Shown here: one piece after another, positions 1 through 64,000 of the stretch
How positions within the stretch are numbered: position 1 is the first letter of the stretch
Layout of the letters: each line of letters opens with the position of its first letter
DNA from: Hylemonella gracilis ATCC 19624
GTDB lineage: Bacteria > Pseudomonadota > Gammaproteobacteria > Burkholderiales > Burkholderiaceae_C
Length of the DNA stretch: 64,000 bases
Direction of reading: 5' to 3'
Assembly: GCF_000211835.1 (NCBI RefSeq)
Contig: NZ_AEGR01000042.1
Location: 62,001 to 126,000, forward strand
Translations under genes and position numbers: made by a program
The notes under the pieces: generated by a model
What the model saw: only the letters and a program-made list of their open reading frames with translations
Databases searched by the model: none
What the model was told of the DNA's origin: nothing

Positions 1-361
1 CGCCGTAGAAACGCGCTTTCTGTGCCGGGTCACCCAGTTCGCGCAGCACGCCCAGTACCCCGTACTGGTTCTGCGGAATCTGGCCCAGCGAGGCGTCGGC
101 CTCGCACAGGATCACGAAGACCTGGGCCAGCGTGGCGTAGGAAACCTCGGCGCCGCCGAACTCGCGCGGCACGGTGATGCCGCCCAGACCGCTCGCGGAA
201 AACCGATTCAACTCCTCCCAGGGCAGGATGCGCTCGCGGTCGCGCCGCGCGGCCAGGGGCGCGAACTCGGCCGCCAGCTCGTGGGCCACGGTCAGGGCCT
301 CGGCGTCGTCGCGGATGCGGCGAACTTCGGACGGGTCGGGAAACGGAATGGGAGCAGACAT
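1..361 (-). CDS. sfnB: SfnB-family acyl-CoA dehydrogenase-like flavoprotein, N-terminal part (runs off the window)
   Basis: About 120 residues are visible before the window edge. The protein starts at the ATG at 361 and reads like the N-terminal helical domain of the acyl-CoA dehydrogenase superfamily. Stretches such as RDRERILPWEELNRFSASGL, GITVPREFGGAEVSYATLAQ and ILCEADASLGQIPQNQ are typical of SfnB, a flavoprotein linked in Pseudomonas to growth on dimethyl sulfone and other organosulfur sources. The gene lies on the same strand as the sulfonate transporter upstream, which supports a role in organosulfur assimilation. A terminator-like hairpin sits just 10 bases before its ATG and no clear ribosome-binding site precedes the start. 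The true substrate cannot be told from this fragment. Confidence 0.8.
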   Translation of the reverse strand, partial: MSAPIPFPDPSEVRRIRDDAEALTVAHELAAEFAPLAARRDRERILPWEELNRFSASGLGGITVPREFGGAEVSYATLAQVFVILCEADASLGQIPQNQYGVLGVLRELGDPAQKARFYG

Positions 362-370
362 GTTCGTGTG

Positions 371-407
371 AAAAAAGGGGCGACCGCCTGCTGAAAGCAG
401 CCGCCCC
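371..407 (-). terminator. Rho-independent terminator after the second ssuACB-like operon
   Basis: On the minus strand a hairpin with outer arms GGGGCG/CGCCCC (377-382 and 402-407) and inner arms CTGCT/AGCAG is followed by a run of six T (371-376). It sits after the ATPase gene ending at 469 and ends 10 bases before the sfnB start codon. It is placed to end the transporter message, and could also act as an attenuator for sfnB. Confidence 0.75.
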
Positions 408-468
408 GGCAAACGGTCCACAGGGGACCGAGGAGACAACTTCGAAATTCAGTGCATCGCGTCGTGCC

Positions 469-1227
469 TCAAAAGGCATGGGCCTTGCGCAGGGCCTCCA
501 AGGTGCGCAAGCGCAAGGGGATCAAGCGCTCGTCCTCGCGCTCACGCGGGCGTGGCAGGCCGATGTCGATCTCGCGCGGGGCGGCGCCAGCCTTGGCCTC
601 GAGCACCAGCACGCGGTCGCTGAGCACCACCGCCTCGTCCACGTCGTGCGTGACCAGCAACACGGTGAGTCCATGGCGGCGGGCCAGGTCCACCAGCAAA
701 TCCTGCAGCTTGATGCGGGTGAACGCGTCGACGGCCGAGAAGGGCTCATCCAGCAGCAGCAGGCGCGGCTGGGTGAACAGGCCGCGCGCGATCGCCACGC
801 GCTGGGCCTGCCCACCCGACAGCTGCTTGGGCAGGCGTTCCTCCAAGCCAGCCAGGCCCACCTCGGCCAACAGTTCGCCCACCCGCGGGTGCTGGCGGCC
901 TCCTTGACGGATCGACTGGCCGAGATCGAAGGCCACGTTCTGGGCGACGTTGAGCCAGGGAAAGAGCCTCGGCTCCTGGAAGATGAAGCCAATCTCACGC
1001 GTGATGTCGGTCTGGGGTTGCCCAGCGAGCACGACACGCCCTTCGTAGTCGGTGTCCAGCCCTGCAACGATGCGCAGCAAGGTGCTCTTGCCGCAGCCGC
1101 TGGCGCCGACCAGGCTGACGATCTCGCCCGGCGCCAAGCTCAGGCTCAGGTCCTGCAGCACGGCACGATCACCAAAGGCCTTGCGCCGGACCTGAACGTC
1201 CAGCAACGCGTCCGCGCCCGCCATCAT
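469..1227 (-). CDS. ABC transporter ATP-binding protein, sulfonate/nitrate/taurine type (second SsuB-like)
   Basis: Cytoplasmic ATPase of 252 residues that powers the permease encoded just upstream. Walker A is GASGCGKST near residue 42, the signature is LSGGQAQRVAIARGL, Walker B is LLLLDEPFSAVD, and the switch histidine lies in LLVTHDVDEA. This is the SsuB/TauB type of nitrate-sulfonate-bicarbonate ATPase. The start codon overlaps the stop of the permease gene by four bases (ATGA), and a second ATG follows at once. The order binding protein, permease, ATPase makes a complete importer. The neighbouring sulfatase and sfnB suggest an organosulfur substrate, but the exact one is not readable. 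Confidence 0.9.
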   Translation of the reverse strand: MMAGADALLDVQVRRKAFGDRAVLQDLSLSLAPGEIVSLVGASGCGKSTLLRIVAGLDTDYEGRVVLAGQPQTDITREIGFIFQEPRLFPWLNVAQNVAFDLGQSIRQGGRQHPRVGELLAEVGLAGLEERLPKQLSGGQAQRVAIARGLFTQPRLLLLDEPFSAVDAFTRIKLQDLLVDLARRHGLTVLLVTHDVDEAVVLSDRVLVLEAKAGAAPREIDIGLPRPREREDERLIPLRLRTLEALRKAHAF

Positions 1228-2120
1228 GCAGCCCCCCGTGCGTTGTCATAGCTGTCACGCCAGTGCAGCAGACGTCGCTCCAGCCAAGCCAAGGCGGTGT
1301 CGGTGACCTTGCCCAGCAGGGCCAGCAGCACGATGGCCGCCAGCACGATGTCAGGGCGCCCCATTTCGCGGCCGTCGGTCAACAGATAGCCCAGGCCCTT
1401 GGTCGCCGCGATGAGTTCGGCCGCGACCATGAACATCCACGCCAGGCTCAAGCCGTTGCGCAAGCCGGTGAGCACCGCGGGTAGGGCCGCGGGCAGCAGG
1501 ACGCGCCGGGCCAGCTCGACCGGACCCAGCCGGTACATGCGCGCCACCTCGACCAGCTTGCGGTCGACGTCACGGAACCCGGAGGCCACGCCCATGTAGA
1601 CCGGGAAAAAGCCCCCGATGGCGATCAGCACGACCTTGGACGCCTCGTCGATGCCCAGCCACAGCAGCAGCAAGGGCACCCAAGCGAGCGAGGGAATGGC
1701 GCGCAGCGCCTGGAAGGTCGGGTCCAGCAAGGCTTCACCCCGGCGCGAGAGACCGACCACCGTTCCGATCACGATGGCGAGCACGGCGCCGATGGCGAAT
1801 CCCGCGAACACCCGCGCGCTGCTCGCGGCCACATGGGTTGTCAAGCCTTGCGCGCCAAAAGCGAGCAGCGTCCGCGCAATGTCGCTGGGAGCCGGCAGAA
1901 GATGGGCATTGACCCACCCCAGACGGGAAGCGACTTCCCACAGGATCACAACCAGCAGGGGCAGCACCAGGCCTAGAACCGAAGCGCGCCCCGAATCACG
2001 GTTCGGCCTGCGCCGGGCAGAGGAATGCCCGCCCTCGGGCACGTGCAGCGGTCGCGCGGTGGCAGGATCAGCAAGCAGGCCAATCACGAGGCCGCTCAAG
2101 GAGGAAGGGGGAACCGGCAT
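1224..2120 (-). CDS. ABC transporter permease, sulfonate/nitrate type (second SsuC-like)
   Basis: Inner-membrane permease of about 298 residues with a first hydrophobic segment after roughly 45 residues (LVLPLLVVILWEVA) and the binding-protein-dependent transport fold after it. The cytoplasmic loop that contacts the ATPase is visible around EVARMYRLGPVELARRVLLP, and the C-terminal LLTDGREMGRPDIV resembles SsuC. I chose the ATG at 2120 over a GTG at 2126 because AGGAG stands seven bases before it. The polar N-terminal tail is longer than usual. It is followed by its ATPase with a four-base overlap and preceded closely by the binding protein, so the three form one operon. Confidence 0.9.
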   Translation of the reverse strand: MPVPPSSLSGLVIGLLADPATARPLHVPEGGHSSARRRPNRDSGRASVLGLVLPLLVVILWEVASRLGWVNAHLLPAPSDIARTLLAFGAQGLTTHVAASSARVFAGFAIGAVLAIVIGTVVGLSRRGEALLDPTFQALRAIPSLAWVPLLLLWLGIDEASKVVLIAIGGFFPVYMGVASGFRDVDRKLVEVARMYRLGPVELARRVLLPAALPAVLTGLRNGLSLAWMFMVAAELIAATKGLGYLLTDGREMGRPDIVLAAIVLLALLGKVTDTALAWLERRLLHWRDSYDNARGAA

Positions 2121-2148
2121 GCGCACGCTCCTGTCTGCCGCGACGGGC

Positions 2149-3126
2149 TCAGCCCGCGTTCACGACCGAGCGCGCGAACTGCGTGTCCACCAGGTCGAGC
2201 ACGACCTTGGCGACATCGGTGTTGGGTCGCACCAATTCCTCGGCCAACAGCACGGGCGCTGCGGCCTGCAAGGCATCGACATGTTCCTTGGACGGCAAGG
2301 GATTACTCAGATCGGTGCGCTGGCTCAATTGCACTTTCGCGACTTCGATCTTGATCTTCGCTTCGTCAGCCAAGATCTTCGCGGCCTCCTCCGGGTTGGC
2401 CAGGATCCACTTGCGCGCCCGCTCGTAGCCCGCGATGACCCGGCGCACCGCGGCGGGCTGGTCTTGCAAGAAATCCTGCCGCACGTTGAGGAAACCGTAG
2501 GTATTGAAGCCCACGTTGCGGTAGATCAGGCGCGATCCGGCATCCAGCTCGCTGGCGGCCATCAGCGGGTCGAGGCCTGCCCACGCGTCCACGCGGCCTT
2601 GCTCCAGCGCGGCCCGGCCGTCCGCATGCTGCAAGGCGACGATCTCGATGTCACCGCGCTTCAGGCCAAACAGCGGCAAGGCCCGCAGCAGGAACAAGAA
2701 GGGATCGGTGCCCTTGGTCGCGGCGACCTTCTTGCCCTTGAGATCGGCGACGGATTTGATCGGCGAATCCTTGCGCACCACGAGGGCGGTCCACTCGGGA
2801 CGGGAGAAGATGTAGGGTGTGCGGATCGGATTGCCGTTGGCCTTGGACAGCACCGCGGCCAAGCCGGCCGACGAGCCGATGTCGACGCTGTTGGAATTCA
2901 GGTACTCCAGGGCTCGGTTGCTGCCCGCGCTGAACACCCACTTCACGCCCACGCCGTCTTTCTTGAAGTCGTCTTCCAGCCAGCCGAAGCGGCGCAGCAC
3001 CAGGCTGGACGGCGAGTAGGTGGCGTAGTCCAGGCGCAGCTCCTTCAACGGATCGGCGGCACGTGCGAAGAAGGGCACGGTCACAGCGGCGGCGGCGCCA
3101 GCGGAGAGCAGAGTACGGCGTTTCAT
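2149..3126 (-). CDS. Periplasmic aliphatic sulfonate-type substrate-binding protein (second SsuA-like)
   Basis: Exported binding protein of about 325 residues that would deliver substrate to the downstream permease. The start at 3126 is preceded by AAGGA at good distance and gives a signal peptide beginning MKRRTLLSAGAAAAV and ending after FARA. The mature part has typical SsuA features: RLDYATYSPSSLVLRRFGW at the start, a segment like VVRKDSPIKSVADLKGKKVA that lines the cleft, and GRVDAWAGLDP. It is the first gene of the second ssu-like operon, which has its own upstream region of about 250 bases. Sulfonates are the likely ligands by family; nitrate, taurine or sulfate esters cannot be excluded. 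Confidence 0.88.
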   Translation of the reverse strand: MKRRTLLSAGAAAAVTVPFFARAADPLKELRLDYATYSPSSLVLRRFGWLEDDFKKDGVGVKWVFSAGSNRALEYLNSNSVDIGSSAGLAAVLSKANGNPIRTPYIFSRPEWTALVVRKDSPIKSVADLKGKKVAATKGTDPFLFLLRALPLFGLKRGDIEIVALQHADGRAALEQGRVDAWAGLDPLMAASELDAGSRLIYRNVGFNTYGFLNVRQDFLQDQPAAVRRVIAGYERARKWILANPEEAAKILADEAKIKIEVAKVQLSQRTDLSNPLPSKEHVDALQAAAPVLLAEELVRPNTDVAKVVLDLVDTQFARSVVNAG

Positions 3127-3260
3127 GGTCAGGTCCTTGAGGCAATCAATCGAAAACATCGAATGCCCTGCAATCTATCCCCGGGTCACCGCGAAACCAA
3201 CCAATCAATTTTTGTGTGCTTATGCCTCGATGTTCAAGAGATAAGGTTCCTGCCAAAACA
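3127..3260 (-). promoter_or_regulatory. Upstream region of the second ssuACB-like operon with a CysB-like inverted motif
   Basis: This non-coding stretch precedes the binding-protein gene starting at 3126. CTTAT at 3219-3223 and ATAAG at 3241-3245 form an inverted pair about 91-120 bases before the ATG. Read on the gene strand, ATAAGCA here matches ATAAGCAA found 105-115 bases before sbp. It is a candidate site for a LysR-type sulfur regulator such as CysB or Cbl. This is inference from motif sharing only. Confidence 0.35.
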
Positions 3261-3275
3261 TCTATGCACAGGTGC

Positions 3276-3311
3276 AAAAAAACGCCGGGCCAGTGTGAAC
3301 CGGCCCGGCGT
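3276..3311 (-). terminator. Rho-independent terminator of the sulfatase operon
   Basis: A ten-base-pair stem ACGCCGGGCC/GGCCCGGCGT (3282-3291 and 3302-3311) is followed on the minus strand by a run of T (3276-3281). It lies 65 bases after the sulfatase stop codon at 3376, so it ends the long minus-strand operon coming from the ssu genes. Confidence 0.88.
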
Positions 3312-3375
3312 AAAGACGTGATGGCTGGCTCAGCGCGTCACGCCGTCCCTCAAAAATCCTTGGAAGCATGTCGCG

Positions 3376-4740
3376 CTAGGCGCTTTTAAGACTGGGCGGC
3401 AGCTGCCGCTGATCGCGGTCGGGCGCGTACCGATCAGCCTGGATGTCCGGTGTCACGCCATGCGTGAAATTGGACGCACCGATGGGCAGCAGCTCCGCGT
3501 TCCAAGCGTCCCACTGGCGCTTGAGCGTGTCAAAGACCTCCGGGTGCCTGTGCCGCAGGTTGGCGCGCTCCTGAGGGTCCGCCACAACGTCGAACAGGAA
3601 TTCGTTGTCATTGATCTTGAGGTATTTCCAGTTCCCGCTGCGCACCGCGCGTTGGGCGTTGGCCTTGTAGCGCCAGTACAGCGTGCGCGGATGCTCGCCG
3701 ACCTGCCCTTCCAGCACAGGCAGGATGTTCTCGCCGTCGCTGGGGTAATCCGGATGCGGCCAAACCTGCGCGGCGGCGAGCAAGGTGGGCAGCCAGTCCG
3801 CCGTGATGGTGACCTGCGCCTGCACCTGAGGCCGCACACGCGCCGGCCAGCGCAGCAAGGTGGGGACGCGCAAGCCGCCTTCCAGCAATTCGGTCTTCTG
3901 TCCCGTGAAGGGCCAGGTCTTGGAAAAACGCTCGCCGCCGTTGTCGCTGGTGAAAACGACGAGGGTGTTGTCCGCCTGCCCGGTTTCGTCCAGCGCGGCC
4001 AGCACCTGACCGACGGCGGCATCGAGGGCTTCGACCAGTTCACCGTACTTGGCCAGATTGCCGCCGTCGTAATGGAAGAGGTCCGTGATCTCGCGCGACA
4101 CGGCCTCATCCCCCGGCCCTTCCCACGGCCAGTGCGGCGCGGTGAAGTGCAGCGAGAGGAAAAACGGCTTCTTTTCGTCCTCGCGTGCACGGACATAGGC
4201 GCTGGCCTCGTCGCCCAGGATGTTCGTGTAGTAGCCCGTGCGCTCGACCGGCACATCGCCTTCCCAGAGGTCGCGCGGCACCTGCGCGCCCACGCCGGGC
4301 TTGTGCGTGAAGTAGTCGAGTGCGCCGCCGATATTGCCAAAGAAGCGGTCATAGCCACTCTTGAGCGGCCCGTAAGTCGGAGGCTTGCCCAGGTGCCACT
4401 TGCCAATCAGCGCCGTGTCATACCCTGCCTCGCGCAAGAGCGAAGGCAAGGTGGGGTGTTCAGGCGGCAAGCCGATGTCACTGCGCGCGATGGGCTCTTC
4501 CAGTCCCGCGGGCAATCGGTACTGGTAGCGCCCGGTGATCAAGGCGATGCGTGTCGCCGAGCAAACGGCCGAATTGGCGTACGCCTGGGTGAAGCGCACT
4601 CCTTGCGCCGCGAGGCGGTCGAGGTTGGGCGTGGCGAAATCGCTCGCGCCGTAGACGCCCAGGTCGGCCCAACCCAGGTCGTCGGCCAGGATGAAGAGGA
4701 TGTTCGGCGCCGCCGTCGTGTCTTGACTGTGGATGCTCAT
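3376..4740 (-). CDS. Sulfatase (arylsulfatase family), formylglycine type
   Basis: Hydrolase of 454 residues of the alkaline-phosphatase-like sulfatase family, which releases sulfate from sulfate esters. The metal-binding start NILFILADDLGWADLG (residues 13-28), the active-site stretch CSATR with Cys60, GKWHLG with its Lys and His, and TSDNGGERF with the Asp-Asn metal ligands are all present. Cys60 is the residue that becomes formylglycine; the motif has Ala instead of the usual Pro. No signal peptide is seen, so a cytoplasmic location is likely. No formylglycine-generating enzyme is encoded in the window. It is the last gene before a strong terminator and follows the DszC-like gene by 30 bases. 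The natural ester is unknown. Confidence 0.88.
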   Translation of the reverse strand: MSIHSQDTTAAPNILFILADDLGWADLGVYGASDFATPNLDRLAAQGVRFTQAYANSAVCSATRIALITGRYQYRLPAGLEEPIARSDIGLPPEHPTLPSLLREAGYDTALIGKWHLGKPPTYGPLKSGYDRFFGNIGGALDYFTHKPGVGAQVPRDLWEGDVPVERTGYYTNILGDEASAYVRAREDEKKPFFLSLHFTAPHWPWEGPGDEAVSREITDLFHYDGGNLAKYGELVEALDAAVGQVLAALDETGQADNTLVVFTSDNGGERFSKTWPFTGQKTELLEGGLRVPTLLRWPARVRPQVQAQVTITADWLPTLLAAAQVWPHPDYPSDGENILPVLEGQVGEHPRTLYWRYKANAQRAVRSGNWKYLKINDNEFLFDVVADPQERANLRHRHPEVFDTLKRQWDAWNAELLPIGASNFTHGVTPDIQADRYAPDRDQRQLPPSLKSA

Positions 4741-4770
4741 GGGTTCAGGCCTTGGGTTCAGGCGGTGGCT

Positions 4771-5979
4771 TCAGGCGTAAAGCGGATCGCTCGTGATCCG
4801 GCCGTTCAGTGCGTGGTTGGCGACCTCGCGCGCCTTGTAGGCCAGCGGATCGTGCAGGCTGTGCGTGCGCACGTTGCGCCAGTAGCGGTCAAAGCCATGG
4901 TGGGCGGCCGTGGCGCGCGCGCCGAGCAACTCGAAGATCTGGCTGGTGGCGGCGAGCGCCGTGCGCGTGCTGTTGACCTTGGCGGCATAGATCCGGGCGG
5001 CGGCCGCATCGCGCGCGGCTGGCGTGAGCCCCTCGCCCTGCCGCCAGGCCGATTCCCAGTCCAGCGCGGCCCGGTCCGCCAGGGCTGCCGCGGCCTGCAC
5101 ATCCGCGTCGAGCAGGCCGTAGTGTTCGAGCACATAGGGATCGTCGGCCGCGCGCGCCACGCCGGAGGTCTGCCACGGCCGCGCCGACTCCAGCACGTAG
5201 TGCCGAGCCTGGCGCAGGGCGCCCTCGGCATTGCCCAGGTAGAGATTGACGAAATACAGCTGGTGCAGTGGCACGGACAGGCTGAGCAGCGGGTTGGTCG
5301 GCGGCGCGGGTGACGCGCCCGGCAGCAGCCCGAGCACGGCGTCGCGCTCCAGCCGGACATGCTCGAAACGGATGCTGCCGCTGACGCCACGCCGCTGCCC
5401 GAACGCCGTCCAGTCGTCGCCGTGCGTGATGCCCTGGGCCTCGCCCGGAATCGTCAGCAGCACCTGGACCTCGCCCAGGCGCGCGGTGGAGACGATGCGC
5501 TCGGCCACCGCCGCGTTCGACGCGAAATTCTTGTGGCCGTTGAGGCGAAAGCCCTGCCCACCCCCCTGCCCTGCGTCGGCGGCATCGGGCGTCAGCACCA
5601 GCGCCGGGTCACGCGGGTTGGATGCGCCGCCCCAAAGCCACCGCTGCGCCACGCTCTGGCGTTGCAGCTGTTCGCGCTGCGCTGGATGAGCGCGCAGAAA
5701 AGCGTTGTGCGACAACAGGTAGTGGTAGGCCAATATCTGCGCTGCATTGCTGTCGGCGCGCGCGAGGATGCGCACCAGGGTCTGCGATTGCGCATGGCCA
5801 CCGCCCGCGCCCCCGTATTCCACGGGGTTCAGGAAAGCCAGCAGACCCGATGCGCGCAGCGCCGCCACTTCCTGCACGGGCAGGCCGCCGATGCGGTCAC
5901 GCTCCGCCGCGCCCGGGGCCAGTTCATCTGCCAGGCGCCGCGCGGCATCCAGCCAGGGAGTCACATCGCGCGCGCTCAT
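4771..5979 (-). CDS. Acyl-CoA dehydrogenase-like flavin monooxygenase of the DszC/SfnC type
   Basis: Protein of 402 residues with the acyl-CoA dehydrogenase fold. The N-terminal helical part includes FLNPVEYGGAGGGHAQSQTL, the middle beta domain includes FRLNGHKNFASNAAVAERIV, and the C-terminal part has SQIFELLGARATAAHHGFDR followed by YWRNVRTHSLHDP. These are marks of DszC/SfnC-like enzymes, which use reduced flavin and oxygen instead of oxidising acyl-CoA, for example on sulfides or sulfones. Its start overlaps the stop of a nitroreductase-family gene by four bases (ATGA), so the two are translationally coupled. A paired flavin reductase and monooxygenase acting on an organosulfur compound is the most economical reading; the substrate is not known. 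Confidence 0.8.
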   Translation of the reverse strand: MSARDVTPWLDAARRLADELAPGAAERDRIGGLPVQEVAALRASGLLAFLNPVEYGGAGGGHAQSQTLVRILARADSNAAQILAYHYLLSHNAFLRAHPAQREQLQRQSVAQRWLWGGASNPRDPALVLTPDAADAGQGGGQGFRLNGHKNFASNAAVAERIVSTARLGEVQVLLTIPGEAQGITHGDDWTAFGQRRGVSGSIRFEHVRLERDAVLGLLPGASPAPPTNPLLSLSVPLHQLYFVNLYLGNAEGALRQARHYVLESARPWQTSGVARAADDPYVLEHYGLLDADVQAAAALADRAALDWESAWRQGEGLTPAARDAAAARIYAAKVNSTRTALAATSQIFELLGARATAAHHGFDRYWRNVRTHSLHDPLAYKAREVANHALNGRITSDPLYA

Positions 5980-6893
5980 CGCTCACGCTCCGCGCTCGCG
6001 GGCTGCGGTGCGAGCGCCTTCGGATCGGCAGGCGGATGGTCGCGCAAGGGAAAACCCAGCTCGCGCAGGATGTCGCCGAGCTGCCAGCGTTCATCCTGCG
6101 GGTCGATGGTCAGGCGATCAGCGATGTGGCGGGTCCACAGCGGATGGTCGATGCCCTGCTTCTTCCAAAACGCATCGAGCGCGTGGTCGTAGGTCTCGGC
6201 GGCTTGGCGTTGCGCCTCCTGTCCTTGCTGGCTGGAGTCGTAATGCTCGTGGTGCAAGACAGCAGCCTGCGGCAGGCGTGGCCGGATGTGGGTGGACAGT
6301 GTCTGGGCTGGGTACCCGACCGCCATGCCGACGACCGGGAACACACCGGGTGGCAGCTTCAGATCGGCCGCGATGGCGCGCACATGGCTGCGCAGCCCGC
6401 CCACGTAGACCACGCCCAGCCCCAGGGACTGGGCGGCCAAGGCCGCGTTCTGTGCCGCCAGCGCCGTGTCCACCGAGGCCAGCACCAGCGACTCCACGTA
6501 GTCCGCGCCGTCGATCGCCACGCCCCGGCGTTCGGCCAGCAGCTTGGCACGCGCATAGTCGGCCAGCCAGACCAGGAACAGCGGCGCCTGCCGCACGAAA
6601 CGCCGGTTGCGCTCAGCGACCGACAGGCGGGCTTTGTGTTCGGGGTCCTGCACGGCCACCACGCTCCAGACCTGGAGATTGGACGAGCTGGAGGCTGATT
6701 GCGCGGCAGCCACCAGGGTGCTCAGGGCATCGGGCGGCAAGGCGCGCGCCTCGTCGAAGGCACGCACCGAGCGATGGTTCAGGATATGCCGGGTGATGGC
6801 GTTGTCGATGGCTCGGTAAGCGGGTCCCGATTTGGCACCGTAACGCTCGGCCAGCAGTTGCTCGACACCCGGGATGGAATCGTGATCGCTCAC
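5976..6893 (-). CDS. Nitroreductase-family FMN oxidoreductase (NfsA/FRP-like)
   Basis: FMN-binding oxidoreductase of about 305 residues. The N-terminal RSVRAFDEARALPPDALSTL, the FMN-contact region QSASSSSNLQVWSVV, and GLGVVYVGGLRSH fit the NfsA/flavin reductase P group, which reduces flavins, nitro compounds or quinones with NADPH. The start is a GTG at 6893, four bases after the stop of the Bug protein gene. The C-terminal tail rich in Pro and Ala is longer than usual. Coupling with the DszC-like gene suggests it supplies reduced flavin to that enzyme. Confidence 0.8.
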   Translation of the reverse strand: MSDHDSIPGVEQLLAERYGAKSGPAYRAIDNAITRHILNHRSVRAFDEARALPPDALSTLVAAAQSASSSSNLQVWSVVAVQDPEHKARLSVAERNRRFVRQAPLFLVWLADYARAKLLAERRGVAIDGADYVESLVLASVDTALAAQNAALAAQSLGLGVVYVGGLRSHVRAIAADLKLPPGVFPVVGMAVGYPAQTLSTHIRPRLPQAAVLHHEHYDSSQQGQEAQRQAAETYDHALDAFWKKQGIDHPLWTRHIADRLTIDPQDERWQLGDILRELGFPLRDHPPADPKALAPQPASAERER

Positions 6894-6897
6894 GGCG

Positions 6898-7908
6898 TCA
6901 ATTCACCTTGAAACCCGAGGCCACGATCACGGGCCGCCACTTCTCGATCTCGGCCGAGCGCAGTTTTTCCAGGTATTCGGGTGCGCGCGGGTCAGGATCG
7001 AGCGCGAGCTCCTCGAGCTTCGCCCTCATGGCGGGCTCGGCCAGTGCCTGGTTGAGGGCACGGTTGACTTCGGCGATCACCGCGGGCTGCGTGCCCTTCC
7101 TGGCCCACAGACTGAACCAACCCGTGCCGCTGGCCCTGGGATACCCCAGTTCAGCCAGCGTGGGCACGTCGGGCAATTCACGCGAGCGCTTGTCACCGAA
7201 GGTGGCGAGGATGCGGATCTTGCCTTCCCGGTGCAAGGGCAGGAACTCCGAAGTGGTCGAAATGGCCGAACTGAGCTGTCCGCCAGCCAGATCGGTCAGC
7301 AGATTGGTCGCGCCCTTGTAGGCGACATGCACGATGTCGACGTTCGCGGCGTCGCCCAGCAGCAGCCCGAAGAAATGCGGCAAGCTGCCAGCGGCGGGAC
7401 TGCCGAAGTTCGCCTTGTCCTGGTGGCTCTTGAACCAGGCGATCAGCTCCTTGGCGCTCCTCGCGGGATGCTGGGCAGGCACGGCCAGCGCGAACTGGAA
7501 ATGCGCGACCAGACCCACGGGGGTGAAGTCCGTCGCTGGGTTGTAGGCGGGCTTGGTGAACACCAGTTGCGACAGCACGGGGCTGATCAAGGGCGCGAGC
7601 AGGTAGTTCGCGCCATCGGTGGGCGCGCTCAGCAGCGTGTTGACGGCGATGTCACCGCCAGCGCCGGGCTTGTTGTCCACCAGCACGCGACGGCCTCCGC
7701 CCAGCAGGGGCCCGATGCGTTCAGCCAAGACGCGCGCCAGCACGTCGATGCTGCCGCCCGCTCCAAACCCCACCAGGATGCGCAGCTGCTCCGGCAAATC
7801 GGAACCTGATGCGGCGCGCGCGCCCAGCGGTGCACCCAGCGCCACGGCCGCTACCGCTGCCGCGCCAAGTACCGTGCGCCGGCTGTGAAAAAAACGATCA
7901 TCCCGCAT
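6898..7908 (-). CDS. Bug-family periplasmic substrate-binding protein (tripartite tricarboxylate transporter type)
   Basis: Exported protein of 336 residues with a twin-arginine-like signal peptide (HSRRTVLGAAAVAAV). The mature part has Bug marks: LRILVGFGAGGSIDVLARVL, RRVLVDNKPGAGGDIAVN and DVPTLAELGYPRASGTG. Bug proteins bind carboxylates or amides, and they are very numerous in Burkholderiales, often far from any membrane partner. No TctA/TctB membrane genes are nearby, so it is an orphan. It lies between ssuF and the nitroreductase gene in the same direction, implying it captures a substrate or signal for the downstream oxygenase/sulfatase module. Confidence 0.9.
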   Translation of the reverse strand: MRDDRFFHSRRTVLGAAAVAAVALGAPLGARAASGSDLPEQLRILVGFGAGGSIDVLARVLAERIGPLLGGGRRVLVDNKPGAGGDIAVNTLLSAPTDGANYLLAPLISPVLSQLVFTKPAYNPATDFTPVGLVAHFQFALAVPAQHPARSAKELIAWFKSHQDKANFGSPAAGSLPHFFGLLLGDAANVDIVHVAYKGATNLLTDLAGGQLSSAISTTSEFLPLHREGKIRILATFGDKRSRELPDVPTLAELGYPRASGTGWFSLWARKGTQPAVIAEVNRALNQALAEPAMRAKLEELALDPDPRAPEYLEKLRSAEIEKWRPVIVASGFKVN

Positions 7909-7920
7909 GAAACCGCGCCT

Positions 7921-8136
7921 TCAAATCTTCGCCAACGACACTTCGGTGGCCTTGACCAGCGCCACGACTTCGCTGCCGGGGCGCAGATTCAGATCGTTGA
8001 CCGAGCGCGTCGTGATCACCGAGGTCACGATGCCCCAGGGTGTCTCGACGTCGATTTCCGACAGCACGTCGCCGCGAATGATTTCCTTGACCTTGCCGCG
8101 GAACTGGTTGCGGACATTGATGGCTTGAATGGACAT
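7921..8136 (-). CDS. ssuF: SsuF, small molybdopterin-binding (TOBE/Mop) protein of the sulfonate operon
   Basis: Protein of 71 residues made of a single Mop/TOBE domain: INVRNQFRGKVKEIIRGDVL, then EIDVETPWGIVTSVITTRSV and GSEVVALVKATEVSLAKI. Molbindins of this kind bind molybdate or related oxyanions as oligomers. In Pseudomonas putida the ssuEADCBF operon ends with a protein of this size and kind, SsuF, needed for normal organosulfur growth. I chose the ATG at 8136 because AGGAG stands seven bases before it and the domain begins there. It follows the ssuB ATPase by 31 bases. Confidence 0.88.
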   Translation of the reverse strand: MSIQAINVRNQFRGKVKEIIRGDVLSEIDVETPWGIVTSVITTRSVNDLNLRPGSEVVALVKATEVSLAKI

Positions 8137-8167
8137 GGTGATGACTCCTGGTGAAAAAAAAGAAAAA

Positions 8168-9064
8168 TCAGATGGCCCAGCGCAGGCCCGTGGCGGGGAT
8201 GCCGCCCGGGATTCCACCCGGGATGACCCCGGTCCCGCCGGGCCAGCTCGGCGGATCGGCCTCGTGCGCATCGGGTCTGTCGGCCTGCCGCAGCACGCGG
8301 GTCAGGATGCGGTTCTCCAGCGCGGCGAACGCGGCGGCGCCGCGCTCTCGGGGGCGTGGCAGGGGCACGCGCTCATCGAGCGCGATGCGCCCCTCCTCGA
8401 TCAAGATCACACGGTCGGCCAGGGCCACGGCCTCCTGAACGTCGTGCGTGACCAGCAAGGCCGTGAAGCCGTTGCGCAACCACAGGCCTTCGATCAGCGC
8501 GTGCATCTCAATGCGGGTCAGCGCGTCCAGCGCACCCAGCGGTTCATCGAGCAGCAGCAGGCGCGGGTTGTGCACGAGCGCGCGCGCCAAGGCCACGCGT
8601 TGACGCTGTCCGCCCGACAAACGCGCGGGCCAGTCACCCAGGCGCTCGCCCAAGCCGACCTGGGCCAGCACTTCGGCGGCGCGATCACGCTCACCCTTGG
8701 GCAAGCCCAGGGCCACGTTGTCCAGCACCCGCTTCCAGGGCAAAAGGCGCGCGTCCTGGAACATGATGCGGGTGTTGTCGTTCAGGCCATCGACGGCCTG
8801 CCCTTGCAGGCGGAGCTCGCCGCCGTCGTGCTCTTCCAGCCCCGCGACCAGGCGCAGCAGCGTGCTCTTGCCGCAGCCGCTGCGTCCAACGATGGCGACG
8901 AATTCACCGGGCTCGATGCGCAGCTGCAACTGGCGCAGCACCTCGCGCTCCCCGTAGCGCTTGCTCAAGCGCTGGGCTTCCAGGCGCACGCCCCGGTTTA
9001 AACGCTCGGAGTGAGCGTCGTCCTGGCGCACGGCAGCGGTTGGAGTGGGGTCCACGGCGCTCAT
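8168..9064 (-). CDS. ssuB: SsuB, sulfonate ABC transporter ATP-binding protein
   Basis: ATPase of about 298 residues. Walker A is GRSGCGKST, the signature is [15 protein letters not shown], Walker B is [12 protein letters not shown], and the switch region is [37 protein letters not shown] is characteristic of SsuB. The start is uncertain: AAGGAG touches the ATG at 9064 directly, while a GTG three codons upstream (9073) overlaps the stop of the preceding binding-protein gene as GTGA and could be the coupled start. The C-terminus ends in a Gly/Pro-rich repeat-like tail ([14 protein letters not shown]). It partners the SsuC permease upstream and one or both binding proteins of the operon. Confidence 0.93.
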
Positions 9065-9069
9065 CTCCT

Positions 9070-10056
9070 TCACCCCCGTGCGCCGCGGGACGGCGCGGTC
9101 GGCTTGAACAGCGGCACGTTCAAAGCGTCCATCGGCTTGGGCAGCAGCTTTTCCGCGAGGAAGGCATCGGCGATCTTCTGCTGCTCGACCAAACGCTCGG
9201 GGGTCACGGCGCGGACGGCGTAACTGCGGTTGCCATTGGCCTGCTCGACGATCGCGGGGTCCAGGCCCCAGAAAGGCCCGAGCAATGCGGCGGCGTCCTT
9301 GGGCTGGCGCTTGACCCACAGTCCGGCTCTCTCGAGTTCGGCATAGACCACGTCCAGCACCTTGGGGTTGGCTTCGGCGAAGCGCGTGCTCGACAGGTAG
9401 TAGCGCTGGTAAGAGGCCAGCCCCTCGCCATCGGCCAGCAAGCGCGCGCTGGATTGGATGCGGGCCGCCGACAGGAACGGGTCCCACACCACCCAGGCGT
9501 CGATGGCGCCCTTCTCAAAAGCAGCGCGGCCGTCGGCCGGCGTCAGGTAACGGGCGTTGATGTCGGCCAGGGTGAGCCCGGCCTTGGCAAGGGCGGCGAT
9601 CAGCAGGTAGTGCGCGCCCGCCGCCTTGGCGAAGCCGACGTTCTTGCCCTTGAGGTCGGCCACGGCACGCAGGGGCGAGTCCTTGGGCACCAGGATGGCC
9701 TGGGCCGATGGCGACGGGGCTTCCTGCGCGACGAAAGTCAGTTGCGCGCCCGCGGCCTGCGCGAACACGGGCACGGTGTCGGCCACGTCGGCGCTGAAGT
9801 CAATGTTGTTCAGGTTCAAGGCCTCCAGCAGCGGCAAGCCGCTGGTGAACTCATGCCAGCTCGGTTGAAAGCCCAAGGGCGCGAGCTGCTTCTCCAGCGC
9901 GCCCTGCAGCTTGAGCACCGAGATCAGCGTGGAAGATTTCTGGTAACCGATGCGGATGATCTTGGTGGTCTGCGCGAGCAAGGGCGCCGCGGCGTACAAC
10001 GAACCGAGCGCGGTCATCGACCCCAGCACGGTGCGGCGATTGAAGAGGTGAGACAT
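9070..10056 (-). CDS. Sulfonate ABC transporter substrate-binding protein (second binding protein of the ssu operon)
   Basis: Exported binding protein of about 328 residues. The signal peptide begins [18 protein letters not shown] and ends near LLAQ; the start at 10056 has AAAGGA six bases before it. The mature part has [40 protein letters not shown] and [11 protein letters not shown], as in SsuA. It lies between the ssuC and ssuB genes, an unusual place, and is a paralogue of the ssuA at 12566-13615. Two binding proteins feeding one permease would widen the substrate range; this is inference. Confidence 0.88.
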
Positions 10057-10115
10057 GAACATTCCTTTCGACAACAGTTCAAACCAAGGGCCAGCGCGGC
10101 GCTGCCCGTTCCAGG

Positions 10116-10152
10116 GCTCCCGCGGAACTGGCTCTGCCAGGCCGCCGGGAGC
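10116..10152 (+). repeat. 37-base covarying hairpin element, copy 1
   Basis: Outer arms are GCTCCC (10116-10121) and GGGAGC (10147-10152). The core reads CGCGGAACTGGC, then TCT, then GCCAGGCCG. Two other copies in the window have exactly the same length and compensating changes. It lies between ssuC and the second binding-protein gene. The GC-rich tail that follows (to about 10208) includes GGAGGGGGTGGCGCAGCG, which resembles the flanks of the other copies. Confidence 0.8.
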
Positions 10153-10215
10153 GCCTCTCCGCGCAGCAGGAGGGGGTGGCGCAGCGAACGAAGGGAGCGA
10201 AGCCTGGGGTGGCCA

Positions 10216-11094
10216 TCACTGATACCCTGGATGCCAACGCAACCACCAATACTCAAGACCTCGCGCGAGCACGTCGGCCAGCTTGCCCAGCAAGGCGTAG
10301 AGCAGGATGCCCACGAGCACGATGTCGGTCTGCAGGAACTCGCGTGCGTTCATGGTCAGGTAGCCGATGCCCGACTGGGCGGAGATGGTCTCGGCCACGA
10401 TCAAGATCACCCACATCAGGCCCAGCGAGAACCGCAGGCCGACCAGGATGGACGACAGCGCGCCCGGCAGGATGATCTGACGGTAGAGCTGCCAGCGGTT
10501 CAGGCCGTAGGTGCGGCCCATCTCGATCAGGCCCGGGTCCACGCTGCGGATGCCGTGGAAGGTGTTGAGGTAGATCGGAAAGAACACCGAGATGGCGATC
10601 AGGAACAGCTTGGCGCTCTCGTCGATGCCGAACCAGAGGATGACCAGCGGAATCAGCGCCAGCGCGGGGATGTTGCGCAGCATCTGAAAGCTCGAATCCA
10701 ACAGCGTCTCGGCCCAGCGCAGCGTGCCCGTGAGCAGGCCCAGGACCAGCCCCAGTCCGCCACCAATGGCCAGACCCAGCAGGGCACGGCCCGCGCTGAC
10801 CTTCACATGCGTCCACAGCTCTCCCGAGGCGGTGAGGTTCCAAGCCGCGACAGCGACATCCGCGGGCGCGGGCAGCACGCGGGTGGACAGCCAGCCTCGG
10901 ACCGAGGCGAGTTGCCAGACGGCGATCAGCGCGATCGGCACCAGCCAAGGCAAGAGCCTGAGCCACATCAAGCGGGCCAAGCCGCGTAAGGTGGCGAGCA
11001 CGGCGGGCCAAGCGCTCGCCACCGGCTCGCTGCTCACCCCGGCCCCGAAGCTTGGCAGCGGCGTCACTTGCAATTCATGCGCGGGCACACTCAT
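10216..11094 (-). CDS. ssuC: SsuC, sulfonate ABC transporter permease
   Basis: Inner-membrane permease of about 292 residues. AAGGAGG stands five bases before the ATG at 11094, which decides the start. The hydrophobic core starts near residue 45 (LLPWLVPIALIAVWQLASV), and the domain shows IPALALIPLVILWFGIDESA, FPIYLNTFHGIRSVDPGLIE, GRTYGLNRWQLYRQIILPGA and YLTMNAREFLQTDIVLVGIL. These match SsuC closely. The gene follows ssuD with a gap of 11 bases, so it is part of the ssu operon. Confidence 0.94.
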   Translation of the reverse strand: MSVPAHELQVTPLPSFGAGVSSEPVASAWPAVLATLRGLARLMWLRLLPWLVPIALIAVWQLASVRGWLSTRVLPAPADVAVAAWNLTASGELWTHVKVSAGRALLGLAIGGGLGLVLGLLTGTLRWAETLLDSSFQMLRNIPALALIPLVILWFGIDESAKLFLIAISVFFPIYLNTFHGIRSVDPGLIEMGRTYGLNRWQLYRQIILPGALSSILVGLRFSLGLMWVILIVAETISAQSGIGYLTMNAREFLQTDIVLVGILLYALLGKLADVLARGLEYWWLRWHPGYQ

Positions 11095-11105
11095 GGCAGC
11101 CTCCT

Positions 11106-12302
11106 TCATTGCGCCGCGACCCGCGCGGGCGCGTCGATGTTGGCGACGACCTCGCCGAACGGGCCACTCAGCGGGCGCCCGGGCAAGGGAGTGTTCGCGG
11201 CCTCGGCGAAGCGCTGCCGCGTGTCCAGCGTCAGCAGCGGGAACACCAGCTCCGCGAAGCGGTAGGCTTCCTCCAGATGCGGATAGCCCGAGAGCACGAA
11301 GGTGTCCAAGCCCAGCGCCGCGTATTCCTCGATGCGCGCGGCCACCTGTTGCGGGCTGCCCACCAAGGCCGTGCCCGCACCGCCGCGCACCAGGCCCACG
11401 CCGGCCCAGAGGTTGGGGCTGATTTCGAGCGAGGCGCGGTCGCGCTTCTTGCCGCCCTGGTGCAGCGCGGCCATGCGGCGCTGGCCTTCCGAGTCCATCT
11501 TCGCGAAGGCGGCCTGCGCCTTGGCCACGATGCCGTCGTCCAGGCGGCTGATGAGATCGTCCGCGGCGGCCCAGGCCGCCTGCTCCGTCTCGCGCACGAT
11601 GACGTGCAGGCGGATGCCAAACTTCACGGTGCGATTGAACTTGGATGCGCGGGCCTTCACGTCGGCCACCTTCTTCGCCACCTGGGCGGGCGGCTCGCCC
11701 CAAGTCAGGTAGGTGTCCACCTGCTCGGCCGCCAAGTCGTGCGCGGCCTCGGACGAACCGCCGAAGTAGACCGGTGGGTAGGGCTGCTGCAAGGGCGGGT
11801 AGAGCAGCTTCGCGCCCTTGACGCTCAGATGCCGGCCTTCGTAGTCGTAGGCCGGGGCCTGGGGGTCGTGGCTGCGGGCGATGATCTCGCGCCAGATGCG
11901 GATGAACTCGGCGCTCTGCTCGTAACGCGCGGCGTGGTCAAGGAACACGCCGTCACCCTCCAGCTCGGCCTGGTCCCCCCCGGTCACAAGATTGATCAGC
12001 AAGCGCCCGCCGGAGAGCCGGTCAAAGGTCGCGGCCATGCGCGCCGCCAGGCTGGGCTGGTGCAGGCCCGGGCGCACTGCGACCAGGAATTTGAGCCGCT
12101 GGGTCACGGGCAAGAGGCTCGCGGCCACGACCCAAGGGTCTTCACAGGAACGGCCCGTGGGAATCAACACGCCCTCGTAACCCAGTCGATCGGCCGCCTG
12201 CGCCACCTGCGTGAGGTAGGCATGGTCGACCTGGCGCGCGCCCTCGCCCGTGCCGAGGTAACGGCTGTCGCCGTGGGTGGGGATGAACCAGAAAACTTTC
12301 AT
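11106..12302 (-). CDS. ssuD: SsuD, FMNH2-dependent alkanesulfonate monooxygenase
   Basis: Cytoplasmic monooxygenase of 398 residues that uses reduced FMN from SsuE and oxygen to split alkanesulfonates into aldehyde and sulfite. It begins with the hallmark [17 protein letters not shown] and contains [55 protein letters not shown] and [15 protein letters not shown], all typical of the bacterial luciferase-like SsuD group. The ATG at 12302 has GAGG upstream and starts at the conserved N-terminus. Length is slightly above the family norm of about 380. The sulfite made here can be reduced by CysI encoded later in the window. Confidence 0.96.
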
Positions 12303-12336
12303 GAGGGACCTCAAAGGGTTGGAGCGACTCAGATGG

Positions 12337-12534
12337 TCAGATGGCAAAGGCAAACCGCAGGGCGCGTCGCGCGCGACGATGGCGCACCCGCGTCAACGGA
12401 ACATCGGCCAGCGATCGATGCGCCGACGCACGCTGGGGCAAGGGCCAGGCCAGGCCCCAGTCCCGCGCCGAGGTTTGCAACACCCGCGTGGTGCTCGCGG
12501 GGAACACGGGGATTTGGAATGCGGAAATGCTCAT
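12337..12534 (-). CDS. Small hypothetical protein between ssuA and ssuD
   Basis: An open frame of 65 codons on the operon strand sits in the 263-base gap between ssuA and ssuD. It starts [20 protein letters not shown] and ends in an Arg-rich stretch. Counting third codon positions gives about 51 of 65 as G or C, somewhat above what non-coding DNA of this GC content would give. No good ribosome-binding site precedes the ATG and no domain is recognised. It may be a real small ssu-operon protein or simply a spacer. Confidence 0.4.
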
Positions 12535-12565
12535 GGCTCGGTGTCCCGGAAGCGCGCGCTTCACA

Positions 12566-13615
12566 TCACTTCGTCTGCAAGGCCACGGCTTCGCTGATCT
12601 TGATGGGCTTGGGAATCAGCTTCAGCTCGAAGAAGGTGTCGGCGATCTTCTGTTGGTCGGCGGCCACGGCGGGCGTGATCGGACGCACATTGAATTCGTA
12701 GCGGGTCAGCGCGGTCTCGACCACCGCGACGGGCAGGCCCTGTAGCGGCGCGATCAGCTCGGCCGCGGCGCGCAGGTTCTTCTTGATCCAAGCGCCCTTC
12801 TCCACCGAGTCCTCGAACAGGGCCTGGATGATCTTGGGATGCTTTTGCACGAACCCTGCCTCGGCCAGGTAGAAGGCGTAGTTGTTGACCACGCCCTTGC
12901 CGTTGGCCAGGATGCGCGCGCCGATGGATTGCTCCGCCGCCGCGGCGAACGGGTCCCAGATCACCCACGCATCCACGGCACCCTTTTCGAATGCAGCGCG
13001 GGCATCGGCCGGGGCCAGGTAGATCACCTGCACGTCGGACAACTTGAGGCCGTTTTTCTCCAGCGCCTTGACCAGCAGGTAGTGCACGTTGCTGCCCTTG
13101 TTGAGGACCACCTTACGGCCCTTGAGGTCGCTCACGCTCTTGATGGGCGAGTCCTTGGGCACGAGGATGGCCTCGGCCTCGGGCGACGCCGGGTCATGGC
13201 CGAAATAGACAAACTTCGCGCCTGCGGCCTGGGCGAATATGGGCGGCGCCTCGCCCACGTAACCCACGTCGACGGCACCCACGTTCAGCCCCTCCAGCAA
13301 TTGGGGTCCGGCGGGAAACTCCACCCACTTGACGGTGGCATTCAACGCGCCGAGTTTTTTCTCAAGACTGCCCTGGGCTTTTTGCAGGGTCAGCAAGCTG
13401 GCGGATTTTTGAAAGCCGATCCGGAGATCCACCGGTGCGCCTTGGGCCGACGCCGGGAACAGCACGGAGAGGTTCAGCAACAGCATCAGGACGATCAGGG
13501 CGAGCGACACCGCCGCGCTGAAGAAAAGATCACTCCAACGGTAAGGCGTCGGGTGGGCGGGGTCCTGGGCAAATTCGTCCAGAGCGTTGTCGCCCTGCGA
13601 GATCGGGTGGGTCAT
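12566..13615 (-). CDS. ssuA: SsuA-like aliphatic sulfonate-binding protein with an N-terminal membrane-anchor extension
   Basis: Binding protein of about 349 residues. AAAGGA stands eight bases before the ATG at 13615. It has a hydrophilic lead of about 30 residues (MTHPISQGDNALDEFAQDP) before the hydrophobic segment AAVSLALIVLMLLLNLSVLF and PASAQG. This is longer than a usual signal peptide and could keep the protein membrane-bound. The mature domain shows [40 protein letters not shown] and GAVDAWVIWDPFAAAAEQ, typical of SsuA. It lies between ssuE and ssuD in the classical ssuEAD order. Confidence 0.9.
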   Translation of the reverse strand: MTHPISQGDNALDEFAQDPAHPTPYRWSDLFFSAAVSLALIVLMLLLNLSVLFPASAQGAPVDLRIGFQKSASLLTLQKAQGSLEKKLGALNATVKWVEFPAGPQLLEGLNVGAVDVGYVGEAPPIFAQAAGAKFVYFGHDPASPEAEAILVPKDSPIKSVSDLKGRKVVLNKGSNVHYLLVKALEKNGLKLSDVQVIYLAPADARAAFEKGAVDAWVIWDPFAAAAEQSIGARILANGKGVVNNYAFYLAEAGFVQKHPKIIQALFEDSVEKGAWIKKNLRAAAELIAPLQGLPVAVVETALTRYEFNVRPITPAVAADQQKIADTFFELKLIPKPIKISEAVALQTK

Positions 13616-13819
13616 GGCGGTCATCCTTTGGTACTGAAGTACGGAACTGGATCGAGGTCGGCGGGTATCGGCGTGCGGCGGGCAAAGCAGGGGCCAGCCG
13701 CCTGGCCGGCGGTTTGAGTTCGGAGAATGCGAAGAGAGAGAGCAGCCCGGCGCGATCGCGCAGTCTTGAGCGGTCACGCCGCGCCGCGGAGGCACGCCTT
13801 CACGACGGCGCGCGAGATG

Positions 13820-14422
13820 TCAGACGCTACATCGCACGTCGGCGAAAGCGATCGATTCCTCGAAGCCCGCCTTGACCGGCTGGGCGGGCGCCGCGCGCAG
13901 CCCCTCGGCATACAGCGTCGACGCCGCTTCGCCAAGGCGCGCGTCAATGTCAGGATGAATCACGTACGCCTCCTCGGGGGTGAGGGCCACCTGGGCGTCC
14001 GTGGCGTAGACGCCCGGCAGGATGTGGCGCGCCGCCAGGGATTGAAGCACCGGCCGCAAGGCGTAGTCGAGCGCCAGCATGTGGTGCGGGCTACCGCCCG
14101 TGGCCAGGGGCAGCACGACCTTGCCCTTGAACGCCGTCTGGGGCAGCAGGTCCAGCAGCAGCTTGAGCACGCCGCTGTAAGCCGCCTTGTAGACCGGGGT
14201 GGCCACCACGATGGCCTGGGCTTCGGCCACCCGCCGTGCCGCGTCTTGCACCGCGGGATGGCCGAAATCGGCTTGCACCAAGGCCTGCGGCGGCAGGTCA
14301 CGGACCGACAAGCGATCGATCAGCGTGCCGCGTCCGGCCGCCAGCAAACGCCCCACCCGGTCCAGCAGCGCCGCGGAGCGAGAACGCTCGGAAGGACTGC
14401 CTGCAATCAACAAGACCGACAT
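13820..14422 (-). CDS. ssuE: SsuE, NAD(P)H-dependent FMN reductase
   Basis: Flavodoxin-like reductase of 200 residues that supplies FMNH2 to SsuD. It begins MSVLLIAGSPSERSRSAALL, the phosphate-binding loop, and contains IVVATPVYKAAYSGVLKLLL, DLLPQTAFKGKVVLPLATGG and HHMLALDYALRPVL, all typical of SsuE. The ATG at 14422 has GGAG six bases before it. Only 47 bases separate it from the sbp stop upstream, so sbp and ssuE are probably in one transcript. About 200 bases follow before ssuA with no gene; they hold a short dyad GTACT-GA-AGTAC at 13631-13642 just before the ssuA ribosome-binding site. Confidence 0.95.
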   Translation of the reverse strand: MSVLLIAGSPSERSRSAALLDRVGRLLAAGRGTLIDRLSVRDLPPQALVQADFGHPAVQDAARRVAEAQAIVVATPVYKAAYSGVLKLLLDLLPQTAFKGKVVLPLATGGSPHHMLALDYALRPVLQSLAARHILPGVYATDAQVALTPEEAYVIHPDIDARLGEAASTLYAEGLRAAPAQPVKAGFEESIAFADVRCSV

Positions 14423-14469
14423 GAATGCTCCAGGGTGTGGGGTGGGGTGAGAAGCTGGGGTGGCTGCGT

Positions 14470-15492
14470 TCACTTCTTGGCGTAGATTTGGTCGAAGCTG
14501 CCGCCATCGGCGAAGTGATCCTTGTCCGCCTTACCCCAGCCGCCAAAGGCCTGGTCAATCGTGAACAGATTGAGCTTGGGGAACTGCTTGGCGTACTTGT
14601 CAATGGCCTTCTTGGAAACGGCCGGACGGTAGAAGTTCTTGCCCGCGATGTCCTGGCCTTCCTCGGAGTACAGGTACTCGAGGTAGGCTTGGGCGACTTT
14701 GCGCGTGCCCTTCTTGTCCACGTTCTTGTCGACCACGGCGACGGCGGGCTCGGCCAGGATGGAGATCGAAGGCGCCACCACGTCGAACTTGGTGCCGAAT
14801 TCCTTCTCGAGCAGGTAAGCCTCGTTTTCCCAGGCGATCAGCACGTCACCCTGGTTGCGCTGGGCGAAGGTGATGGTGGAGCCGCGCGCGCCGGTGTCGA
14901 GCACGGGCACGTTGGCGTACAGCTTCTGCACGAATTCCTTGGCCTTGGCATCGCCACCGTACTTGCGCTTGGCGAATTCCCAGACCGCAAGGTAGTTCCA
15001 GCGCGCACCGCCGGACGTCTTGGGGTTGGGGGTGATCACGCTCACGCCGGGCTTGATCAGGTCATCCCAGTCCTTGATGCCCTTGGGGTTGCCTTGGCGC
15101 GTGACCAGCACGATGGTCGAGGTATAGGGCGAGGAGTTGTGCGGCAGCTTCTTCTGCCAATCAGCGGCCAGCCAGCCGCCGTTCTTGACCAGCGCGTCGG
15201 TGTCACCGGCCAGGGCCAGCGTGGCCACGTCGGCATCCAGACCGTCGATGATGGAGCGGGCCTGCTTGCCCGAACCGCCGTGGCTTTGCTTGATGGTCAC
15301 GTTCTGGCCGGTCTTCTCCTTCCAGTACTTGGCGAAGGCGGCGTTGAATTCCACATACAGCTCGCGCGTCGGGTCGTAGCTCACGTTGAGCAGGGTCACG
15401 TCCTGCGCCAAAGCCGGGGTGGCGGCAAGGCCGAGGACGGAGAACAGACCGGCCAGCAGGGGAAACTTGATAAAGTGGCGACGTTGCGTCAT
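14470..15492 (-). CDS. sbp: Sulfate ABC transporter periplasmic substrate-binding protein
   Basis: Exported sulfate/thiosulfate-binding protein of 340 residues. The signal peptide runs [19 protein letters not shown] to ATPALA, and AAGGA precedes the ATG at 15492. The mature part carries [60 protein letters not shown] and [16 protein letters not shown], which are conserved in Sbp/CysP. No cysT, cysW or cysA follows; ssuE comes next, so the membrane parts of the sulfate importer must lie elsewhere. It heads the minus-strand sulfur operon and shares an intergenic region with yggX. Confidence 0.95.
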
Positions 15493-15583
15493 GTCGGGTT
15501 CCTTGGTTCGAAGTTGGAATCGCTGCAATACAAAAATAAAGCGATGCAAGGCATTCTGGAGAGACATGACCCAAACTGGAACG

Positions 15584-15607
15584 AATAAGATTTCAGTTGC
15601 TTATTAC
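15584..15607. promoter_or_regulatory. Candidate CysB-type operator between sbp and yggX
   Basis: AATAAG (15584-15589) and CTTATT (15600-15605) form a perfect inverted repeat with a 10-base spacer, and TTGCTTATTAC (15597-15607) is identical to a stretch upstream of cysI at 19810-19820. The site lies about 90-115 bases before the sbp start. A LysR-type sulfur regulator is the likely reader; this is inference. Confidence 0.45.
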
Positions 15608-15643
15608 TTAATCATCGATAAACACCTCCAAGAGATTCACGCC

Positions 15644-15916
15644 ATGGCACGCACCATCCATTGCATCAAGCTCGGCAAAGAAGCCGAAGGCCTGGACTTC
15701 CCGCCCTACCCCGGCGAGCTGGGTAAGCGCATCTGGGAAAGCGTGAGCAAGGAAGCCTGGGCCGCCTGGCTCAAGCACCAGACCATGCTGGTCAACGAAA
15801 ACCGCCTCAACCTGGCCGACGCCCGCGCGCGCCAGTACCTGGCCCGGCAGATGGAAAACCATTTCTTCGGCGCCGGTGCCGAGCAAGCCCAGGGTTACGT
15901 CCCCCCGAGCGCCTGA
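15644..15916 (+). CDS. yggX: YggX, oxidative damage protection / iron-trafficking protein
   Basis: Small cytoplasmic protein of 90 residues. It begins [20 protein letters not shown] and has [39 protein letters not shown] and a C-terminal [12 protein letters not shown], which is the whole YggX family pattern. The protein protects iron-sulfur clusters and limits the labile iron pool. The conserved N-terminus fixes the start at 15644. It is divergent from sbp and followed 61 bases later by mnmC. The link to sulfur and Fe-S enzymes such as CysI is fitting but is context only. Confidence 0.96.
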
Positions 15917-15977
15917 CCCCAGCCACCACGGCGCCGCACCGGACAAGGCCGGTGCGGGACCGCGCGCCCGCACCACG

Positions 15978-18047
15978 ATGAGCGAACCCGTCACCTGGCG
16001 CGAGGGCACGCCCTACAGCGCGCGTTTCGACGATCTCTACCGCACGACGGCGGATGGGCTGGCTCAGGCGCGGCGCATCTTTCTGGGGGGCTGCGGGCTG
16101 CGCGCCCCCGGTGCTGAACCCGCCGAAACGCCAACCCAGCATGCAAGTGCCTGGGCGGGTCAGCGCCAATGGCGCATTCTTGAAACCGGTTTCGGCCTGG
16201 GACTGAACTTTCTCGCTGCCTGGCAAGCTTGGCGGCACGATGGCCGGCGACCTGGCCTGCTGCATTTCGTCTCCATCGAGGCGTTCCCGGTCGCAGCCGA
16301 GGACATCGTGCGCGGCGCCCAGGCCTGGCCGGAACTGTCAGCGCAGGCCGAGGAACTGGCCGCGCAATGGCGGCGGCTGGAGCCCGGCGCGTCCTGTCCG
16401 GTGCAGCGACTGAGTTTCGAGCACGGCCGCGTGCTGCTCACCCTGTGCCTGGGCGATGTGCGTGACATGCTGCGGGAATTGCGCCCCACCCTGCCGCACC
16501 GCATGGACAGTGTGTTCCTCGATGGCTTCGCCCCCCAGGCCAACCCGGACATGTGGTCTCCCGACACCCTGCGCGAACTCAGCACCTTGGCCCGGCGCGG
16601 CGCCACCCTGGCCAGCTGGACGGCCAACGGCGCGGTGCGGCGCGCCTTGGCGCAAAGCGGTTGGCAGGTCGAGAAAGTGCCGGGCCTGCCTCCCAAGCGC
16701 GAGAGCATCCGCGCAGTGTTCGCGCCGCGCTGGGAGCCAACCCGCGCGCGTCCACCGGTGGACCACGAACCCGCACGCTGCGTGGTGATCGGCGCGGGCC
16801 TGGCTGGCGCGGCCGCCGCTGCCAGCCTCGCGCGCCGGGGCTGGCAGGTGACCGTGCTGGACGCAGGGCAGCCTTCGGGCCCAAGTCACTCATGGGGAGA
16901 GAGCTCCGCCCCTCGCGCTTCGGATCTGCAGGGCTCGTCCGAGGGTAGCTCCGCCGCGCGGGCGTCGGATCTGCAGGGCTCATCCGAGGGCAGCTCCGCC
17001 GCGCGGGCGTCGGATCTGCCCGTGGGCCTGTTCGCGCCCCATGTCTCGCCTGACGACAATCTGTTGTCGCGCCTGACGCGCGCGGGCATACGGCAGACGG
17101 TGCAGGCGGCCGAGGACTTGAGCCAGCAAGGCGTGCTGCGCGCGGGGCGGGACTGGTCACTCAGCGGGGTGCGCGACCAGGGCCATGCGGCACCGGTCAA
17201 CCATGCCTTGGCGGGTTGGATGAAACCGGCGCGGCTGGTGGCGGCCTGGCTCAGCACGCCGGGCGTGCAGGTGCGCGGCCAGGTCAGCGTCGCCGCCCTG
17301 CGCCGTGCCAGTACGGACGCGGTCTGGCAGGTGCTGGACGCGCAAGGGCGAGAACTGACCCAAGCCGAACTGGTGGTGGTCGCGGCGGCCCACAGCAGCG
17401 CGGCCCTGTTGAACGAGCATCTGCCGCCCGCCTCCCCAATGCCCCTGAACCCGGTGCGCGGGCAAATCAGCTGGGGCCTGCACCTGGACACTCCGCCGGA
17501 TGCCGCCAACGCGCCCTGGCCACCCACGCCCGTCAATGGCAACGGCCATTTCATTCCCAGCGCCCCGATGGACGCGGGCCGGGCCTGGCTTTGCGGCTCG
17601 ACCTACGAACGCGGCGAAACCGACCCGCGGCCCAGCGCCGCCGAGGTGGCTGCGGGGCATGCCGCGAACCTCGAGAAGCTGCGCGTTTTGCTGCCCGAGG
17701 TCGCGCAACGGCTCGCGCCCGACTTCGAGGCGGGCTCGGTGCGGGCCTGGAGTCAGATCCGGTGCACCTCGCGAGACCGGCGCCCCCTGGTCGGCTTCCT
17801 CGATGGGCGCGCGGGGCACACCGATGCCCCGTCGCTCGCCTCGCTCGTCACGCAGGTCACTCCCGTCCCGCACGGGCTCTGCCGTCTGGCCGTGCTGACG
17901 GCCCTGGGCTCTCGCGGGCTCAGCTTTGCCGCTCTGGGCGCCGAACTGCTGGCCGCGCAACTGCACGCCGAACCCTTGCCAGTGCCTCGCAGACTGGCCC
18001 AGGCCTTGGACATCCGGCGCGCCTTGCCCAAGACAGACGGCCCCTGA
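15978..18047 (+). CDS. mnmC: MnmC, bifunctional tRNA 5-methylaminomethyl-2-thiouridine biosynthesis enzyme
   Basis: Protein of 689 residues that finishes the wobble uridine modification mnm5s2U34. The N-terminal methyltransferase domain (about 1-240) has ILETGFGLGLNFLAAW, DSVFLDGFAPQANPDMWSPD and LASWTANGAVRRALAQSGW. The C-terminal FAD-dependent domain starts near 270 with CVVIGAGLAGAAAAASLARR and continues with VGLFAPHVSPDDNLLSRLTR and a C-terminal YERGETDPRPS region. Between the dinucleotide-binding loop and the DLPVGLFAPH stretch there is an in-frame tandem insertion (residues about 315-347). The start MSEPVTWREG at 15978 gives the conserved N-terminus. Confidence 0.93.
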   Translation: MSEPVTWREGTPYSARFDDLYRTTADGLAQARRIFLGGCGLRAPGAEPAETPTQHASAWAGQRQWRILETGFGLGLNFLAAWQAWRHDGRRPGLLHFVSIEAFPVAAEDIVRGAQAWPELSAQAEELAAQWRRLEPGASCPVQRLSFEHGRVLLTLCLGDVRDMLRELRPTLPHRMDSVFLDGFAPQANPDMWSPDTLRELSTLARRGATLASWTANGAVRRALAQSGWQVEKVPGLPPKRESIRAVFAPRWEPTRARPPVDHEPARCVVIGAGLAGAAAAASLARRGWQVTVLDAGQPSGPSHSWGESSAPRASDLQGSSEGSSAARASDLQGSSEGSSAARASDLPVGLFAPHVSPDDNLLSRLTRAGIRQTVQAAEDLSQQGVLRAGRDWSLSGVRDQGHAAPVNHALAGWMKPARLVAAWLSTPGVQVRGQVSVAALRRASTDAVWQVLDAQGRELTQAELVVVAAAHSSAALLNEHLPPASPMPLNPVRGQISWGLHLDTPPDAANAPWPPTPVNGNGHFIPSAPMDAGRAWLCGSTYERGETDPRPSAAEVAAGHAANLEKLRVLLPEVAQRLAPDFEAGSVRAWSQIRCTSRDRRPLVGFLDGRAGHTDAPSLASLVTQVTPVPHGLCRLAVLTALGSRGLSFAALGAELLAAQLHAEPLPVPRRLAQALDIRRALPKTDGP
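16920..17018 (+). repeat. In-frame 45-base tandem repeat inside mnmC
   Basis: Two near-identical 45-base units (16920-16964 and 16965-17009) start TCGGATCTGCAGGGCTC and differ at two positions; a third copy begins at 17010. Each unit encodes 15 residues containing ASDLQGSSEGSSA. The repeat lies between two conserved parts of the FAD domain, so it adds a loop without breaking the frame. Confidence 0.9.
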
Positions 18048-18238
18048 ACACGCCCGGTGCAGAGTGCGAGGCAAGGGCGTTGTGCGAAAGGCGTCGGACT
18101 CCATGCCAGCAGGCGCCACCGCCACGCCTTGCGGCCGATTGCACACCTTACACCGCGTTGCAAGGTAACAGCCCCGACACATTGGGGAGGCCTCCACAAT
18201 GGCCCACCGTCCAACCACCACCGCCCCTCCCAGACGCC

Positions 18239-18700
18239 ATGGCCTCTACCGCTCCCATCACCTCCTCGCCAGCGCCTGAAGAAGGCGAGGCGACGTCCAC
18301 GCTGTCCGGTGCGCGCAAGCCCATGAGCGCCCTCGTCGTGGCGCACGACCCTGCCTTGAAGCAGCAACTGGTGCAGGCACTGGCCGCGATGGTGGAGGTC
18401 GGCTCGGTACGCGGCGCCCACACGCTGGAAACAGGTCTGGTGGCGATCGACGGCCGCATGGTGGACCTGCTGGTGGCCGACTTGGACCTGCCCGAGGACG
18501 GCGGCCCCACCCTCATTCGACACGCGCGCCGGCGTCTCGCGGCTTGCAAGGTTCTGGCCTTGGCAAGGCCTGCCACGGCCGAGTCGCGGCTGCCAACCGC
18601 CTTGCACTTGGGCGCGCTGGGCTGGCTGCGCATGGACGAGGCGCAGCCAACGTCCGGCGCGGAAATCGCCGCGCGAATTCGGCAATTTCTCGCGGACTGA
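18239..18700 (+). CDS. Stand-alone CheY-like response regulator receiver protein (divergent)
   Basis: Protein of about 153 residues. After a polar lead the receiver-like domain starts with SALVVAHDPALKQQLVQALA. The stretch VDLLVADLDLPEDGGPTLI matches the region around the phosphorylated Asp, and ALHLGALGWLRMDE matches the segment before the last helix. The acidic pair at the start is weak (HD instead of DD), and the conserved Lys is not clear, so phosphorylation is uncertain. No histidine kinase or output domain is nearby. The ATG at 18239 is used; an internal ATG at 18323 would begin the domain directly. The 190 bases before it contain no recognised feature. Confidence 0.65.
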   Translation: MASTAPITSSPAPEEGEATSTLSGARKPMSALVVAHDPALKQQLVQALAAMVEVGSVRGAHTLETGLVAIDGRMVDLLVADLDLPEDGGPTLIRHARRRLAACKVLALARPATAESRLPTALHLGALGWLRMDEAQPTSGAEIAARIRQFLAD

Positions 18701-18750
18701 GCCCCTCGGGCACGGTCCTCGTGGTGGACCGCATGGCGCAAAATACGCGG

Positions 18751-19779
18751 ATGTCCCACAAGCTCATCCTCGACATCGACCCCGGCCTGGACGACGCACT
18801 GGCCCTGGCGTTCGCGCACGCCCACCCTGGCTTGGAGTTGCAAGCCCTCACCACGAGTTTCGGGCGCGTGGCCCTGCCACAGGCCACCCGCAATGCCCTG
18901 CGCCTGAGCGTGCTGCTGGGTCGCGAGGATCTGCCCGTCTGTGAAGGCGTCGTGACGCCCACGCGCAAAGGCGAATGGTTGCCCGACCCGGGCCTGCATG
19001 GCCAGGATGGCCTGGGCGACTGGACGGGGGCCGAGACCCCCGATGGCAGACGACTCGCCGAAGCGCCGCTGACACGGGGCGTGGACGATCGTTCCGCCGC
19101 ACGCTGCATCGTTCAGATGGCCATGGCGCATCCCGGTGAAATCTCCCTGCTGTGCAGCGGTCCGCTGAGCAACCTGGCCCAGGCGCTGCGCCTGGAGCCC
19201 CGGCTGCCTCAATTCCTGAGGCAGGTGGTGGTCGCGGGTGGCAGCCTTGACGCGCCCGGCGATGTGTCCCCCGGCGCCGAACTCAATCTCTGGTCCGACC
19301 CGCACGCCGCGGACGTGGTGCTCGGTGCGGGATTCAATCTGACGCTGCTGGGGCTGAACGCCAGCCGCGCCGCGCCGCTGCCACTGGCCTGGGTCGAACA
19401 CTGGGCGGCGCAGGGACCGGCCAGCACGCTGCGGCAACTCCTGTGGCATGCCGCGCGCCGCCAGTCGCAGGTTCAAGCTCAAGAGTCTGGCCGTCCGGCC
19501 AACGAAGGCCCCGCCCCGGCCATCGCCGTGCCCGGCGTGTTGGCCTTGTTGTGGCTGCTGTCTCCCGACGGATTCCGCGGCGTCCGTGGTCCCGCACGCG
19601 TGGTGCCGGATGGACTGGCCGAGGGTCAATTGCTGCTGGATCGGCATGCCGACCTGGGCCTGCCCCCCTACCCGCACCCGGGCTGGAGCGCGAACCACGT
19701 CCCCGTGCAGGCCATCGTGCACCTGGATGCCGCGGCGGGCCTGGACACGGTGCAGCAGACGTTGGCGCGGCTGAGCTGA
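18751..19779 (+). CDS. Inosine-uridine preferring nucleoside hydrolase family protein
   Basis: Hydrolase of 342 residues that splits ribonucleosides into base and ribose. The calcium-binding start KLILDIDPGLDDALALAF is the family signature, and LLCSGPLSNLAQALRLEP, VVVAGGSLDAPGDVSPGAEL and NLWSDPHAADVVL follow in order. The start at 18751 gives the conserved N-terminus; an ATG six codons earlier is possible. It follows the receiver gene by 50 bases on the same strand. The link to the sulfur genes downstream is not clear; purine or pyrimidine salvage is the family role. Confidence 0.88.
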   Translation: MSHKLILDIDPGLDDALALAFAHAHPGLELQALTTSFGRVALPQATRNALRLSVLLGREDLPVCEGVVTPTRKGEWLPDPGLHGQDGLGDWTGAETPDGRRLAEAPLTRGVDDRSAARCIVQMAMAHPGEISLLCSGPLSNLAQALRLEPRLPQFLRQVVVAGGSLDAPGDVSPGAELNLWSDPHAADVVLGAGFNLTLLGLNASRAAPLPLAWVEHWAAQGPASTLRQLLWHAARRQSQVQAQESGRPANEGPAPAIAVPGVLALLWLLSPDGFRGVRGPARVVPDGLAEGQLLLDRHADLGLPPYPHPGWSANHVPVQAIVHLDAAAGLDTVQQTLARLS

Positions 19780-19808
19780 CCCCCGGGCCTGCAGCCTCGG
19801 ATTTGCCA

Positions 19809-19845
19809 TTTGCTTATTACCCGGAGTCATGGACTCCTAAGCAAA
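19809..19845. promoter_or_regulatory. Large nested dyad upstream of cysI
   Basis: Outer arms TTTGCTTA (19809-19816) and TAAGCAAA (19838-19845) are perfect inverted copies. Inside them GGAGTC (19823-19828) and GACTCC (19832-19837) pair around ATG. The structure ends 42 bases before the cysI start. It shares TTGCTTATTAC with the sbp upstream region. It is a strong candidate for the operator of the cysteine regulon regulator, or for a hairpin in the leader RNA. Confidence 0.55.
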
Positions 19846-19887
19846 ATGTAGTTTGCAATCTGAGGCGCAACTTTTACAGTCGCGCCC

Positions 19888-21705
19888 ATGTACCAGTACA
19901 CCGATTTCGACCGTCAGTTCATCCGGCTGCGCGCGGAACAATACCGCGACCAGTTGCAACGCCGCCTGAGCGGCCAGCTCAGCGAAGACGAATTCCGCCC
20001 CTTGCGCCTGCAAAACGGCTGGTACGTGCAGCGGCACGCCCCCATGCTGCGCGTGGCCGTTCCTTACGGCGAGATTTCCGCGCCGCAGCTGCGCGTGCTG
20101 GCCCGCATCGCCCGCGACTACGATCAACCCAGCCACGAGGTCTTCCAGGGCGCCGTGGCGGCACAGAACAAGCTGGGTGATGTGCAGCTGCGCGACGGCC
20201 AGGGCATCGGCAGCAAGCTGGTCACCGGCTACGGCCACTTCACCACCCGGCAGAACGTGCAGTTCAACTGGATCCCGCTGGACAAGAGCGCGGACGTGAT
20301 GGACCTGCTGGCCACCGTGGACATGCACGGCATCCAGACCAGCGGCAACTGCATCCGCAACATCACCACCGACGCCCTGGCGGGCGTGGCCGTGGACGAA
20401 GTGGCCGACCCTCGCCCCTGGGGCGAGGTCATGCGCCAGTGGAGCACGCTGCACCCCGAATTCGCCTTCCTGCCGCGCAAGTTCAAGATCGCGATCACGG
20501 GCGCGCGCGAAGACCGTGCCGCCACGCCCTGGCATGACGTGGGCCTGCACCTGATCAAGAACTCGGCGGGTGAACTGGGCTTCAAGGTGCTGGTGGGCGG
20601 CGGCATGGGACGCACACCCACCATCGCCACCGTGATCCGCGAATTCCTACCGGCCGAGCAGATCCTGAACTACCTCGAAGCCGTGGTGCGCGTCTACAAC
20701 CGCTGGGGTCGCCGCGACAACAAGTACAAGGCACGCATCAAGATCCTGGTGAAGGCCGAAGGCCAACGCTACGTGGACGAGGTCGAGGCCGAGTACCGGC
20801 AGATCCTCGACCACGACGGCGCGCCGCACACGGTCAGCGCCGCCGAGCTTCAGCGCGTGAGCGCGGGTTTCGTGCCGCCGGCCCTGAAACTGGACAGCGC
20901 CGCCGCCGAAGCCGTGACGCCCGCCGAGCAGGCCGAATACCAGCGCTGGCTGCAACGCAATGTGCACCCGCACCAGAACCCGGCCCTGCGCGCGGTCACC
21001 CTGTCCTTCAAGCGCCCAGGGCAGTCGCCCGGTGACGCCACGGCCGCGCAACTCGACGCGGTGGCTGAACTGGCCGAGCGCTTCAGCGCCGGCGAGGCCC
21101 GCGTGACGCACCAGCAGAACTTGCTGTTGCCCTGGGTGGCGGCCGCACAACTGCCCGCGCTCTGGCGCGAGGCCAAGCGCTTGGGCCTGGCCAAGGCCAA
21201 CATTGGCCTGCTGTCCGACATGATCGCCTGCCCCGGCGGCGACTTCTGCGACCTGGCCAATGCGCGCTCGTTGCCGCTGGCCGAGGCGGTCACCGTGCGC
21301 TACCAAGACTTGGACGAGCTGGAAGATCTGGGCGAGATCGACCTGCACATCAGCGGTTGCATCAACTCCTGCGGCCATCACCACAGCGGCCACATCGGCA
21401 TCCTGGGCGTCGACAAGGACGGCAAGGAGTGGTATCAAGTCACGGTGGGCGGCTCGGACGGCAAGGACCTCTCTGGCGCGGCCGTGCCCGGCAAGGTCAT
21501 TGGCCCGTCCTTCTCCTCGCACGAGGTGCCGGACGTGATCGAAGCCCTGCTCAACACCTACCGTGAGCTGCGCGCCACGGGCGCGGATGGCCGCCAGGAA
21601 CTGTTCATCGACACGCTGCGACGCGTTGGCGTCGAGCCCTTCAAGCAGGCCGGCCAGCAAGCCCGCCACCCGAACGCGGACACCGAAGAAACCGCCACCG
21701 CCTGA
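19888..21705 (+). CDS. cysI: CysI, assimilatory sulfite reductase hemoprotein (nitrite/sulfite reductase family)
   Basis: Siroheme and 4Fe-4S enzyme of 605 residues that reduces sulfite to sulfide. Siroheme-binding parts include GYGHFTTRQNVQFNWI and TSGNCIRNITTDALAGVAVD in the first half. The cluster ligands are Cys448, Cys454, Cys491 and Cys495 in ACPGGDFCDLA and SGCINSCGHHHSG. No separate flavoprotein cysJ is present; the ferredoxin and ferredoxin-NADP reductase genes downstream could supply electrons. It heads cysI-DUF934-cysH-cysD-cysN and consumes sulfite from both SsuD and CysH. Confidence 0.95.
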   Translation: MYQYTDFDRQFIRLRAEQYRDQLQRRLSGQLSEDEFRPLRLQNGWYVQRHAPMLRVAVPYGEISAPQLRVLARIARDYDQPSHEVFQGAVAAQNKLGDVQLRDGQGIGSKLVTGYGHFTTRQNVQFNWIPLDKSADVMDLLATVDMHGIQTSGNCIRNITTDALAGVAVDEVADPRPWGEVMRQWSTLHPEFAFLPRKFKIAITGAREDRAATPWHDVGLHLIKNSAGELGFKVLVGGGMGRTPTIATVIREFLPAEQILNYLEAVVRVYNRWGRRDNKYKARIKILVKAEGQRYVDEVEAEYRQILDHDGAPHTVSAAELQRVSAGFVPPALKLDSAAAEAVTPAEQAEYQRWLQRNVHPHQNPALRAVTLSFKRPGQSPGDATAAQLDAVAELAERFSAGEARVTHQQNLLLPWVAAAQLPALWREAKRLGLAKANIGLLSDMIACPGGDFCDLANARSLPLAEAVTVRYQDLDELEDLGEIDLHISGCINSCGHHHSGHIGILGVDKDGKEWYQVTVGGSDGKDLSGAAVPGKVIGPSFSSHEVPDVIEALLNTYRELRATGADGRQELFIDTLRRVGVEPFKQAGQQARHPNADTEETATA

Positions 21706-21719
21706 GACCCAAGACCACC

Positions 21720-22112
21720 ATGCCCTTGCAACTCATCACCGCCCACGAGGCTCAGGCCAGCGACGCCAGCGCCCCCGAGGTGCTGGTCCTGCCCAATGAC
21801 GCCGACCCGCGCACCGTGCAGCTCGCCGGCGTCAAGCGCGTCGACCTGCACTTCCCCGCCTTCACCGATGGCCGCGCGCACAGCCAGGCCTTCCTGCTGC
21901 GCCGCCGCCTGGGCTTCCAGGGCGAGATCCGCGCCACCGGCGACGTGCTGGCCGACCAGCTGCCGCTGATCGCACGCAACGGCTTCACGCAGGCGGTGCT
22001 CAAGGAAGGCCAGGACCTGGCCACCGCCCAACGCCAGCTCGCGCGTTTTCCGTCCTACTACCAGGGCGACGCGGTGCTGCCGCAGCCCAGGTTCGCGCGG
22101 GAGAGCTCATGA
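21720..22112 (+). CDS. DUF934 family protein of the cysteine operon
   Basis: Protein of 130 residues. RVDLHFPAFTDGRAHSQAF, LLRRRLGFQGEIRATGDVLA and FARFPSYYQGD-like parts (ARFPSYYQGDAVLPQPRF) are typical of DUF934, which in proteobacteria almost always stands next to cysI and cysH. The function is not established; a helper role in sulfite reduction has been assumed from context. It follows cysI by 14 bases and its stop overlaps the cysH start (ATGA). Confidence 0.9.
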   Translation: MPLQLITAHEAQASDASAPEVLVLPNDADPRTVQLAGVKRVDLHFPAFTDGRAHSQAFLLRRRLGFQGEIRATGDVLADQLPLIARNGFTQAVLKEGQDLATAQRQLARFPSYYQGDAVLPQPRFARESS

Positions 22113-22798
22113 ACAGCCGCCTGAACCCCGCCAGCGCGGTCAACGCGGGCAGCGGCATCGGCGCCGTCAGCACCATCAGCGCCGCCGATCTCGCGCAAGT
22201 CAACGCCGAGTTTGGCCACGATGCGCCCGCCCTGGTGGCCTGGGCGCTGGGCCTGAACAAGACCGCGATCGTCACCACGAATTTCCGTCCCTTCGAGGCG
22301 GTGATCCTGCACCTGGTCACGCGCGTGCAGCCGGACGTGCCCGTGGTCTGGATGGACAACGGCTACAACACCGAAGCCACCTACCGCTACGCCGACGAGG
22401 TGACCCGCCTGCTCGGGCTGAACCTGCGCATTTACCTGCCGCGCCGCACGCGCGCGCACCGCGAGGCGCTGGAAGGACCGGTGCCCGGGCTGGATGACCC
22501 GCGTCATGCCGCGTTCACCGAAGAAGTGAAGCTGGAGCCCTTCGCCCGCGCGCTGCGCGAGACCGCCCCCCAGGTCTGGTTCACCGCGCTGCGCGCCACC
22601 GATTCCGCCGTGCGCGCCCAGATGGAGCCGGTCAGCATCAACCCCGATGGACTGATCAAGGTCGCGCCTCTGCTGCATTGGTCCTCCAAGGACCTGCACC
22701 AGTACTGCGAAACGCACGGACTGCCCAACAACTTCGACTACGTGGACCCGACCAAGGGTGAAGCGCAGCGCGAATGCGGTTTGCACATCGCGCATTGA
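22109..22798 (+). CDS. cysH: CysH, phosphoadenylyl-sulfate (PAPS/APS) reductase, short divergent form
   Basis: Thioredoxin-dependent reductase of 229 residues that converts PAPS or APS to sulfite. KTAIVTTNFRPFEAVILHLV contains the loop that replaces the usual SFQKEAxVL-like nucleotide site, WMDNGYNTEATYRYADEV follows, and the C-terminal RECGLH holds the catalytic Cys. The Cys pairs that bind the 4Fe-4S cluster in APS reductases are absent, which points to the PAPS type, but the segment before RECGLH is much shorter than in E. coli CysH. No APS kinase gene is seen in the window. It overlaps DUF934 by four bases and touches cysD. Confidence 0.85.
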   Translation: MNSRLNPASAVNAGSGIGAVSTISAADLAQVNAEFGHDAPALVAWALGLNKTAIVTTNFRPFEAVILHLVTRVQPDVPVVWMDNGYNTEATYRYADEVTRLLGLNLRIYLPRRTRAHREALEGPVPGLDDPRHAAFTEEVKLEPFARALRETAPQVWFTALRATDSAVRAQMEPVSINPDGLIKVAPLLHWSSKDLHQYCETHGLPNNFDYVDPTKGEAQRECGLHIAH

Positions 22799-23773
22799 AT
22801 GGAGATGACCAAGGTCATGAACGCCCGCCCCCCCCTGGAACTTCGGCCGGAACTGCTGGCCCCTGCCGGGCATCAGCTCAGCAACGCCCACCTGGACGCG
22901 CTCGAGGAAGAAACCATCTTCATCCTGCGCGAAGTCGCCGCCGCCTTCGAGCGCCCCACCCTGCTGTTCTCGGGTGGCAAGGATTCGCTGGTGCTGCTCA
23001 AGTGCGCGGAGAAGGCTTTTGGCACTGGCAATCTGCCCTACCCGCTGCTGATGATCGACACTGGCCACAACTTCCCGGAAGTCACGGCCTTTCGCGACCA
23101 ACGCGCCAAGGAGCTCGGTGCCGAGCTCATCGTGCGCAGCGTGGAAGACTCCATGAAGCGCGGCACGGTGCGGCTGGCGCATGCTGGCGAATCGCGCAAC
23201 GCCCACCAGTCGGTCACCTTGCTCGAGGCCATCGAGGAATTCCGCTTTGACGCGCTGATCGGCGGTGCGCGGCGCGACGAGGAAAAGGCCCGCGCCAAGG
23301 AACGCATCTTCAGCCACCGCGACGGCTTCGGTCAGTGGAACCCCAAGGCCCAGCGGCCCGAACTTTGGACGCTGTTCAACACCCGCCTGGCGCCGGGCGA
23401 GCATTTCCGCGTCTTCCCCATCAGCAACTGGACCGAGCTGGACGTCTGGCAGTACATCGCCCGTGAAAACGTGGCCCTGCCCAGCCTCTACTACACGCAC
23501 CAGCGCGAAGTAGTGGAACGCAAGGGCCTGCTGGTGCCCGTGACCGAACTCACGCCGCCCAAGGCGGGCGAGCAGGTTGTCGTGCGCGACGTGCGCTTCC
23601 GCACCGTGGGCGACATCACCTGCACCTGCCCCGTGGCCAGCACCGCCGCGAACGCCAACGACATCGTGATCGAAACCCTGGCCGCCGAGGTCAGCGAACG
23701 CGGTGCGACGCGCATGGACGATCAAACCAGCGACGCTTCGATGGAGAAGCGCAAGAAGGACGGGTACTTTTAA
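22799..23773 (+). CDS. cysD: CysD, sulfate adenylyltransferase small subunit
   Basis: PP-loop ATPase subunit of 324 residues that with CysN makes APS from sulfate and ATP. The N-terminal LDALEEETIFILREVAAAFE, the PP-loop LLFSGGKDSLVLLKCAEKAF, RDEEKARAKERIFSHRDGFG and the C-terminal SMEKRKKDGYF are all characteristic. Start choice is open: ATG at 22799 directly follows the cysH stop, and ATGs at 22805 and 22817 are in frame; none has a clear ribosome-binding site, so coupling to cysH is likely. Confidence 0.95.
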   Translation: MEMTKVMNARPPLELRPELLAPAGHQLSNAHLDALEEETIFILREVAAAFERPTLLFSGGKDSLVLLKCAEKAFGTGNLPYPLLMIDTGHNFPEVTAFRDQRAKELGAELIVRSVEDSMKRGTVRLAHAGESRNAHQSVTLLEAIEEFRFDALIGGARRDEEKARAKERIFSHRDGFGQWNPKAQRPELWTLFNTRLAPGEHFRVFPISNWTELDVWQYIARENVALPSLYYTHQREVVERKGLLVPVTELTPPKAGEQVVVRDVRFRTVGDITCTCPVASTAANANDIVIETLAAEVSERGATRMDDQTSDASMEKRKKDGYF

Positions 23774-23811
23774 GCTCCCTCCAGGCTGCGCGCGCCACTC
23801 CCTCAAGGGGC

Positions 23812-23848
23812 ACCACCAGCGGCCCGGCAAAGCCGGTCCCGCGGTGGT
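23812..23848 (-). repeat. 37-base covarying hairpin element, copy 3 (inverted orientation)
   Basis: Outer arms ACCACC (23812-23817) and GGTGGT (23843-23848) enclose a core that on the minus strand reads GCGGGACCGGC, TTT, GCCGGGCCGCT. Length is exactly 37 bases as in copies 1 and 2. It lies in the 93-base gap between cysD and cysN, ending 18 bases before the cysN start. CCCTCAAGGGG just before it resembles the GC-rich flank of the other copies. Confidence 0.8.
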
Positions 23849-23866
23849 TCTCGAATAGGAAAACTT

Positions 23867-25159
23867 ATGACGATTTCTAACATCTCATCCACCGCCTCCG
23901 CACTCAAGTTCATCACTTGCGGCTCAGTGGATGATGGCAAAAGCACGCTGATCGGCCGCCTGCTGGTCGACACCCGCGCCGTGCTGCAGGACCACCTGGC
24001 CGGCGTGCAGCGCCAGGGTCAGACCGACCTGGCCCTGCTGACCGACGGCCTCACGGCCGAGCGCGAGCAGGGCATCACCATCGACGTGGCCTACCGCTAC
24101 TTCAGCACCGAGACGCGCAAGTTCATCATCGGTGATGCGCCAGGCCATGAGCAGTACACGCGCAACATGGTCACCGCAGCCTCCAGTGCCGACGCGGCCG
24201 TGGTGCTGATCGACGCGACCAAGCTGGACTGGAAGAACCCCGCCCTCGCCCTGCTGCCGCAGACCCGCCGCCACAGCCTGTTGCTGCAACTGCTGCGCGT
24301 GCCGGGCATCGTGTTCGCGGTCAACAAGCTGGACGCGGTGGATGACGCGGCGCTCGCGTTCCAGCACATCAGCGCCCAATTGAACGCCTTCGCGCGCAGC
24401 GCGGGCCTGAACGTTCACGCCACCGTGCCCGTCTCCGCGCTCAAGGGCTGGAACGTGGTGGACGCCGCAGAGCAAAAAAACTGGTGCGGCTACGCGGGCC
24501 CGACCTTGCTGCAGATCCTGGAAGCGCTGCCCACGACCGCACCCGACCATGCCTTGCCTTTTGCCTTCCCCGTGCAGTGGGTCGAGAAGTTCTCGTCATC
24601 GGCCGACACATCTCAAGGCCGCCGAGTGTTCTGGGGCCGCGTGGCCGCGGGCGCGGTGCAGGCCGGCGACGAGATCAAGGTCTTCCCCAGCGGCCAGACC
24701 GCCACGGTGGCCCAGGTGCTGGACCATGTGCGCCAGCCTGGGACCGTGGGCGCGGGCCACAGCGCTGGCATCGTGCTGGACCGCGAGGTCGATGTGTCGC
24801 GCGGCGACTGGCTGCTATCGACCGGGCACGCCCCCGCCACTCAGACCCTGCAGGCCACGGTCGCCTGGCTGGACGACGAACCACTGGTGCCAGGACGGGT
24901 CTATTGGGCCCTGCACGGCCACCGCTGGGTCAAGGCGAAGGTGGCGCACATCGCGCACCGCTTGAACATCCAGACCTTGGCCGAGGAAGCGGCCCAGCAA
25001 CTCGAGGCCAACAGCATCGGCCACGTGGAGCTGACGCTGCAAGCCCCGCTGGCCGTCCTGCCCTTTGCCCAGGCGCGCGTGTTGGGCTCGCTCATCCTGG
25101 TTGACACGGCCAGCCACAAAACCGCTGGCGCCGTTCTGGTGAGGCCCGCCAAGGCCTGA
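23867..25159 (+). CDS. cysN: CysN, sulfate adenylyltransferase large subunit (GTPase)
   Basis: Elongation-factor-like GTPase of 430 residues that drives APS formation by CysD. G1 is [18 protein letters not shown] near residues 17-34, the switch region has [21 protein letters not shown]3 is [20 protein letters not shown], and NKLD gives G4. The protein ends at the beta-barrel domains, so there is no fused APS kinase domain. AGGA stands eight bases before the ATG. It is the last gene of the cys block; a 56-base gap follows before fdxA. Confidence 0.95.
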
Positions 25160-25215
25160 GCCACCGCCGAGCCCTTCCTTTAAAATCGCGGGTTTCCACC
25201 CAGCCAGAACTACAA

Positions 25216-25545
25216 ATGACTCACGTCGTCACTGAAGCCTGCATCCGCTGCAAATACACCGATTGCGTCGATGTCTGCCCCGTCGACTGCTTCCGCGAAG
25301 GTCCGAACTTCCTGACCATCGACCCGGACGAGTGCATCGACTGCGCGGTCTGCATCCCCGAATGCCCGGTCAACGCCATCTACGCCGAGGAAGACGTTCC
25401 TTCCGGCCAGATGCACATGATCAAGCTCAATGCCGAGCTGGCCCGCGCGCCGGGCTGGAAGAGCATCACCAAGCGCAAGGCCGCCTTGCCCGACGCCGAA
25501 GAGTGGAAGGACAAGACCGGCAAGCTGTCCGAGCTGCAACGCTGA
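25216..25545 (+). CDS. fdxA: FdxA, 7Fe ferredoxin (3Fe-4S plus 4Fe-4S)
   Basis: Electron carrier of 109 residues. The first cluster region is [20 protein letters not shown], in which Cys spacing fits a 3Fe-4S cluster, and the second is [19 protein letters not shown] for the 4Fe-4S cluster. The C-terminal extension to [14 protein letters not shown] is typical of proteobacterial FdxA. It is followed by the ferredoxin-NADP reductase, a natural partner, and stands right after the sulfate reduction genes, where it may donate electrons to CysI. Confidence 0.96.
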
Positions 25546-25612
25546 CCCTCGGCGCAAGCCTGACGCTGTTTTTTTCAACATTGAGTCGACCCGGCTCATC
25601 CTCAACGCTACC

Positions 25613-26710
25613 TTGCAGTTTCAAACCCCGTTCCAAACCCATGCGGGCGGCCCCGACGCCCCCGTGATCGAGACCGACGCCGTCATCATCGGCGCGGGCC
25701 CCGTGGGCCTGTTCCAGGTCTTCGAACTCGGCCTGCTCGAAGTCAAGGCCCATGTGATCGACTCGCTCGCTTACCCGGGCGGCCAGCCCATTGAGCTGTA
25801 CCCCGACAAGCCGATCTACGACATCCCGGCTGTACCAGTCTGCACGGGCTTGGAACTGACGGAATCGCTGCTCAAGCAGATCGAGCCCTTCGGCGCGACC
25901 TTCCACCTGGGTCAGACCGTGACCGTGGTGCACAAGCGCGAGGACGGCCGTTTTGACGTCGAGACCGACAAGGGCACGCGTTTCATCACCAAGACCATCT
26001 TCATCGCCGCCGGCGTGGGCGCCTTCGAACCGCGCACGCTGAAGGTGGACGGCCTGGACAAGTTCACGGGCACGCAACTCCACTACCGCGTTAAGAACCC
26101 GGCCGACTTCGCTGGCAAAAACCTGCTGATCGTGGGCGGCGGCGACTCTGCCCTGGACTGGACGCTGAATTTCACCAGCGAAGGCCCGAACAAGGCCGAA
26201 AGCGTGATCTTGATGCACCGCCGTGACGGGTTCAAGGCCGCACCGGCGAGCGTGGCCAAGATGCGTGAACTGTGCGACGCCTACGAGATGCAGTTCATGG
26301 TCGGCCAAGTGACGGACTTCGAGGAGAAGGACGGCAAGCTGGCGGCCGTGAAGGTGACCGGCGGCGACGGTGTCACCCGTGTGGTTCCGCTGGACGTGCT
26401 GCTGGTATTCTTCGGTCTGAGCCCCAAGCTGGGCCCCATCGCCGATTGGGGTTTGGACATCGAGCGCAAGCAATTGGTGGTGGACACGGAAAAGTTCAGC
26501 ACGAGCGTGCCGGGCATTTTCGCCGTGGGCGACATCAACACCTACCCGGGCAAGAAGAAGCTGATTCTGAGCGGCTTCCACGAATGCGCCCTGGCCGCCT
26601 TTGGCGCCATGCCCTTCATCAACCCGGACAAGAAGGTGCACCTGCAGTACACCACCACCAGCCCCAAGCTGCACAAGGTGCTCGGGGTGGAGTCGCCGGT
26701 ATTTGACTGA
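25613..26710 (+). CDS. Ferredoxin--NADP reductase (thioredoxin reductase-like type)
   Basis: FAD enzyme of about 365 residues that moves electrons between NADPH and ferredoxin. The FAD loop is [40 protein letters not shown] follows, the NADPH loop is [17 protein letters not shown], and [20 protein letters not shown] is the C-terminal FAD contact. No in-frame ATG lies near the domain; the TTG at 25613 gives 17 residues before it, and a GTG at 25664 is the alternative. There is no clear ribosome-binding site for either. It follows fdxA by 67 bases and ends before a strong terminator. Confidence 0.9.
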
Positions 26711-26765
26711 CTTTGTTCTTCGCGGCCTGTCCTGTGATGTTCGCAGGGCGGCACCGATGGAGTCC

Positions 26766-26789
26766 AAGCCCGCTTTGTGCGGGCTTTTT
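26766..26789 (+). terminator. Rho-independent terminator after ferredoxin-NADP reductase
   Basis: An eight-base-pair stem AAGCCCGC/GCGGGCTT (26766-26773 and 26779-26786) with loop TTTGT is followed by more T. It closes the cys-fdxA-reductase region and separates it from the biotin genes. Confidence 0.92.
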
Positions 26790-26805
26790 CATGCACGGCG
26801 CATGC

Positions 26806-26818
26806 CCTGATAATCAGG
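26806..26818. promoter_or_regulatory. Perfect palindrome upstream of bioM
   Basis: CCTGATAATCAGG is a perfect palindrome with one central base, 20 bases before the bioM start. It contains GATAAT, which could serve as a -10 box, so a bound repressor would block transcription. It differs from the known BirA and BioR consensus sites. Confidence 0.4.
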
Positions 26819-26838
26819 CTCCTTTTTTGAACGCGCGC

Positions 26839-27543
26839 ATGCAACAGCCGTACAGCCCTGAAAACCCAAGCCCTCCCAGCTGTTCAATGATGTTGGACGG
26901 CGTCCGTTTGCAGCGCGGCAGCACCGTGGTGTTCGACGGACTCAGCTTACAGCTGCACGAACATCGCATCGGTTTGATCGGCGACAACGGTGCGGGCAAG
27001 AGCAGTTTATTTCGTCTGCTCTGCGCGCTGGATCGACCGCAGGAAGGTCGCATCCAGGCGCCTGCGGGCCCCCAGGCGGTGGGGATGATGTTTCAAAACC
27101 CAGACGATCAAATTATCTTCCCCACCGTGGAGGAAGAACTGGCGTTGAGCTTGCAGCATTTGTCTCTCACGCGGACACAAGCGCAGCAACACGTGCGTGA
27201 GGTCTTGCAAGCGCGCGGTCTGGCGCACTGGGCGCCACGCGCGATCGCGAGTTTGAGCCAAGGTCAACGCCAGCATGTTTGCTGGCTCGCGCTGGTGTTG
27301 GCGCCGCACCGTGTGCTGCTGCTTGATGAGCCTTTCGCCAGCCTCGATTTACCCGGCCAAGCGCTGTTGAAAAGCGAGATCGACAAAGCGCCCCAGCAAG
27401 TGCTGGTGTCTACCCATGTGCTGGCGCACGTGCGACATTTTGAACGCGTGATTTGGCTCGATCAAGGCCGTGTCCGTGCTGATGGCGCAGGTCAAGAGGT
27501 GTGTGCAGCTTACGAGGCCGATGTGGCTTCGCGTTCGACCTGA
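26839..27543 (+). CDS. bioM: BioM, energy-coupling ATPase of the biotin ECF transporter
   Basis: ATPase of about 234 residues. Walker A is GLIGDNGAGKSSLFRLL, the Q-loop region is GMMFQNPDDQIIFPTVEEEL (a mark of ECF-type ATPases), the signature is ASLSQGQRQHVCWLALVL, and Walker B is VLLLDEPFASLD. The start at 26839 is tentative; an ATG at 26887 lies nearer the domain. GC content and codon use are lower than in the cys genes before it. It leads bioN and bioY with short spacing, giving a full A-T-S transporter. Confidence 0.9.
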   Translation: MQQPYSPENPSPPSCSMMLDGVRLQRGSTVVFDGLSLQLHEHRIGLIGDNGAGKSSLFRLLCALDRPQEGRIQAPAGPQAVGMMFQNPDDQIIFPTVEEELALSLQHLSLTRTQAQQHVREVLQARGLAHWAPRAIASLSQGQRQHVCWLALVLAPHRVLLLDEPFASLDLPGQALLKSEIDKAPQQVLVSTHVLAHVRHFERVIWLDQGRVRADGAGQEVCAAYEADVASRST

Positions 27544-27551
27544 GACCCAAC

Positions 27552-28145
27552 ATGGGCAGCCTCTACAGCGACACCCCCACATGGTTGCACCGTGTACCAG
27601 CAGGTTTCAAGCTCCTGGTCTTAGCGCTGCTGAGCATCTGCTTGTTTGCGGTTCAGCAATGGCCTCTGCTGCTGGCCATCACGCTGGTCTGCACCTTGGT
27701 TTATGCCTCGCTGGGCGCGGCGACACGAGGAGCCCAAAATTTGGTGGTGGGGGTCCTGGTCGCCAGTGGTTTGGTGGCGGGGTTTCATGTGTGGATGGGA
27801 CAGCCCATTTTGGCGGCGGTGACTGTGACTCGCTTGCTCAGCGCCACGCTGATGGGGATCGCACTCACACTCACCACCCGCTACAGCGACTTGCTGCATA
27901 TCTTTGAGTGGTTGCTTTCCCCTCTGAATCAATGGGGCGTTCGCACCGACCACTTGGCGTTGCAGCTGGCTTTGATGCTGCGATTCACTGAGCATTTTTT
28001 TGTGGTGTGGCGCCGCTTGGACGACGCTTACCGCCTACGAACCGGTAAAACAGGCGGTTTTAGAATATTGGCTCCGCTGACCATTCACATGTTGCTCACC
28101 ACGCGGCGCGTGGCTGATGCGCTCACGCTTCGTCTACGCCGCTGA
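27552..28145 (+). CDS. bioN: BioN, transmembrane coupling (T) protein of the biotin ECF transporter
   Basis: Membrane protein of 197 residues with hydrophobic segments at KLLVLALLSICLFAV, LLLAITLVCTLVYASL and VVGVLVASGLVAGFHVW. The C-terminal cytoplasmic region has VWRRLDDAYRLRTGK and TRRVADALTLRLRR, corresponding to the Ala-Arg-Gly/Ser-like coupling helices that touch the ATPase in CbiQ/BioN proteins. It begins eight bases after bioM and is followed by bioY. Confidence 0.88.
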   Translation: MGSLYSDTPTWLHRVPAGFKLLVLALLSICLFAVQQWPLLLAITLVCTLVYASLGAATRGAQNLVVGVLVASGLVAGFHVWMGQPILAAVTVTRLLSATLMGIALTLTTRYSDLLHIFEWLLSPLNQWGVRTDHLALQLALMLRFTEHFFVVWRRLDDAYRLRTGKTGGFRILAPLTIHMLLTTRRVADALTLRLRR

Positions 28146-28156
28146 CGGCTTCATTC

Positions 28157-28723
28157 ATGAAAACCATCCACTCGACTTTCTCTTTGGTGTTGGTATCTTT
28201 GTTTGCCGCACTCATTGCCGTGTTGGGCCTGATCCCCAAAATCGACTTGCCTTTGGGCGTGCCGATCACCATGCAAACGCTGGGCGTGATGCTGGCGGGT
28301 TGTATTCTTGGCCCCAAACGCGCGCTGCAAGCCGTGACCCTGTTCTTGCTTGCCGTTGCCTTGGGTTTACCTTTGTTGTCAGGTGGCCGCGGAGGCATGG
28401 GCGTGTTTTTCTCGCCAGCCAGCGGGTATTTGATGGGCTGGCCCATTGGCGCATTCGTGACGGGCTTGATGATGTCGGCCATGTCCACGGCAACACCACG
28501 CAGTTCGGCCATCAGTGCCTTCTTTGCTTCGGCGATTGGTGGCTTGCTCGTGGTGCATGTGTTCGGCGTGGTGGGATTGGTGAACATTGCCAACTTGACG
28601 TGGGCGCAAGCCGTCACGGGAACCTTGGTGTTTGTGCCGGGTGACTTGATCAAGTGCGCGCTGTGCGCCATCGTGGTTCACACCGTGGCCCGTGGCTTGC
28701 CCGACTGGCGCTTTGGTGACTGA
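28157..28723 (+). CDS. bioY: BioY, biotin-binding substrate-capture (S) protein
   Basis: Membrane protein of 188 residues. Typical BioY parts are LGLIPKIDLPLGVPITMQTL near the first helices, GCILGPKRALQAVTLFLLAV, GLPLLSGGRGGMGVFFSPAS followed by GYLMGWPIGAFVTG, and VPGDLIKCALCAIVVHTVAR. BioY binds biotin with high affinity and can work alone or with BioM and BioN, both present here. Its end overlaps the ligase start region by eight bases, so the downstream enzymes are tied to biotin uptake. Confidence 0.94.
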   Translation: MKTIHSTFSLVLVSLFAALIAVLGLIPKIDLPLGVPITMQTLGVMLAGCILGPKRALQAVTLFLLAVALGLPLLSGGRGGMGVFFSPASGYLMGWPIGAFVTGLMMSAMSTATPRSSAISAFFASAIGGLLVVHVFGVVGLVNIANLTWAQAVTGTLVFVPGDLIKCALCAIVVHTVARGLPDWRFGD

Positions 28724-30119
28724 CGCTGACCACGGCTTGGTTCATGGCCGCCTGACACATTGGGCCCAAGCCCGCGCCCAGGTGGTGGCGCTCGAGGACG
28801 GCAACACCACCCTCACGTTTGCCGCCTTGCACGCGGCGGTCTGCCGACAAGCTCAGGTGCTGCAAGACCGCCAAGCCCCCGCCACGGTGTTTGTGGACGA
28901 TGCGCTCAGCACCGTGGATCAGATGGTCGCCTTTTTGGCCATCATCACCAGTGGGCGATGTGCGGCCGTGACCGATCCCGATTGGCCTTTGGCGGTGCGA
29001 CAAAGTGTGCAGAGGGCTTTCGCACAAACGCCGGCTGACATGGCGATGCCCACGCCACGAACGCCTTTTTACATTGGCTTCACCTCCGGCAGCACGGGGA
29101 GCCCCAAAGGCTTTCGGCGGCATCACCAATCGTGGACCGAAAGCCTTCTAGCGTGCCAAGACACCTTTGGTGAAGACGTTTCCAGACGCGTCATGGCGCC
29201 GGGTCGGTTCTCACATTCGCTGTTTTTGTTTGGCATGATTCTGGGGCTGTGGAGCGGCGCGGGCGTGGTGGTGCAAGAGAGGTTTTCGGCCGCACGCATG
29301 ATGGCCACCTTGCAGCAAGGTGAGACGCCGTGCCTGGTCGCCGTGCCCAGCCAACTCTTGCTGATGCTGGCCTTGGCCGAACGCCGCAAAACGCCGCCCA
29401 TTGACAGCGTGCGTTTGATTTTGATCAGCGGCGCACGTTGGATGCGTGATCGCACCGTGGCGTTGCAAGCTTTGTTTCCAAAGGCCCGCATTGTGGAGTT
29501 TTATGGTGCGTCGGAAACCAGTTTCATTGCATGGATGGACGCAGATGCCTCGGCACCCGCGCAGGCCGTTGGCAAACCGTTTTCAAATGTAGACATAGCG
29601 ATACGCGACCCGCAGCCACCTCTGGGAACGGGGCAGATTTTCGTGCGCAGCCCCATGTTGTTCATGGATTACGTGGGCCCCAATCCCGACCACACGGCGG
29701 CCGTGCGCGATGGCGATTGGCTGTCCGTGCGTGACATGGGCTACATCGATGCGCAAGGTTACTTGTGCTTGCTGGGGCGCGAAAATCGCATGGTGGTCAC
29801 GCAAGGCAAGAACCTATTCCCAGAAGAAATTGAAGCCGTGCTGCTGGCTGATCCACGCATTGCGCACGCTTCGGTGCAGGGCGTGACGGACGCATTGCGT
29901 GGCCAGCAAGTGGTTGCCATTTTGCAATTCAAAGACGCAGCAAACACCCTGACGGCTCAAAACGTTGCGGCATTGTGCCGCGAGCACTTGGAAGCGTACA
30001 AAGTTCCAAAGCGCCTGTGGGTGTGCGACCACTGGCCTTTGACCACGAGCGGCAAAACCGATCACGCGGCTTTGGCAAAGGCCTTGCAGAATCCATCATG
30101 CCTGCGCCCCTTGCTTTGA
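28716..30119 (+). CDS. AMP-forming acyl-CoA ligase linked to bioMNY (YhfT-like)
   Basis: ANL-family ligase of about 467 residues. The P-loop is FYIGFTSGSTGSPKGFRRHH, RIVEFYGASETSFIAW is motif A5-like, DWLSVRDMGYIDAQGYLCLL holds the ribose-binding Asp, and a C-terminal PLTTSGKTDHAAL carries the catalytic Lys. The protein is short for the family. No ATG starts it: GTG at 28716 overlaps the bioY stop, and a GTG at 28692 is an alternative. In Bacillus subtilis a bioY gene (yhfU) is followed by a ligase (yhfT) and a thiolase (yhfS). Its acid substrate is unknown; pimelate, biotin or a related acid fits the context. Confidence 0.8.
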   Translation: MTDADHGLVHGRLTHWAQARAQVVALEDGNTTLTFAALHAAVCRQAQVLQDRQAPATVFVDDALSTVDQMVAFLAIITSGRCAAVTDPDWPLAVRQSVQRAFAQTPADMAMPTPRTPFYIGFTSGSTGSPKGFRRHHQSWTESLLACQDTFGEDVSRRVMAPGRFSHSLFLFGMILGLWSGAGVVVQERFSAARMMATLQQGETPCLVAVPSQLLLMLALAERRKTPPIDSVRLILISGARWMRDRTVALQALFPKARIVEFYGASETSFIAWMDADASAPAQAVGKPFSNVDIAIRDPQPPLGTGQIFVRSPMLFMDYVGPNPDHTAAVRDGDWLSVRDMGYIDAQGYLCLLGRENRMVVTQGKNLFPEEIEAVLLADPRIAHASVQGVTDALRGQQVVAILQFKDAANTLTAQNVAALCREHLEAYKVPKRLWVCDHWPLTTSGKTDHAALAKALQNPSCLRPLL

Positions 30120-31294
30120 TTGCCCATTGGGCGCGAAGTGCCGTCGTCCCTCGTGGCGGGGCCTTCAACGCACTGCAAGCACACGAAATTGCATCGCCCG
30201 TGGTGCAAGCGTTGCTGCAAGGTGCAGGATTAGACCGGGCTGCTGTCGACGTTGTGGTGTTGGGCAACGCATTGGGCGCAGGCGGTAATCCGGCACGCAT
30301 GCTGGCCCTGCATGCGGGGTTGCCCCAGCGCTGCGCAGCCTATACCCTCGACACCCAATGCTGCGCAGGCTTAGACGCCGTGGCGACAGGCGCTGCCTTG
30401 ATTGCTTCAGGTCAAGCACAGGTGGTGATCGCGGGTGGCGCCGAGGCCTGGAGCCGTTCTCCAATGCGCATGCATCGGCCTTTGCACCCTGGCGTAGCCC
30501 CTGTGCCGTACGAGCGACCAGCATTCGCGCCCACGCCTGAGCAAGACCCAGACATGCTCCTGTCTGCTGCGCGTTATGCAGCCGCACATGGGTACACGCG
30601 TTCCGAGCAAGAGGCTTATGCCCTCAACAGCCATGCTCGCGCGGTCGCGAGTCAAGACCTTTTGGCCACTGAAATCGTCCCCCTGCTGGGTGTGCGTCAC
30701 GATGCTTATCCGCGCCTCATATCCGCTGAACGAGCGGCTCGCATGCCCGTGGTGGCGTGCGCAGAGAACGCAGCCCCAAGCACTTTCGGCCTGAGCACAC
30801 TGACTATTTCAGCCCAAGCCGATGGCGCGGCATTTGTGCTGCTCATGAGCGCGCAAGCTTGCGCCAAGTGGGATGTCACAGCTTCGATGGCCCTCAAAGC
30901 TCACGCCTCGGTGGGTAGTGCGCCCGAGATACCGCTGATCGCCGCGGAGCTTGCAGCCCGTGAAGTTCTCAAGCGCGCGGGTGATCTGAAGCAACATGAA
31001 TTGGCCTGTGTTGAGCTGCATGATGCATTCGCCGTGCAAGCCCTGAGCTTCGCGAAAGGTTTAGGGCTTCGACCGGAGCAGTTGAACCTGCACGGCGGTG
31101 GCATTGCACGTGGTCATCCGATTGGAGCATCGGCTGCGGTGGCTTTGGTGCGCTTGCTGTCTGACTTGGCGAGGCATGAACAGCCTGATGCCAAAGGCTT
31201 GGTCGCAGTGGCCGGAGCCGGAGGCTTGGGGTCTGCTGGGGTGGTGCAAAAGTTGTGGGGCGATCTTCACGATCAGCTGAACTTTCTACCCTAA
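30098..31294 (+). CDS. Thiolase-family protein linked to bioMNY (YhfS-like), second Cys absent
   Basis: Protein of 398 residues with the thiolase fold. The nucleophile lies in YTLDTQCCAGLDAVATGAA, the oxyanion region has ELHDAFAVQALSFAKGLGL, and LHGGGIARGHPIGASAAVAL holds the catalytic His. The last segment reads VAVAGAGGLGSAGVV, in which the usual general-base Cys of the CxGGG motif is replaced. It could therefore act as a condensing or non-classical enzyme. Its start overlaps the ligase by 22 bases. With the ligase it would activate an acid and shorten or extend it by two carbons; that is inference. Confidence 0.8.
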   Translation: MPAPLALIAHWARSAVVPRGGAFNALQAHEIASPVVQALLQGAGLDRAAVDVVVLGNALGAGGNPARMLALHAGLPQRCAAYTLDTQCCAGLDAVATGAALIASGQAQVVIAGGAEAWSRSPMRMHRPLHPGVAPVPYERPAFAPTPEQDPDMLLSAARYAAAHGYTRSEQEAYALNSHARAVASQDLLATEIVPLLGVRHDAYPRLISAERAARMPVVACAENAAPSTFGLSTLTISAQADGAAFVLLMSAQACAKWDVTASMALKAHASVGSAPEIPLIAAELAAREVLKRAGDLKQHELACVELHDAFAVQALSFAKGLGLRPEQLNLHGGGIARGHPIGASAAVALVRLLSDLARHEQPDAKGLVAVAGAGGLGSAGVVQKLWGDLHDQLNFLP

Positions 31295-31963
31295 AACTCT
31301 GAAGTACTCACCCAAAGCACAACGTTCAGTGCGTGTTTGGTTCACAGGCGCATCTGGGTCGGCGTAGCCTAATGCCAGGCCGCACACGATGACGGAGTGG
31401 GCTTGTAGCCCAAGGTGCCGTCGAATGAGCGAGGGGTAAGACGCCATGGCTCCAATGGCGCACGTGGCCAAGCCATGCGCCTGTGCGGCCAGCATCAAGC
31501 CGTAGAGCGTCATGCCCAAATCCATGTAACCGCCACTGCCAAACCCGTGCTCCAGCGTGACCAGCAAGGCCACGGGCGCATCGAAAAAGCGAAAGTTGCG
31601 TTCAAACTGAGCGTCACGTCCTGCTCGGTCATCACGCGCCACGCCGATTGCACCGTACAGTGCCTGCGCCGCGGCCACTTGCCGTTTGCGCAGCGTCATG
31701 GGCATGGGTTTGGGAAAGTAGTCGTAATCCTCGGTTTCAGCCTCCCCCGCACGCCAAGCACGGATCAAATCGGCCGACAATGCTTCGCGCACTTTTCCTT
31801 TCACTTGAGTGAAAGAGCCGGGCTGCAAGTTGGCTCCGCTGGGCGCCGCCCGTGCAGCCATAAGCAACTGCTCAAGCACATCGGTAGGAATTGAGGTGGG
31901 CAAATAGCCGCGCACAGAGCGCCGGTCTATGCACAGCTGAGAAAAAAAAGTTCGGTTATCCAC
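31286..31963 (-). CDS. Nitroreductase-family oxidoreductase
   Basis: FMN-dependent enzyme of about 225 residues, convergent with the thiolase (3' ends overlap by nine bases). The N-terminal FFSQLCIDRRSVRGYLPTSI, the FMN site AARAAPSGANLQPGSFTQVK, and the end GLALGYADPDAPVNQTRTER match the family. No ATG starts it; a GTG at 31963 gives the usual N-terminus, a TTG at 31996 is the alternative. Electrons come from NAD(P)H; the substrate is unknown. Confidence 0.8.
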   Translation of the reverse strand: MDNRTFFSQLCIDRRSVRGYLPTSIPTDVLEQLLMAARAAPSGANLQPGSFTQVKGKVREALSADLIRAWRAGEAETEDYDYFPKPMPMTLRKRQVAAAQALYGAIGVARDDRAGRDAQFERNFRFFDAPVALLVTLEHGFGSGGYMDLGMTLYGLMLAAQAHGLATCAIGAMASYPSLIRRHLGLQAHSVIVCGLALGYADPDAPVNQTRTERCALGEYFRVLG

Positions 31964-32104
31964 TCGGAAATTATCGGTCCGAATGGAGACGAACAACCCC
32001 GTTGCGCGAGCGAGCTTTCAGACTGACCCACGCCCACCCAGTCTCACTGGGCAGAGCACCATCGCACCCCGAGGAGATCGCCTTCGCGGTTTGCGTCACG
32101 GCCC

Positions 32105-33853
32105 CTAGTAGCGCGCCCAATCGGCATCAGCGTTGGCGGTACCTTCAGCCTCTGCGACGGAGACACGCTGCCTAGGCAGCGCCGTGCGCACGGGCACGAT
32201 CTTTGCCACGGGATTGAGTTTCGTGGGGGAAGTCTTCCAAGGCTTCTGTTGATTCGTTTGCACCGCCTTGGTCTCTCGGACCGAAGCAACAACACGTGCA
32301 CCGTCAGTGTCGTGTGCATTGATTTTGAAGACACCCACCGTTTCCACCAAATCCTTGGCTTGGGCTTCGAGGCTGGACGCGGCCGCCGCCATCTCTTCAA
32401 CCAGCGCGGCGTTTTGCTGTGTGGTCTGGTCGAGGTTACCAATCGCTTCACCGACTTGGTTGACCCCTGCGCTTTGCTCCGCACTGGCTGCGCTGACCTC
32501 CGCCACGATGTCGGTGACACGGCGAATGCTATTCACCACTTCCCGCATGATCTGACCGGCTTGATCAACTTGGGTGCTGCCTTGCTCCACCTTTTCGACA
32601 CTGGTAGTGATGAGACCTTTGATCTCTTTTGCCGCCGCGGCACTACGTCCCGCCAACGCCCGCACTTCGCTGGCCACCACCGCAAAGCCTCGACCTTGTT
32701 CACCGGCGCGAGCCGCCTCCACGGCGGCGTTGAGGGCCAAGATGTTGGTTTGGAAAGCGATGGCGTCAATGACGCCGATGATGTCGGCAATGCGTTGACT
32801 GCTTTGGTGGATGTCTTTCATGGTCTCCACCACTTTGCCGACCATTTCGCCACCTTGCGTGGCGACACCGCTCGCACTTTGGGCCAGCTGATTGGCCTCG
32901 GCGCAGCTTTCGGCGGTTTGGCGCACCGTCGATCCCAGTTCTTCCATGCTCGCCGCCGTCTGTTGCAGGGAACTGGCTTGGCTTTCGGTTCGGCTCGACA
33001 GGTCTTGATTGCCGCTGGCAATTTCGACGCTGGCATTGGACACCAAATCGGAGCTGTTGCGCACTTTCCCCACCACTTGAACCAGAGAGTCTTGCATGCG
33101 AGACATGGCCGTGAGCACCTTGCCGACCTCGTCTTCGCGTTGAATGTGGACACGTTGCGTCAAATCCCCTTCGGAAATTTTGCTTGCAATATGCAGCGCG
33201 TGTTCCATGGGGCCAACCAGGGCGCGAATCACGCTATGGGCGGTCCACAGACCCAACATCACCAAAATCAACACCCCCCCGGACATCAAGGTGGTCGCAA
33301 TCGACGCAGATGAACCCGCCTTGTCTGCGGCGTCTTGCATCAGTTTTTCCTGCGCGGAGGCCATCTCCTCCAGGGCCTTGAACATTTCGCCCTGCTGAAC
33401 CGTCAGCTCATTGAGCAGCAAAGAAAAGGCTTTTTCTTTGTTGCCTTCATCCGCCGCCTTGAGTGCAGCCACTCTGTTGCTGCGATAGACATCACGCGCC
33501 TTTCTGACGCGATCCAGTGATGCACGACCTTCAGGATCTGTGATGGCTTTATCCAGCCGTTCAAGAAAGCCATTGGTTTCCTTGCCATTGCCATCCAACT
33601 TCTTCAAGAAATTTTCCTTTTGCGCTGGATCATCGGAAATCACGTAGTCACGCAGATGGCGTGATGTATCCAGCATGTTGAATTTGATCGAACTCAAGAG
33701 TTTGACCGTGACCATTCGGTCGCGCGTCAGCTCATCCAAGGTGCTATTGAGGTTCGCGAGCGTGATGATGGTATTGATGCCGATCACCGCGCTGATGGTC
33801 AAGATGAAACCAAAACCCCAGACCAAGCGCCGCTTCATCGTCCAGCTTTTCAT
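32105..33853 (-). CDS. Methyl-accepting chemotaxis protein with 4-helix-bundle sensor
   Basis: Inner-membrane chemoreceptor of 582 residues. The first membrane segment is near residues 7-29 (RRLVWGFGFILTISAVIG), the periplasmic part is helical as in 4HB sensors, and the second segment is ATTLMSGGVLILVMLGLW near 195-215. A HAMP domain follows, then the signalling domain with [20 protein letters not shown] and EVRALAGRSAAAAKEIKGLI. AAGGAGG stands a few bases before the ATG at 33853. It shares the lower GC of the bio region. No CheR-binding pentapeptide ends the protein. The ligand is unknown. Confidence 0.93.
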   Translation of the reverse strand: MKSWTMKRRLVWGFGFILTISAVIGINTIITLANLNSTLDELTRDRMVTVKLLSSIKFNMLDTSRHLRDYVISDDPAQKENFLKKLDGNGKETNGFLERLDKAITDPEGRASLDRVRKARDVYRSNRVAALKAADEGNKEKAFSLLLNELTVQQGEMFKALEEMASAQEKLMQDAADKAGSSASIATTLMSGGVLILVMLGLWTAHSVIRALVGPMEHALHIASKISEGDLTQRVHIQREDEVGKVLTAMSRMQDSLVQVVGKVRNSSDLVSNASVEIASGNQDLSSRTESQASSLQQTAASMEELGSTVRQTAESCAEANQLAQSASGVATQGGEMVGKVVETMKDIHQSSQRIADIIGVIDAIAFQTNILALNAAVEAARAGEQGRGFAVVASEVRALAGRSAAAAKEIKGLITTSVEKVEQGSTQVDQAGQIMREVVNSIRRVTDIVAEVSAASAEQSAGVNQVGEAIGNLDQTTQQNAALVEEMAAAASSLEAQAKDLVETVGVFKINAHDTDGARVVASVRETKAVQTNQQKPWKTSPTKLNPVAKIVPVRTALPRQRVSVAEAEGTANADADWARY

Positions 33854-34036
33854 GGTGCCTCCTTGTTGAATCGACAAACCAGATTTCGACCTGCAGGCGG
33901 AAATCCCCTACCGATTCATTCTCGGATTGGGATAAAACACTTGGAAGGGTATTCCGGTTTGAAAATTCGCACTCCCCCGACACTCGGAGTATTCACGATT
34001 ACACCGATCCAATTGCCAGCAAAGCCTCGCCCCAGC

Positions 34037-34402
34037 ATGTCAACCAAGCGCACCACCCCCTCGTCGCCCGGACTGCGGTCAAGCACACGCAGTTCGTCGC
34101 GAGCGCGGAAGTCTCCGCTCTCGGCACCTGCCTCGGTCGCAGCAGAGCTCGCCGCGCAACTCAACCTGGGGCCGAAATCGGCGCAAGCACTCGTCGCCGC
34201 GGGCATCACGTCCCTCGCGGAACTGCGCAGCCTGGGCTCCGTCGCGGCCTACGCCAAGGTCAAACAACACACGCCCGCAGCCACGCTCAACCTGCTCTGG
34301 GCGCTTGAAGGCGCGCTGTCGTCCCTGCCGTGGCAAACCGTTGCCCACGAGCACCGAACCAGCCTGCTCCTCGCGCTGGAGCAGTACCAAAACGGCGGCT
34401 GA
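34037..34402 (+). CDS. TfoX C-terminal domain protein
   Basis: Protein of 121 residues. A Ser/Thr/Arg-rich lead of about 30 residues is followed by the TfoX C-terminal domain: AAQLNLGPKSAQALVAAGIT, SLAELRSLGSVAAYAKVKQ and NLLWALEGALSSLPWQTVAH. This domain is helix-hairpin-helix-like and occurs in competence regulators of the TfoX/Sxy group, here without the N-terminal domain. The start at 34037 is the closest ATG to the domain. The 180 bases between it and the chemoreceptor carry no other feature I recognise. High GC resumes here. Confidence 0.8.
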   Translation: MSTKRTTPSSPGLRSSTRSSSRARKSPLSAPASVAAELAAQLNLGPKSAQALVAAGITSLAELRSLGSVAAYAKVKQHTPAATLNLLWALEGALSSLPWQTVAHEHRTSLLLALEQYQNGG

Positions 34403-34471
34403 GACTTCCGCACCAGCACACGTCTCGCATCAGTGCGCAGGGTGATGAAGCGCTACAGCAGTGCGGATGCG

Positions 34472-37171
34472 TCAAGCGCCTCGGCGCGCTCCCGCACAGG
34501 CCTCTTGAGCCGCTTTCACAATGCTGGCCGCATCCACGCCAAAGTGGCCACGCAAGGCCGCGCGCGTGTCGCTGCGGCCAAAGCCGTCGGTGCCCAGGGT
34601 GGTGTAGCTGCGGCCTGACGGCAGATAGGCCCGCACGCTCTCCGGCACGGCGCGCACATAGTCGGTGGCGGCGATGATGGGGCCATGGCTGTCGTGCAGT
34701 TGCTGGGCCACGAAGGGCGTGGTGCCCAGGGTCTGGGAGGCCAAACCGTCGCGGGCCAATTCACTCCAGCTGGTGACGCTGTACACATCCACGCGGAACC
34801 CTTGCTCGGCCAGTTGTTGCGCGGCCTGGATCACCTCGGTCAGGATCGCGCCCGAACCCATCAGCGTGACGTTTGCCGGTGCCGTGGCTGCAGCCGCTCG
34901 CGTCGCCTTGGGCTGGGTGCGCGCGCGCGTTTGGGCGCCGCCATCGCCCGCATTGCGGGCATCGCCATCTTGCGAGTAGCTCTTCAATTTGTAGCAACCA
35001 CGCACGGCGTCCGACTCCGAGCCTGCGGGAAAATCAGGCTGGGCGTAGTTCTCGTTCATCAGGGTCACGTAATAGAAAACGTCTTTCTGCGCCACCAGCA
35101 TCTCACGCATGCCGTGGTCGAGGATGACGGCGAGTTCGCCCGCGAACGCCGGGTCGTAGGCCTTGCAGTTGGGGATGGTGGCCGCCACCAGATGGCTGCT
35201 GCCGTCCTGGTGCTGCAGCCCTTCGCCGCCCAGCGTGGTGCGGCCCGAGGTAGCACCCAGCAGGAACCCACGGGCCCGCTGGTCCGCCGCCGCCCAGATC
35301 GCATCACCGACGCGCTGAAAACCAAACATGCTGTAGTAAATGTAGAACGGCAGCATCGCCAGCCCATGCACGCTGTAGCTGGTGGCGGTGGCCGTCCAGC
35401 TGGCGATGGCGCCGGCCTCGCTGATGCCTTCTTCCAGGATCTGGCCGTCCTGCGCCTCGCGGTAGCTCAGCACGGAGCCGATGTCCTCGGGCGCGTAGCG
35501 CTGCCCGACGCTGGAATAGATGCCGACCTGCTTGAACAGATTGGCCATGCCGAAGGTGCGGGCCTCGTCCGCCACGATGGGCACCACGCGCGGACCCAGT
35601 TCGGTGTCCTTGAGCAAGTTGCCCAGCATACGCACGAAGGCCATGGTGGTGCTCATCTCCTTGCCGTCGGCCTGCAGTGCCCACGGCGCGTAACTGGCCA
35701 GCGCGGGCACGTTCACCGGGGCGCAGTCGCTGAAGCGGCGCGGCAGGTAGCCGCCCAGGTTCTGGCGCCGCGCGTGCAGGTACTGCAACTCGGGGCTGTC
35801 GTCGGCGGGCTTGTAGAAACTGAGCGAGGTGACCTGCTCGTCAGTGAGCGGCAGGCTGAAGCGGTTGCGAAAAGCGATGAGGTCGGTTTCGTCGAACTTC
35901 TTGTGGCTGTGCGTGGTCATCTTGCCCTGGCCCGCGCTGCCCATGCCGTAGCCCTTCTTGGTGTGCGCCAAGATGACCGTGGGCTGGCCGGTGTGGGCCA
36001 CCGCGGCGGCGTACGCGGCATGGATTTTCACGATGTCGTGCCCGCCGCGTTTCAGGCGATCGATCTGCTCATCGGTCATGCCCTGGGCCAGCCGGGCCAG
36101 CTCTGGGTTCTGGCCGAAGAAGGTGTCGCGGTTGTAGCGGCCGTCCTTGGCGGCGAAGGTCTGCATCTGGCCATCCACCGTGTTCGCGAAGGCGCGCGCC
36201 AGGGCGCCCGTGGTGTCGCGCGCGAACAGCCCGTCCCAGTCGCTGCCCCACAAGAGCTTGATGACGTTCCAGCCCGCGCCCGCGAACAGCTTTTCCAGCT
36301 CGTCGATGATGCGGCCATTGCCGCGCACCGGGCCGTCCAGACGCTGCAGATTGCAGTTCACCACCCACACCAGGTTGTCCAGGCCCTCACGCGCGGCCAG
36401 GGTCAGGGCGCTCATGCTCTCGGGCTCGTCCATCTCGCCATCGCCGAACACGCCCCACACGGTGCGGCCCGTGCAGTCCAGCAGATGGCGGTGCGTGAGG
36501 TAGCGCATGAAGCGCGCGTGGTAGATCGAGCTGATGGGCCCGATCCCCATGGACCCGGTTGGGAACTGCCAGAAGTCCGGCATCAACGTGGGATGCGGGT
36601 AGCTGCACAAGCCGCGCGCACCCTGGCCGGTCCGGGCCTGGGGCGACGTCAGTTCTTGCCGATAGTGGGCGAGGTCGTCCTCGGTCAAACGGCCTTCCAG
36701 GTAGGCCCGCGCATACACGCCGGGTGCGCTGTGGGGCTGGAAGAACACGAGGTCGCCCAGGCTGCCGGGCGTCAGCGCCTGGCCCGTGCCCTCGCCACGG
36801 GCCCGGAAGAAATGGTGGTAACCCGTCTCGAACAGGTCTGCCGCGCTGGCATAGCTGGCGATGTGGCCGCCCAGCTCGCCATAGGCTTGGTTGGCGCGCA
36901 CCACCATGGCCAGCGCGTTCCAGCGAATCAGGGAGGCCAGGCGCTCTTCGATGGCCAGATCGCCCTGGAAGGCGGGCTGCGCGTCCACCGCGATGGTGTT
37001 CACGTAGGGCGTGGCCAGCTCAGGCTGCCAGCCGATGCGCTGCGCGCGGGCCTGCGCGGCCAGGGTGCTGAGGATGTGCCGGGCGCGCTCGGCGCCTTGG
37101 CTGGCAATCAGCGCGGCGAACGCGTCTTGCCATTCGGCGGTTTCCTGGGGATCGGTGTCGGGCGTGTTCAT
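34472..37171 (-). CDS. Homodimeric pyruvate dehydrogenase E1-family protein (AceE/MdeB-like), without E2 or E3 neighbours
   Basis: Thiamin diphosphate enzyme of 899 residues. TPP and metal binding is in VFGDGEMDEPESMSALTLAA and NCNLQRLDGPVRGNGRIIDE, and GGYLPRRF, GEGLQHQDGSSHLVAATIPN and QRYAPEDIGS mark the AceE family. There is a low-complexity insertion near residues 735-765. No acyltransferase or lipoamide dehydrogenase gene is nearby; an Lrp regulator is divergent. In Pseudomonas putida MdeB, an E1-like enzyme for 2-oxobutyrate from methionine breakdown, also sits next to an Lrp-type MdeR. A role on 2-oxobutyrate is plausible, pyruvate is the alternative. It needs E2 and E3 from elsewhere. 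Confidence 0.88.
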   Translation of the reverse strand: MNTPDTDPQETAEWQDAFAALIASQGAERARHILSTLAAQARAQRIGWQPELATPYVNTIAVDAQPAFQGDLAIEERLASLIRWNALAMVVRANQAYGELGGHIASYASAADLFETGYHHFFRARGEGTGQALTPGSLGDLVFFQPHSAPGVYARAYLEGRLTEDDLAHYRQELTSPQARTGQGARGLCSYPHPTLMPDFWQFPTGSMGIGPISSIYHARFMRYLTHRHLLDCTGRTVWGVFGDGEMDEPESMSALTLAAREGLDNLVWVVNCNLQRLDGPVRGNGRIIDELEKLFAGAGWNVIKLLWGSDWDGLFARDTTGALARAFANTVDGQMQTFAAKDGRYNRDTFFGQNPELARLAQGMTDEQIDRLKRGGHDIVKIHAAYAAAVAHTGQPTVILAHTKKGYGMGSAGQGKMTTHSHKKFDETDLIAFRNRFSLPLTDEQVTSLSFYKPADDSPELQYLHARRQNLGGYLPRRFSDCAPVNVPALASYAPWALQADGKEMSTTMAFVRMLGNLLKDTELGPRVVPIVADEARTFGMANLFKQVGIYSSVGQRYAPEDIGSVLSYREAQDGQILEEGISEAGAIASWTATATSYSVHGLAMLPFYIYYSMFGFQRVGDAIWAAADQRARGFLLGATSGRTTLGGEGLQHQDGSSHLVAATIPNCKAYDPAFAGELAVILDHGMREMLVAQKDVFYYVTLMNENYAQPDFPAGSESDAVRGCYKLKSYSQDGDARNAGDGGAQTRARTQPKATRAAAATAPANVTLMGSGAILTEVIQAAQQLAEQGFRVDVYSVTSWSELARDGLASQTLGTTPFVAQQLHDSHGPIIAATDYVRAVPESVRAYLPSGRSYTTLGTDGFGRSDTRAALRGHFGVDAASIVKAAQEACAGARRGA

Positions 37172-37237
37172 GCCCCTGAATGTAGGGAGAGACGCACGGA
37201 ATAGGCTGCCGTTCTGTGCTTACCTCACGCACATTGA

Positions 37238-37252
37238 CAGCATAAAATGCTG
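37238..37252. promoter_or_regulatory. Candidate Lrp-type operator between the E1 gene and its divergent regulator
   Basis: CAGCATAAAATGCTG is a 15-base palindrome with perfect 6-base arms and AAA in the centre, lying in the 104-base divergent region. It overlaps TTGACA (37234-37239), a perfect -35 box for the plus strand. A 15-base palindrome with an A/T centre is the usual form of an Lrp/AsnC site. Confidence 0.55.
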
Positions 37253-37275
37253 AAAAATTGAATTCATAAAGCCCA

Positions 37276-37749
37276 ATGAACCTCGATAGCACCGATCTGC
37301 GGATTCTGGACGAGCTGCAACGCGACGGTGCCCTCTCCAACGTGGAGCTGGCCCGGCGCGTGCATCTGAGCCCCTCACCCTGCCTGGCCCGAGTCAAGGC
37401 CCTGGAAGCCTCGGGCGTGATCGAGCGCTACGTCGCCATCGCCAGCGCCAACAAGCTGGGCTTGGGCCTGAATGTCTTCATTTCCATCAGCCTCAAGTCA
37501 CAAAGCAAGGAGGACCTGGCCGACTTCGAGCGCCGCATCGCCGAGCACGACGAGGTGATGGAGTGCTACCTGATGACGGGGGACTCCGACTACCTCATCC
37601 GCGTGGCCCTGCCCGACATTGGCGCGCTGGAGCGGTTCATCCTGGAACAGCTCAGCCCCATCAGCGGCATCGACAAGATCCGATCCAGCTTCGCGCTCAA
37701 GCAGGTGCGCTACAAGACGGCGCTGCCCTTGCCCGCCAGTGCCGCATAA
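37276..37749 (+). CDS. Lrp/AsnC-family transcriptional regulator (MdeR-like)
   Basis: Regulator of 157 residues. The helix-turn-helix is ILDELQRDGALSNVELARRV, continued by HLSPSPCLARVKALEASGVI, and the RAM ligand domain has NVFISISLKSQSKEDLADFE and YLMTGDSDYLIRVALPDIGA. Such proteins sense amino acids. It is divergent from the E1-like gene and most likely controls it, as MdeR controls mdeB; the effector here is probably an amino acid such as methionine or a branched one, by inference. Confidence 0.9.
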   Translation: MNLDSTDLRILDELQRDGALSNVELARRVHLSPSPCLARVKALEASGVIERYVAIASANKLGLGLNVFISISLKSQSKEDLADFERRIAEHDEVMECYLMTGDSDYLIRVALPDIGALERFILEQLSPISGIDKIRSSFALKQVRYKTALPLPASAA

Positions 37750-37776
37750 CAGGCGTCGCCAAAAGCTGTCTCTCGC

Positions 37777-39315
37777 TCAAGCCAGACGGAAGGACGCCAC
37801 GCTGCCCACCAGGGCCTGGGACTGGTCTCTCAGGCTCTGCGCGGCGGCGGAACATTCCTCCACCAGGGCCGCGTTCTGCTGCGTGGCCTGGTCGATCTGT
37901 GCAATCGCTTCGCTGATCTGTGCCACGCCCCGCGATTGCTCCTCCATCGCGTGGGCGATTTCCTGCATGTGGACAGCCACCTCACCAATGGCCGAGGCCG
38001 CCTCGGTGACGGTCGCGCCCGCCCCGCCGACCTGGCCTGCACCCGCGCTGATCTCCTGCACGCTGCCCATGATCAGTTCCTTGATTTCCTTGGCGGCGGT
38101 GGCCGAGCGCTGAGCCAGGGTGCGCACCTCGCCCGCCACCACGGCAAAGCCCCGGCCCTGCTCGCCTGCCCGTGCCGCCTCGACCGCCGCGTTCAGCGCC
38201 AGGATGTTGGTCTGGAAGGCGATGCCGTCGATGACGGCGATGATGTCCACGATCTTGCGCGACGACTCCTCGATGCGGCGCATGGTCTCCACCGACGCAC
38301 CCACCGCCTCGCCGCCCTGACCGGCCACGGTGCGCGCGCGCGTGGACTGTTCGTTGGCCCGCAGAACCTGGGCCGTGTTCTCGCGCACCGAGGCCGTCAT
38401 CTGCTGGATGGCCGAGGCGGTCTGTTGCAAGGCGCTGGCCTGGGTCTCGGTGCGGGCCGATAAATCGTTGTTGCCGGTGGCGATCTGCACACCGGCCGAA
38501 GCCACGGATTCCGCCGCCTGCTGCACGCTGCGCACCAGGCGGCGCAGGCTCTCGTTCATGTGCGCCAGGTTGCTCATCAAGACTCGCACCTCGGTGTAGC
38601 CCCTGCTGGCATCCACCTCCTGGCTCAGGTCCCCCTGCGCCACGGCTTCGGCCAGCCGGCCCGCCACGGCCAGTCCGCCGAGCACGCGGCGGATGATGCG
38701 GGCGCACAACAGCAGCACCGCGATGGCGGCTGACAGCATGGTCACCAGCACCCACACGTGGGCCTGGCGGGCCACTTGCTCGCCATGGTCGCGCACGGCC
38801 TTGTTATGGGCTTCGAGCATGTCGCTGGGCTCGGCCAGTGCCTTTTCCAGCAGCTCGAAAGTGTCGTGAAAGCCCTTCATGCCGGCCTGAGCGCCGGGAA
38901 GGTCGGTGCCCATCTGGCGCAGCAAACGCGCGCCCATCTCCGCATAGGCGCGGGCCTGGGGCAGGACGGCGGTCACCTTGGCGCGGATCTCCGGCGGCAG
39001 GTCGATCGCCTGCAAGGCCGTCAGGTGCTGGTTGAAGGTGGCGGCGCTTTCGTCCAGTTCCTTGACCGCCTCGGCCAAGCCGGCTGCGTCCTGCGACTGT
39101 GCGGCCAGCAAACCTTGCAACACGCTGGAACGGATGGCGTCGTGCATCATGTCCGCGAGAGCGGCGTTCTGCATCGCATCCCCCATGTCCGTCGCCGTGT
39201 TGAGCTGCTGCGTCATGCGCTCGGCGGCAATCCAGCCGACGGCGCCCACCACCAGCGCACCCGCACAGGCCAGCGCACTCAAGGCCGACAAAGCCACCTT
39301 CAAGCTCAATCTCAT
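37777..39315 (-). CDS. Methyl-accepting chemotaxis protein
   Basis: Chemoreceptor of 512 residues. AGGAG stands six bases before the ATG at 39315. The first membrane segment is [20 protein letters not shown] (7-28), the second [20 protein letters not shown] near 185-205. A HAMP domain with [19 protein letters not shown] follows, then the signalling part [20 protein letters not shown] and [20 protein letters not shown]. The periplasmic sensor is short and all-helical. Ligand unknown. It ends 28 bases from the convergent regulator gene. Confidence 0.93.
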
Positions 39316-39471
39316 CGCGCACTCCTGGAGTCCAGTTGTGGCGGGCAGTGTCGGCCATGCCCTGCGGGCCCGCAAGCCATGGCGCAAGGCATGAATCGCT
39401 GGGAATTGGGTGGTACTGGACTGACCGCCGTCAAGAATCGGCAAAACAGGCCGGCAGGGGGACAGGGGCTA

Positions 39472-39501
39472 CTGACATGGGATACGGGTACGCCGTAAAA
39501 T
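39472..39501 (+). promoter_or_regulatory. Sigma-70 promoter of the thiamin operon
   Basis: CTGACA (39472-39477) and TAAAAT (39496-39501) are separated by 18 bases and point to the TPP riboswitch. A perfect stem CCCCCGTC-CCAC-GACGGGGG (39512-39531) lies just after the expected transcription start. The rest of the 397-base gap, 39316-39471, holds the upstream region of the chemoreceptor and no gene that I can see. Confidence 0.6.
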
Positions 39502-39532
39502 CCTGCCCGCGCCCCCGTCCCACGACGGGGGT

Positions 39533-39640
39533 GCATCCGCTAGGGGTGTTGCCGCGACTCCGGACCGCAAGGCCGACAGCACGGTGACTGAGAAAGTCCC
39601 TTTGAACCTGATTGAGGTAATCCTCGCGCAGGGAAGCCGC
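39533..39640 (+). promoter_or_regulatory. TPP riboswitch (THI element)
   Basis: The conserved parts appear in order: TAGGGGTGTTGC at 39541, GACTGAGAAAGTCCC near 39586-39600, CCTTTGAACCTGAT near 39599-39612, and TCGCGCAGGGAAGC at 39624-39637. These are the pyrimidine and diphosphate sensor loops of the thiamin diphosphate riboswitch. A possible expression platform follows: GCTCCAG (39639-39645) can pair with CTGGAGC (39670-39676) before the cytX start. It should turn the operon down when thiamin diphosphate is abundant. Confidence 0.95.
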
Positions 39641-39712
39641 TCCAGTTGTCCACTCAAGACACCGACCCGCTGGAGCCCAGCCCACCTGCCTACGTTATTT
39701 CGGATTTAACGC

Positions 39713-40987
39713 ATGGCATTCGCATCGAACAAGAGCGTCAACGACGCAACGACCCCCCTCTCGGCCGAGCGCCGAGCCTTCGGCTTCCATGACCACGCCT
39801 CGCTCTGGTTCAGCCTGGGCGTGGGCCTGCTTGTCATGCAGGTCGGCGCCTACCTGATGCCCGCGCTGGGCACGCGCGAGGCACTGATCGCCATCGTCGC
39901 TGGCTCCATCCTGGGCGCCTTCCTGCTGGGCTCGGTGGCCAAGCTGGGCGCGGACAGCGGCCTGGCCAGCGCGGGCCTGATGCACGCGGTCTACGGCCGA
40001 CGCTTCGCCGTGCTGCCCATCGTGCTCAACATCGTTCAGCTGATCGGCTGGGGCAGCTTCGAGCTGGTCGTGATGCGCGACGCCAGCGTGGCCATCACCG
40101 GGGCCTCGGCCGCCTGGGCCCCCTGGCTCGCCACCCTGTTCTGGGGCGCCATCGTGGCCCTGCTGATCAGCGGATCCATGGTCACGCTCGTGCGCAAGCT
40201 GATCGCACGCGTCGCGCTGCCCCTGGTGGTGCTCTCGCTGCTGTGGCTGAGCTGGCAGTTCCTCTCGATGGCCCAGGCCCAAGGCCTCGTGGCCTTGTGG
40301 AATCGGCCCGGCGAAGGCGGCATGGGCGTGCTGTCCGCGCTGGACTTGGTGATTGCCATGCCCATCTCCTGGCTGCCCTTGGTGGCCGACTACGCGCGCC
40401 ACGGGCGCGACGGCAAGTCGGCGCTGCGCGGCACCTGGCTGGGTTACGCGCTGGCCAATATGTGGTGCTACGGCTTGGGCGTGCTGGTGGTGCTGACCTT
40501 GCCCAGCGCCAACCTCGTCAACGCGCTGCTGCTGGCACAAGGCGGGCTGATCGCGCTGTCGCTCATCCTGATCGACGAGGTGGACAACGCCTATGGCGAC
40601 GCCTACTCGGGCGCGGTGTCCAGCCACAGCCTGCAGCCGAAGAAGAGCATCCGCTTCTGGGGCTTTGTCATCACCGCCGCCTGCACGGCCTGCGCCCTGG
40701 TGCTGCCCATGCACGCGCTGGAGCCCTTCCTGCTGATGCTCAGTTCCGTGTTCGTGCCGCTCTTCGGCGTGATCCTGGGCCGTTTGGCTTTCAGCGCGAA
40801 CACCGTCCAGTTGCTCGCCAACGCACGGGCCGTGCACGTCGGTCCCCTGCTGATCTGGCTCGCCGGCATCGCGGTCTACCACGGCGCACCGCTGCTGACT
40901 TCGGTGCTCGGTTTCCAGACCGGTTCCGCCCTGCCCGCACTGGCCTTCAGCTTCGTGCTCGCCTACCTGAGCCGTGCCAAGGCATGA
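39713..40987 (+). CDS. cytX: CytX, putative hydroxymethylpyrimidine transporter (NCS1 family)
   Basis: Membrane permease of 424 residues with about twelve hydrophobic segments. FHDHASLWFSLGVGLLVMQV at the start, VIAMPISWLPLVADYARHGR in the middle and IDEVDNAYGDAYSGAVSSHS are typical of CytX in the NCS1 nucleobase transporter family. CytX genes are regularly under TPP riboswitch control, as here. It would import the pyrimidine part of thiamin, which ThiD then phosphorylates. Its stop overlaps the thiD start (ATGA). Confidence 0.92.
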   Translation: MAFASNKSVNDATTPLSAERRAFGFHDHASLWFSLGVGLLVMQVGAYLMPALGTREALIAIVAGSILGAFLLGSVAKLGADSGLASAGLMHAVYGRRFAVLPIVLNIVQLIGWGSFELVVMRDASVAITGASAAWAPWLATLFWGAIVALLISGSMVTLVRKLIARVALPLVVLSLLWLSWQFLSMAQAQGLVALWNRPGEGGMGVLSALDLVIAMPISWLPLVADYARHGRDGKSALRGTWLGYALANMWCYGLGVLVVLTLPSANLVNALLLAQGGLIALSLILIDEVDNAYGDAYSGAVSSHSLQPKKSIRFWGFVITAACTACALVLPMHALEPFLLMLSSVFVPLFGVILGRLAFSANTVQLLANARAVHVGPLLIWLAGIAVYHGAPLLTSVLGFQTGSALPALAFSFVLAYLSRAKA

Positions 40988-41829
40988 CCGTCATGAAACG
41001 CTATCCCCGGGTGCTGTCGATCGCCGGCTCGGACAGCGGTGGCGGCGCGGGCATCCAGGCCGACCTCAAGACCATGGCGGCCCTGGGCTGCTACGGCATG
41101 ACGGCCATCACCGCGCTGACCGCGCAGAACACCCAGGGCGTCACGGGCATCCACGCGGTGCCGCCGGAGTTCCTCAAGGCGCAGATCCAGGCGGTGGTGG
41201 AAGACATCGGCGTGGACGCGCTCAAGATCGGCATGTTGCACGCGCCCGAGATCGTCGAGGTGGTGGCCTGGGCCATCCGCCATTACGGCATCGAACGCGT
41301 GGTGCTGGACCCGGTGATGGTGGCCACCAGCGGTGACCGTCTGATCGCCGAAGCGACGGTGAGCGTGCTGGTCCAGCAGCTGTTCCCCCTGGCCACCGTG
41401 GTCACCCCCAATCTGGACGAGGCGGAACTGCTGCTGGGCCGCAAGATCGACGGGGTGTCGGCGTTGGAAGGCGCGGCGCGCGAGCTGCTGGCCATGGGCG
41501 CGAAGAGCGTGCTGCTCAAGGGCGGTCATCTGCCCGGCGACGAGGTGGTGGACCTGCTGCTGCCGCGCGACGGCGCGCCGCTCTACCTCCAGGCCGCGCG
41601 CATTGCCAGCCGCAACGTGCACGGCACGGGTTGCACCCTGTCGTCGGCCATCGCGTCCTACCTCGCGCAAGGCCATGACCTGCAAGACGCCGTGCGGCGC
41701 GCGCGAACCTGGATCCTGGGCGCTATCCAGGCCGGCAAGGACGTGCGCACCGGCGGACTGAACGGCGGCGCGGGCCATGGCCCGCTGAACCATGGGTACG
41801 CGCCCGTGGCCATGCGGGTGCTGGGCTGA
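40984..41829 (+). CDS. thiD: ThiD, hydroxymethylpyrimidine / phosphomethylpyrimidine kinase
   Basis: Ribokinase-like kinase of about 281 residues that phosphorylates HMP twice. VLSIAGSDSGGGAGIQADLK, TMAALGCYGMTAITALTAQN, VLDPVMVATSGDRLI and the catalytic loop NVHGTGCTLSSAIASYLAQG are all conserved. The ATG at 40984 is coupled to the cytX stop; an ATG at 40993 is the alternative. The C-terminus ends in a Gly-rich tail. Confidence 0.95.
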   Translation: MTVMKRYPRVLSIAGSDSGGGAGIQADLKTMAALGCYGMTAITALTAQNTQGVTGIHAVPPEFLKAQIQAVVEDIGVDALKIGMLHAPEIVEVVAWAIRHYGIERVVLDPVMVATSGDRLIAEATVSVLVQQLFPLATVVTPNLDEAELLLGRKIDGVSALEGAARELLAMGAKSVLLKGGHLPGDEVVDLLLPRDGAPLYLQAARIASRNVHGTGCTLSSAIASYLAQGHDLQDAVRRARTWILGAIQAGKDVRTGGLNGGAGHGPLNHGYAPVAMRVLG

Positions 41830-41856
41830 ACTCACGACGAACGCCCGCACGCACGC

Positions 41857-43116
41857 ATGAACGCACACACGAACAAAAGCAAAGAGACCATGCCCACATC
41901 GCGCGCTTCTTCCTCAGCCCTGGTGCTCGGCGCGGGCCTCATGGGCCGGCTGCTGGCCTGGCAGCTCGCGCGCCGTGGCTGGCACGTCACCGTGCACGAG
42001 GCCGCGGCCGCTGACGCGCCCAGCGACCCCGCGGGCGTGGCGCCAGGCGCAGCCGCGCGGGTGGCGGCGGCCATGTTGGCGCCGCTGGCGGAATCGGCCA
42101 TCACCGAACGCAACGTGGTCGAGATGGGACGCTACGCGCTGACACGCTGGCCACAATTGCTGGGCCAGCTGAGCCAGCCGGTGTTCTTCCAGCAAGAAGG
42201 CACGCTCATCCTCTGGCACCGGCAGGACGCGGCCGAAGCACGGCGCTTCGCGCAACTGCTGCGGGCCACGAACGAGCAGGTGCCGCAGCTGCCGACCATG
42301 CAGACCTTGGACGCGAGCGGCGTGCACGCACTCGAACCCGGTCTGGAGCAGCGCTTCGCCCAAGGCCTGTACCTGCCAGGCGAGGGCCAGCTCGACAACC
42401 GGCAATTGCTGGCCGCCCTGCTGCACGAGCTCAAGGCCCTGGGCGTGACGCTGCACTGGAACAGCCGGCGCGCGCCGAAAGATCTGCCTCGACCAGAAGA
42501 CGGCCCGGTGGACTGGGTCTTCGACTGTCGGGGCCTGGGCGCGCGTGCGCTGATACCGTCCGCTTCCGGTGGCGAAGGAACTCAAACGCACGCCGCTTTG
42601 CACGGCGAAGAACCTGGAAAGCACGCCGCTGTGCGCGGCGACAGAATCGGAACGCACGCCGCTGTGCGCGGCGTGCGGGGCGAGGTCGCGCGGGTGCATG
42701 CGCCCGAGGTGAAGCTGACGCGGCCGACACGGCTGATCCATCCGCGCTACCCGATTTACATCGCGCCCAAGCAGGATGACATCTACGTGATCGGTGCGAC
42801 CGAGATCGAGAGCGATGACATGTCGCCGCCCAGCGTGCGTTCGACCCTGGAGCTGCTGAGCGCGGCCTATGCCGTGCACCCAGGTTTCGCCGAAGGGCGC
42901 ATCATCGAGATCGCCGCGCACTGTCGGCCCGCGCTGCCGGACAATCTGCCCGAGATCCGCGTGACACGCGGACCCGGCGTGCCCGTGATGCGCATCAACG
43001 GCCTCTACCGCCATGGCTTCATGATTTCCCCCGCGCTGCTGGACGCGGCACTGGACATCGTCGAACACAACCGACACACACTCGCCGAACAACTTGACCT
43101 CAGGATCGTGGCATGA
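41857..43116 (+). CDS. thiO: ThiO, FAD-dependent glycine oxidase
   Basis: Flavoenzyme of 419 residues that turns glycine into the imine used by ThiG. The FAD loop is ALVLGAGLMGRLLAWQLARR, AARVAAAMLAPLAES follows, and LIHPRYPIYIAPKQDDIYVI with GLYRHGFMISPALLDAAL mark the C-terminal part. Residues about 245-275 hold a tandem in-frame insertion. An ATG at 41890 is a possible later start. The stop overlaps the thiS start (ATGA). Confidence 0.92.
   Translation: MNAHTNKSKETMPTSRASSSALVLGAGLMGRLLAWQLARRGWHVTVHEAAAADAPSDPAGVAPGAAARVAAAMLAPLAESAITERNVVEMGRYALTRWPQLLGQLSQPVFFQQEGTLILWHRQDAAEARRFAQLLRATNEQVPQLPTMQTLDASGVHALEPGLEQRFAQGLYLPGEGQLDNRQLLAALLHELKALGVTLHWNSRRAPKDLPRPEDGPVDWVFDCRGLGARALIPSASGGEGTQTHAALHGEEPGKHAAVRGDRIGTHAAVRGVRGEVARVHAPEVKLTRPTRLIHPRYPIYIAPKQDDIYVIGATEIESDDMSPPSVRSTLELLSAAYAVHPGFAEGRIIEIAAHCRPALPDNLPEIRVTRGPGVPVMRINGLYRHGFMISPALLDAALDIVEHNRHTLAEQLDLRIVA
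42589..42673 (+). repeat. In-frame 33-base tandem repeat inside thiO
   Basis: Three copies of a 19-base palindromic block, CACGCCGCTGTGCGCGGCG in two of them, begin exactly 33 bases apart at 42589, 42622 and 42655. The first copy differs at two positions. The unit encodes 11 residues (HAAVRGDRIGT in one copy), so the frame is kept. It sits between two conserved parts of the enzyme. Confidence 0.9.
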
Positions 43117-43310
43117 AAGTGCTCATCAACCAACAGACCCATGAACTCGACAGCGACGCCACGCTGGCCGACGCGGTCGCGGCCATCGAGGCCAGGCCGC
43201 CTTTCGCGGCGGCGGTCAACACGCAGTTCGTGCCCAAGACGCAGTACGCCCAGCACCCCCTGCGCGACGGCGACCAGGTGGAGATCATTGCCCCGGTGAC
43301 CGGGGGATGA
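43113..43310 (+). CDS. thiS: ThiS, sulfur carrier protein of thiamin biosynthesis
   Basis: Ubiquitin-like carrier of 65 residues ending in Gly-Gly (IIAPVTGG), the site that carries sulfur as a thiocarboxylate. MKVLINQQTHELDSDATLAD and RDGDQVEII are typical. It overlaps both thiO and thiG, indicating tight coupling. The adenylating enzyme ThiF is not encoded in the window. Confidence 0.95.
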   Translation: MKVLINQQTHELDSDATLADAVAAIEARPPFAAAVNTQFVPKTQYAQHPLRDGDQVEIIAPVTGG

Positions 43311-44140
43311 CGATGCCTTTGACCCCCGCGAAGCACAACGACATGCAAACCCCTGATCCCTTGATCCTCTACGGCGAACCCTTTGCCAGCCGCTTGCTGC
43401 TGGGCACCTCGCGCTACCCTTCGCCCGCCGTGCTGGAAGCCGCCGTGCAGACCGCCCGGCCCGCCATGCTGACGGCCTCGCTGCGCCGTCAGGGCGCGGG
43501 CTCGGTGTCGCCGGAAAGCGGCCAGGCCTTCTGGCAATTGCTGCGCAAGCTGGGCGTGCCCGTGTTGCCCAACACGGCGGGCTGCCACAGCCCGCGCGAG
43601 GTCATCGCCACCGCGCAGATGGCGCGCGAGGTCTTCGAGACCGACTGGATCAAGCTGGAGCTGATCGGCGACGACTACACCCTGCAGCCCGACACGCTCA
43701 AGCTGGTCGACACGGCGGATCAATTGCTCAAGGACGGCTTCAAGGTGCTGCCCTACTGCACGGAAGACCTGGTGCTCTGCCAACGCCTGGTGGACGTGGG
43801 CTGCCAAGCCGTGATGCCTTGGGCCGCGCCCATCGGCACGGGCAAGGGGCCGGTGAACCCGTATGCCATGCGCCAGTTGCGCGAACGCCTGGACGTGCCG
43901 CTGATCGTGGATGCGGGCCTGGGCCGTCCCTCGCACGCGTGCACCGTGATGGAGTGGGGCTACGACGCCGTGCTGCTCAACACCGCCGTGGCCCTGGCGC
44001 GCGACCCGGTGGCCATGGCGGGCGCCTTCGCCGCCGCCGTGCAGGCCGGGCGCGCCGCCTACCTCGGCGGTGCGATGGACGAACAAGAGGCCGCTCAGCC
44101 CTCCACGCCGGTGCTGGGCACCCCCTTCTGGCATGCATGA
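43307..44140 (+). CDS. thiG: ThiG, thiazole synthase
   Basis: TIM-barrel enzyme of 277 residues that forms the thiazole phosphate from deoxyxylulose phosphate, ThiS thiocarboxylate and the glycine imine. LLLGTSRYPSPAVLEAAVQT, LPNTAGCHSPREVIATAQMA, WIKLELIGDDYTLQPDT (with the conserved Lys) and IVDAGLGRPSHACTVMEWGY are conserved. Its start overlaps thiS. The gap of 229 bases to thiE is described separately. Confidence 0.96.
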   Translation: MTMPLTPAKHNDMQTPDPLILYGEPFASRLLLGTSRYPSPAVLEAAVQTARPAMLTASLRRQGAGSVSPESGQAFWQLLRKLGVPVLPNTAGCHSPREVIATAQMAREVFETDWIKLELIGDDYTLQPDTLKLVDTADQLLKDGFKVLPYCTEDLVLCQRLVDVGCQAVMPWAAPIGTGKGPVNPYAMRQLRERLDVPLIVDAGLGRPSHACTVMEWGYDAVLLNTAVALARDPVAMAGAFAAAVQAGRAAYLGGAMDEQEAAQPSTPVLGTPFWHA

Positions 44141-44369
44141 CGAACACCCCCAGGCTACGCGCCTCGTTGGGCGCTACGCCCCACGTGCCAACGCCAAAGG
44201 CACAGGCCCTTCGGACTGTCCAAGCCTGCGCAGGCAGGCTTGGAGCCGCAGCCCTCAGCCCCTTGCAGGGGACAACGCCAGTGGCTAAGGCCTTGCCGGT
44301 TCCACGGCATTCCCCGTTTCAATCGCTTCTTGCGGTCCAAGCTTTGCTCAACGTGAAAGCGCCATCGAC
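44141..44369 (+). other. Intergenic region between thiG and thiE with a degenerate hairpin element
   Basis: No gene is seen. GGCTACGCGCCTCGTTGGGC near 44154 recalls the GC-rich flank of hairpin copy 2, and GCCGGTTCCACGG (44295-44307) resembles the core read in reverse, apparently with its inner stem lost. AAGCCTGCGCAGGCAGGCTT near 44222-44241 can form a hairpin. The stretch may be a decayed copy of the 37-base element. Confidence 0.4.
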
Positions 44370-45323
44370 GTGACAACTCTGACCACCAACGCGCGCGCCA
44401 TCGTCGCGGCCCACCCTGACAAGGCCATTCCCGTCGTCGGCCAGCCGCAGCCGCGCTACAGCCTGGACGACCCGATCTACCGTGCCGCCGTGCAAGCGGC
44501 GCTGGCGCTGGGCTTCATCGAGATCGACGCCGAATGCCTGGCCTTGGCCTGGCTGGCGCAGTCCCGGCGCACCGGCCGTTTCGACCCGGACATCTGGCCG
44601 GTCGAGGCGGTGGACTTCGGCCTGCGCCCGCGCGGTGACGGCGCAGGGGCTTTCGCCGCCTGTCCCTCTCGCCTGGGCGTCTACGCCGTGCTGCCCGACG
44701 CGCGGTGGGTGGGTCGCATGGCCCATGCAGGCGTGCCCACGCTGCAATTGCGCTTCAAGTCACACGACCCGCAGGCCGTGCGGCGTGAAGTGCGCGCGGC
44801 CATCGAGACCGTGAGCGCCGCCCACCGGCAGCGCGGCGCGCGCAGCCTGCTGTTCATCAATGACCATTGGCGCGAGACGCTGGAGGTTCTGGCCAGCGAC
44901 GCCAGCCACCTCGAGTTCCTGGGCGTGCACCTGGGCCAGGAGGACATGGACGCAGCGGCCATGGTGGAAGGCTTCGAGGCCATCCGCGCCGCCGGCCTGC
45001 GCCTGGGCCTGTCCACCCACGGCTACGCCGAGATGCGACGCGCCGCCGCGCTGCAACCCAGCTACATCGCCATGGGCGCGGTCTACCCCACCACGCTGAA
45101 GCAAATGGCCACCGCGCCGCAAGGCCCAGGCCGCTTGGCCGCCTACGCGCGGCTGTTGCACCACGCGGGCTACCCCGGCGTGGCCATCGGCGGCATCTCG
45201 GCGGCGGAATTGCCCGTCATCAAAGCCACCGGTGTCGGCTCCCTGGCCGTGGTGCGGGCCATCACGGCCGAGGCCAATCCAGAAGCCGCAGCAGCCAGAT
45301 TAATGGCAGCCTGGGACCTCTGA
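44370..45323 (+). CDS. thiE: ThiE-like thiamin phosphate synthase with an N-terminal extension
   Basis: Protein of 317 residues starting at a GTG (44370). The ThiE domain occupies residues 101-317: RLGVYAVLPD, PTLQLRFKS, SLLFINDHWRETLEVLA, LGVHLGQEDMDAAAM, GLSTHGYAEMRRAAALQPSY and AMGAVYPTTLKQMA. It joins the pyrimidine and thiazole parts. The first 100 residues are extra compared with the usual protein of about 210; they contain DDPIYRAAVQAALALGFIEI and LALAWLAQSRRTGRF and match no domain I can name. Confidence 0.9.
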   Translation: MTTLTTNARAIVAAHPDKAIPVVGQPQPRYSLDDPIYRAAVQAALALGFIEIDAECLALAWLAQSRRTGRFDPDIWPVEAVDFGLRPRGDGAGAFAACPSRLGVYAVLPDARWVGRMAHAGVPTLQLRFKSHDPQAVRREVRAAIETVSAAHRQRGARSLLFINDHWRETLEVLASDASHLEFLGVHLGQEDMDAAAMVEGFEAIRAAGLRLGLSTHGYAEMRRAAALQPSYIAMGAVYPTTLKQMATAPQGPGRLAAYARLLHHAGYPGVAIGGISAAELPVIKATGVGSLAVVRAITAEANPEAAAARLMAAWDL

Positions 45324-45355
45324 ACATGATGATTGCCTGAGTCCTAGAGACCAGG

Positions 45356-45392
45356 GCACTCGCGGAACTGGCTTTGCCAGGCCGCTGAGTGC
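45356..45392 (+). repeat. 37-base covarying hairpin element, copy 2
   Basis: Outer arms GCACTC (45356-45361) and GAGTGC (45387-45392) enclose CGGAACTGGC, TTT, GCCAGGCCGCT. The length is 37 bases, as in copies 1 and 3. It lies after thiE. The following GC-rich part to about 45452 includes GGGGGGAAGGCGCGTAGCGC, a flank like those of the other copies, between the convergent thiE and diguanylate cyclase genes. Confidence 0.8.
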
Positions 45393-45453
45393 GTCCCCCC
45401 TGCCACCGCAGGTTGGCGTTCAGGGGGGAAGGCGCGTAGCGCCTCAGGGGGGA

Positions 45454-47325
45454 TCATCCCATCTCCACCCGATTGCGCCCAGCCTCCTTGGCACGGTAAA
45501 GCGCCGCGTCGGCGCGCGAGAGGGCGGCATCCGCGGCACCGTCGTCCGGGCTGAGGATGGCCACGCCGACGCTGACCGTCGCGTGGATGTGCCGCGCGCC
45601 CCAGGCCAGGGGACGCGCCGACACGGCCTCACACAGACGCTGCGCCCAGGTGCGGGCATCCTCCATGCCGCTGCCCGGCAGGATGACGGCGAACTCCTCG
45701 CCGCCCAGGCGACCCGCCGTGTCGGTGCCCCGCAGCTCGTCGCGCAGCAAGTCGGCGAAGTGGCGCAGTAGGCTGTCGCCCGCCGCGTGGCCGTATTGGT
45801 CATTGACGCGCTTGAAATGGTCCAGGTCCAGCATCAGCACGCAGGCACGCAGGGTGTTGCGGCGGCGCACGCGCTCCAGCTCGCTTTCCAGACTTTGCAT
45901 GAAATGCCGGCGGTTGGCCAGTCCGGTCAGGGCATCGGTGCTGGCTTGCTCGCGCAGCTCGGCCTCGAGTTGCTTGCGCTCGGTGATGTCGATGCGACTG
46001 CCCACCAGGTAACCGCGGCTGGTGCGGTGATCGCTGTACTGCACCCAGCGTCCGTCGCGCAGCTCCTGCTCGTAGGGCAGGCCGCTGGCGGCGCGGCGCG
46101 ACTGCAGGCGCTCGGCCAGCCAGGCCTCCTCGTGGCCACGCGCCTCGGGGAACAAGCCGCTGGCGAGCGCTGCGCGCGTGAGATCCTCGAAGCTGATGCC
46201 TGGCTGGTCCAGCAGATGGCGGATCTCCTGGTAGAGATCCTTCATGGCTTGGTTGCTCATGATCAGCTGGTCCTGCGCGTCGTAGATCACGATGCCCACC
46301 GAGATGCTTTCCAGCGCGTCACGCAGCAGGGCCGAAGCCTCGTCGGCCTGCCGACGCGCCGCGATGCGCTGCACCTGGATGGCGCGCATGCGCATCAGCA
46401 CGAAACCGTACAGCGCGGCCAGCAACACGACGGCTGCGACGATGAACAGCAGTTCCCCATGCCAGCCTTTCAGGGCGTCCCGCTCGGACATCCCGACCAC
46501 GGCGTAGAAGGGATGCTCCTCCAGCTTGCGAAAGGCATAGAGGCGGGGCAACCCATCAAAGGCCGGGGTGTGGTGCGCCCGCCCCACCATCTCACCGGCG
46601 TTGATGCGGCGCTGCACGGCCTCGCCCGCCGACAGGCCAAAACTGAAGCCGGGGTCCAGGGGGTGCTGCATCAAGGGCTTGTGGGTCCGGCTGCCAAAGA
46701 CGCCCAGCAGACTGTCGGGCGGCAGGTCCATCTCCATGAACCAGCGCCGGAAATGCGCCAGATTCAAGGTGGCGTTGACCAAGCCGAGCAGGCGGCCGGA
46801 GCCGTCGCGCACGGGCGCGTAGACATCGACAGCGAGGCGGTCGGCGGACATGCTGGCCATGTCCAGCGCGTCCGCGTAAAGGATGTTGGCCTTGGTGTCG
46901 GAGCGCAGGACGCGCAATGCCGTCTGAGCGCCCATCTCGGACAAGGTCGCGCTGCCAGGCTGCAAGGACGTTCCGTACAAGAGTCTGCCCGAGCGGTCCC
47001 AAACGAAGAACTGCCCCAATTCGGGAAAGCTCTCCTGGTAGGAGCGCAACAGACTCAAGACATCGCCAGCGTGAGCGCCGCGGGCATCTGGGCTCAACGC
47101 CGCGCGAGGCAGGCGCTGCGCGATCTGGTGCAGGCTGCTTTCCACGCGGCGCAGTCCGCCGGAGAGCTGAGCGTCCAGCGTCTGCACCAGATGGTCGGCG
47201 TGGTCGCTGGCGCGCTCCAGGGCCAAATCATGGCCTCGCACCAGCTGCCACGCCAGGATCAGCACCAGCCCGGCATACCCCGAGGCAAGCCAAAACAGGG
47301 GAACACGGAGCTGGCGCATGGGCAT
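45454..47325 (-). CDS. Membrane-bound diguanylate cyclase with Cache-like and PAS domains
   Basis: Protein of 623 residues. A membrane segment near 9-28 (LFWLASGYAGLVLILAWQLV) and another near 290-312 (LLFIVAAVVLLAALYGFVLM) enclose a periplasmic Cache-like sensor. A PAS domain with AISVGIVIYDAQDQ-like sequence (LESISVGIVIYDAQDQLIM) follows, and the GGDEF domain has DALTGLANRRHFMQSLESEL, LDLDHFKRVNDQYGHAAGD and the active site RLGGEEFAVILPG. It makes cyclic di-GMP from GTP in response to an external signal. No EAL domain is present. Confidence 0.93.
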   Translation of the reverse strand: MPMRQLRVPLFWLASGYAGLVLILAWQLVRGHDLALERASDHADHLVQTLDAQLSGGLRRVESSLHQIAQRLPRAALSPDARGAHAGDVLSLLRSYQESFPELGQFFVWDRSGRLLYGTSLQPGSATLSEMGAQTALRVLRSDTKANILYADALDMASMSADRLAVDVYAPVRDGSGRLLGLVNATLNLAHFRRWFMEMDLPPDSLLGVFGSRTHKPLMQHPLDPGFSFGLSAGEAVQRRINAGEMVGRAHHTPAFDGLPRLYAFRKLEEHPFYAVVGMSERDALKGWHGELLFIVAAVVLLAALYGFVLMRMRAIQVQRIAARRQADEASALLRDALESISVGIVIYDAQDQLIMSNQAMKDLYQEIRHLLDQPGISFEDLTRAALASGLFPEARGHEEAWLAERLQSRRAASGLPYEQELRDGRWVQYSDHRTSRGYLVGSRIDITERKQLEAELREQASTDALTGLANRRHFMQSLESELERVRRRNTLRACVLMLDLDHFKRVNDQYGHAAGDSLLRHFADLLRDELRGTDTAGRLGGEEFAVILPGSGMEDARTWAQRLCEAVSARPLAWGARHIHATVSVGVAILSPDDGAADAALSRADAALYRAKEAGRNRVEMG

Positions 47326-47351
47326 GATCGGGTTCCCGCTTTCGGTTCAGC

Positions 47352-50300
47352 TCAGCCGACCCAGCGTCGCGCGTTGCGCCACAGCCGCGCCCAGGGGCTG
47401 GTCTGGCTCGGATCCAGGGGCGTCCAGCTGAACTGGATGTTGCGGAACACCCGCTCGGGGTGGGGCATCATGGCCGTGAAGCGCCCATCGGCCGTGGTGA
47501 CCGCCGTCAGACCGCCGGGGCTGCCGTTCGGGTTGGCGGGGAAAGCCTCGGTCGCGCGACCGTGGTGGTCCACGAAGCACATGGCGGGGATGGCCTGCGC
47601 CGCGTTGCCGCGTCGCGTGAAATTGGCGTGTCCCTCGCCATGCGCCACCACGATGGGCAGGCGGCTACCGGCCATGCCGGCGAAGAAGATGCTGGGCGAG
47701 TCCAGCACCTCGACCTGGGACAGCCGCGCTTGGAAGCCGCTGGGGTTGTGGGTGAAACGCGGCCAGGCCTCGGCCCCCGGAATGATGTCCGCCAGCTCGG
47801 CCAGCATCTGGCAGCCGTTGCACACGCCCAGGGCGAAGGTGTCGGTGCGCCCAAAGAAGGCCTGAAACTCCTGCGCCAGACGCTCGTTGAAGAGAATGCT
47901 GCGCGCCCAACCGATGCCCGCGCCCAAGGTGTCGCCGTAGCTGAAACCGCCGCAGGCCACGAAACCCTTGAAATCGGCCAGCCGCGCGCGGCCCGACTGC
48001 AGGTCGGTCATGTGCACGTCATAGGCCTCGAAGCCCGCCTCGGTGAAGCAGTAAGCCATCTCGACATGCGAGTTCACGCCCTGCTCGCGCAGGATGGCGA
48101 CCTTGGGTCGGCTCTGCAGCAGGGCCGGCGCCAAGCCCTCGGACGGGTCGAAACTCAGGTGCACGTGAAGGCCGGGGTCGCCCTCGGCGACGCCCGCGCC
48201 CGCGATGGCGTGCTCGGCATCGGCGCCGGCCGGGTTGTCGCGCAGCTGGCTGATCTTCCAGCTCACGCTGTCCCAGACCTGCTGCAGATCGGCCAGCTTG
48301 GCCGTGAAGATGGCCTTGGCGTCGCGCCAGACCTGCAGTTCGCCCACGCCGGCCTGGATCTCGCCGCCGCTCGGGCGGGTCTTGCCGATCACATGGCTGT
48401 GGCGGGACAGGCCATGCTCGCGCAGCACGGCCAGCGCGGCGTCACGGTCCGCGCTGCGCACTTGCAGCACCACGCCGAGTTCTTCATTGAACAAGGCCTG
48501 GAGCGTGAGCTCATCGCGCCGCGCATTGACCTGCTGCGTCCAGTTCTTGGCATCGCCCGAATCCATGCGGCTGTCGCTGATGCCGTCGCCCTCGGTGACC
48601 AGCAGGTCCACGTTCAGGGCCACGCCGACCTGGCCGGCGAAGGCCATCTCGGCCACGGCAGCGAGCAGGCCGCCATCGCTGCGGTCGTGGTAGGCCAGGA
48701 TGCGACCCTGCGCGCGCAGGGCGTTGACCGCCTGCACCAGGCGGACCAGGTCCTGCGGGTCGTCGAGGTCAGGCACGGCGTCGCCGGTCTGGTCCAGGGT
48801 TTGCGCCAGGATGCTGCCGCCCATGCGCTTCTTGCCATGCCCCAGGTCGACCAGCAGCAGGGTGGTGTCGCCTTCACGCACCAGCTGCGGCGTCAGCGTG
48901 CCGCGCACATCGGGCAAGGTGGCGAAAGCCGACACGATGAGGGACACGGGCGAGGTGACTTTTTTTGCCACGCCGGCTTCGTCCTTCCCGCTACCCGAGG
49001 GGCTTGTCCACACGGTGCGCATGGACAGGCTGTCCTTGCCCACGGGGATGCTGATGCCCAGCGCCGGGCACAGCTCCATGCCCACGGCGCGCACCGTGGC
49101 GTACAGGGCAGCGTCCTCACCCGGCTCGCCGCAGGCGGCCATCCAGTTGGCGGAGAGCTTCACGCGCGGCAGCTCGATGGGCGCCGCCAGCAGGTTGGTG
49201 ATGGCCTCGGCCACGGCCATGCGGCCCGAGGCCGGCGCATCCAATGCGGCCAGCGGCGTGCGCTCGCCCATGCTCATGGCCTCGCCCGCGAAGCCCGCGT
49301 AATCGGCCAGCGTGACCGCGCAGTCCGCCACGGGAATCTGCCAGGGGCCGACCATCTGGTCGCGGTGGGTCAGACCGCCCACGGTGCGGTCGCCGATGGT
49401 GATGAGGAAACGCTTGGAGGCGACCGTCGGGTGCGCCAGCACGTCGATGACGGCTTGCTGCAGGGTGACACCCCCCAGGTCCAGCGGCTTGAACTGGCGC
49501 GCGATGGTCTTGACGTCGCGGTGCATCTTGGGCGGCTTGCCCAGCAGCACGTCCATAGGCATCTGGACAGGCGATTCATTCCCCTCGTCAGCCAGCACCA
49601 GGTCGCGCGCCTCGGTCGCCACGCCCACCACCGCGTAGGGGCAACGTTCGCGCTCGCAGAAGGCTTTGAACTGAGGCAGCGACTCGGGCGCGATGGCCAG
49701 CACATAGCGCTCCTGGCTCTCGTTGCACCAGATTTCCTTGGGCGCGAGGCCGGACTCTTCCAGGGGCACGGCGCGCAGATCGAAGCGCGCGCCACGGCCC
49801 GCGTCGTTGGTGATTTCGGGGAAGGCATTGGACAGCCCCCCCGCGCCCACGTCGTGGATGGCGAGGATGGGGTTCTTCTCGCCCTGCGCCCAGCAGTGGT
49901 TGATGACTTCCTGGGCGCGGCGTTCGATCTCGGGGTTGCCACGCTGCACGGAATCAAAGTCCAGCTCGGCCGCGTTCGCGCCCGTGGCCATGGAACTGGC
50001 CGCGCCACCGCCCATGCCGATCTTCATGCCGGGGCCACCCAGCTGGATCAGCAGCGTTCCCGCGGGGAACAGTATCTTCTTCGTCTGCGTGGCATCGATC
50101 GCGCCCACGCCGCCCGCGATCATGATGGGCTTGTGGTAGCCGCGCTGCACCACGTCGACATCGCTCGCGACCGCCTGCTCGTATTCGCGGAAGTAGCCCG
50201 CGAGATTCGGCCGGCCGAACTCGTTGTTGAAGGCCGCGCCACCCAGCGGGCCTTCGATCATGATCTGCAAGGGGCTGGCGATGTGCTCGGGCTTGCCACC

Positions 50301-51422
50301 CGCCTGGTCGGACCAGCCGCCCCAGAGCTTGGAGACGGTGAAGCCCGTCAGGCCGGCCTTGGGCCGCGAGCCGCGCCCGGTAGCGCCTTCATCGCGGATT
50401 TCGCCGCCCGCGCCGGTGGAGGCACCGGGAAAAGGCGAGATCGCGGTCGGGTGGTTGTGCGTCTCCACCTTCATGAGCACGTGGCTCTGCGCGGCCGACT
50501 TCTCGTAGGTCGGCACGCGCAGTGTGCCATCCCCATCCTCACCGTTGCCTGCGTCGAAACGCGCCACGAAACGCTCAATGGGCGTGCCCTCCATGATGGA
50601 GGCGTTGTCCGAATAGGCCACCACCGTGTGCTGCGGGCTGGTCTGGTGGGTGTGGCGGATCATGCCGAACAGGCTTTTGGCCTGCTTCTCGCCATCGATC
50701 GTGAAATCGGCGTTGAAGATCTTGTGGCGGCAGTGTTCGCTGTTGGCCTGCGCGAACATCATCAACTCCACATCGGTGGGGTTGCGCCTCAAGCCCTTGA
50801 ACGCGGCTTCGAGGTACTCGATCTCGTCGTCCGCCAGGGCCAGGCCCCAGTCGGTGTTGGCCCGCTGCAGTGCGGCCTTGCCGCCGCCCAGCACGTCCAC
50901 ATGGTCCATGGGCACGGCCTGCAAGGCCGTGAACAGGGCCTGGGCCTCGTCACGGCCGGCCAGAGCGCTCTCGGTCATGCGATCGTGCAGCAGGGCCGCG
51001 ATCCGCCCCAGCTGTTCCGCGCTCGGCGCGGCGCTCTTGCCCAACAGCCCCGACTTGAGCTGCACGCGGTATTCCACCACGCGCTCCACGCGGTGCAGGG
51101 CACCGCCGCTGTCGCCCAGTCCGCAGTTGCGCGCGATGTCGGTGGCCTTGGAGGCCCAGGGCGAGACGGTGCCCAGGCGCGGCGCGACCACCACCAGCGC
51201 CCCGTCCATCGCACCTTCATAGGGCTCGCCGTAGTCGAGCAGTGCAGCCCAGCGTTGCCGCTCGGCCGGCGTGAGCGCGACCTCCGTCGCGACCAGGTGC
51301 ACGTAGCGCGCCGCGATGCCGCCGACCTTGTCGTGAATGGCCTGCAGGCGGGGCAGGAGCTGCTGGGCACGGTAAGGGCTGAGGGCGCTGCCGCCCTCGA
51401 AGGAAGTGATGTGGAGGGTCAC
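47352..51422 (-). CDS. purL: PurL, phosphoribosylformylglycinamidine synthase (single-chain)
   Basis: Large purine synthesis enzyme of 1356 residues starting at a GTG (51422), where [20 protein letters not shown] matches the family N-terminus. [20 protein letters not shown]-like sequence ([19 protein letters not shown]), [19 protein letters not shown]-like sequence ([15 protein letters not shown]) and [20 protein letters not shown] lie in the synthetase domains. The C-terminal glutaminase has [19 protein letters not shown] with the Cys nucleophile and [10 protein letters not shown]. It uses glutamine and ATP to make FGAM. Divergent from map. Confidence 0.96.
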
Positions 51423-51581
51423 TGTGGTGGCCTGTGGAGAGGAGTGTGCGAGCCGCCGCCACGAAGGTCTGGTGGCACTCAAGCCGGGAGGAAAGCCCGC
51501 GATTTTACCCTCCCGCCCTCGCCCCGCCCCTTCCCACGCCGGGCGCGCCATGGAGATGGCGAAAGAGGATAATTCGCCCCC

Positions 51582-52418
51582 ATGAGCATCACCTACAAAG
51601 ATGAGGCCGGCATCGCCGGAATGCGCGAGGCCTGCCGCCTGGCCTCCGAAGTGCTGGACTACATCACCCCCCACATCCAACCCGGCATCACGACCAAGGA
51701 AGTGGACCGCCTGGCGCTGGAATGCATGAAGGCCCAGGGCACGGTGTCGGCCACCATCGGTTACCAGCCGCCGGGCTACCCGCCCTACCCGGCCCATCTG
51801 TGCACCTCGGTGAACCACGTGGTCTGCCATGGCATCCCGAATGACAAGCCGCTCAAGAAGGGCGACATCATGAACGTGGACGTGACCGTGATCACGAAGG
51901 ACGGCTGGTATGGGGACAACAGCCGCATGTACCTGATTGGGGATGTCTCGATCGCGGCCAAGCGCCTGTGCACGCTGACCTACGAAGCCATGTGGATGGG
52001 CATCGAACAGGTCCGCCCCGGCGCGCGTCTGGGCGACGTGGGTCATGCCATCCAGAAGTTCGCCGAAGGCCACGGTTTCTCCATCGTGCGCGAGTACTGC
52101 GGTCATGGCATCGGGCAGGTCTTCCACGAAGATCCGCAGGTGCTGCACTATGGCCGCCCCGGCACGGGCGAGGAACTCAAGCCCGGCATGACCTTCACCA
52201 TCGAGCCCATGATCAACGCGGGCCGCCGCGAGGTGAAGGAGCTCAACGACGGCTGGACCATTGTGACCAAGGACCACTCGCTCTCCGCGCAGTGGGAACA
52301 CACGATCCTGGTCACGCCCACGGGCTACGAAGTGCTCACGCTTTCGGCCGGTAGCCCACCGCCGCCGGCCTTCGTGAAGAACTTCACGCAGGCCCGGCAG
52401 GACACGGTGACGGCCTGA
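51582..52418 (+). CDS. map: Map, type I methionine aminopeptidase
   Basis: Metallopeptidase of 278 residues that removes the initiator methionine. The metal ligands lie in [60 protein letters not shown] and [31 protein letters not shown] gives the substrate-binding His. It is divergent from purL; GATAAT lies only eight bases before the ATG, so the leader of the message may be very short. The 160 bases between purL and map hold the two promoters. Confidence 0.95.
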
Positions 52419-52473
52419 TCCGGTCCTCGCGTTCTTCCCGCGCCCAAGCGTCGCCCCCGCTGGAACCGTCGCC

Positions 52474-55200
52474 ATGAAAGCGGCCACGCCCCAAGCATTG
52501 CGCCAGCAGTACCAGGCCCGCAAGGTTGAGGTGCTCGCCACCATCGGTGAGGGCGGCACCTCCACGCGCGGGGTGCATGGCGTGCTGCGTCGCCTGGCGC
52601 GTCTGGCCGACGACACGCTGCAGACCCTGTGGGAACAGACCGGTTTCGGACCGCGCCCCACCCTGGTCGCCGTGGGCGGCTTCGGCCGCGGCGAGCTCTA
52701 CCCCGCCTCCGACATCGACGTGCTGCTGCTGCTGCCCGCGGGTTGGGTGGTGGATGGCCCGGGTGCCGACGAGGCACTGCGCCAGCGCATCGAGACCTTC
52801 ATCAGCGGCTGCTGGGACGCCGGGCTGGAGATCGGTTCCTCGGTGCGCACCATCGACGAATGTCTGGCCGAGGCGGAGAAAGACGTGACGGTACAGACCG
52901 CGCTGCTCGAATCCCGCGCGATCTGCGGCAACGCCACGCTCTACCGCAACTTCCAACGCCGCTTCAAGGCCGCGCTGGATCCACAGGCCTTCTTCGTCGC
53001 CAAGACGTTGGAGTTGGAGCAGCGCCACAACAAATTCGAGGACACGCCCTACGCCCTCGAACCGAACTGCAAGGAAAGCCCGGGTGGCCTGCGTGATTTG
53101 CAGACCATCCTCTGGGTCGCGCGCGCGGCCGGTTATGGCAAGAGCTGGGATGAACTTGCGCGCAAGGGCCTGGCCACGCCCTTCGAGGTCCGTCAGATCA
53201 AGCGCAATGAATCCATGCTGGCGCTGATCCGCTTGCGCCTGCACCTGACGGCGGGCCGACGCGAGGACCGGCTGGTCTTCGACCTGCAAACGGCCGTGGC
53301 GGCGCGTTTCGGCTACGGACTGAAGCCCCCCACGCTCGGCACCGGCGTGTCCTCGCAGCCCTCCGAGGGGGCTGTTTCGCCCAGGGGCGGCCCGGCGACG
53401 AAACCCGATCCAGCCGCGGAGGTCAAGACCAAGGTCCGCGCCAGCGAGGCGCTGATGCGGCACTACTACTGGGCCGCCAAGGCCGTGACCCAGTTGCGGC
53501 AGATCCTGCTGCTCAACATCGAGGCGCAGCTGAACCCCAAGACCCAGGCGCCCGTGCCCATCAACGAACGCTTCCTCGACCGCGGGGGGCTGATCGAGGT
53601 GGCGGACGACCGGCTCTACCTGAACCACCCGCACGCCATCCTCGAGACTTTCCTGGTCTACCAGACCACTCCCGGCCTCAAGGGCTTGTCGGCACGCACG
53701 CTGCGCGCGCTCTACAACGCGCGCAACCTGATGACGGCCAAGTTCCGCCAGGACCCGGTCAACCGCGCCACCTTCCTGCAGATCCTCCAGCAGCCGCAGG
53801 GCATCACGCACGCCATGCGGCTGATGAACCAGACCTCGGTGCTGGGCCGTTACCTCTGGCCCTTCCGCCGCACCGTGGGTCAGATGCAGCATGACCTGTT
53901 CCACGTCTACACGGTGGACCAGCACATCCTGATGGTGCTGCGCAACATGCGCCGCTTCTTCATGGCCGAGCATGCGCACGAATACCCCTTCTGCTCGCAG
54001 CTAGCCGCCGCCTGGGACCAGCCCTGGATCCTCTATGCCGCCGCTCTCTTCCACGACATCGCCAAGGGTCGGGGCGGCGACCATTCCGACCTGGGCGCCG
54101 AGGAGGTGCGCCGCTTCGCGCGTGAACACGGCATCGCGCGGGACGACGCGGCGCTGATCGAGTTCCTGGTGCGGGAACACCTGTCCATGAGCCGCATCGC
54201 GCAGAAGAGCGACCTGAGCGACCCGCAGGTGATCGCGGATTTCGCCCGCCACGTCGGCGACGAGCGCCACCTCACAGCCCTCTATCTGCTGACGGTGGCC
54301 GACATCCGCGGCACCTCGCCCAAGGTCTGGAACGCCTGGAAGGGCAAGCTGCTGGAAGACCTGTTCCGCTACACCCTGCGCGCGCTGCGCAACGGCAAGG
54401 ACGGCCCCGTCCAAGCACCCCACGCGGAAATCGAAGCCCACAAGCACCAGGCGCTGGCGCAGTTCCACGCCGCCGAGAGCCAGGCACCCGCGTTGGCCCA
54501 CGAAGCGCTTTGGAAGACCCTGGACGTGAGCTACTTCATGCGCCACGACGCGGACGACATCGCCTGGCACACACAGCAGCTCTGGCAGCACGTGGGCTCG
54601 GGCAAGACCCTGGTGCGCGCGCGCCCTTCCCCCGCGGGCGAGGGCCTGCAGGTACTGGTCTACACCCCGGACGCACCCGACCTGTTCGCCCGCATCTGCG
54701 GTTACTTCGACCAGAGTGAATTCAGCATTCTGGATGCGCGCGTCCACACGGCGCGCAATGGCTACGCACTCGACACCTTCCAGATCGTCGCGCCCGGCAC
54801 GCAGCAGGCAACGCGGGACGCCGAGCCGCCACGGGCCATCCTTGCCCAGGTGGAAAACGAACTGAGCCGCACCATCACCGAGGCCGCGCCCCTGCCCGCG
54901 CCGAGCAAGGGCCGCCTGTCACGCCGCGTCAAGCACTTCCCCGTCATGCCGCGCGTGAGCCTCAAGCCCGACGACAAGGCGCAGCGCTGGCTGCTGAGCA
55001 TCACGGCCAGCGACCAGACCGGCCTGCTCTACAAGATCGCCCGCGTGCTGGCCCGCCACCGCATCAACCTGCAACTGGCCAAGGTCAACACCCTGGGCGA
55101 GCGGGTGGACGACACCTTCCTGATCGATGGGCCGGAGCTGCAGAACAACCGCGCTCAGATCGAGATCGAAACCGAGTTGCTGGACGTGCTGGCCTCCTGA
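52474..55200 (+). CDS. glnD: GlnD, bifunctional PII uridylyltransferase / uridylyl-removing enzyme
   Basis: Nitrogen sensor of 908 residues. The nucleotidyltransferase site is [20 protein letters not shown] (66-85), the HD domain has [20 protein letters not shown], and two ACT domains follow, the last with [20 protein letters not shown]. It modifies PII proteins according to glutamine. Between FGYG and [19 protein letters not shown] a segment of about 37 residues is extra compared with the family; its DNA resembles the intergenic hairpin elements. The gene follows map by 55 bases. Confidence 0.95.
53320..53430 (+). repeat. In-frame insertion in glnD resembling the intergenic hairpin family
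   Basis: CCCTCCGAGGGGGC (53359-53372) is followed by GTTTCG (53374-53379) and CGAAAC (53399-53404), which pair around a core containing GGGGCGGCCCGGCGA. Copy 3 has the parallel order CCCTCAAGGGGC, stem arm, CGGCCCGGC, stem arm. The insertion encodes about 37 residues ([20 protein letters not shown] in the middle) and keeps the frame. Confidence 0.65.
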
Positions 55201-55216
55201 GCCTGGCCTAGCCGGG

Positions 55217-55246
55217 CCAGGCCAGGCCAGGCCAGGCCAGGCCAGG
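55217..55246 (+). repeat. CCAGG pentanucleotide repeat, six copies
   Basis: Six perfect copies of CCAGG stand between the glnD stop and the end of the convergent anti-sigma gene. CCTGG before them can pair with the repeats, so the region may fold in RNA and act as a shared terminator. Repeats of this kind change length easily. Confidence 0.9.
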
Positions 55247-55252
55247 CCAAGC

Positions 55253-55969
55253 TTAGCGCCACAGCTTTCCACACAGGCCGCGGTACACATAGGGCTGCGT
55301 GGGGGCGGCAGGTCGAGCGCCCGCGGCCTCGAGCGAGACGGCGAGTTCCACCGCGGGGAAAAACACCTTTTCGGCGGGCTCGGGCAGTTCCACGCGGGCC
55401 CACGGTGCGTTGGGCAAGGGTCCGATCGCCATGACCGCGCCCGCCTTGTCGATGCGCCACAAGTACAAGGTCTGTCCTACAGGCACCGTCACCGGGCTGA
55501 CCTGCTTCACGTCCACCACGCGACTGTGTCGCAAACTGGAGATGACCAAGCCGGGCTGACCCTGTGCCGTGCCCAGCACGCCCACATAACTCTCAGGCAA
55601 CTGCATGCCCCTCTCTTGCCTGAGGTGCTCCTGCCACACCGCGGGCGTGAGGACGCCCATCGTCAGCCCCAAGGCCAAGGCGCCTGCGGGGATAGGCGCC
55701 AGCAGGCGACGCCACCAGGACAGCGCCGCCCTTTGTGGATCGATGGTCACCGAGGCAATGCGACGCCAAAGCCGGGCGCTGGGCTCTTGACGCGGCAAGT
55801 GCTCATGCAAGGGCGACAAGCGTTCCGTCCAAACATTCACTGCCGCCGCCAATGCCGGCTGACCTTGCATGACATGGTCGAAGCGCCTGCGCGCGCGGCC
55901 GCGCAAGGTACCCGCCACGTACGCGGCAGCCAGTGGGTCGATGGCGGAAGGGTTGCGGTACCAGTTCAT
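55253..55969 (-). CDS. Anti-sigma factor, RskA-like
   Basis: Membrane protein of 238 residues. The N-terminal AAAYVAGTLRGRARRRFDHV matches the sigma-binding zinc-finger-like start of this group, one membrane segment is LLAPIPAGALALGLTMGVLT near 90-110, and the periplasmic C-terminal domain has YLWRIDKAGAVMAIGPLPN and FFPAVELAVSLE as in the RskA C-terminal family. It would hold the ECF sigma factor at the membrane. Its start overlaps the sigma gene stop (ATGA), the usual arrangement. Confidence 0.88.
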   Translation of the reverse strand: MNWYRNPSAIDPLAAAYVAGTLRGRARRRFDHVMQGQPALAAAVNVWTERLSPLHEHLPRQEPSARLWRRIASVTIDPQRAALSWWRRLLAPIPAGALALGLTMGVLTPAVWQEHLRQERGMQLPESYVGVLGTAQGQPGLVISSLRHSRVVDVKQVSPVTVPVGQTLYLWRIDKAGAVMAIGPLPNAPWARVELPEPAEKVFFPAVELAVSLEAAGARPAAPTQPYVYRGLCGKLWR

Positions 55970-56535
55970 GCCAAGGCCTCCATGCAGCCCTTGAGCCGCA
56001 TCAAGCTGCGCCGGGTCCAGGCTTTGATGGTCCCCAGAGGCCGCTGCATGCGAGCGGCGATTTCCATGTGGGTCAGCCCCTCATAAAAAGCAAGCAGCAA
56101 CGCCCGCTTGGGCTCCGCTTCCAAGGTCCCCATGCAACGTCCCAATTGCACATCTGCCTCATCGGCCAGCAGTTGCTCCATGGGCGACCCGCCTTCTGCG
56201 GGGACGTCGTAGGTTTGCTCTTCGCCGAACTCGTCACGCCCGTGCAGTGACTCTTCCGGTTTGCGCCTGCGCAGCACATCGATGGCCCGGTGCCGCGTCA
56301 CCACGCACAACCATGCCTGCGTCCGGTGCTGGCCCGGCGCGGCCACGATGGACTGGTTCCACAGGGTGACGAAGACGTCCTGCAAGACGTCCTCGGCCAT
56401 GGCGCGGTCCTGCGTCACGCGCAGGGCGACCGCCATCAGCCGAGGCGCGGCCAGTCGATACAGGGCTTCAAACGCCTGGGCGTCGCGCAGCGCGATCCGC
56501 GCCAGCAAGCGGCTTACTTCGTCACGGTCATCCAT
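55966..56535 (-). CDS. ECF RNA polymerase sigma factor, SigK-like
   Basis: Sigma factor of 189 residues. Region 2 has AFEALYRLAAPRLMAVALRV, EDVLQDVFVTLWNQS and RTQAWLCVVTRHRAIDVLRR, and region 4 has LLLAFYEGLTHMEIAARMQR followed by PLGTIKAWTRRSLMRLK. It is encoded with its anti-sigma factor. TGAATCCAAA about 90 bases upstream resembles a motif before the lipoprotein gene, but the second half of the promoter is not clear. Stress by oxidants is the usual signal of this group. Confidence 0.92.
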   Translation of the reverse strand: MDDRDEVSRLLARIALRDAQAFEALYRLAAPRLMAVALRVTQDRAMAEDVLQDVFVTLWNQSIVAAPGQHRTQAWLCVVTRHRAIDVLRRRKPEESLHGRDEFGEEQTYDVPAEGGSPMEQLLADEADVQLGRCMGTLEAEPKRALLLAFYEGLTHMEIAARMQRPLGTIKAWTRRSLMRLKGCMEALA

Positions 56536-56635
56536 TCAGCGGAGCCCCAAGGTGCAAGTGAGGCCAAGCATACGGCATCGACGCAATACCGTTGGCCGCA
56601 GCATCAGCTTAGGGAGCTTTGGATTCAAGCACCTA

Positions 56636-56998
56636 TCAAGGCTTGACCACGTGCCACACTCCACCCACGCCGTCGCCCTTGCGATCGCCAGGCTGGGTGT
56701 CGCCCGTGTAGTAATACAGCGGCTTGCCATTCACCGTCCACTGACGGTTGCCCCCGCCCGCGTCGATGAGACCGAACTCTCCCTTGGCCACGGCTTCGGG
56801 CTTGGCCATGAACGCCGGCCAAACTGCGAGACAGCCGCTGCCGCAATTGCTCTTGCCCGGTTGATCCTTGTCAAAGGTGTAGACCGTGCGCCCCCCTGCG
56901 CCGGTCAGCACGCCATCACGCACGACCAGCTGAGCATGGGCTGCGCCAGCCAAGACGCCCAAGAGGGTGAACACTGCGGCAAAGAAGATTTTTTTCAT
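56636..56998 (-). CDS. Small secreted protein with YxxxD-type repeats (COG4315 family)
   Basis: Exported protein of 120 residues. The signal peptide is MKKIFFAAVFTLLGVLAGAA ending in AHA, with no lipobox Cys visible. The mature part has GRTVYTFDKDQPGKSNCGSG, CLAVWPAFMAKPEAVAKGEF and GKPLYYYTGDTQPGDRKGDG, followed by VWHVVKP, the repeats typical of the family. Function is unknown. The gene lies upstream of the sigma and anti-sigma genes in the same direction and has a candidate ECF promoter, so it is probably a target of that sigma factor. Confidence 0.88.
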   Translation of the reverse strand: MKKIFFAAVFTLLGVLAGAAHAQLVVRDGVLTGAGGRTVYTFDKDQPGKSNCGSGCLAVWPAFMAKPEAVAKGEFGLIDAGGGNRQWTVNGKPLYYYTGDTQPGDRKGDGVGGVWHVVKP

Positions 56999-57050
56999 GA
57001 TGTAGACAGCCTTTCAGATTGAATTTGGAGTCGCACCATCGCGCCTCTCT

Positions 57051-57082
57051 CCTAGAACGTTGGAGAGTTGCGTTTGGATGCA
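57051..57082 (-). promoter_or_regulatory. Candidate ECF promoter of the secreted protein gene
   Basis: On the minus strand TGCATCCAAA (57073-57082) and CGTTCTAGG (57051-57059) are spaced as -35 and -10 boxes, with 16 bases between CATCC and CGTTC. The start codon follows about 50 bases further on. The shape fits ECF promoters, which often have a CGT-type -10. Confidence 0.45.
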
Positions 57083-57202
57083 GGGGGTCAAAAAAATTTC
57101 AGCTGTCCGCGCCACGCCCCCAGAACACTGCGCCGCGGTTTTCGGGTTTATTTGGCAAAGAGCCCTTGTAGCCTTGCGGCACTGTGGAAGAGAATCGGTC
57201 GC

Positions 57203-59230
57203 ATGCATCCATCGTCCCTCGAACCCGGGGCCCCAGCAGCCCGCGACACCGACCTCCTGCCCAGGCCCAGCAACATGGGTTTCGTGCTGACGCGATTGCG
57301 GCTGATCTCTGGCCTGACCCTGTTCACCTTCGTCATCACGCATTTGGTCAACCACGCGCTGGGGCTGGTCTCGCTGGAGGTGATGCGAGCCGGGCAAGCG
57401 ATTTTCATCCTGGTGTGGCACAGCTTGCCTGGCTCCCTCTTGCTCACCTTGGCGGCGCTCACCCATCTGAGTCTGGTGCTCTACAAACAGGTGGTACGCC
57501 CGACCTTGCGCATGCCTGGGGTCGAGGGCGTGCGCATTCTGCTGGGCATCGTCACATTGCTGGGCTTGTCCTTGCACGCCACGCCCATGGTGCTGGAACG
57601 GCTGCGGTGGACGGGCTCTGGTCAGCCCGTGTCTTACCCTGATTTCATCGGCTTGTTGGCCAGCGGCGACCCGATGCTGTGGAACCAACTGATCCTGGTC
57701 ATCGCGGCCTGGACACACGGCTGCATCGGCGTGCACCTCTGGTTGCGTCTGCGTGACTGGTACCGCCGTCGCCAGATCCTGTTGGCAATCGTCGCGGTGC
57801 TGGTGCCGCTGCTCGCCTTGCTGGGGGTGCTGGCGGCGGCGCGCGCGCTGCCGCAAGGTGATGGGGCATATGGGCCACAGAGCGCCTCAGGCTACGGCGC
57901 TGCCGACGGCGCCTATGGGAACGCTGATGTCGGCGCTTATGGCGGCGGTTACGGCAACGTTGATGGCAACGTTGATGGCAGCGCCGATACCGGCGGTGGG
58001 AGTAGCCAAGGCGCTTATGGCGGCGGCTACGGTGGTGGCGACACAAGCAGTGCCGGCGGCTACTCCGGCAGTGAGAGATCCGGTTACGGCAACGATGCCT
58101 ACGGGTACGGCGCCAACGCGCGAGGCGCGTACGCGGACCCAGGTCGCCCGGGCGCGGCCTCGTGGCTGGGCAGCCTCCTTCCCGCGGACGCACATTCGGC
58201 CCAGTCGGTGATGGCCGCCTATGGCGTGCTCGGGCTGCTGTTATTGCTGATCGCCACGCGAGTCGGAGTGCGGGCCTGGGAACGCCGCCGAGGGTTGGTG
58301 AGCGTGCGTTATGCGAACGGCCGAGAAGTGAAGGCGGTGCGTGGGGCCTCGGTGCTGGACATCAGCCGCATGGGCGGTGTGCCGCACGCCTCGGTCTGCG
58401 GCGGACGCGGGCGCTGCTCCACCTGTCGGGTCCACGTCGACGCAGGCTGGGAAATGCTGCCGCCACCACTGGAGGGCGAGCAAAAAGTGCTGCAACGCAT
58501 CCACGCGCCCACGCGCGTGCGCCTGGCCTGCCAGCTCTGCCCGCGCCACGACGTGGCCGTCACCCCCCTGCTGCCCACCGACGCGCGGCCTCAAGATGCC
58601 CTGCCCTACGACCCCATGAAATTCGGTGTCGAACAGGAAATCGTGATTCTGTTCGCCGACCTGCGCGGCTTCACGCAGATGTCGGAGACCAAGCTGCCCT
58701 TTGACGTGGTGCACATCCTCAACCAGTACTTCGCCGAGATGGGTGAGGCCATCGAGTCCTCAGGAGGCCACCTCGACAAATTCATCGGCGACGGGATCAT
58801 GGCCCTGTTTGGTTTGCAGCATGGCGACAAAGGAGGTGTACGAAATGGGGCGCGGCACGCCATGGCTGCGGCCCGGGCCATGGGCGAGCGACTGACGGTG
58901 CTCAACACTCGACTGGCACAAGATCTGGCGACACCGCTGCGCCTAGGCCTAGGCATCCACGTTGGGCATGTGATCATCGGTGAAATGGGCTACGGGCGGG
59001 CCACCTCGCTCACGGCCATCGGCGACTCGGTGAACGTGGCAAGCCGGCTGGAGTCCGCCACCAAAGAGGCCGGCTGCGAGCTGCTGATCTCCGCCGAGGT
59101 CGCGCAGCGCGGTGAGCTGGATTTGTCGGCCTTCCCCGAACTGGACATCACCGTGCGCGGGCGGGAGGGCCAACTGAAGGTCTACGCCGTGCAGCACGCT
59201 TCGCATCTGCCGCGCTTTCAAGAAACTTGA
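57203..59230 (+). CDS. Membrane-anchored adenylate/guanylate cyclase with 2Fe-2S ferredoxin domain
   Basis: Protein of 675 residues. The N-terminal anchor has about six membrane segments (26-212) with many His: 47, 51, 73, 88, 125, 172 and 178. This recalls diheme cytochrome b anchors such as that of CyaC in Sinorhizobium meliloti. A Gly/Tyr-rich linker (about 219-318) and a last membrane segment (336-352) follow. The ferredoxin domain has Cys399, Cys405, Cys408 and Cys443. The class III cyclase domain has metal Asp486 and Asp530, Lys526 and GDSVNVASRLE. Adenylate cyclase is more likely than guanylate. A redox or quinone signal controlling cAMP is the best guess. Confidence 0.87.
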   Translation: MHPSSLEPGAPAARDTDLLPRPSNMGFVLTRLRLISGLTLFTFVITHLVNHALGLVSLEVMRAGQAIFILVWHSLPGSLLLTLAALTHLSLVLYKQVVRPTLRMPGVEGVRILLGIVTLLGLSLHATPMVLERLRWTGSGQPVSYPDFIGLLASGDPMLWNQLILVIAAWTHGCIGVHLWLRLRDWYRRRQILLAIVAVLVPLLALLGVLAAARALPQGDGAYGPQSASGYGAADGAYGNADVGAYGGGYGNVDGNVDGSADTGGGSSQGAYGGGYGGGDTSSAGGYSGSERSGYGNDAYGYGANARGAYADPGRPGAASWLGSLLPADAHSAQSVMAAYGVLGLLLLLIATRVGVRAWERRRGLVSVRYANGREVKAVRGASVLDISRMGGVPHASVCGGRGRCSTCRVHVDAGWEMLPPPLEGEQKVLQRIHAPTRVRLACQLCPRHDVAVTPLLPTDARPQDALPYDPMKFGVEQEIVILFADLRGFTQMSETKLPFDVVHILNQYFAEMGEAIESSGGHLDKFIGDGIMALFGLQHGDKGGVRNGARHAMAAARAMGERLTVLNTRLAQDLATPLRLGLGIHVGHVIIGEMGYGRATSLTAIGDSVNVASRLESATKEAGCELLISAEVAQRGELDLSAFPELDITVRGREGQLKVYAVQHASHLPRFQET

Positions 59231-59260
59231 CGCACCGAGCACAAGTTAGGCCAAGGGCAT

Positions 59261-59291
59261 GAGACGCTCAACCCAGGCCGTCGAGCGTCTC
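59261..59291. terminator. Inverted repeat between the cyclase and the convergent GntR gene
   Basis: GAGACGCTC (59261-59269) and GAGCGTCTC (59283-59291) are perfect inverted copies with a 13-base loop. There is no T run, so it is a weak or bidirectional terminator candidate. Confidence 0.5.
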
Positions 59292-59341
59292 GGGCCCCAC
59301 CCCAGAAACTGTGAAAGTTCGCTGCGTCTGTAAAGAAAGTC

Positions 59342-59998
59342 TCAGCTGTCGATCACCCGGCGCGTGAACGTTTCCAGGTAGTCCATCAGCGCGTCCGAGC
59401 TGCGCGCCGCGGCGTCGCCATTGCCTGTCGCGATGCCGTGCGCCAGCAGCGCGTGGCAGCGAGCCCCTTCGGCAATCTCGCCCGCGTGCTGGTAGGCATA
59501 CCAAAAGCGACGGCACTGCGTGACCAGCGGCACCACGGCCGTCACAGCCGAGGCATTGCGACAGGCCGCGTGGTTCACGGCGTCCAGTTCGTGATCAGCG
59601 CGCATGTAGGCCTTCAAATCATCCTTGGCCGCGGCCGCCACCATGCGCTCGGCGCACGCCACGATCTCGTTGCGCTCCGCCGTCGTGGCTCGGCGCGCCG
59701 AACAGCTGGCGATGACTCGCTCGAGCGTGCGCCGCGTGAGGATCACGTCCAGGTGGTTCGCCAGGTCGATCGGTGAGACCAGCAGACCGCGCCGCGGCTG
59801 CTGCACGATCAATCCGATGGACATGAGTCGCATCAGGGCCTCGCGCACGGGCGTGCGTCCGATGCCGACGCGCTCAGACAGTTCAGCATCCACGATGGGA
59901 CTGCCCGGCGGCAGCGCCATCGTGGAGATCATGGCCTCGATGGCCTCGTAGGCAATGTCCGCGTCGCGCCGCCTGACGCCGGCGCCCTTCTTCTGCAT
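59342..59998 (-). CDS. GntR-family transcriptional regulator (FadR/VanR group)
   Basis: Regulator of 218 residues. The winged helix has YEAIEAMISTMALPPGSPIV and DAELSERVGIGRTPVREALM followed by RLMSIGLIVQQPRRGLLVSP. The C-terminal all-helical ligand domain has YMRADHELDAVNHAACRNAS with the His/Asp metal ligands, and a later HALLAHGIATGN part. GGAGG stands eight bases before the ATG at 59998. It is divergent from a TRAP transporter and most likely controls it through a dyad lying between the two. Confidence 0.92.
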   Translation of the reverse strand: MQKKGAGVRRRDADIAYEAIEAMISTMALPPGSPIVDAELSERVGIGRTPVREALMRLMSIGLIVQQPRRGLLVSPIDLANHLDVILTRRTLERVIASCSARRATTAERNEIVACAERMVAAAAKDDLKAYMRADHELDAVNHAACRNASAVTAVVPLVTQCRRFWYAYQHAGEIAEGARCHALLAHGIATGNGDAAARSSDALMDYLETFTRRVIDS

Positions 59999-60044
59999 CA
60001 CACGTTCCTCCAGGGCAGCAATTGCGCCAACCATGGCACCAAAC

Positions 60045-60074
60045 TTGCTTGAGTACGCAGTGTACTACTAATAT
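60045..60074 (+). promoter_or_regulatory. Sigma-70 promoter of the TRAP operon with overlapping GntR-type operator
   Basis: TTGCTT (60045-60050) and TAATAT (60069-60074) are 18 bases apart. Between them AGTAC and GTACT (60052-60056 and 60062-60066) form a perfect dyad, AGTACGCAGTGTACT. A regulator bound there would block the promoter, as expected for GntR-type control by the adjacent gene. Confidence 0.7.
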
Positions 60075-60103
60075 ATTTCAAATATTCCAAAGGAATACCC
60101 AAC

Positions 60104-60724
60104 ATGCAGCAACTCGCCCCGCCCAGGCGCATCTCGCCGTCCAGTCTGGTGCTCGACGCCTCGGGCGCCGTGCTACGCCTAGAGCGCTGGCTGATCCTCG
60201 GCCTGATGGCGCTGCTGATGGTGCTGATCCTCGTGAACGTGGCGACACGCTATACCGGCATGCCGATCTACTGGATCGACGAGGCGGCGGTGTATTCAGT
60301 GGTCTGGCTGACCTTCGTCGGCGGCTCGGCAATGACGCGATTGCGCATGGATTTCGCAGTCACCCTGCTGACTGAGAGGCTCGGGGAGCGAAGTGCCGGA
60401 ATATTCAAGGTGAGCGCCGATCTGGGTGTGCTTGCTTTTGGTCTCGCCATGCTAGCGATGTGCTGGATCTGGATGGACCCGGTGGGCATCACACGCGCAG
60501 GTTTCGACGCCAAGGAGTACGCCAGTATCTCGTTCAATTTCCTCTACACCGAGCGCACGCAAACGCTGAATTGGCCCACTTGGTTGCTGCAAGCGGTGCT
60601 GCCACTGTTCTCGTTCACCCTGAGCCTGCACTCCATCGCCAATCTGGTGGAGGACCTGGGCTGGCAGCCACGACGCCGCCCGGTGGGTTTTCCGGTTTCC
60701 GACGCCGAAGCGGTCGTCAACTGA
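60104..60724 (+). CDS. TRAP transporter small permease (DctQ)
   Basis: Membrane protein of 206 residues with four hydrophobic segments: WLILGLMALLMVLILVNVAT, AVYSVVWLTFVGGSAMTRLR, LGVLAFGLAMLAMCWIWMD and WLLQAVLPLFSFTLSLHSIA. AAAGGA precedes the ATG. With the large permease 24 bases downstream and the DctP-type binding protein it forms a complete TRAP importer driven by sodium or proton gradients. Confidence 0.92.
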   Translation: MQQLAPPRRISPSSLVLDASGAVLRLERWLILGLMALLMVLILVNVATRYTGMPIYWIDEAAVYSVVWLTFVGGSAMTRLRMDFAVTLLTERLGERSAGIFKVSADLGVLAFGLAMLAMCWIWMDPVGITRAGFDAKEYASISFNFLYTERTQTLNWPTWLLQAVLPLFSFTLSLHSIANLVEDLGWQPRRRPVGFPVSDAEAVVN

Positions 60725-60748
60725 AGCATCAAGAGAAGAGGCCGCGCC

Positions 60749-62014
60749 ATGCTCACCACTTTCTTCTTCCTCGCCATCATGTTCCTGGGCGTGCCTATCG
60801 GCATCTGCTTGTGTCTGTCCGGCATGTTCTACATCTGGGACACGAACAATGCCGTTTTGTTTCAGTCGTTTCCGATGCAGATGTTCGGCGGTGTCGACAG
60901 CTACGGCCTGATCGCGATCCCGCTCTTCATCCTGATCGGCGAGATCATGAACAGTGGCGGCATCACGCGCAGGCTGGTGGCGCTGTCGATGGCCTTCATC
61001 GGCTCGGTCAAGGGCGGCTTGGCCTACGTGAACATCCTCGCCAACATGCTGGTGTCCTCCATCATCGGCTCCGCCACCGCGCAGGTCGCGATCATGTCGC
61101 AGGTCATGGTTCCTGAGATGGTGAAACAGGGTTACGACAAGACCTTCGCGGCCGGCGTTACGGTCTACGGCGGCATGCTTGGCCCGATTATTCCGCCCTC
61201 GGTGATGTTCGTGGTCTACAGCGTTCTCGCGCAGGTGGCCGTCGGCGACATGCTGATCGCGGGCATCCTTCCGGGCATCCTGCTGACGACGTTGTTCTTC
61301 GTGGTGATTGCCTGCATGGGTTGGATCTACGAATACCCGCGCAGCGAGCGCAAGACGCTGCGCGAGCGCGCGAAGACCGTGCTTGTGGCCAGTCCTACAT
61401 TGCTCATCCCGGTCGTGATCGTCGGCTCCATCCTCGGTGGCCTGGCCAATCCCACCGAAGCGGCTGCCGTGGGTGCGGTGGCATCCGTGCTGGTGGGGCG
61501 CTACGTGACCCGGGAGTTCCGCTTCTCCCAAATGCCTCAGATGCTGGTGCGCTCGGGCATCTACTCGGCCATCGTGCTGTTCCTGGTCGCTGCCGCGGCC
61601 GTGTTTTCCTGGATCCTGATCTTCGGCAAGGTGCCACAAGCCACGGCCGCCTGGATCCAGACAGTGGCCCATGATCCCGTGAGCTTCATGCTGCTGACCA
61701 ACGTGATCCTGCTGGTCATCGGCACCGTGATCGACGGCATTCCGGGGCTGATCATGACAGTGCCCATCCTGCTACCGGTCGCGACCGACCTGTACCACAT
61801 CGACCCGCGCCACTTCGGCGTCGTCGTGGTGGTAAATCTGGTACTCGGCCTGATGTCGCCACCGGTGGGGCTGAGCTTCTTTGTCGCCGCCGCGGTCACG
61901 GGTGCCAAGCCGGGACGCATGTTCATCGTGACGCTGCCCTTCTTCTTGATCTGCTGCGCCGCGCTCGTGCTGTTGTCCATCTTTCCGTCCCTGTCACTGG
62001 CGCTCATCAAGTAA
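60749..62014 (+). CDS. TRAP transporter large permease (DctM)
   Basis: Membrane protein of 421 residues with about twelve hydrophobic segments. LGVPIGICLCLSGMFYIWDT at the start, SSIIGSATAQVAIMSQVMVP, GGMLGPIIPPSVMFVVYSVL and LGLMSPPVGLSFFVAAAVTG are typical DctM parts. It forms the transport channel of the TRAP system with the small permease before it. Confidence 0.95.
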   Translation: MLTTFFFLAIMFLGVPIGICLCLSGMFYIWDTNNAVLFQSFPMQMFGGVDSYGLIAIPLFILIGEIMNSGGITRRLVALSMAFIGSVKGGLAYVNILANMLVSSIIGSATAQVAIMSQVMVPEMVKQGYDKTFAAGVTVYGGMLGPIIPPSVMFVVYSVLAQVAVGDMLIAGILPGILLTTLFFVVIACMGWIYEYPRSERKTLRERAKTVLVASPTLLIPVVIVGSILGGLANPTEAAAVGAVASVLVGRYVTREFRFSQMPQMLVRSGIYSAIVLFLVAAAAVFSWILIFGKVPQATAAWIQTVAHDPVSFMLLTNVILLVIGTVIDGIPGLIMTVPILLPVATDLYHIDPRHFGVVVVVNLVLGLMSPPVGLSFFVAAAVTGAKPGRMFIVTLPFFLICCAALVLLSIFPSLSLALIK

Positions 62015-62101
62015 CGCCCTCCAAGCCAGAACTCACGCCGACTGCATCGGTGTGGTCAGCTGCCCCACTTTCCACTTTCTTCACCACCACGGAGCCCTGC
62101 C

Positions 62102-63121
62102 ATGACTTCTTCCCGCTCTTCTCTTCACACCACGCCTCGCGTCAGTCGGCGCAGCTTCGTCGTCGGTAGCACCGCCGCAGCGGCACTGGCCTTCACGCCG
62201 GTTCTACGCGCGCAAACCAAAGAGTTCCGCATCGGCCTGATCACTCCGGCCGGCCACTCCTGGAACCGCGCCGCCGTGCAGTTCGGCGAAGCCCTCATGA
62301 AGGAGTCGGGTGGCCGTTTCTCGGCCACGGTGTTCCATTCGGGCCAACTCGGCAATGAATCGGCCATGATGCAACAGCTGCAGTCTGGCGCGCTGGACAT
62401 GGGCTGGATCCAGGCGGCGGAGCTTGGCTCGCGGGTGGCCACGGTGGCCGCCATCAACGCGCCCTACCTCGTGCGCTCCACCGCGAGCGTCGCCAAGCTG
62501 GTCAAGACACCGACCGCGCTCAAGCTGCTGGACGTGCTGCCGCGGGAAACCGGCACCATCGGCCTGGGCTGGGGAATCACGGGCATGCGCTCGGTGTTCT
62601 CCTCCAAGGACCTCAACAGCTCGGCCGACCTGAAGGGCTTGAAGCTGCGCATCAACCCCACGCCGGTCTATCGCGACTTCTACCAGTCACTGGGCGCCGC
62701 ACCCACGCCCATCCCCACGCCCCAGGTGTTCGACGCCATGGCCAACGGACAGGTCGACGCTCTGGAGGCCGACATCGAGTTCTCCTGGAACGCGCGCTTC
62801 GACAAGGTCTCCAAGGTCATCCTGCAGATGAACGCGCTGTTCATGCCCTTCGCGCCGCTGGTGTCGGGTCGCGTGTGGGCCTCGCTGCCCGACAAGGACA
62901 AGGAGCTGATCCGAGGTCTGGTGCAGAAATCGCTGGATGCGCAGATCGGCGAAATCGCCAGCACCGAACCCGGGCTGCTCGAAAAATTCAAGGCCACGGG
63001 CATCGCGATGAAAAGCGAGCCGCTAGCCAACGTGGAGGCCAGCATCAAAGCCTTTGACCAGCTGTGGCTGCCCAAGTCGCCCGCGATCGCCGAGCTGCGC
63101 AAGGTCGGCGCCACGCTCTGA
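62102..63121 (+). CDS. TRAP transporter substrate-binding protein (DctP family)
   Basis: Exported protein of 339 residues with a twin-arginine-type signal (VSRRSFVVGSTAAAALAFTP). EFRIGLITPAGHSWNRAAVQ, FSATVFHSGQLGNESAMMQQ, LKGLKLRINPTPVYRDFYQS (with the Arg that holds carboxylates) and QVFDAMANGQVDALEADIEF are DctP parts. The Arg implies a carboxylate or amino acid ligand. It is the last transporter gene before the DapA-family enzyme. Confidence 0.93.
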   Translation: MTSSRSSLHTTPRVSRRSFVVGSTAAAALAFTPVLRAQTKEFRIGLITPAGHSWNRAAVQFGEALMKESGGRFSATVFHSGQLGNESAMMQQLQSGALDMGWIQAAELGSRVATVAAINAPYLVRSTASVAKLVKTPTALKLLDVLPRETGTIGLGWGITGMRSVFSSKDLNSSADLKGLKLRINPTPVYRDFYQSLGAAPTPIPTPQVFDAMANGQVDALEADIEFSWNARFDKVSKVILQMNALFMPFAPLVSGRVWASLPDKDKELIRGLVQKSLDAQIGEIASTEPGLLEKFKATGIAMKSEPLANVEASIKAFDQLWLPKSPAIAELRKVGATL

Positions 63122-63166
63122 GCGCGCCGATCCATTCCTCCATCCCCCCATTCCCGAAAGGAAACA

Positions 63167-64000
63167 ATGAGTTCCAAAGTCAATTGGCAGGGCGTGTTCC
63201 CGGCTGTCACCACCCAATTCCGTGAAGACCTGTCGGTCGACGTGGACGCCACCATCAAAGTCATGGACGCGCTGATCAAGGACGGCGTCTCCGGCCTGAT
63301 CGTCTGCGGCACCGTGGGCGAAAACTGCTCGCTCTCCACCAAGGAAAAGGTCGCCATCATGGAGGCCGGCAAGGCTGTTGCCAAGGGCCGAGTGCCGGTG
63401 ATCTGCGGCATCGCCGAATTCACCACGGCCTTCGCGGTGGACACCGCCAAGGAAGCGGCACGGATCGGCGTGGACGGCATCATGGTGATGCCCGCCCTGC
63501 TGTACTCGTCCAAGCCCCACGAGACGGCGGCACACTTCCGCACGGTCTCCAAGGCCACCGACCTGCCGGTGATGGTCTACAACAACCCGCCCATCTACAA
63601 GAACGACGTGACGCCAGACATCCTGGCCACGCTCGCGGACTGCGAGACCATCGTCTGCTTCAAGGACTCGTCGGGTGACACGCGCCGCTTCATCGACACG
63701 CGCAACATGGTCGGCGACCGCTTCGTTCTATTTGCGGGACTGGATGACGTGGTGGTGGAAAGCGTGGCCATGGGCGCGGCGGGCTGGGTCTCGGGGATGT
63801 CCAACGCCTTTCCGCGCGAAGGCGAGACACTTTTTCGCCTGGCCAAGGCCAAGCGCTTCGACGAGCTGATGCCCTTGTACGAGTGGTTCATGCCGCTGCT
63901 GCATCTGGATGCGCGGCCTGACCTCGTGCAGTGCATCAAGCTGTGCGAGCACCTCATGGGCCGCGGCACGTGGCGCACGCGCCCGCCCCGCCTGGAGCTC
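63167..64000 (+). CDS. Dihydrodipicolinate synthase-family protein, probable hydroxyproline pathway deaminase (runs off the window)
   Basis: About 278 residues are visible; the C-terminus is cut. AAAGGA precedes the ATG. The DapA-type TIM barrel starts VNWQGVFPAVTTQFREDLSV, GTVGENCSLSTKEKV gives the substrate loop, VYNNPPIYKNDVTPDIL holds the catalytic Tyr, and VCFKDSSGDTRRFIDTRN holds the Schiff-base Lys. The sequence recalls 1-pyrroline-4-hydroxy-2-carboxylate deaminase (LhpC-type) of the trans-4-hydroxyproline pathway. A GntR regulator and a TRAP importer next to it fit this. Other DapA-family roles remain possible. Confidence 0.85.
   Translation, partial: MSSKVNWQGVFPAVTTQFREDLSVDVDATIKVMDALIKDGVSGLIVCGTVGENCSLSTKEKVAIMEAGKAVAKGRVPVICGIAEFTTAFAVDTAKEAARIGVDGIMVMPALLYSSKPHETAAHFRTVSKATDLPVMVYNNPPIYKNDVTPDILATLADCETIVCFKDSSGDTRRFIDTRNMVGDRFVLFAGLDDVVVESVAMGAAGWVSGMSNAFPREGETLFRLAKAKRFDELMPLYEWFMPLLHLDARPDLVQCIKLCEHLMGRGTWRTRPPRLEL

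What the first reader, a model, noticed from the sequence alone, without database searches (positions are those of the whole stretch)
10116..45392. Family of 37-base hairpin elements with compensating stem changes
Three copies (10116-10152, 45356-45392, and inverted 23812-23848) have exactly the same length. Outer stems are GCTCCC/GGGAGC, GCACTC/GAGTGC and ACCACC/GGTGGT. The inner stem ACTGGC/GCCAGG becomes ACCGGC/GCCGGG in copy 3. Both stems therefore change while pairing is kept, as expected of a selected fold. Similar GC-rich flanks suggest a composite element of about 100 bases. Two copies lie between genes of one operon (ssuC and the next gene; cysD and cysN) and one after thiE. They may set RNA stability or polarity, or be REP-like mobile repeats.
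Basis: seen in the sequence. Interest (0 to 1): 0.72.

Follow-up and report, generated by a model that had tools for sequence, protein, structure and literature searches.

The report
Hairpin repeats docked after stop codons
Many related bacteria carry dozens of copies of a roughly 90-base DNA hairpin repeat that sits, nearly always facing the same way, right behind the stop codons of genes; it belongs to a known kind of repeat, but its precise and repeated docking at gene ends is unusual and can be tested.

Summary
Three 37-nt hairpins with paired but different stems lie at the stated places; a fourth, degenerate copy was missed at thiG|thiE. They are the 3' part of a ~90-nt composite repeat: 39 copies at E<=0.01 in this genome, matches in 205 of 299 genomes sampled from the family.

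Two facts go beyond the finding. The composite mostly lies directly behind a stop codon, in sense (median 2-5 nt in the 116 of 156 copies measured); in an unselected 1.2 Mb of a sister genome 19 of 19 copies do. At cysD|cysN, presence changes at least 12 times on a CysD tree, always in one orientation.

The paired changes are real, but over 156 copies G.U is no commoner than A.C (19 v 26), so copying as DNA explains them better than selection on RNA; 12 sister-species pairs lean the other way (7 v 1).

It is REP-like, without conserved GTAG tag or flanking RAYT gene, probably related to the Bordetella BRE/Bor repeats. A post-stop mRNA hairpin is the likeliest function; that is inferred.

The parts
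10116..10152 (-). 37-nt hairpin, copy 1 (outer stem GCTCCC/GGGAGC; foot GCGG/CCGC; inner stem CTGGC/GCCAG)
   Evidence: R1 68.1 bits
10111..10209 (-). whole composite of copy 1: C-run starts 6 nt after the stop codon (10218-10216) of the ssuC-like permease gene; the next gene (NMT1-type binding protein) starts at 10074
   Evidence: ends set by eye
23812..23848 (+). 37-nt hairpin, copy 2 (outer stem ACCACC/GGTGGT)
   Evidence: R1 69.9 bits
23777..23853 (+). whole composite of copy 2: C-run starts 3 nt after the cysD stop codon (23771-23773); cysN starts at 23867
   Evidence: ends set by eye
45356..45392 (-). 37-nt hairpin, copy 3 (outer stem GCACTC/GAGTGC)
   Evidence: R1 74.3 bits
45351..45452 (-). 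whole composite of copy 3: C-run starts 1 nt after the stop codon (45456-45454) of the GGDEF gene; convergent with thiE (44370-45323, +)
   Evidence: ends set by eye
   Evidence: R1 match 44266-44320, 34.9 bits
44147..44316 (+). whole composite of copy 4, with an extra hairpin module inserted; C-run starts 6 nt after the thiG stop codon (44138-44140), before thiE (44370)
   Evidence: ends set by eye

Best explanation
This is a non-autonomous, REP-like palindromic repeat family of Comamonadaceae and some neighbouring Burkholderiales. One unit is about 90 nt. On the transcribed strand it reads: stop codon, usually 0-10 nt, C-run, small variable hairpin, CCCCC..GGGGG hairpin, then the 37-nt bulged hairpin with a conserved tip and a highly variable, mostly perfectly paired base. 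It spreads and is exchanged module by module as DNA, and this copying produces most of the 'compensating' stems. Copies are found mostly in the sense direction directly behind stop codons, between co-directional or convergent genes, so each becomes the start of the 3' untranslated or intercistronic mRNA of the gene before it. Most likely it works there as a post-stop hairpin: it separates the cistrons (breaking stop/start overlaps such as cysD|cysN) and changes the stability or translation of the upstream message, as reported for E. coli REPs. Shown here: family, structure, copy number, docking, orientation, repeated gain or loss, module differences at shared sites. Inferred: copying as DNA, transcription of the unit, and the effect on mRNA.
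For: Covariation 0.433 against 0.159 shuffled, 98.7% of cells paired against 84.4%. 39 own copies at E<=0.01; 205 of 299 family genomes, 110 of 141 genera. Context of 156 copies in three genomes: 118 between co-directional genes in sense against 8 in antisense, 23 convergent, 2 divergent, 5 unclear. Stop to first CCC in the 116 copies with at most 75 nt between stop and hairpin: median 5 nt (99 tandem) and 2 nt (15 convergent), against hairpin end to next gene 54.5 and 38 nt. Unselected sister-genome stretch: 19 of 19 copies with a sense ORF ending 30-80 nt before the hairpin, random positions 13.4%. cysD|cysN: element in 16 of 80 named loci (E<=1e-4) and 8 of 22 readable genus loci, all in sense, at least 12 changes on the tree. 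G.U 19 against A.C 26 in three genomes; 114 of 156 copies fully paired. 25 outer-stem types with a few dominant (AACGCC 58 of 156), as expected of copying from masters. 155 of 156 copies without a U-run after the hairpin.
Against: No transcript data. The number of pairs changed on both sides (7) is not unusual among shuffles (79 of 500 reach it) and further pair types are fewer than shuffled. In 12 sister-site pairs one-sided changes involve G.U 7 times and A.C once, as selection on RNA would give; in the f4 genera G.U is 9 and A.C 0, although most of these share one subfamily state. The composite around copy 1 folds no better than its shuffles (z 0.6). The first paired base is within 15 nt of the stop in 111 of 116 predicted folds, but no control sequences were folded. 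No clean insertion footprint or target duplication was read at empty sites; the whole stop-to-start spacer differs. No transposase was tied to it. Docking is weaker in the f4 genera: 15 of 34 copies, many in tandem arrays.
Confidence: 0.55

Rival explanations
1. The 37-nt hairpin is an RNA element kept by selection on its fold; stems change one base at a time with compensation.
For: Sense orientation and docking to the stop codon; strong covariation; in 12 sister-site pairs one-sided changes involve G.U 7 times, A.C once; a two-sided change in module A between sister species (site 5, read by eye).
Against: No G.U excess over A.C in the whole set: 19 v 26 in three genomes, 18 v 21 in all non-f4 loci (by subtraction; 95% interval of the G.U share 0.30-0.63). 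Outer arms differ in 6 of the 7 sites that G002 or G018 share with G003, by one to several pairs; three pairs at once between sister species at site 27.
Confidence: 0.25
2. A mobile element whose insertion is itself directed to the ends of translated genes in fixed orientation, for example through a protein or RNA that recognises terminated translation or the 3' end of a transcript.
For: At least 12 changes at cysD|cysN with one orientation only; docking to all three stop codons (TGA 73, TAA 29, TAG 14 of 116); in convergent pairs it sits next to the stop of the gene it is co-oriented with (median 2 nt to the C-run) and not in the middle (median 38 nt from the hairpin to the other gene).
Against: Random insertion followed by selection against other positions could give the same picture; 8 antisense copies exist; no machinery found.
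Confidence: 0.2
3. A classical REP mobilised by a RAYT (Y1 transposase).
For: Bulged palindrome of REP size, high copy number, mostly extragenic; a Y1_Tnp gene in 25 of 26 genus genomes, once in 22 of them; about half of the copies have GTGG at the foot (T-A foot pair in 83 of 156).
Against: None of 30 Y1_Tnp loci (98 kb) holds a copy; the gene is also in genomes with 0-2 copies; the tetramer is otherwise mainly GCGG or GCAG and is paired with a 3' foot.
Confidence: 0.1
4. Intrinsic transcription terminators.
For: GC-rich hairpins behind genes.
Against: Only 1 of 156 copies has 5 or more T in the 8 nt after the hairpin on the sense strand and 0 on the other; 118 of 156 lie between co-directional genes with the next start usually within 80 nt.
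Confidence: 0.05
5. The scattered presence at cysD|cysN comes from exchange of element-bearing alleles by homologous recombination, not from repeated acquisition.
For: Same place and orientation everywhere.
Against: Spacers and outer stems of the filled sites differ widely, also within Variovorax (read by eye; no phylogeny of the flanks was made).
Confidence: 0.15

Closest known systems
BRE, Beta-proteobacterial repeat element (Hot et al. 2011, PMC3110155; abstract and section 14 read)
   Same: About 90 bp (full-length Bordetella copies 75-91), high GC, usually intergenic, between co-directional or convergent genes in its Table 3, variable copy number, partly in tandem; reported in Bordetella, Azoarcus and Comamonadaceae (Polaromonas JS666 29, Delftia 13). 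My f4 units are 77-81 nt (from CCACCC to the hairpin end) and partly tandem.
   Different: The BRE sequence is only in figures and supplements that I could not see, so identity is not shown; mean GC of Bordetella BRE 69% against 75% (three genus genomes) and 79% (f4). The section read describes neither stop-codon docking nor compensated stems.
Bor repeats (Petrillo 2006, PMC1590033, passages; Bor-1 in Cozzuto 2008, PMC2267715, passages with Table 3)
   Same: Palindromic repeats of Bordetellae, 26-30 bp core, Bor-1 models of 93-117 bp, intergenic, likened by their authors to E. coli REP; grouped with REP-like sequences lacking terminal motifs in PMC3733652 (passages).
   Different: Sequence not seen; the passages speak of Bordetella only.
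E. coli REP / BIME (RepRanger paper PMC12306157, passages)
   Same: Extragenic palindromes behind genes; a subset within 15 nt of the stop codon is reported to stall ribosomes and lower translation.
   Different: In that paper 446 of 4,072 predicted E. coli REPs are within 15 nt of a stop; here the first base paired in the predicted fold is within 15 nt in 111 of the 116 copies measured (a different measure). Here one orientation prevails and there is no conserved GTAG tag and no flanking RAYT.

Membership tests
REP with RAYT (Nunvar 2010, PMC2817692, passages) | short, GC-rich extragenic palindrome in high copy | tested here: met
   39 own copies at E<=0.01, 91 in G002; 2 of 156 called as lying inside an ORF
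REP with RAYT (Nunvar 2010, PMC2817692, passages) | conserved GT(A/G)G head in front of the palindrome | tested here: not met
   not conserved: GTGG at the foot in about half (T-A foot pair in 83 of 156), otherwise mainly GCGG or GCAG, and paired with a 3' foot
REP with RAYT (Nunvar 2010, PMC2817692, passages) | RAYT gene flanked by two copies in inverted orientation | tested here: not met
   0 copies in 30 Y1_Tnp loci, 98 kb
BRE (Hot 2011, PMC3110155) | length 75-91 bp | tested here: met
   f4 units 77-81 nt, 27 measured; three genus genomes median 92, range 56-106, 102 of 115 within 75-100; ends are mine
BRE (Hot 2011, PMC3110155) | some loci with tandem copies, variable in number | tested here: inconclusive
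   tandem in f4 genera; no two of the 130 copies listed for G002 and G018 lie within 300 nt (by eye); variation within a species not tested
BRE (Hot 2011, PMC3110155) | present in Bordetella and in Comamonadaceae | tested here: inconclusive
   Comamonadaceae by named records (family name from general knowledge); the f4 genera are unnamed
BRE (Hot 2011, PMC3110155) | same sequence | not testable with these tools
   sequence only in figures and supplementary files
Intrinsic terminator | U-run after the hairpin | tested here: not met
   5 or more T in 8 nt in 1 of 156
Known Rfam family | match to a curated model | tested here: not met
   window at gathering score: only TPP; 5 element loci at E<=1: one weak hit elsewhere in L001

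The most novel reading that the evidence does not exclude
A mobile DNA repeat that is delivered, in one orientation, to the site of translation termination: it recognises the end of a translated gene and not a DNA sequence, and so repeatedly splits overlapping, translationally coupled gene pairs such as cysD|cysN with a hairpin.
Probability: 0.18. Interest if true: 0.85.

Novelty: new variant of a known kind. Interest (0 to 1): 0.5.

Why it matters
REP-like repeats have long been known (general knowledge) without agreement on whether they are selfish DNA or mRNA control elements. Here one junction (cysD|cysN) offers many natural filled and empty alleles across a family with cultured members, orientation and spacing are nearly fixed, and the wobble count can separate copying as DNA from selection on RNA once more copies are counted. 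That makes an old question directly testable, and it warns that compensated stems alone do not prove a selected RNA.

Tried and rejected
RAYT mobilisation: a Y1_Tnp gene is present, but no copy was found near it. Rfam: nothing for the element. Terminator: no U-run. Phage or plasmid carriage: 0 phage records for one query; 6 plasmid records for each of two queries. Insertion footprint: empty and filled sites of sister genomes were aligned; no target duplication could be read, because the whole spacer differs. tRNA stems as a positive control for the wobble test: too few (21 distinct tRNAs, 1 G.U, 0 A.C), so the power of the test rests on general knowledge. LexA neighbourhood, as a link of the f4 genera to the BRE locus beside lexA in the paper: a motif search in 21 loci (L409-L429) found none; inconclusive. 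My first frame for the ssuC flank was wrong, corrected. One row of the CysD tree (L175) sits on a spurious long branch and carries no element. Rows set aside: one of 157 anchor matches with under 3 outer pairs; of 143 sense-side copies the 27 with more than 75 nt between stop and hairpin were left out; the weak hit L123 (E 0.003) was not counted as an element; two fragment loci of CysD (L103, L104) were not read. In one search only 14 and only 19 candidates were scored per genome, so copy numbers there are lower bounds.
Full report
Observation. Each folds 3.7 to 4.6 standard deviations better than its shuffles. The 24-base core is found three times in the window, against 0.09 expected. A covariance model (R1; 54 positions, 15 pairs) built from 20 copies of this genome finds the same three and a fourth, decayed copy at 44266-44320 between thiG and thiE.

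Anatomy. On the transcribed strand a typical unit reads: stop codon; 0-10 nt; a C-run; a small hairpin of several types (for instance AGGCTGCGCGCACTTCGTGTCGC, or GAAGCGCCTTCGGCGCC); CCCCCTCAAGGGGG; the 37-nt hairpin; CCTGG, CCCCG or similar (75 of the copies printed). The 37-nt hairpin has a conserved bulged tip (foot mainly GCGG or GTGG, inner stem C[C/T]GGC, loop mostly NAA) on a highly variable six-pair base with 25 different arms in 156 copies. From C-run to just past the hairpin it is 56-106 nt, median 92, mean GC 75% (115 copies). An internal module of about 70-75 nt, itself palindromic, is present or absent at one and the same site in relatives (glyA|nrdR, gene names by resemblance, sites 28 and 111), and the fourth window copy carries such a module.

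Spread. The window's genome (3.62 Mb, 115 contigs) has 39 copies at E<=0.01 (150 of 5,265 candidates scored). Of 41 genomes searched (own included), 22 have copies, all in the same genus (22 of 25), up to 91 per genome; none of the 16 genomes of other families there had one. In the family, 205 of 299 genomes and 110 of 141 genera match. In a sample of 399 genomes of the order, 14 match, five of them outside the family: three in family f4, one each in f3 and f20. The f4 copies are partly in tandem. Named records with the element at cysD|cysN are titled Variovorax, Hydrogenophaga, Xenophilus, Xylophilus, Curvibacter sp. PD_MW3, Hylemonella sp. and some unclassified Burkholderiales; that these are Comamonadaceae is general knowledge. 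The Curvibacter and Hylemonella records coincide, by match coordinates, with genomes G024 and G004 of the window's genus as the tool defines it.

Docking and orientation. In three genomes (own, G002, G018) I called the flanking genes of 156 copies with a codon-usage scorer written for the purpose. 118 lie between co-directional genes in the sense direction, 8 in antisense, 23 between convergent genes, 2 between divergent genes, 5 unclear. Of 143 copies with a sense gene upstream, 116 have 75 nt or less between stop and hairpin. In these the first CCC is a median of 5 nt (99 tandem) or 2 nt (15 convergent) behind the stop codon, while the distance from the hairpin to the next gene is 54.5 (100 tandem) or 38 nt (15 convergent). 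In convergent pairs both neighbours are 3' ends, so closeness to the co-oriented stop codon is not a matter of room for a ribosome-binding site. All three stop codons occur (TGA 73, TAA 29, TAG 14). A scan independent of the gene caller, in 1.2 Mb of a sister genome that was not chosen for copies, took copies with at least 5 of 6 outer pairs: a sense ORF of 100 or more codons ends 30-80 nt before the hairpin in 19 of 19; random positions gave 13.4%, the opposite strand 5 of 19. In six further sets the share was 15 of 34 (f4), 6 of 8, 14 of 16, 20 of 28, 27 of 33 and 89 of 119, against 10-15% at random. The same hairpin scan on the joined 1.2 Mb gave 20 copies, and 1 on the reversed sequence.

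One junction, many events. The start codon of cysN overlaps the last base of the cysD stop in 41 of 80 named loci by a simple rule, and in 10 of 22 genus loci (12 by the rule, two of them other composites). The element lies between the genes, directly behind the cysD stop, in 8 of 22 readable genus loci (23 examined) and in 16 of 80 named loci at E<=1e-4. All R1 hits in these 80 loci, 20 of 20 including weak ones and ones elsewhere, are in the sense direction. On a CysD tree of 96 rows with 22 element-bearing ones, at least 12 changes of state are needed; they cannot be polarised. Comamonas records and two genus members carry other C-run/hairpin composites at the same place. Exchange of alleles could explain part of this, but the spacers and outer stems of filled sites differ, even within Variovorax (by eye).

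Compensation: RNA or DNA? The pairs covary strongly by the score, though the number of pairs with two-sided changes is reached by 79 of 500 shuffles. If pairing were kept by selection on RNA, single changes that leave G.U should be tolerated more than those that leave A.C. On the sense strand of 156 copies the counts are: outer stem 14 G.U and 13 A.C, foot 4 and 9, inner stem 1 and 4. 114 copies are fully paired; among the 30 with one non-standard pair it is G.U 8 times and A.C 16 times. Over all loci held, the outer stem plus two foot pairs give 27 and 21; in f4 alone 9 and 0, so 18 and 21 without f4 (95% interval of the G.U share 0.30-0.63). The f4 excess is mostly one shared subfamily state. 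A tRNA control was too small to be useful. Against this, in 12 sister-site pairs of own genome and G003 the one-sided changes involve G.U 7 times (two and one of them at sites 9 and 10, two at the decayed site 33) and A.C once, while three two-sided changes all sit at site 27. So the whole set looks like copied perfect palindromes with neutral decay, and the vertically inherited pairs may show some RNA-level constraint; the numbers are small. Between sisters the module before the hairpin can be replaced outright (sites 4, 6, 14). In more distant genomes the outer arm differs at 6 of 7 shared sites.

Turnover. Of 16 own sites that map to the 1.2 Mb of G003, 12 hold the element in the same orientation, 1 in reverse, 3 have none. 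Of 28 G002 sites, 6 hold it, 20 do not, 2 could not be mapped; of 5 G018 sites, 1, 3 and 1. The empty sites that I aligned have different, mostly short spacers, and no target duplication can be read.

Mobilisation. A Y1 transposase gene occurs in 25 of 26 genus genomes, once in 22 of them, but no copy lies in any of 30 such loci, and genomes with 0-2 copies have it too. So the RAYT criteria of Nunvar 2010 (PMC2817692, passages) are not met.

Mechanism. Shown: position, orientation, predicted folds that begin within 15 nt of the stop in 111 of 116 (no control folded), no U-run. Reported for E. coli (PMC12306157, passages, citing an earlier study that I did not read): REPs within 15 nt of a stop codon stall ribosomes and lower translation. 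Inferred: these units act likewise as post-stop hairpins, or as barriers to mRNA decay, and separate overlapping cistrons. Against: the composite of copy 1 folds no better than shuffles (z 0.6); copies 2 and 3 do (z -2.2 and -4.5); the stretch of copy 4 that I folded, which ends inside its hairpin, gives z -1.7. Whether the benefit lies with the host or with the repeat is open.

Known and new. The closest descriptions found are BRE (PMC3110155; abstract and section 14 read), Bor repeats (PMC1590033, passages) and Bor-1 (PMC2267715, passages). None of the passages that I read reports stop-codon docking in fixed orientation for them; Petrillo 2006 does report that stem-loops in general concentrate on the 3' side of genes. 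Ten library searches listed, by title and start of abstract, no paper on this repeat in Comamonadaceae other than the BRE paper; one search showed 20 of 121.

Noticed in passing
L089, L172, L179-L182, directly after the cysN start codon: A second repeat family (GCTACAAAATCAATAGCTGCT... and variants) appears to lengthen the N-terminus of CysN in several Comamonadaceae.
   Followed up: no
L113, L120, L123, L148 (Comamonas) and L110/L083/L092, behind the cysD stop codon: Different C-run/hairpin composites occupy the same place as the described element, so the junction is a meeting point of several repeat families.
   Followed up: partly
[quoted passage not shown]
   Followed up: no
L021 about 1470-2166: Y1_Tnp (RAYT-like) gene, present in 25 of 26 genus genomes (once in 22) without copies of this repeat nearby; its own partner repeat, if any, is unknown.
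   Followed up: partly
window 39532-39651: TPP riboswitch, 56.6 bits, near the thiamine genes.
   Followed up: no
window 16902-16991 and 42560-42673: Adjoining repeats of 45 nt (2 copies) and with a 33-nt spacing (3 copies).
   Followed up: no
hairpins 115-141 nt behind the stop codon in the three-genome set: A second distance class (20 of 143 sense-side copies) that fits units carrying the extra palindromic module of about 70-75 nt; inferred from a few sites only.
   Followed up: partly
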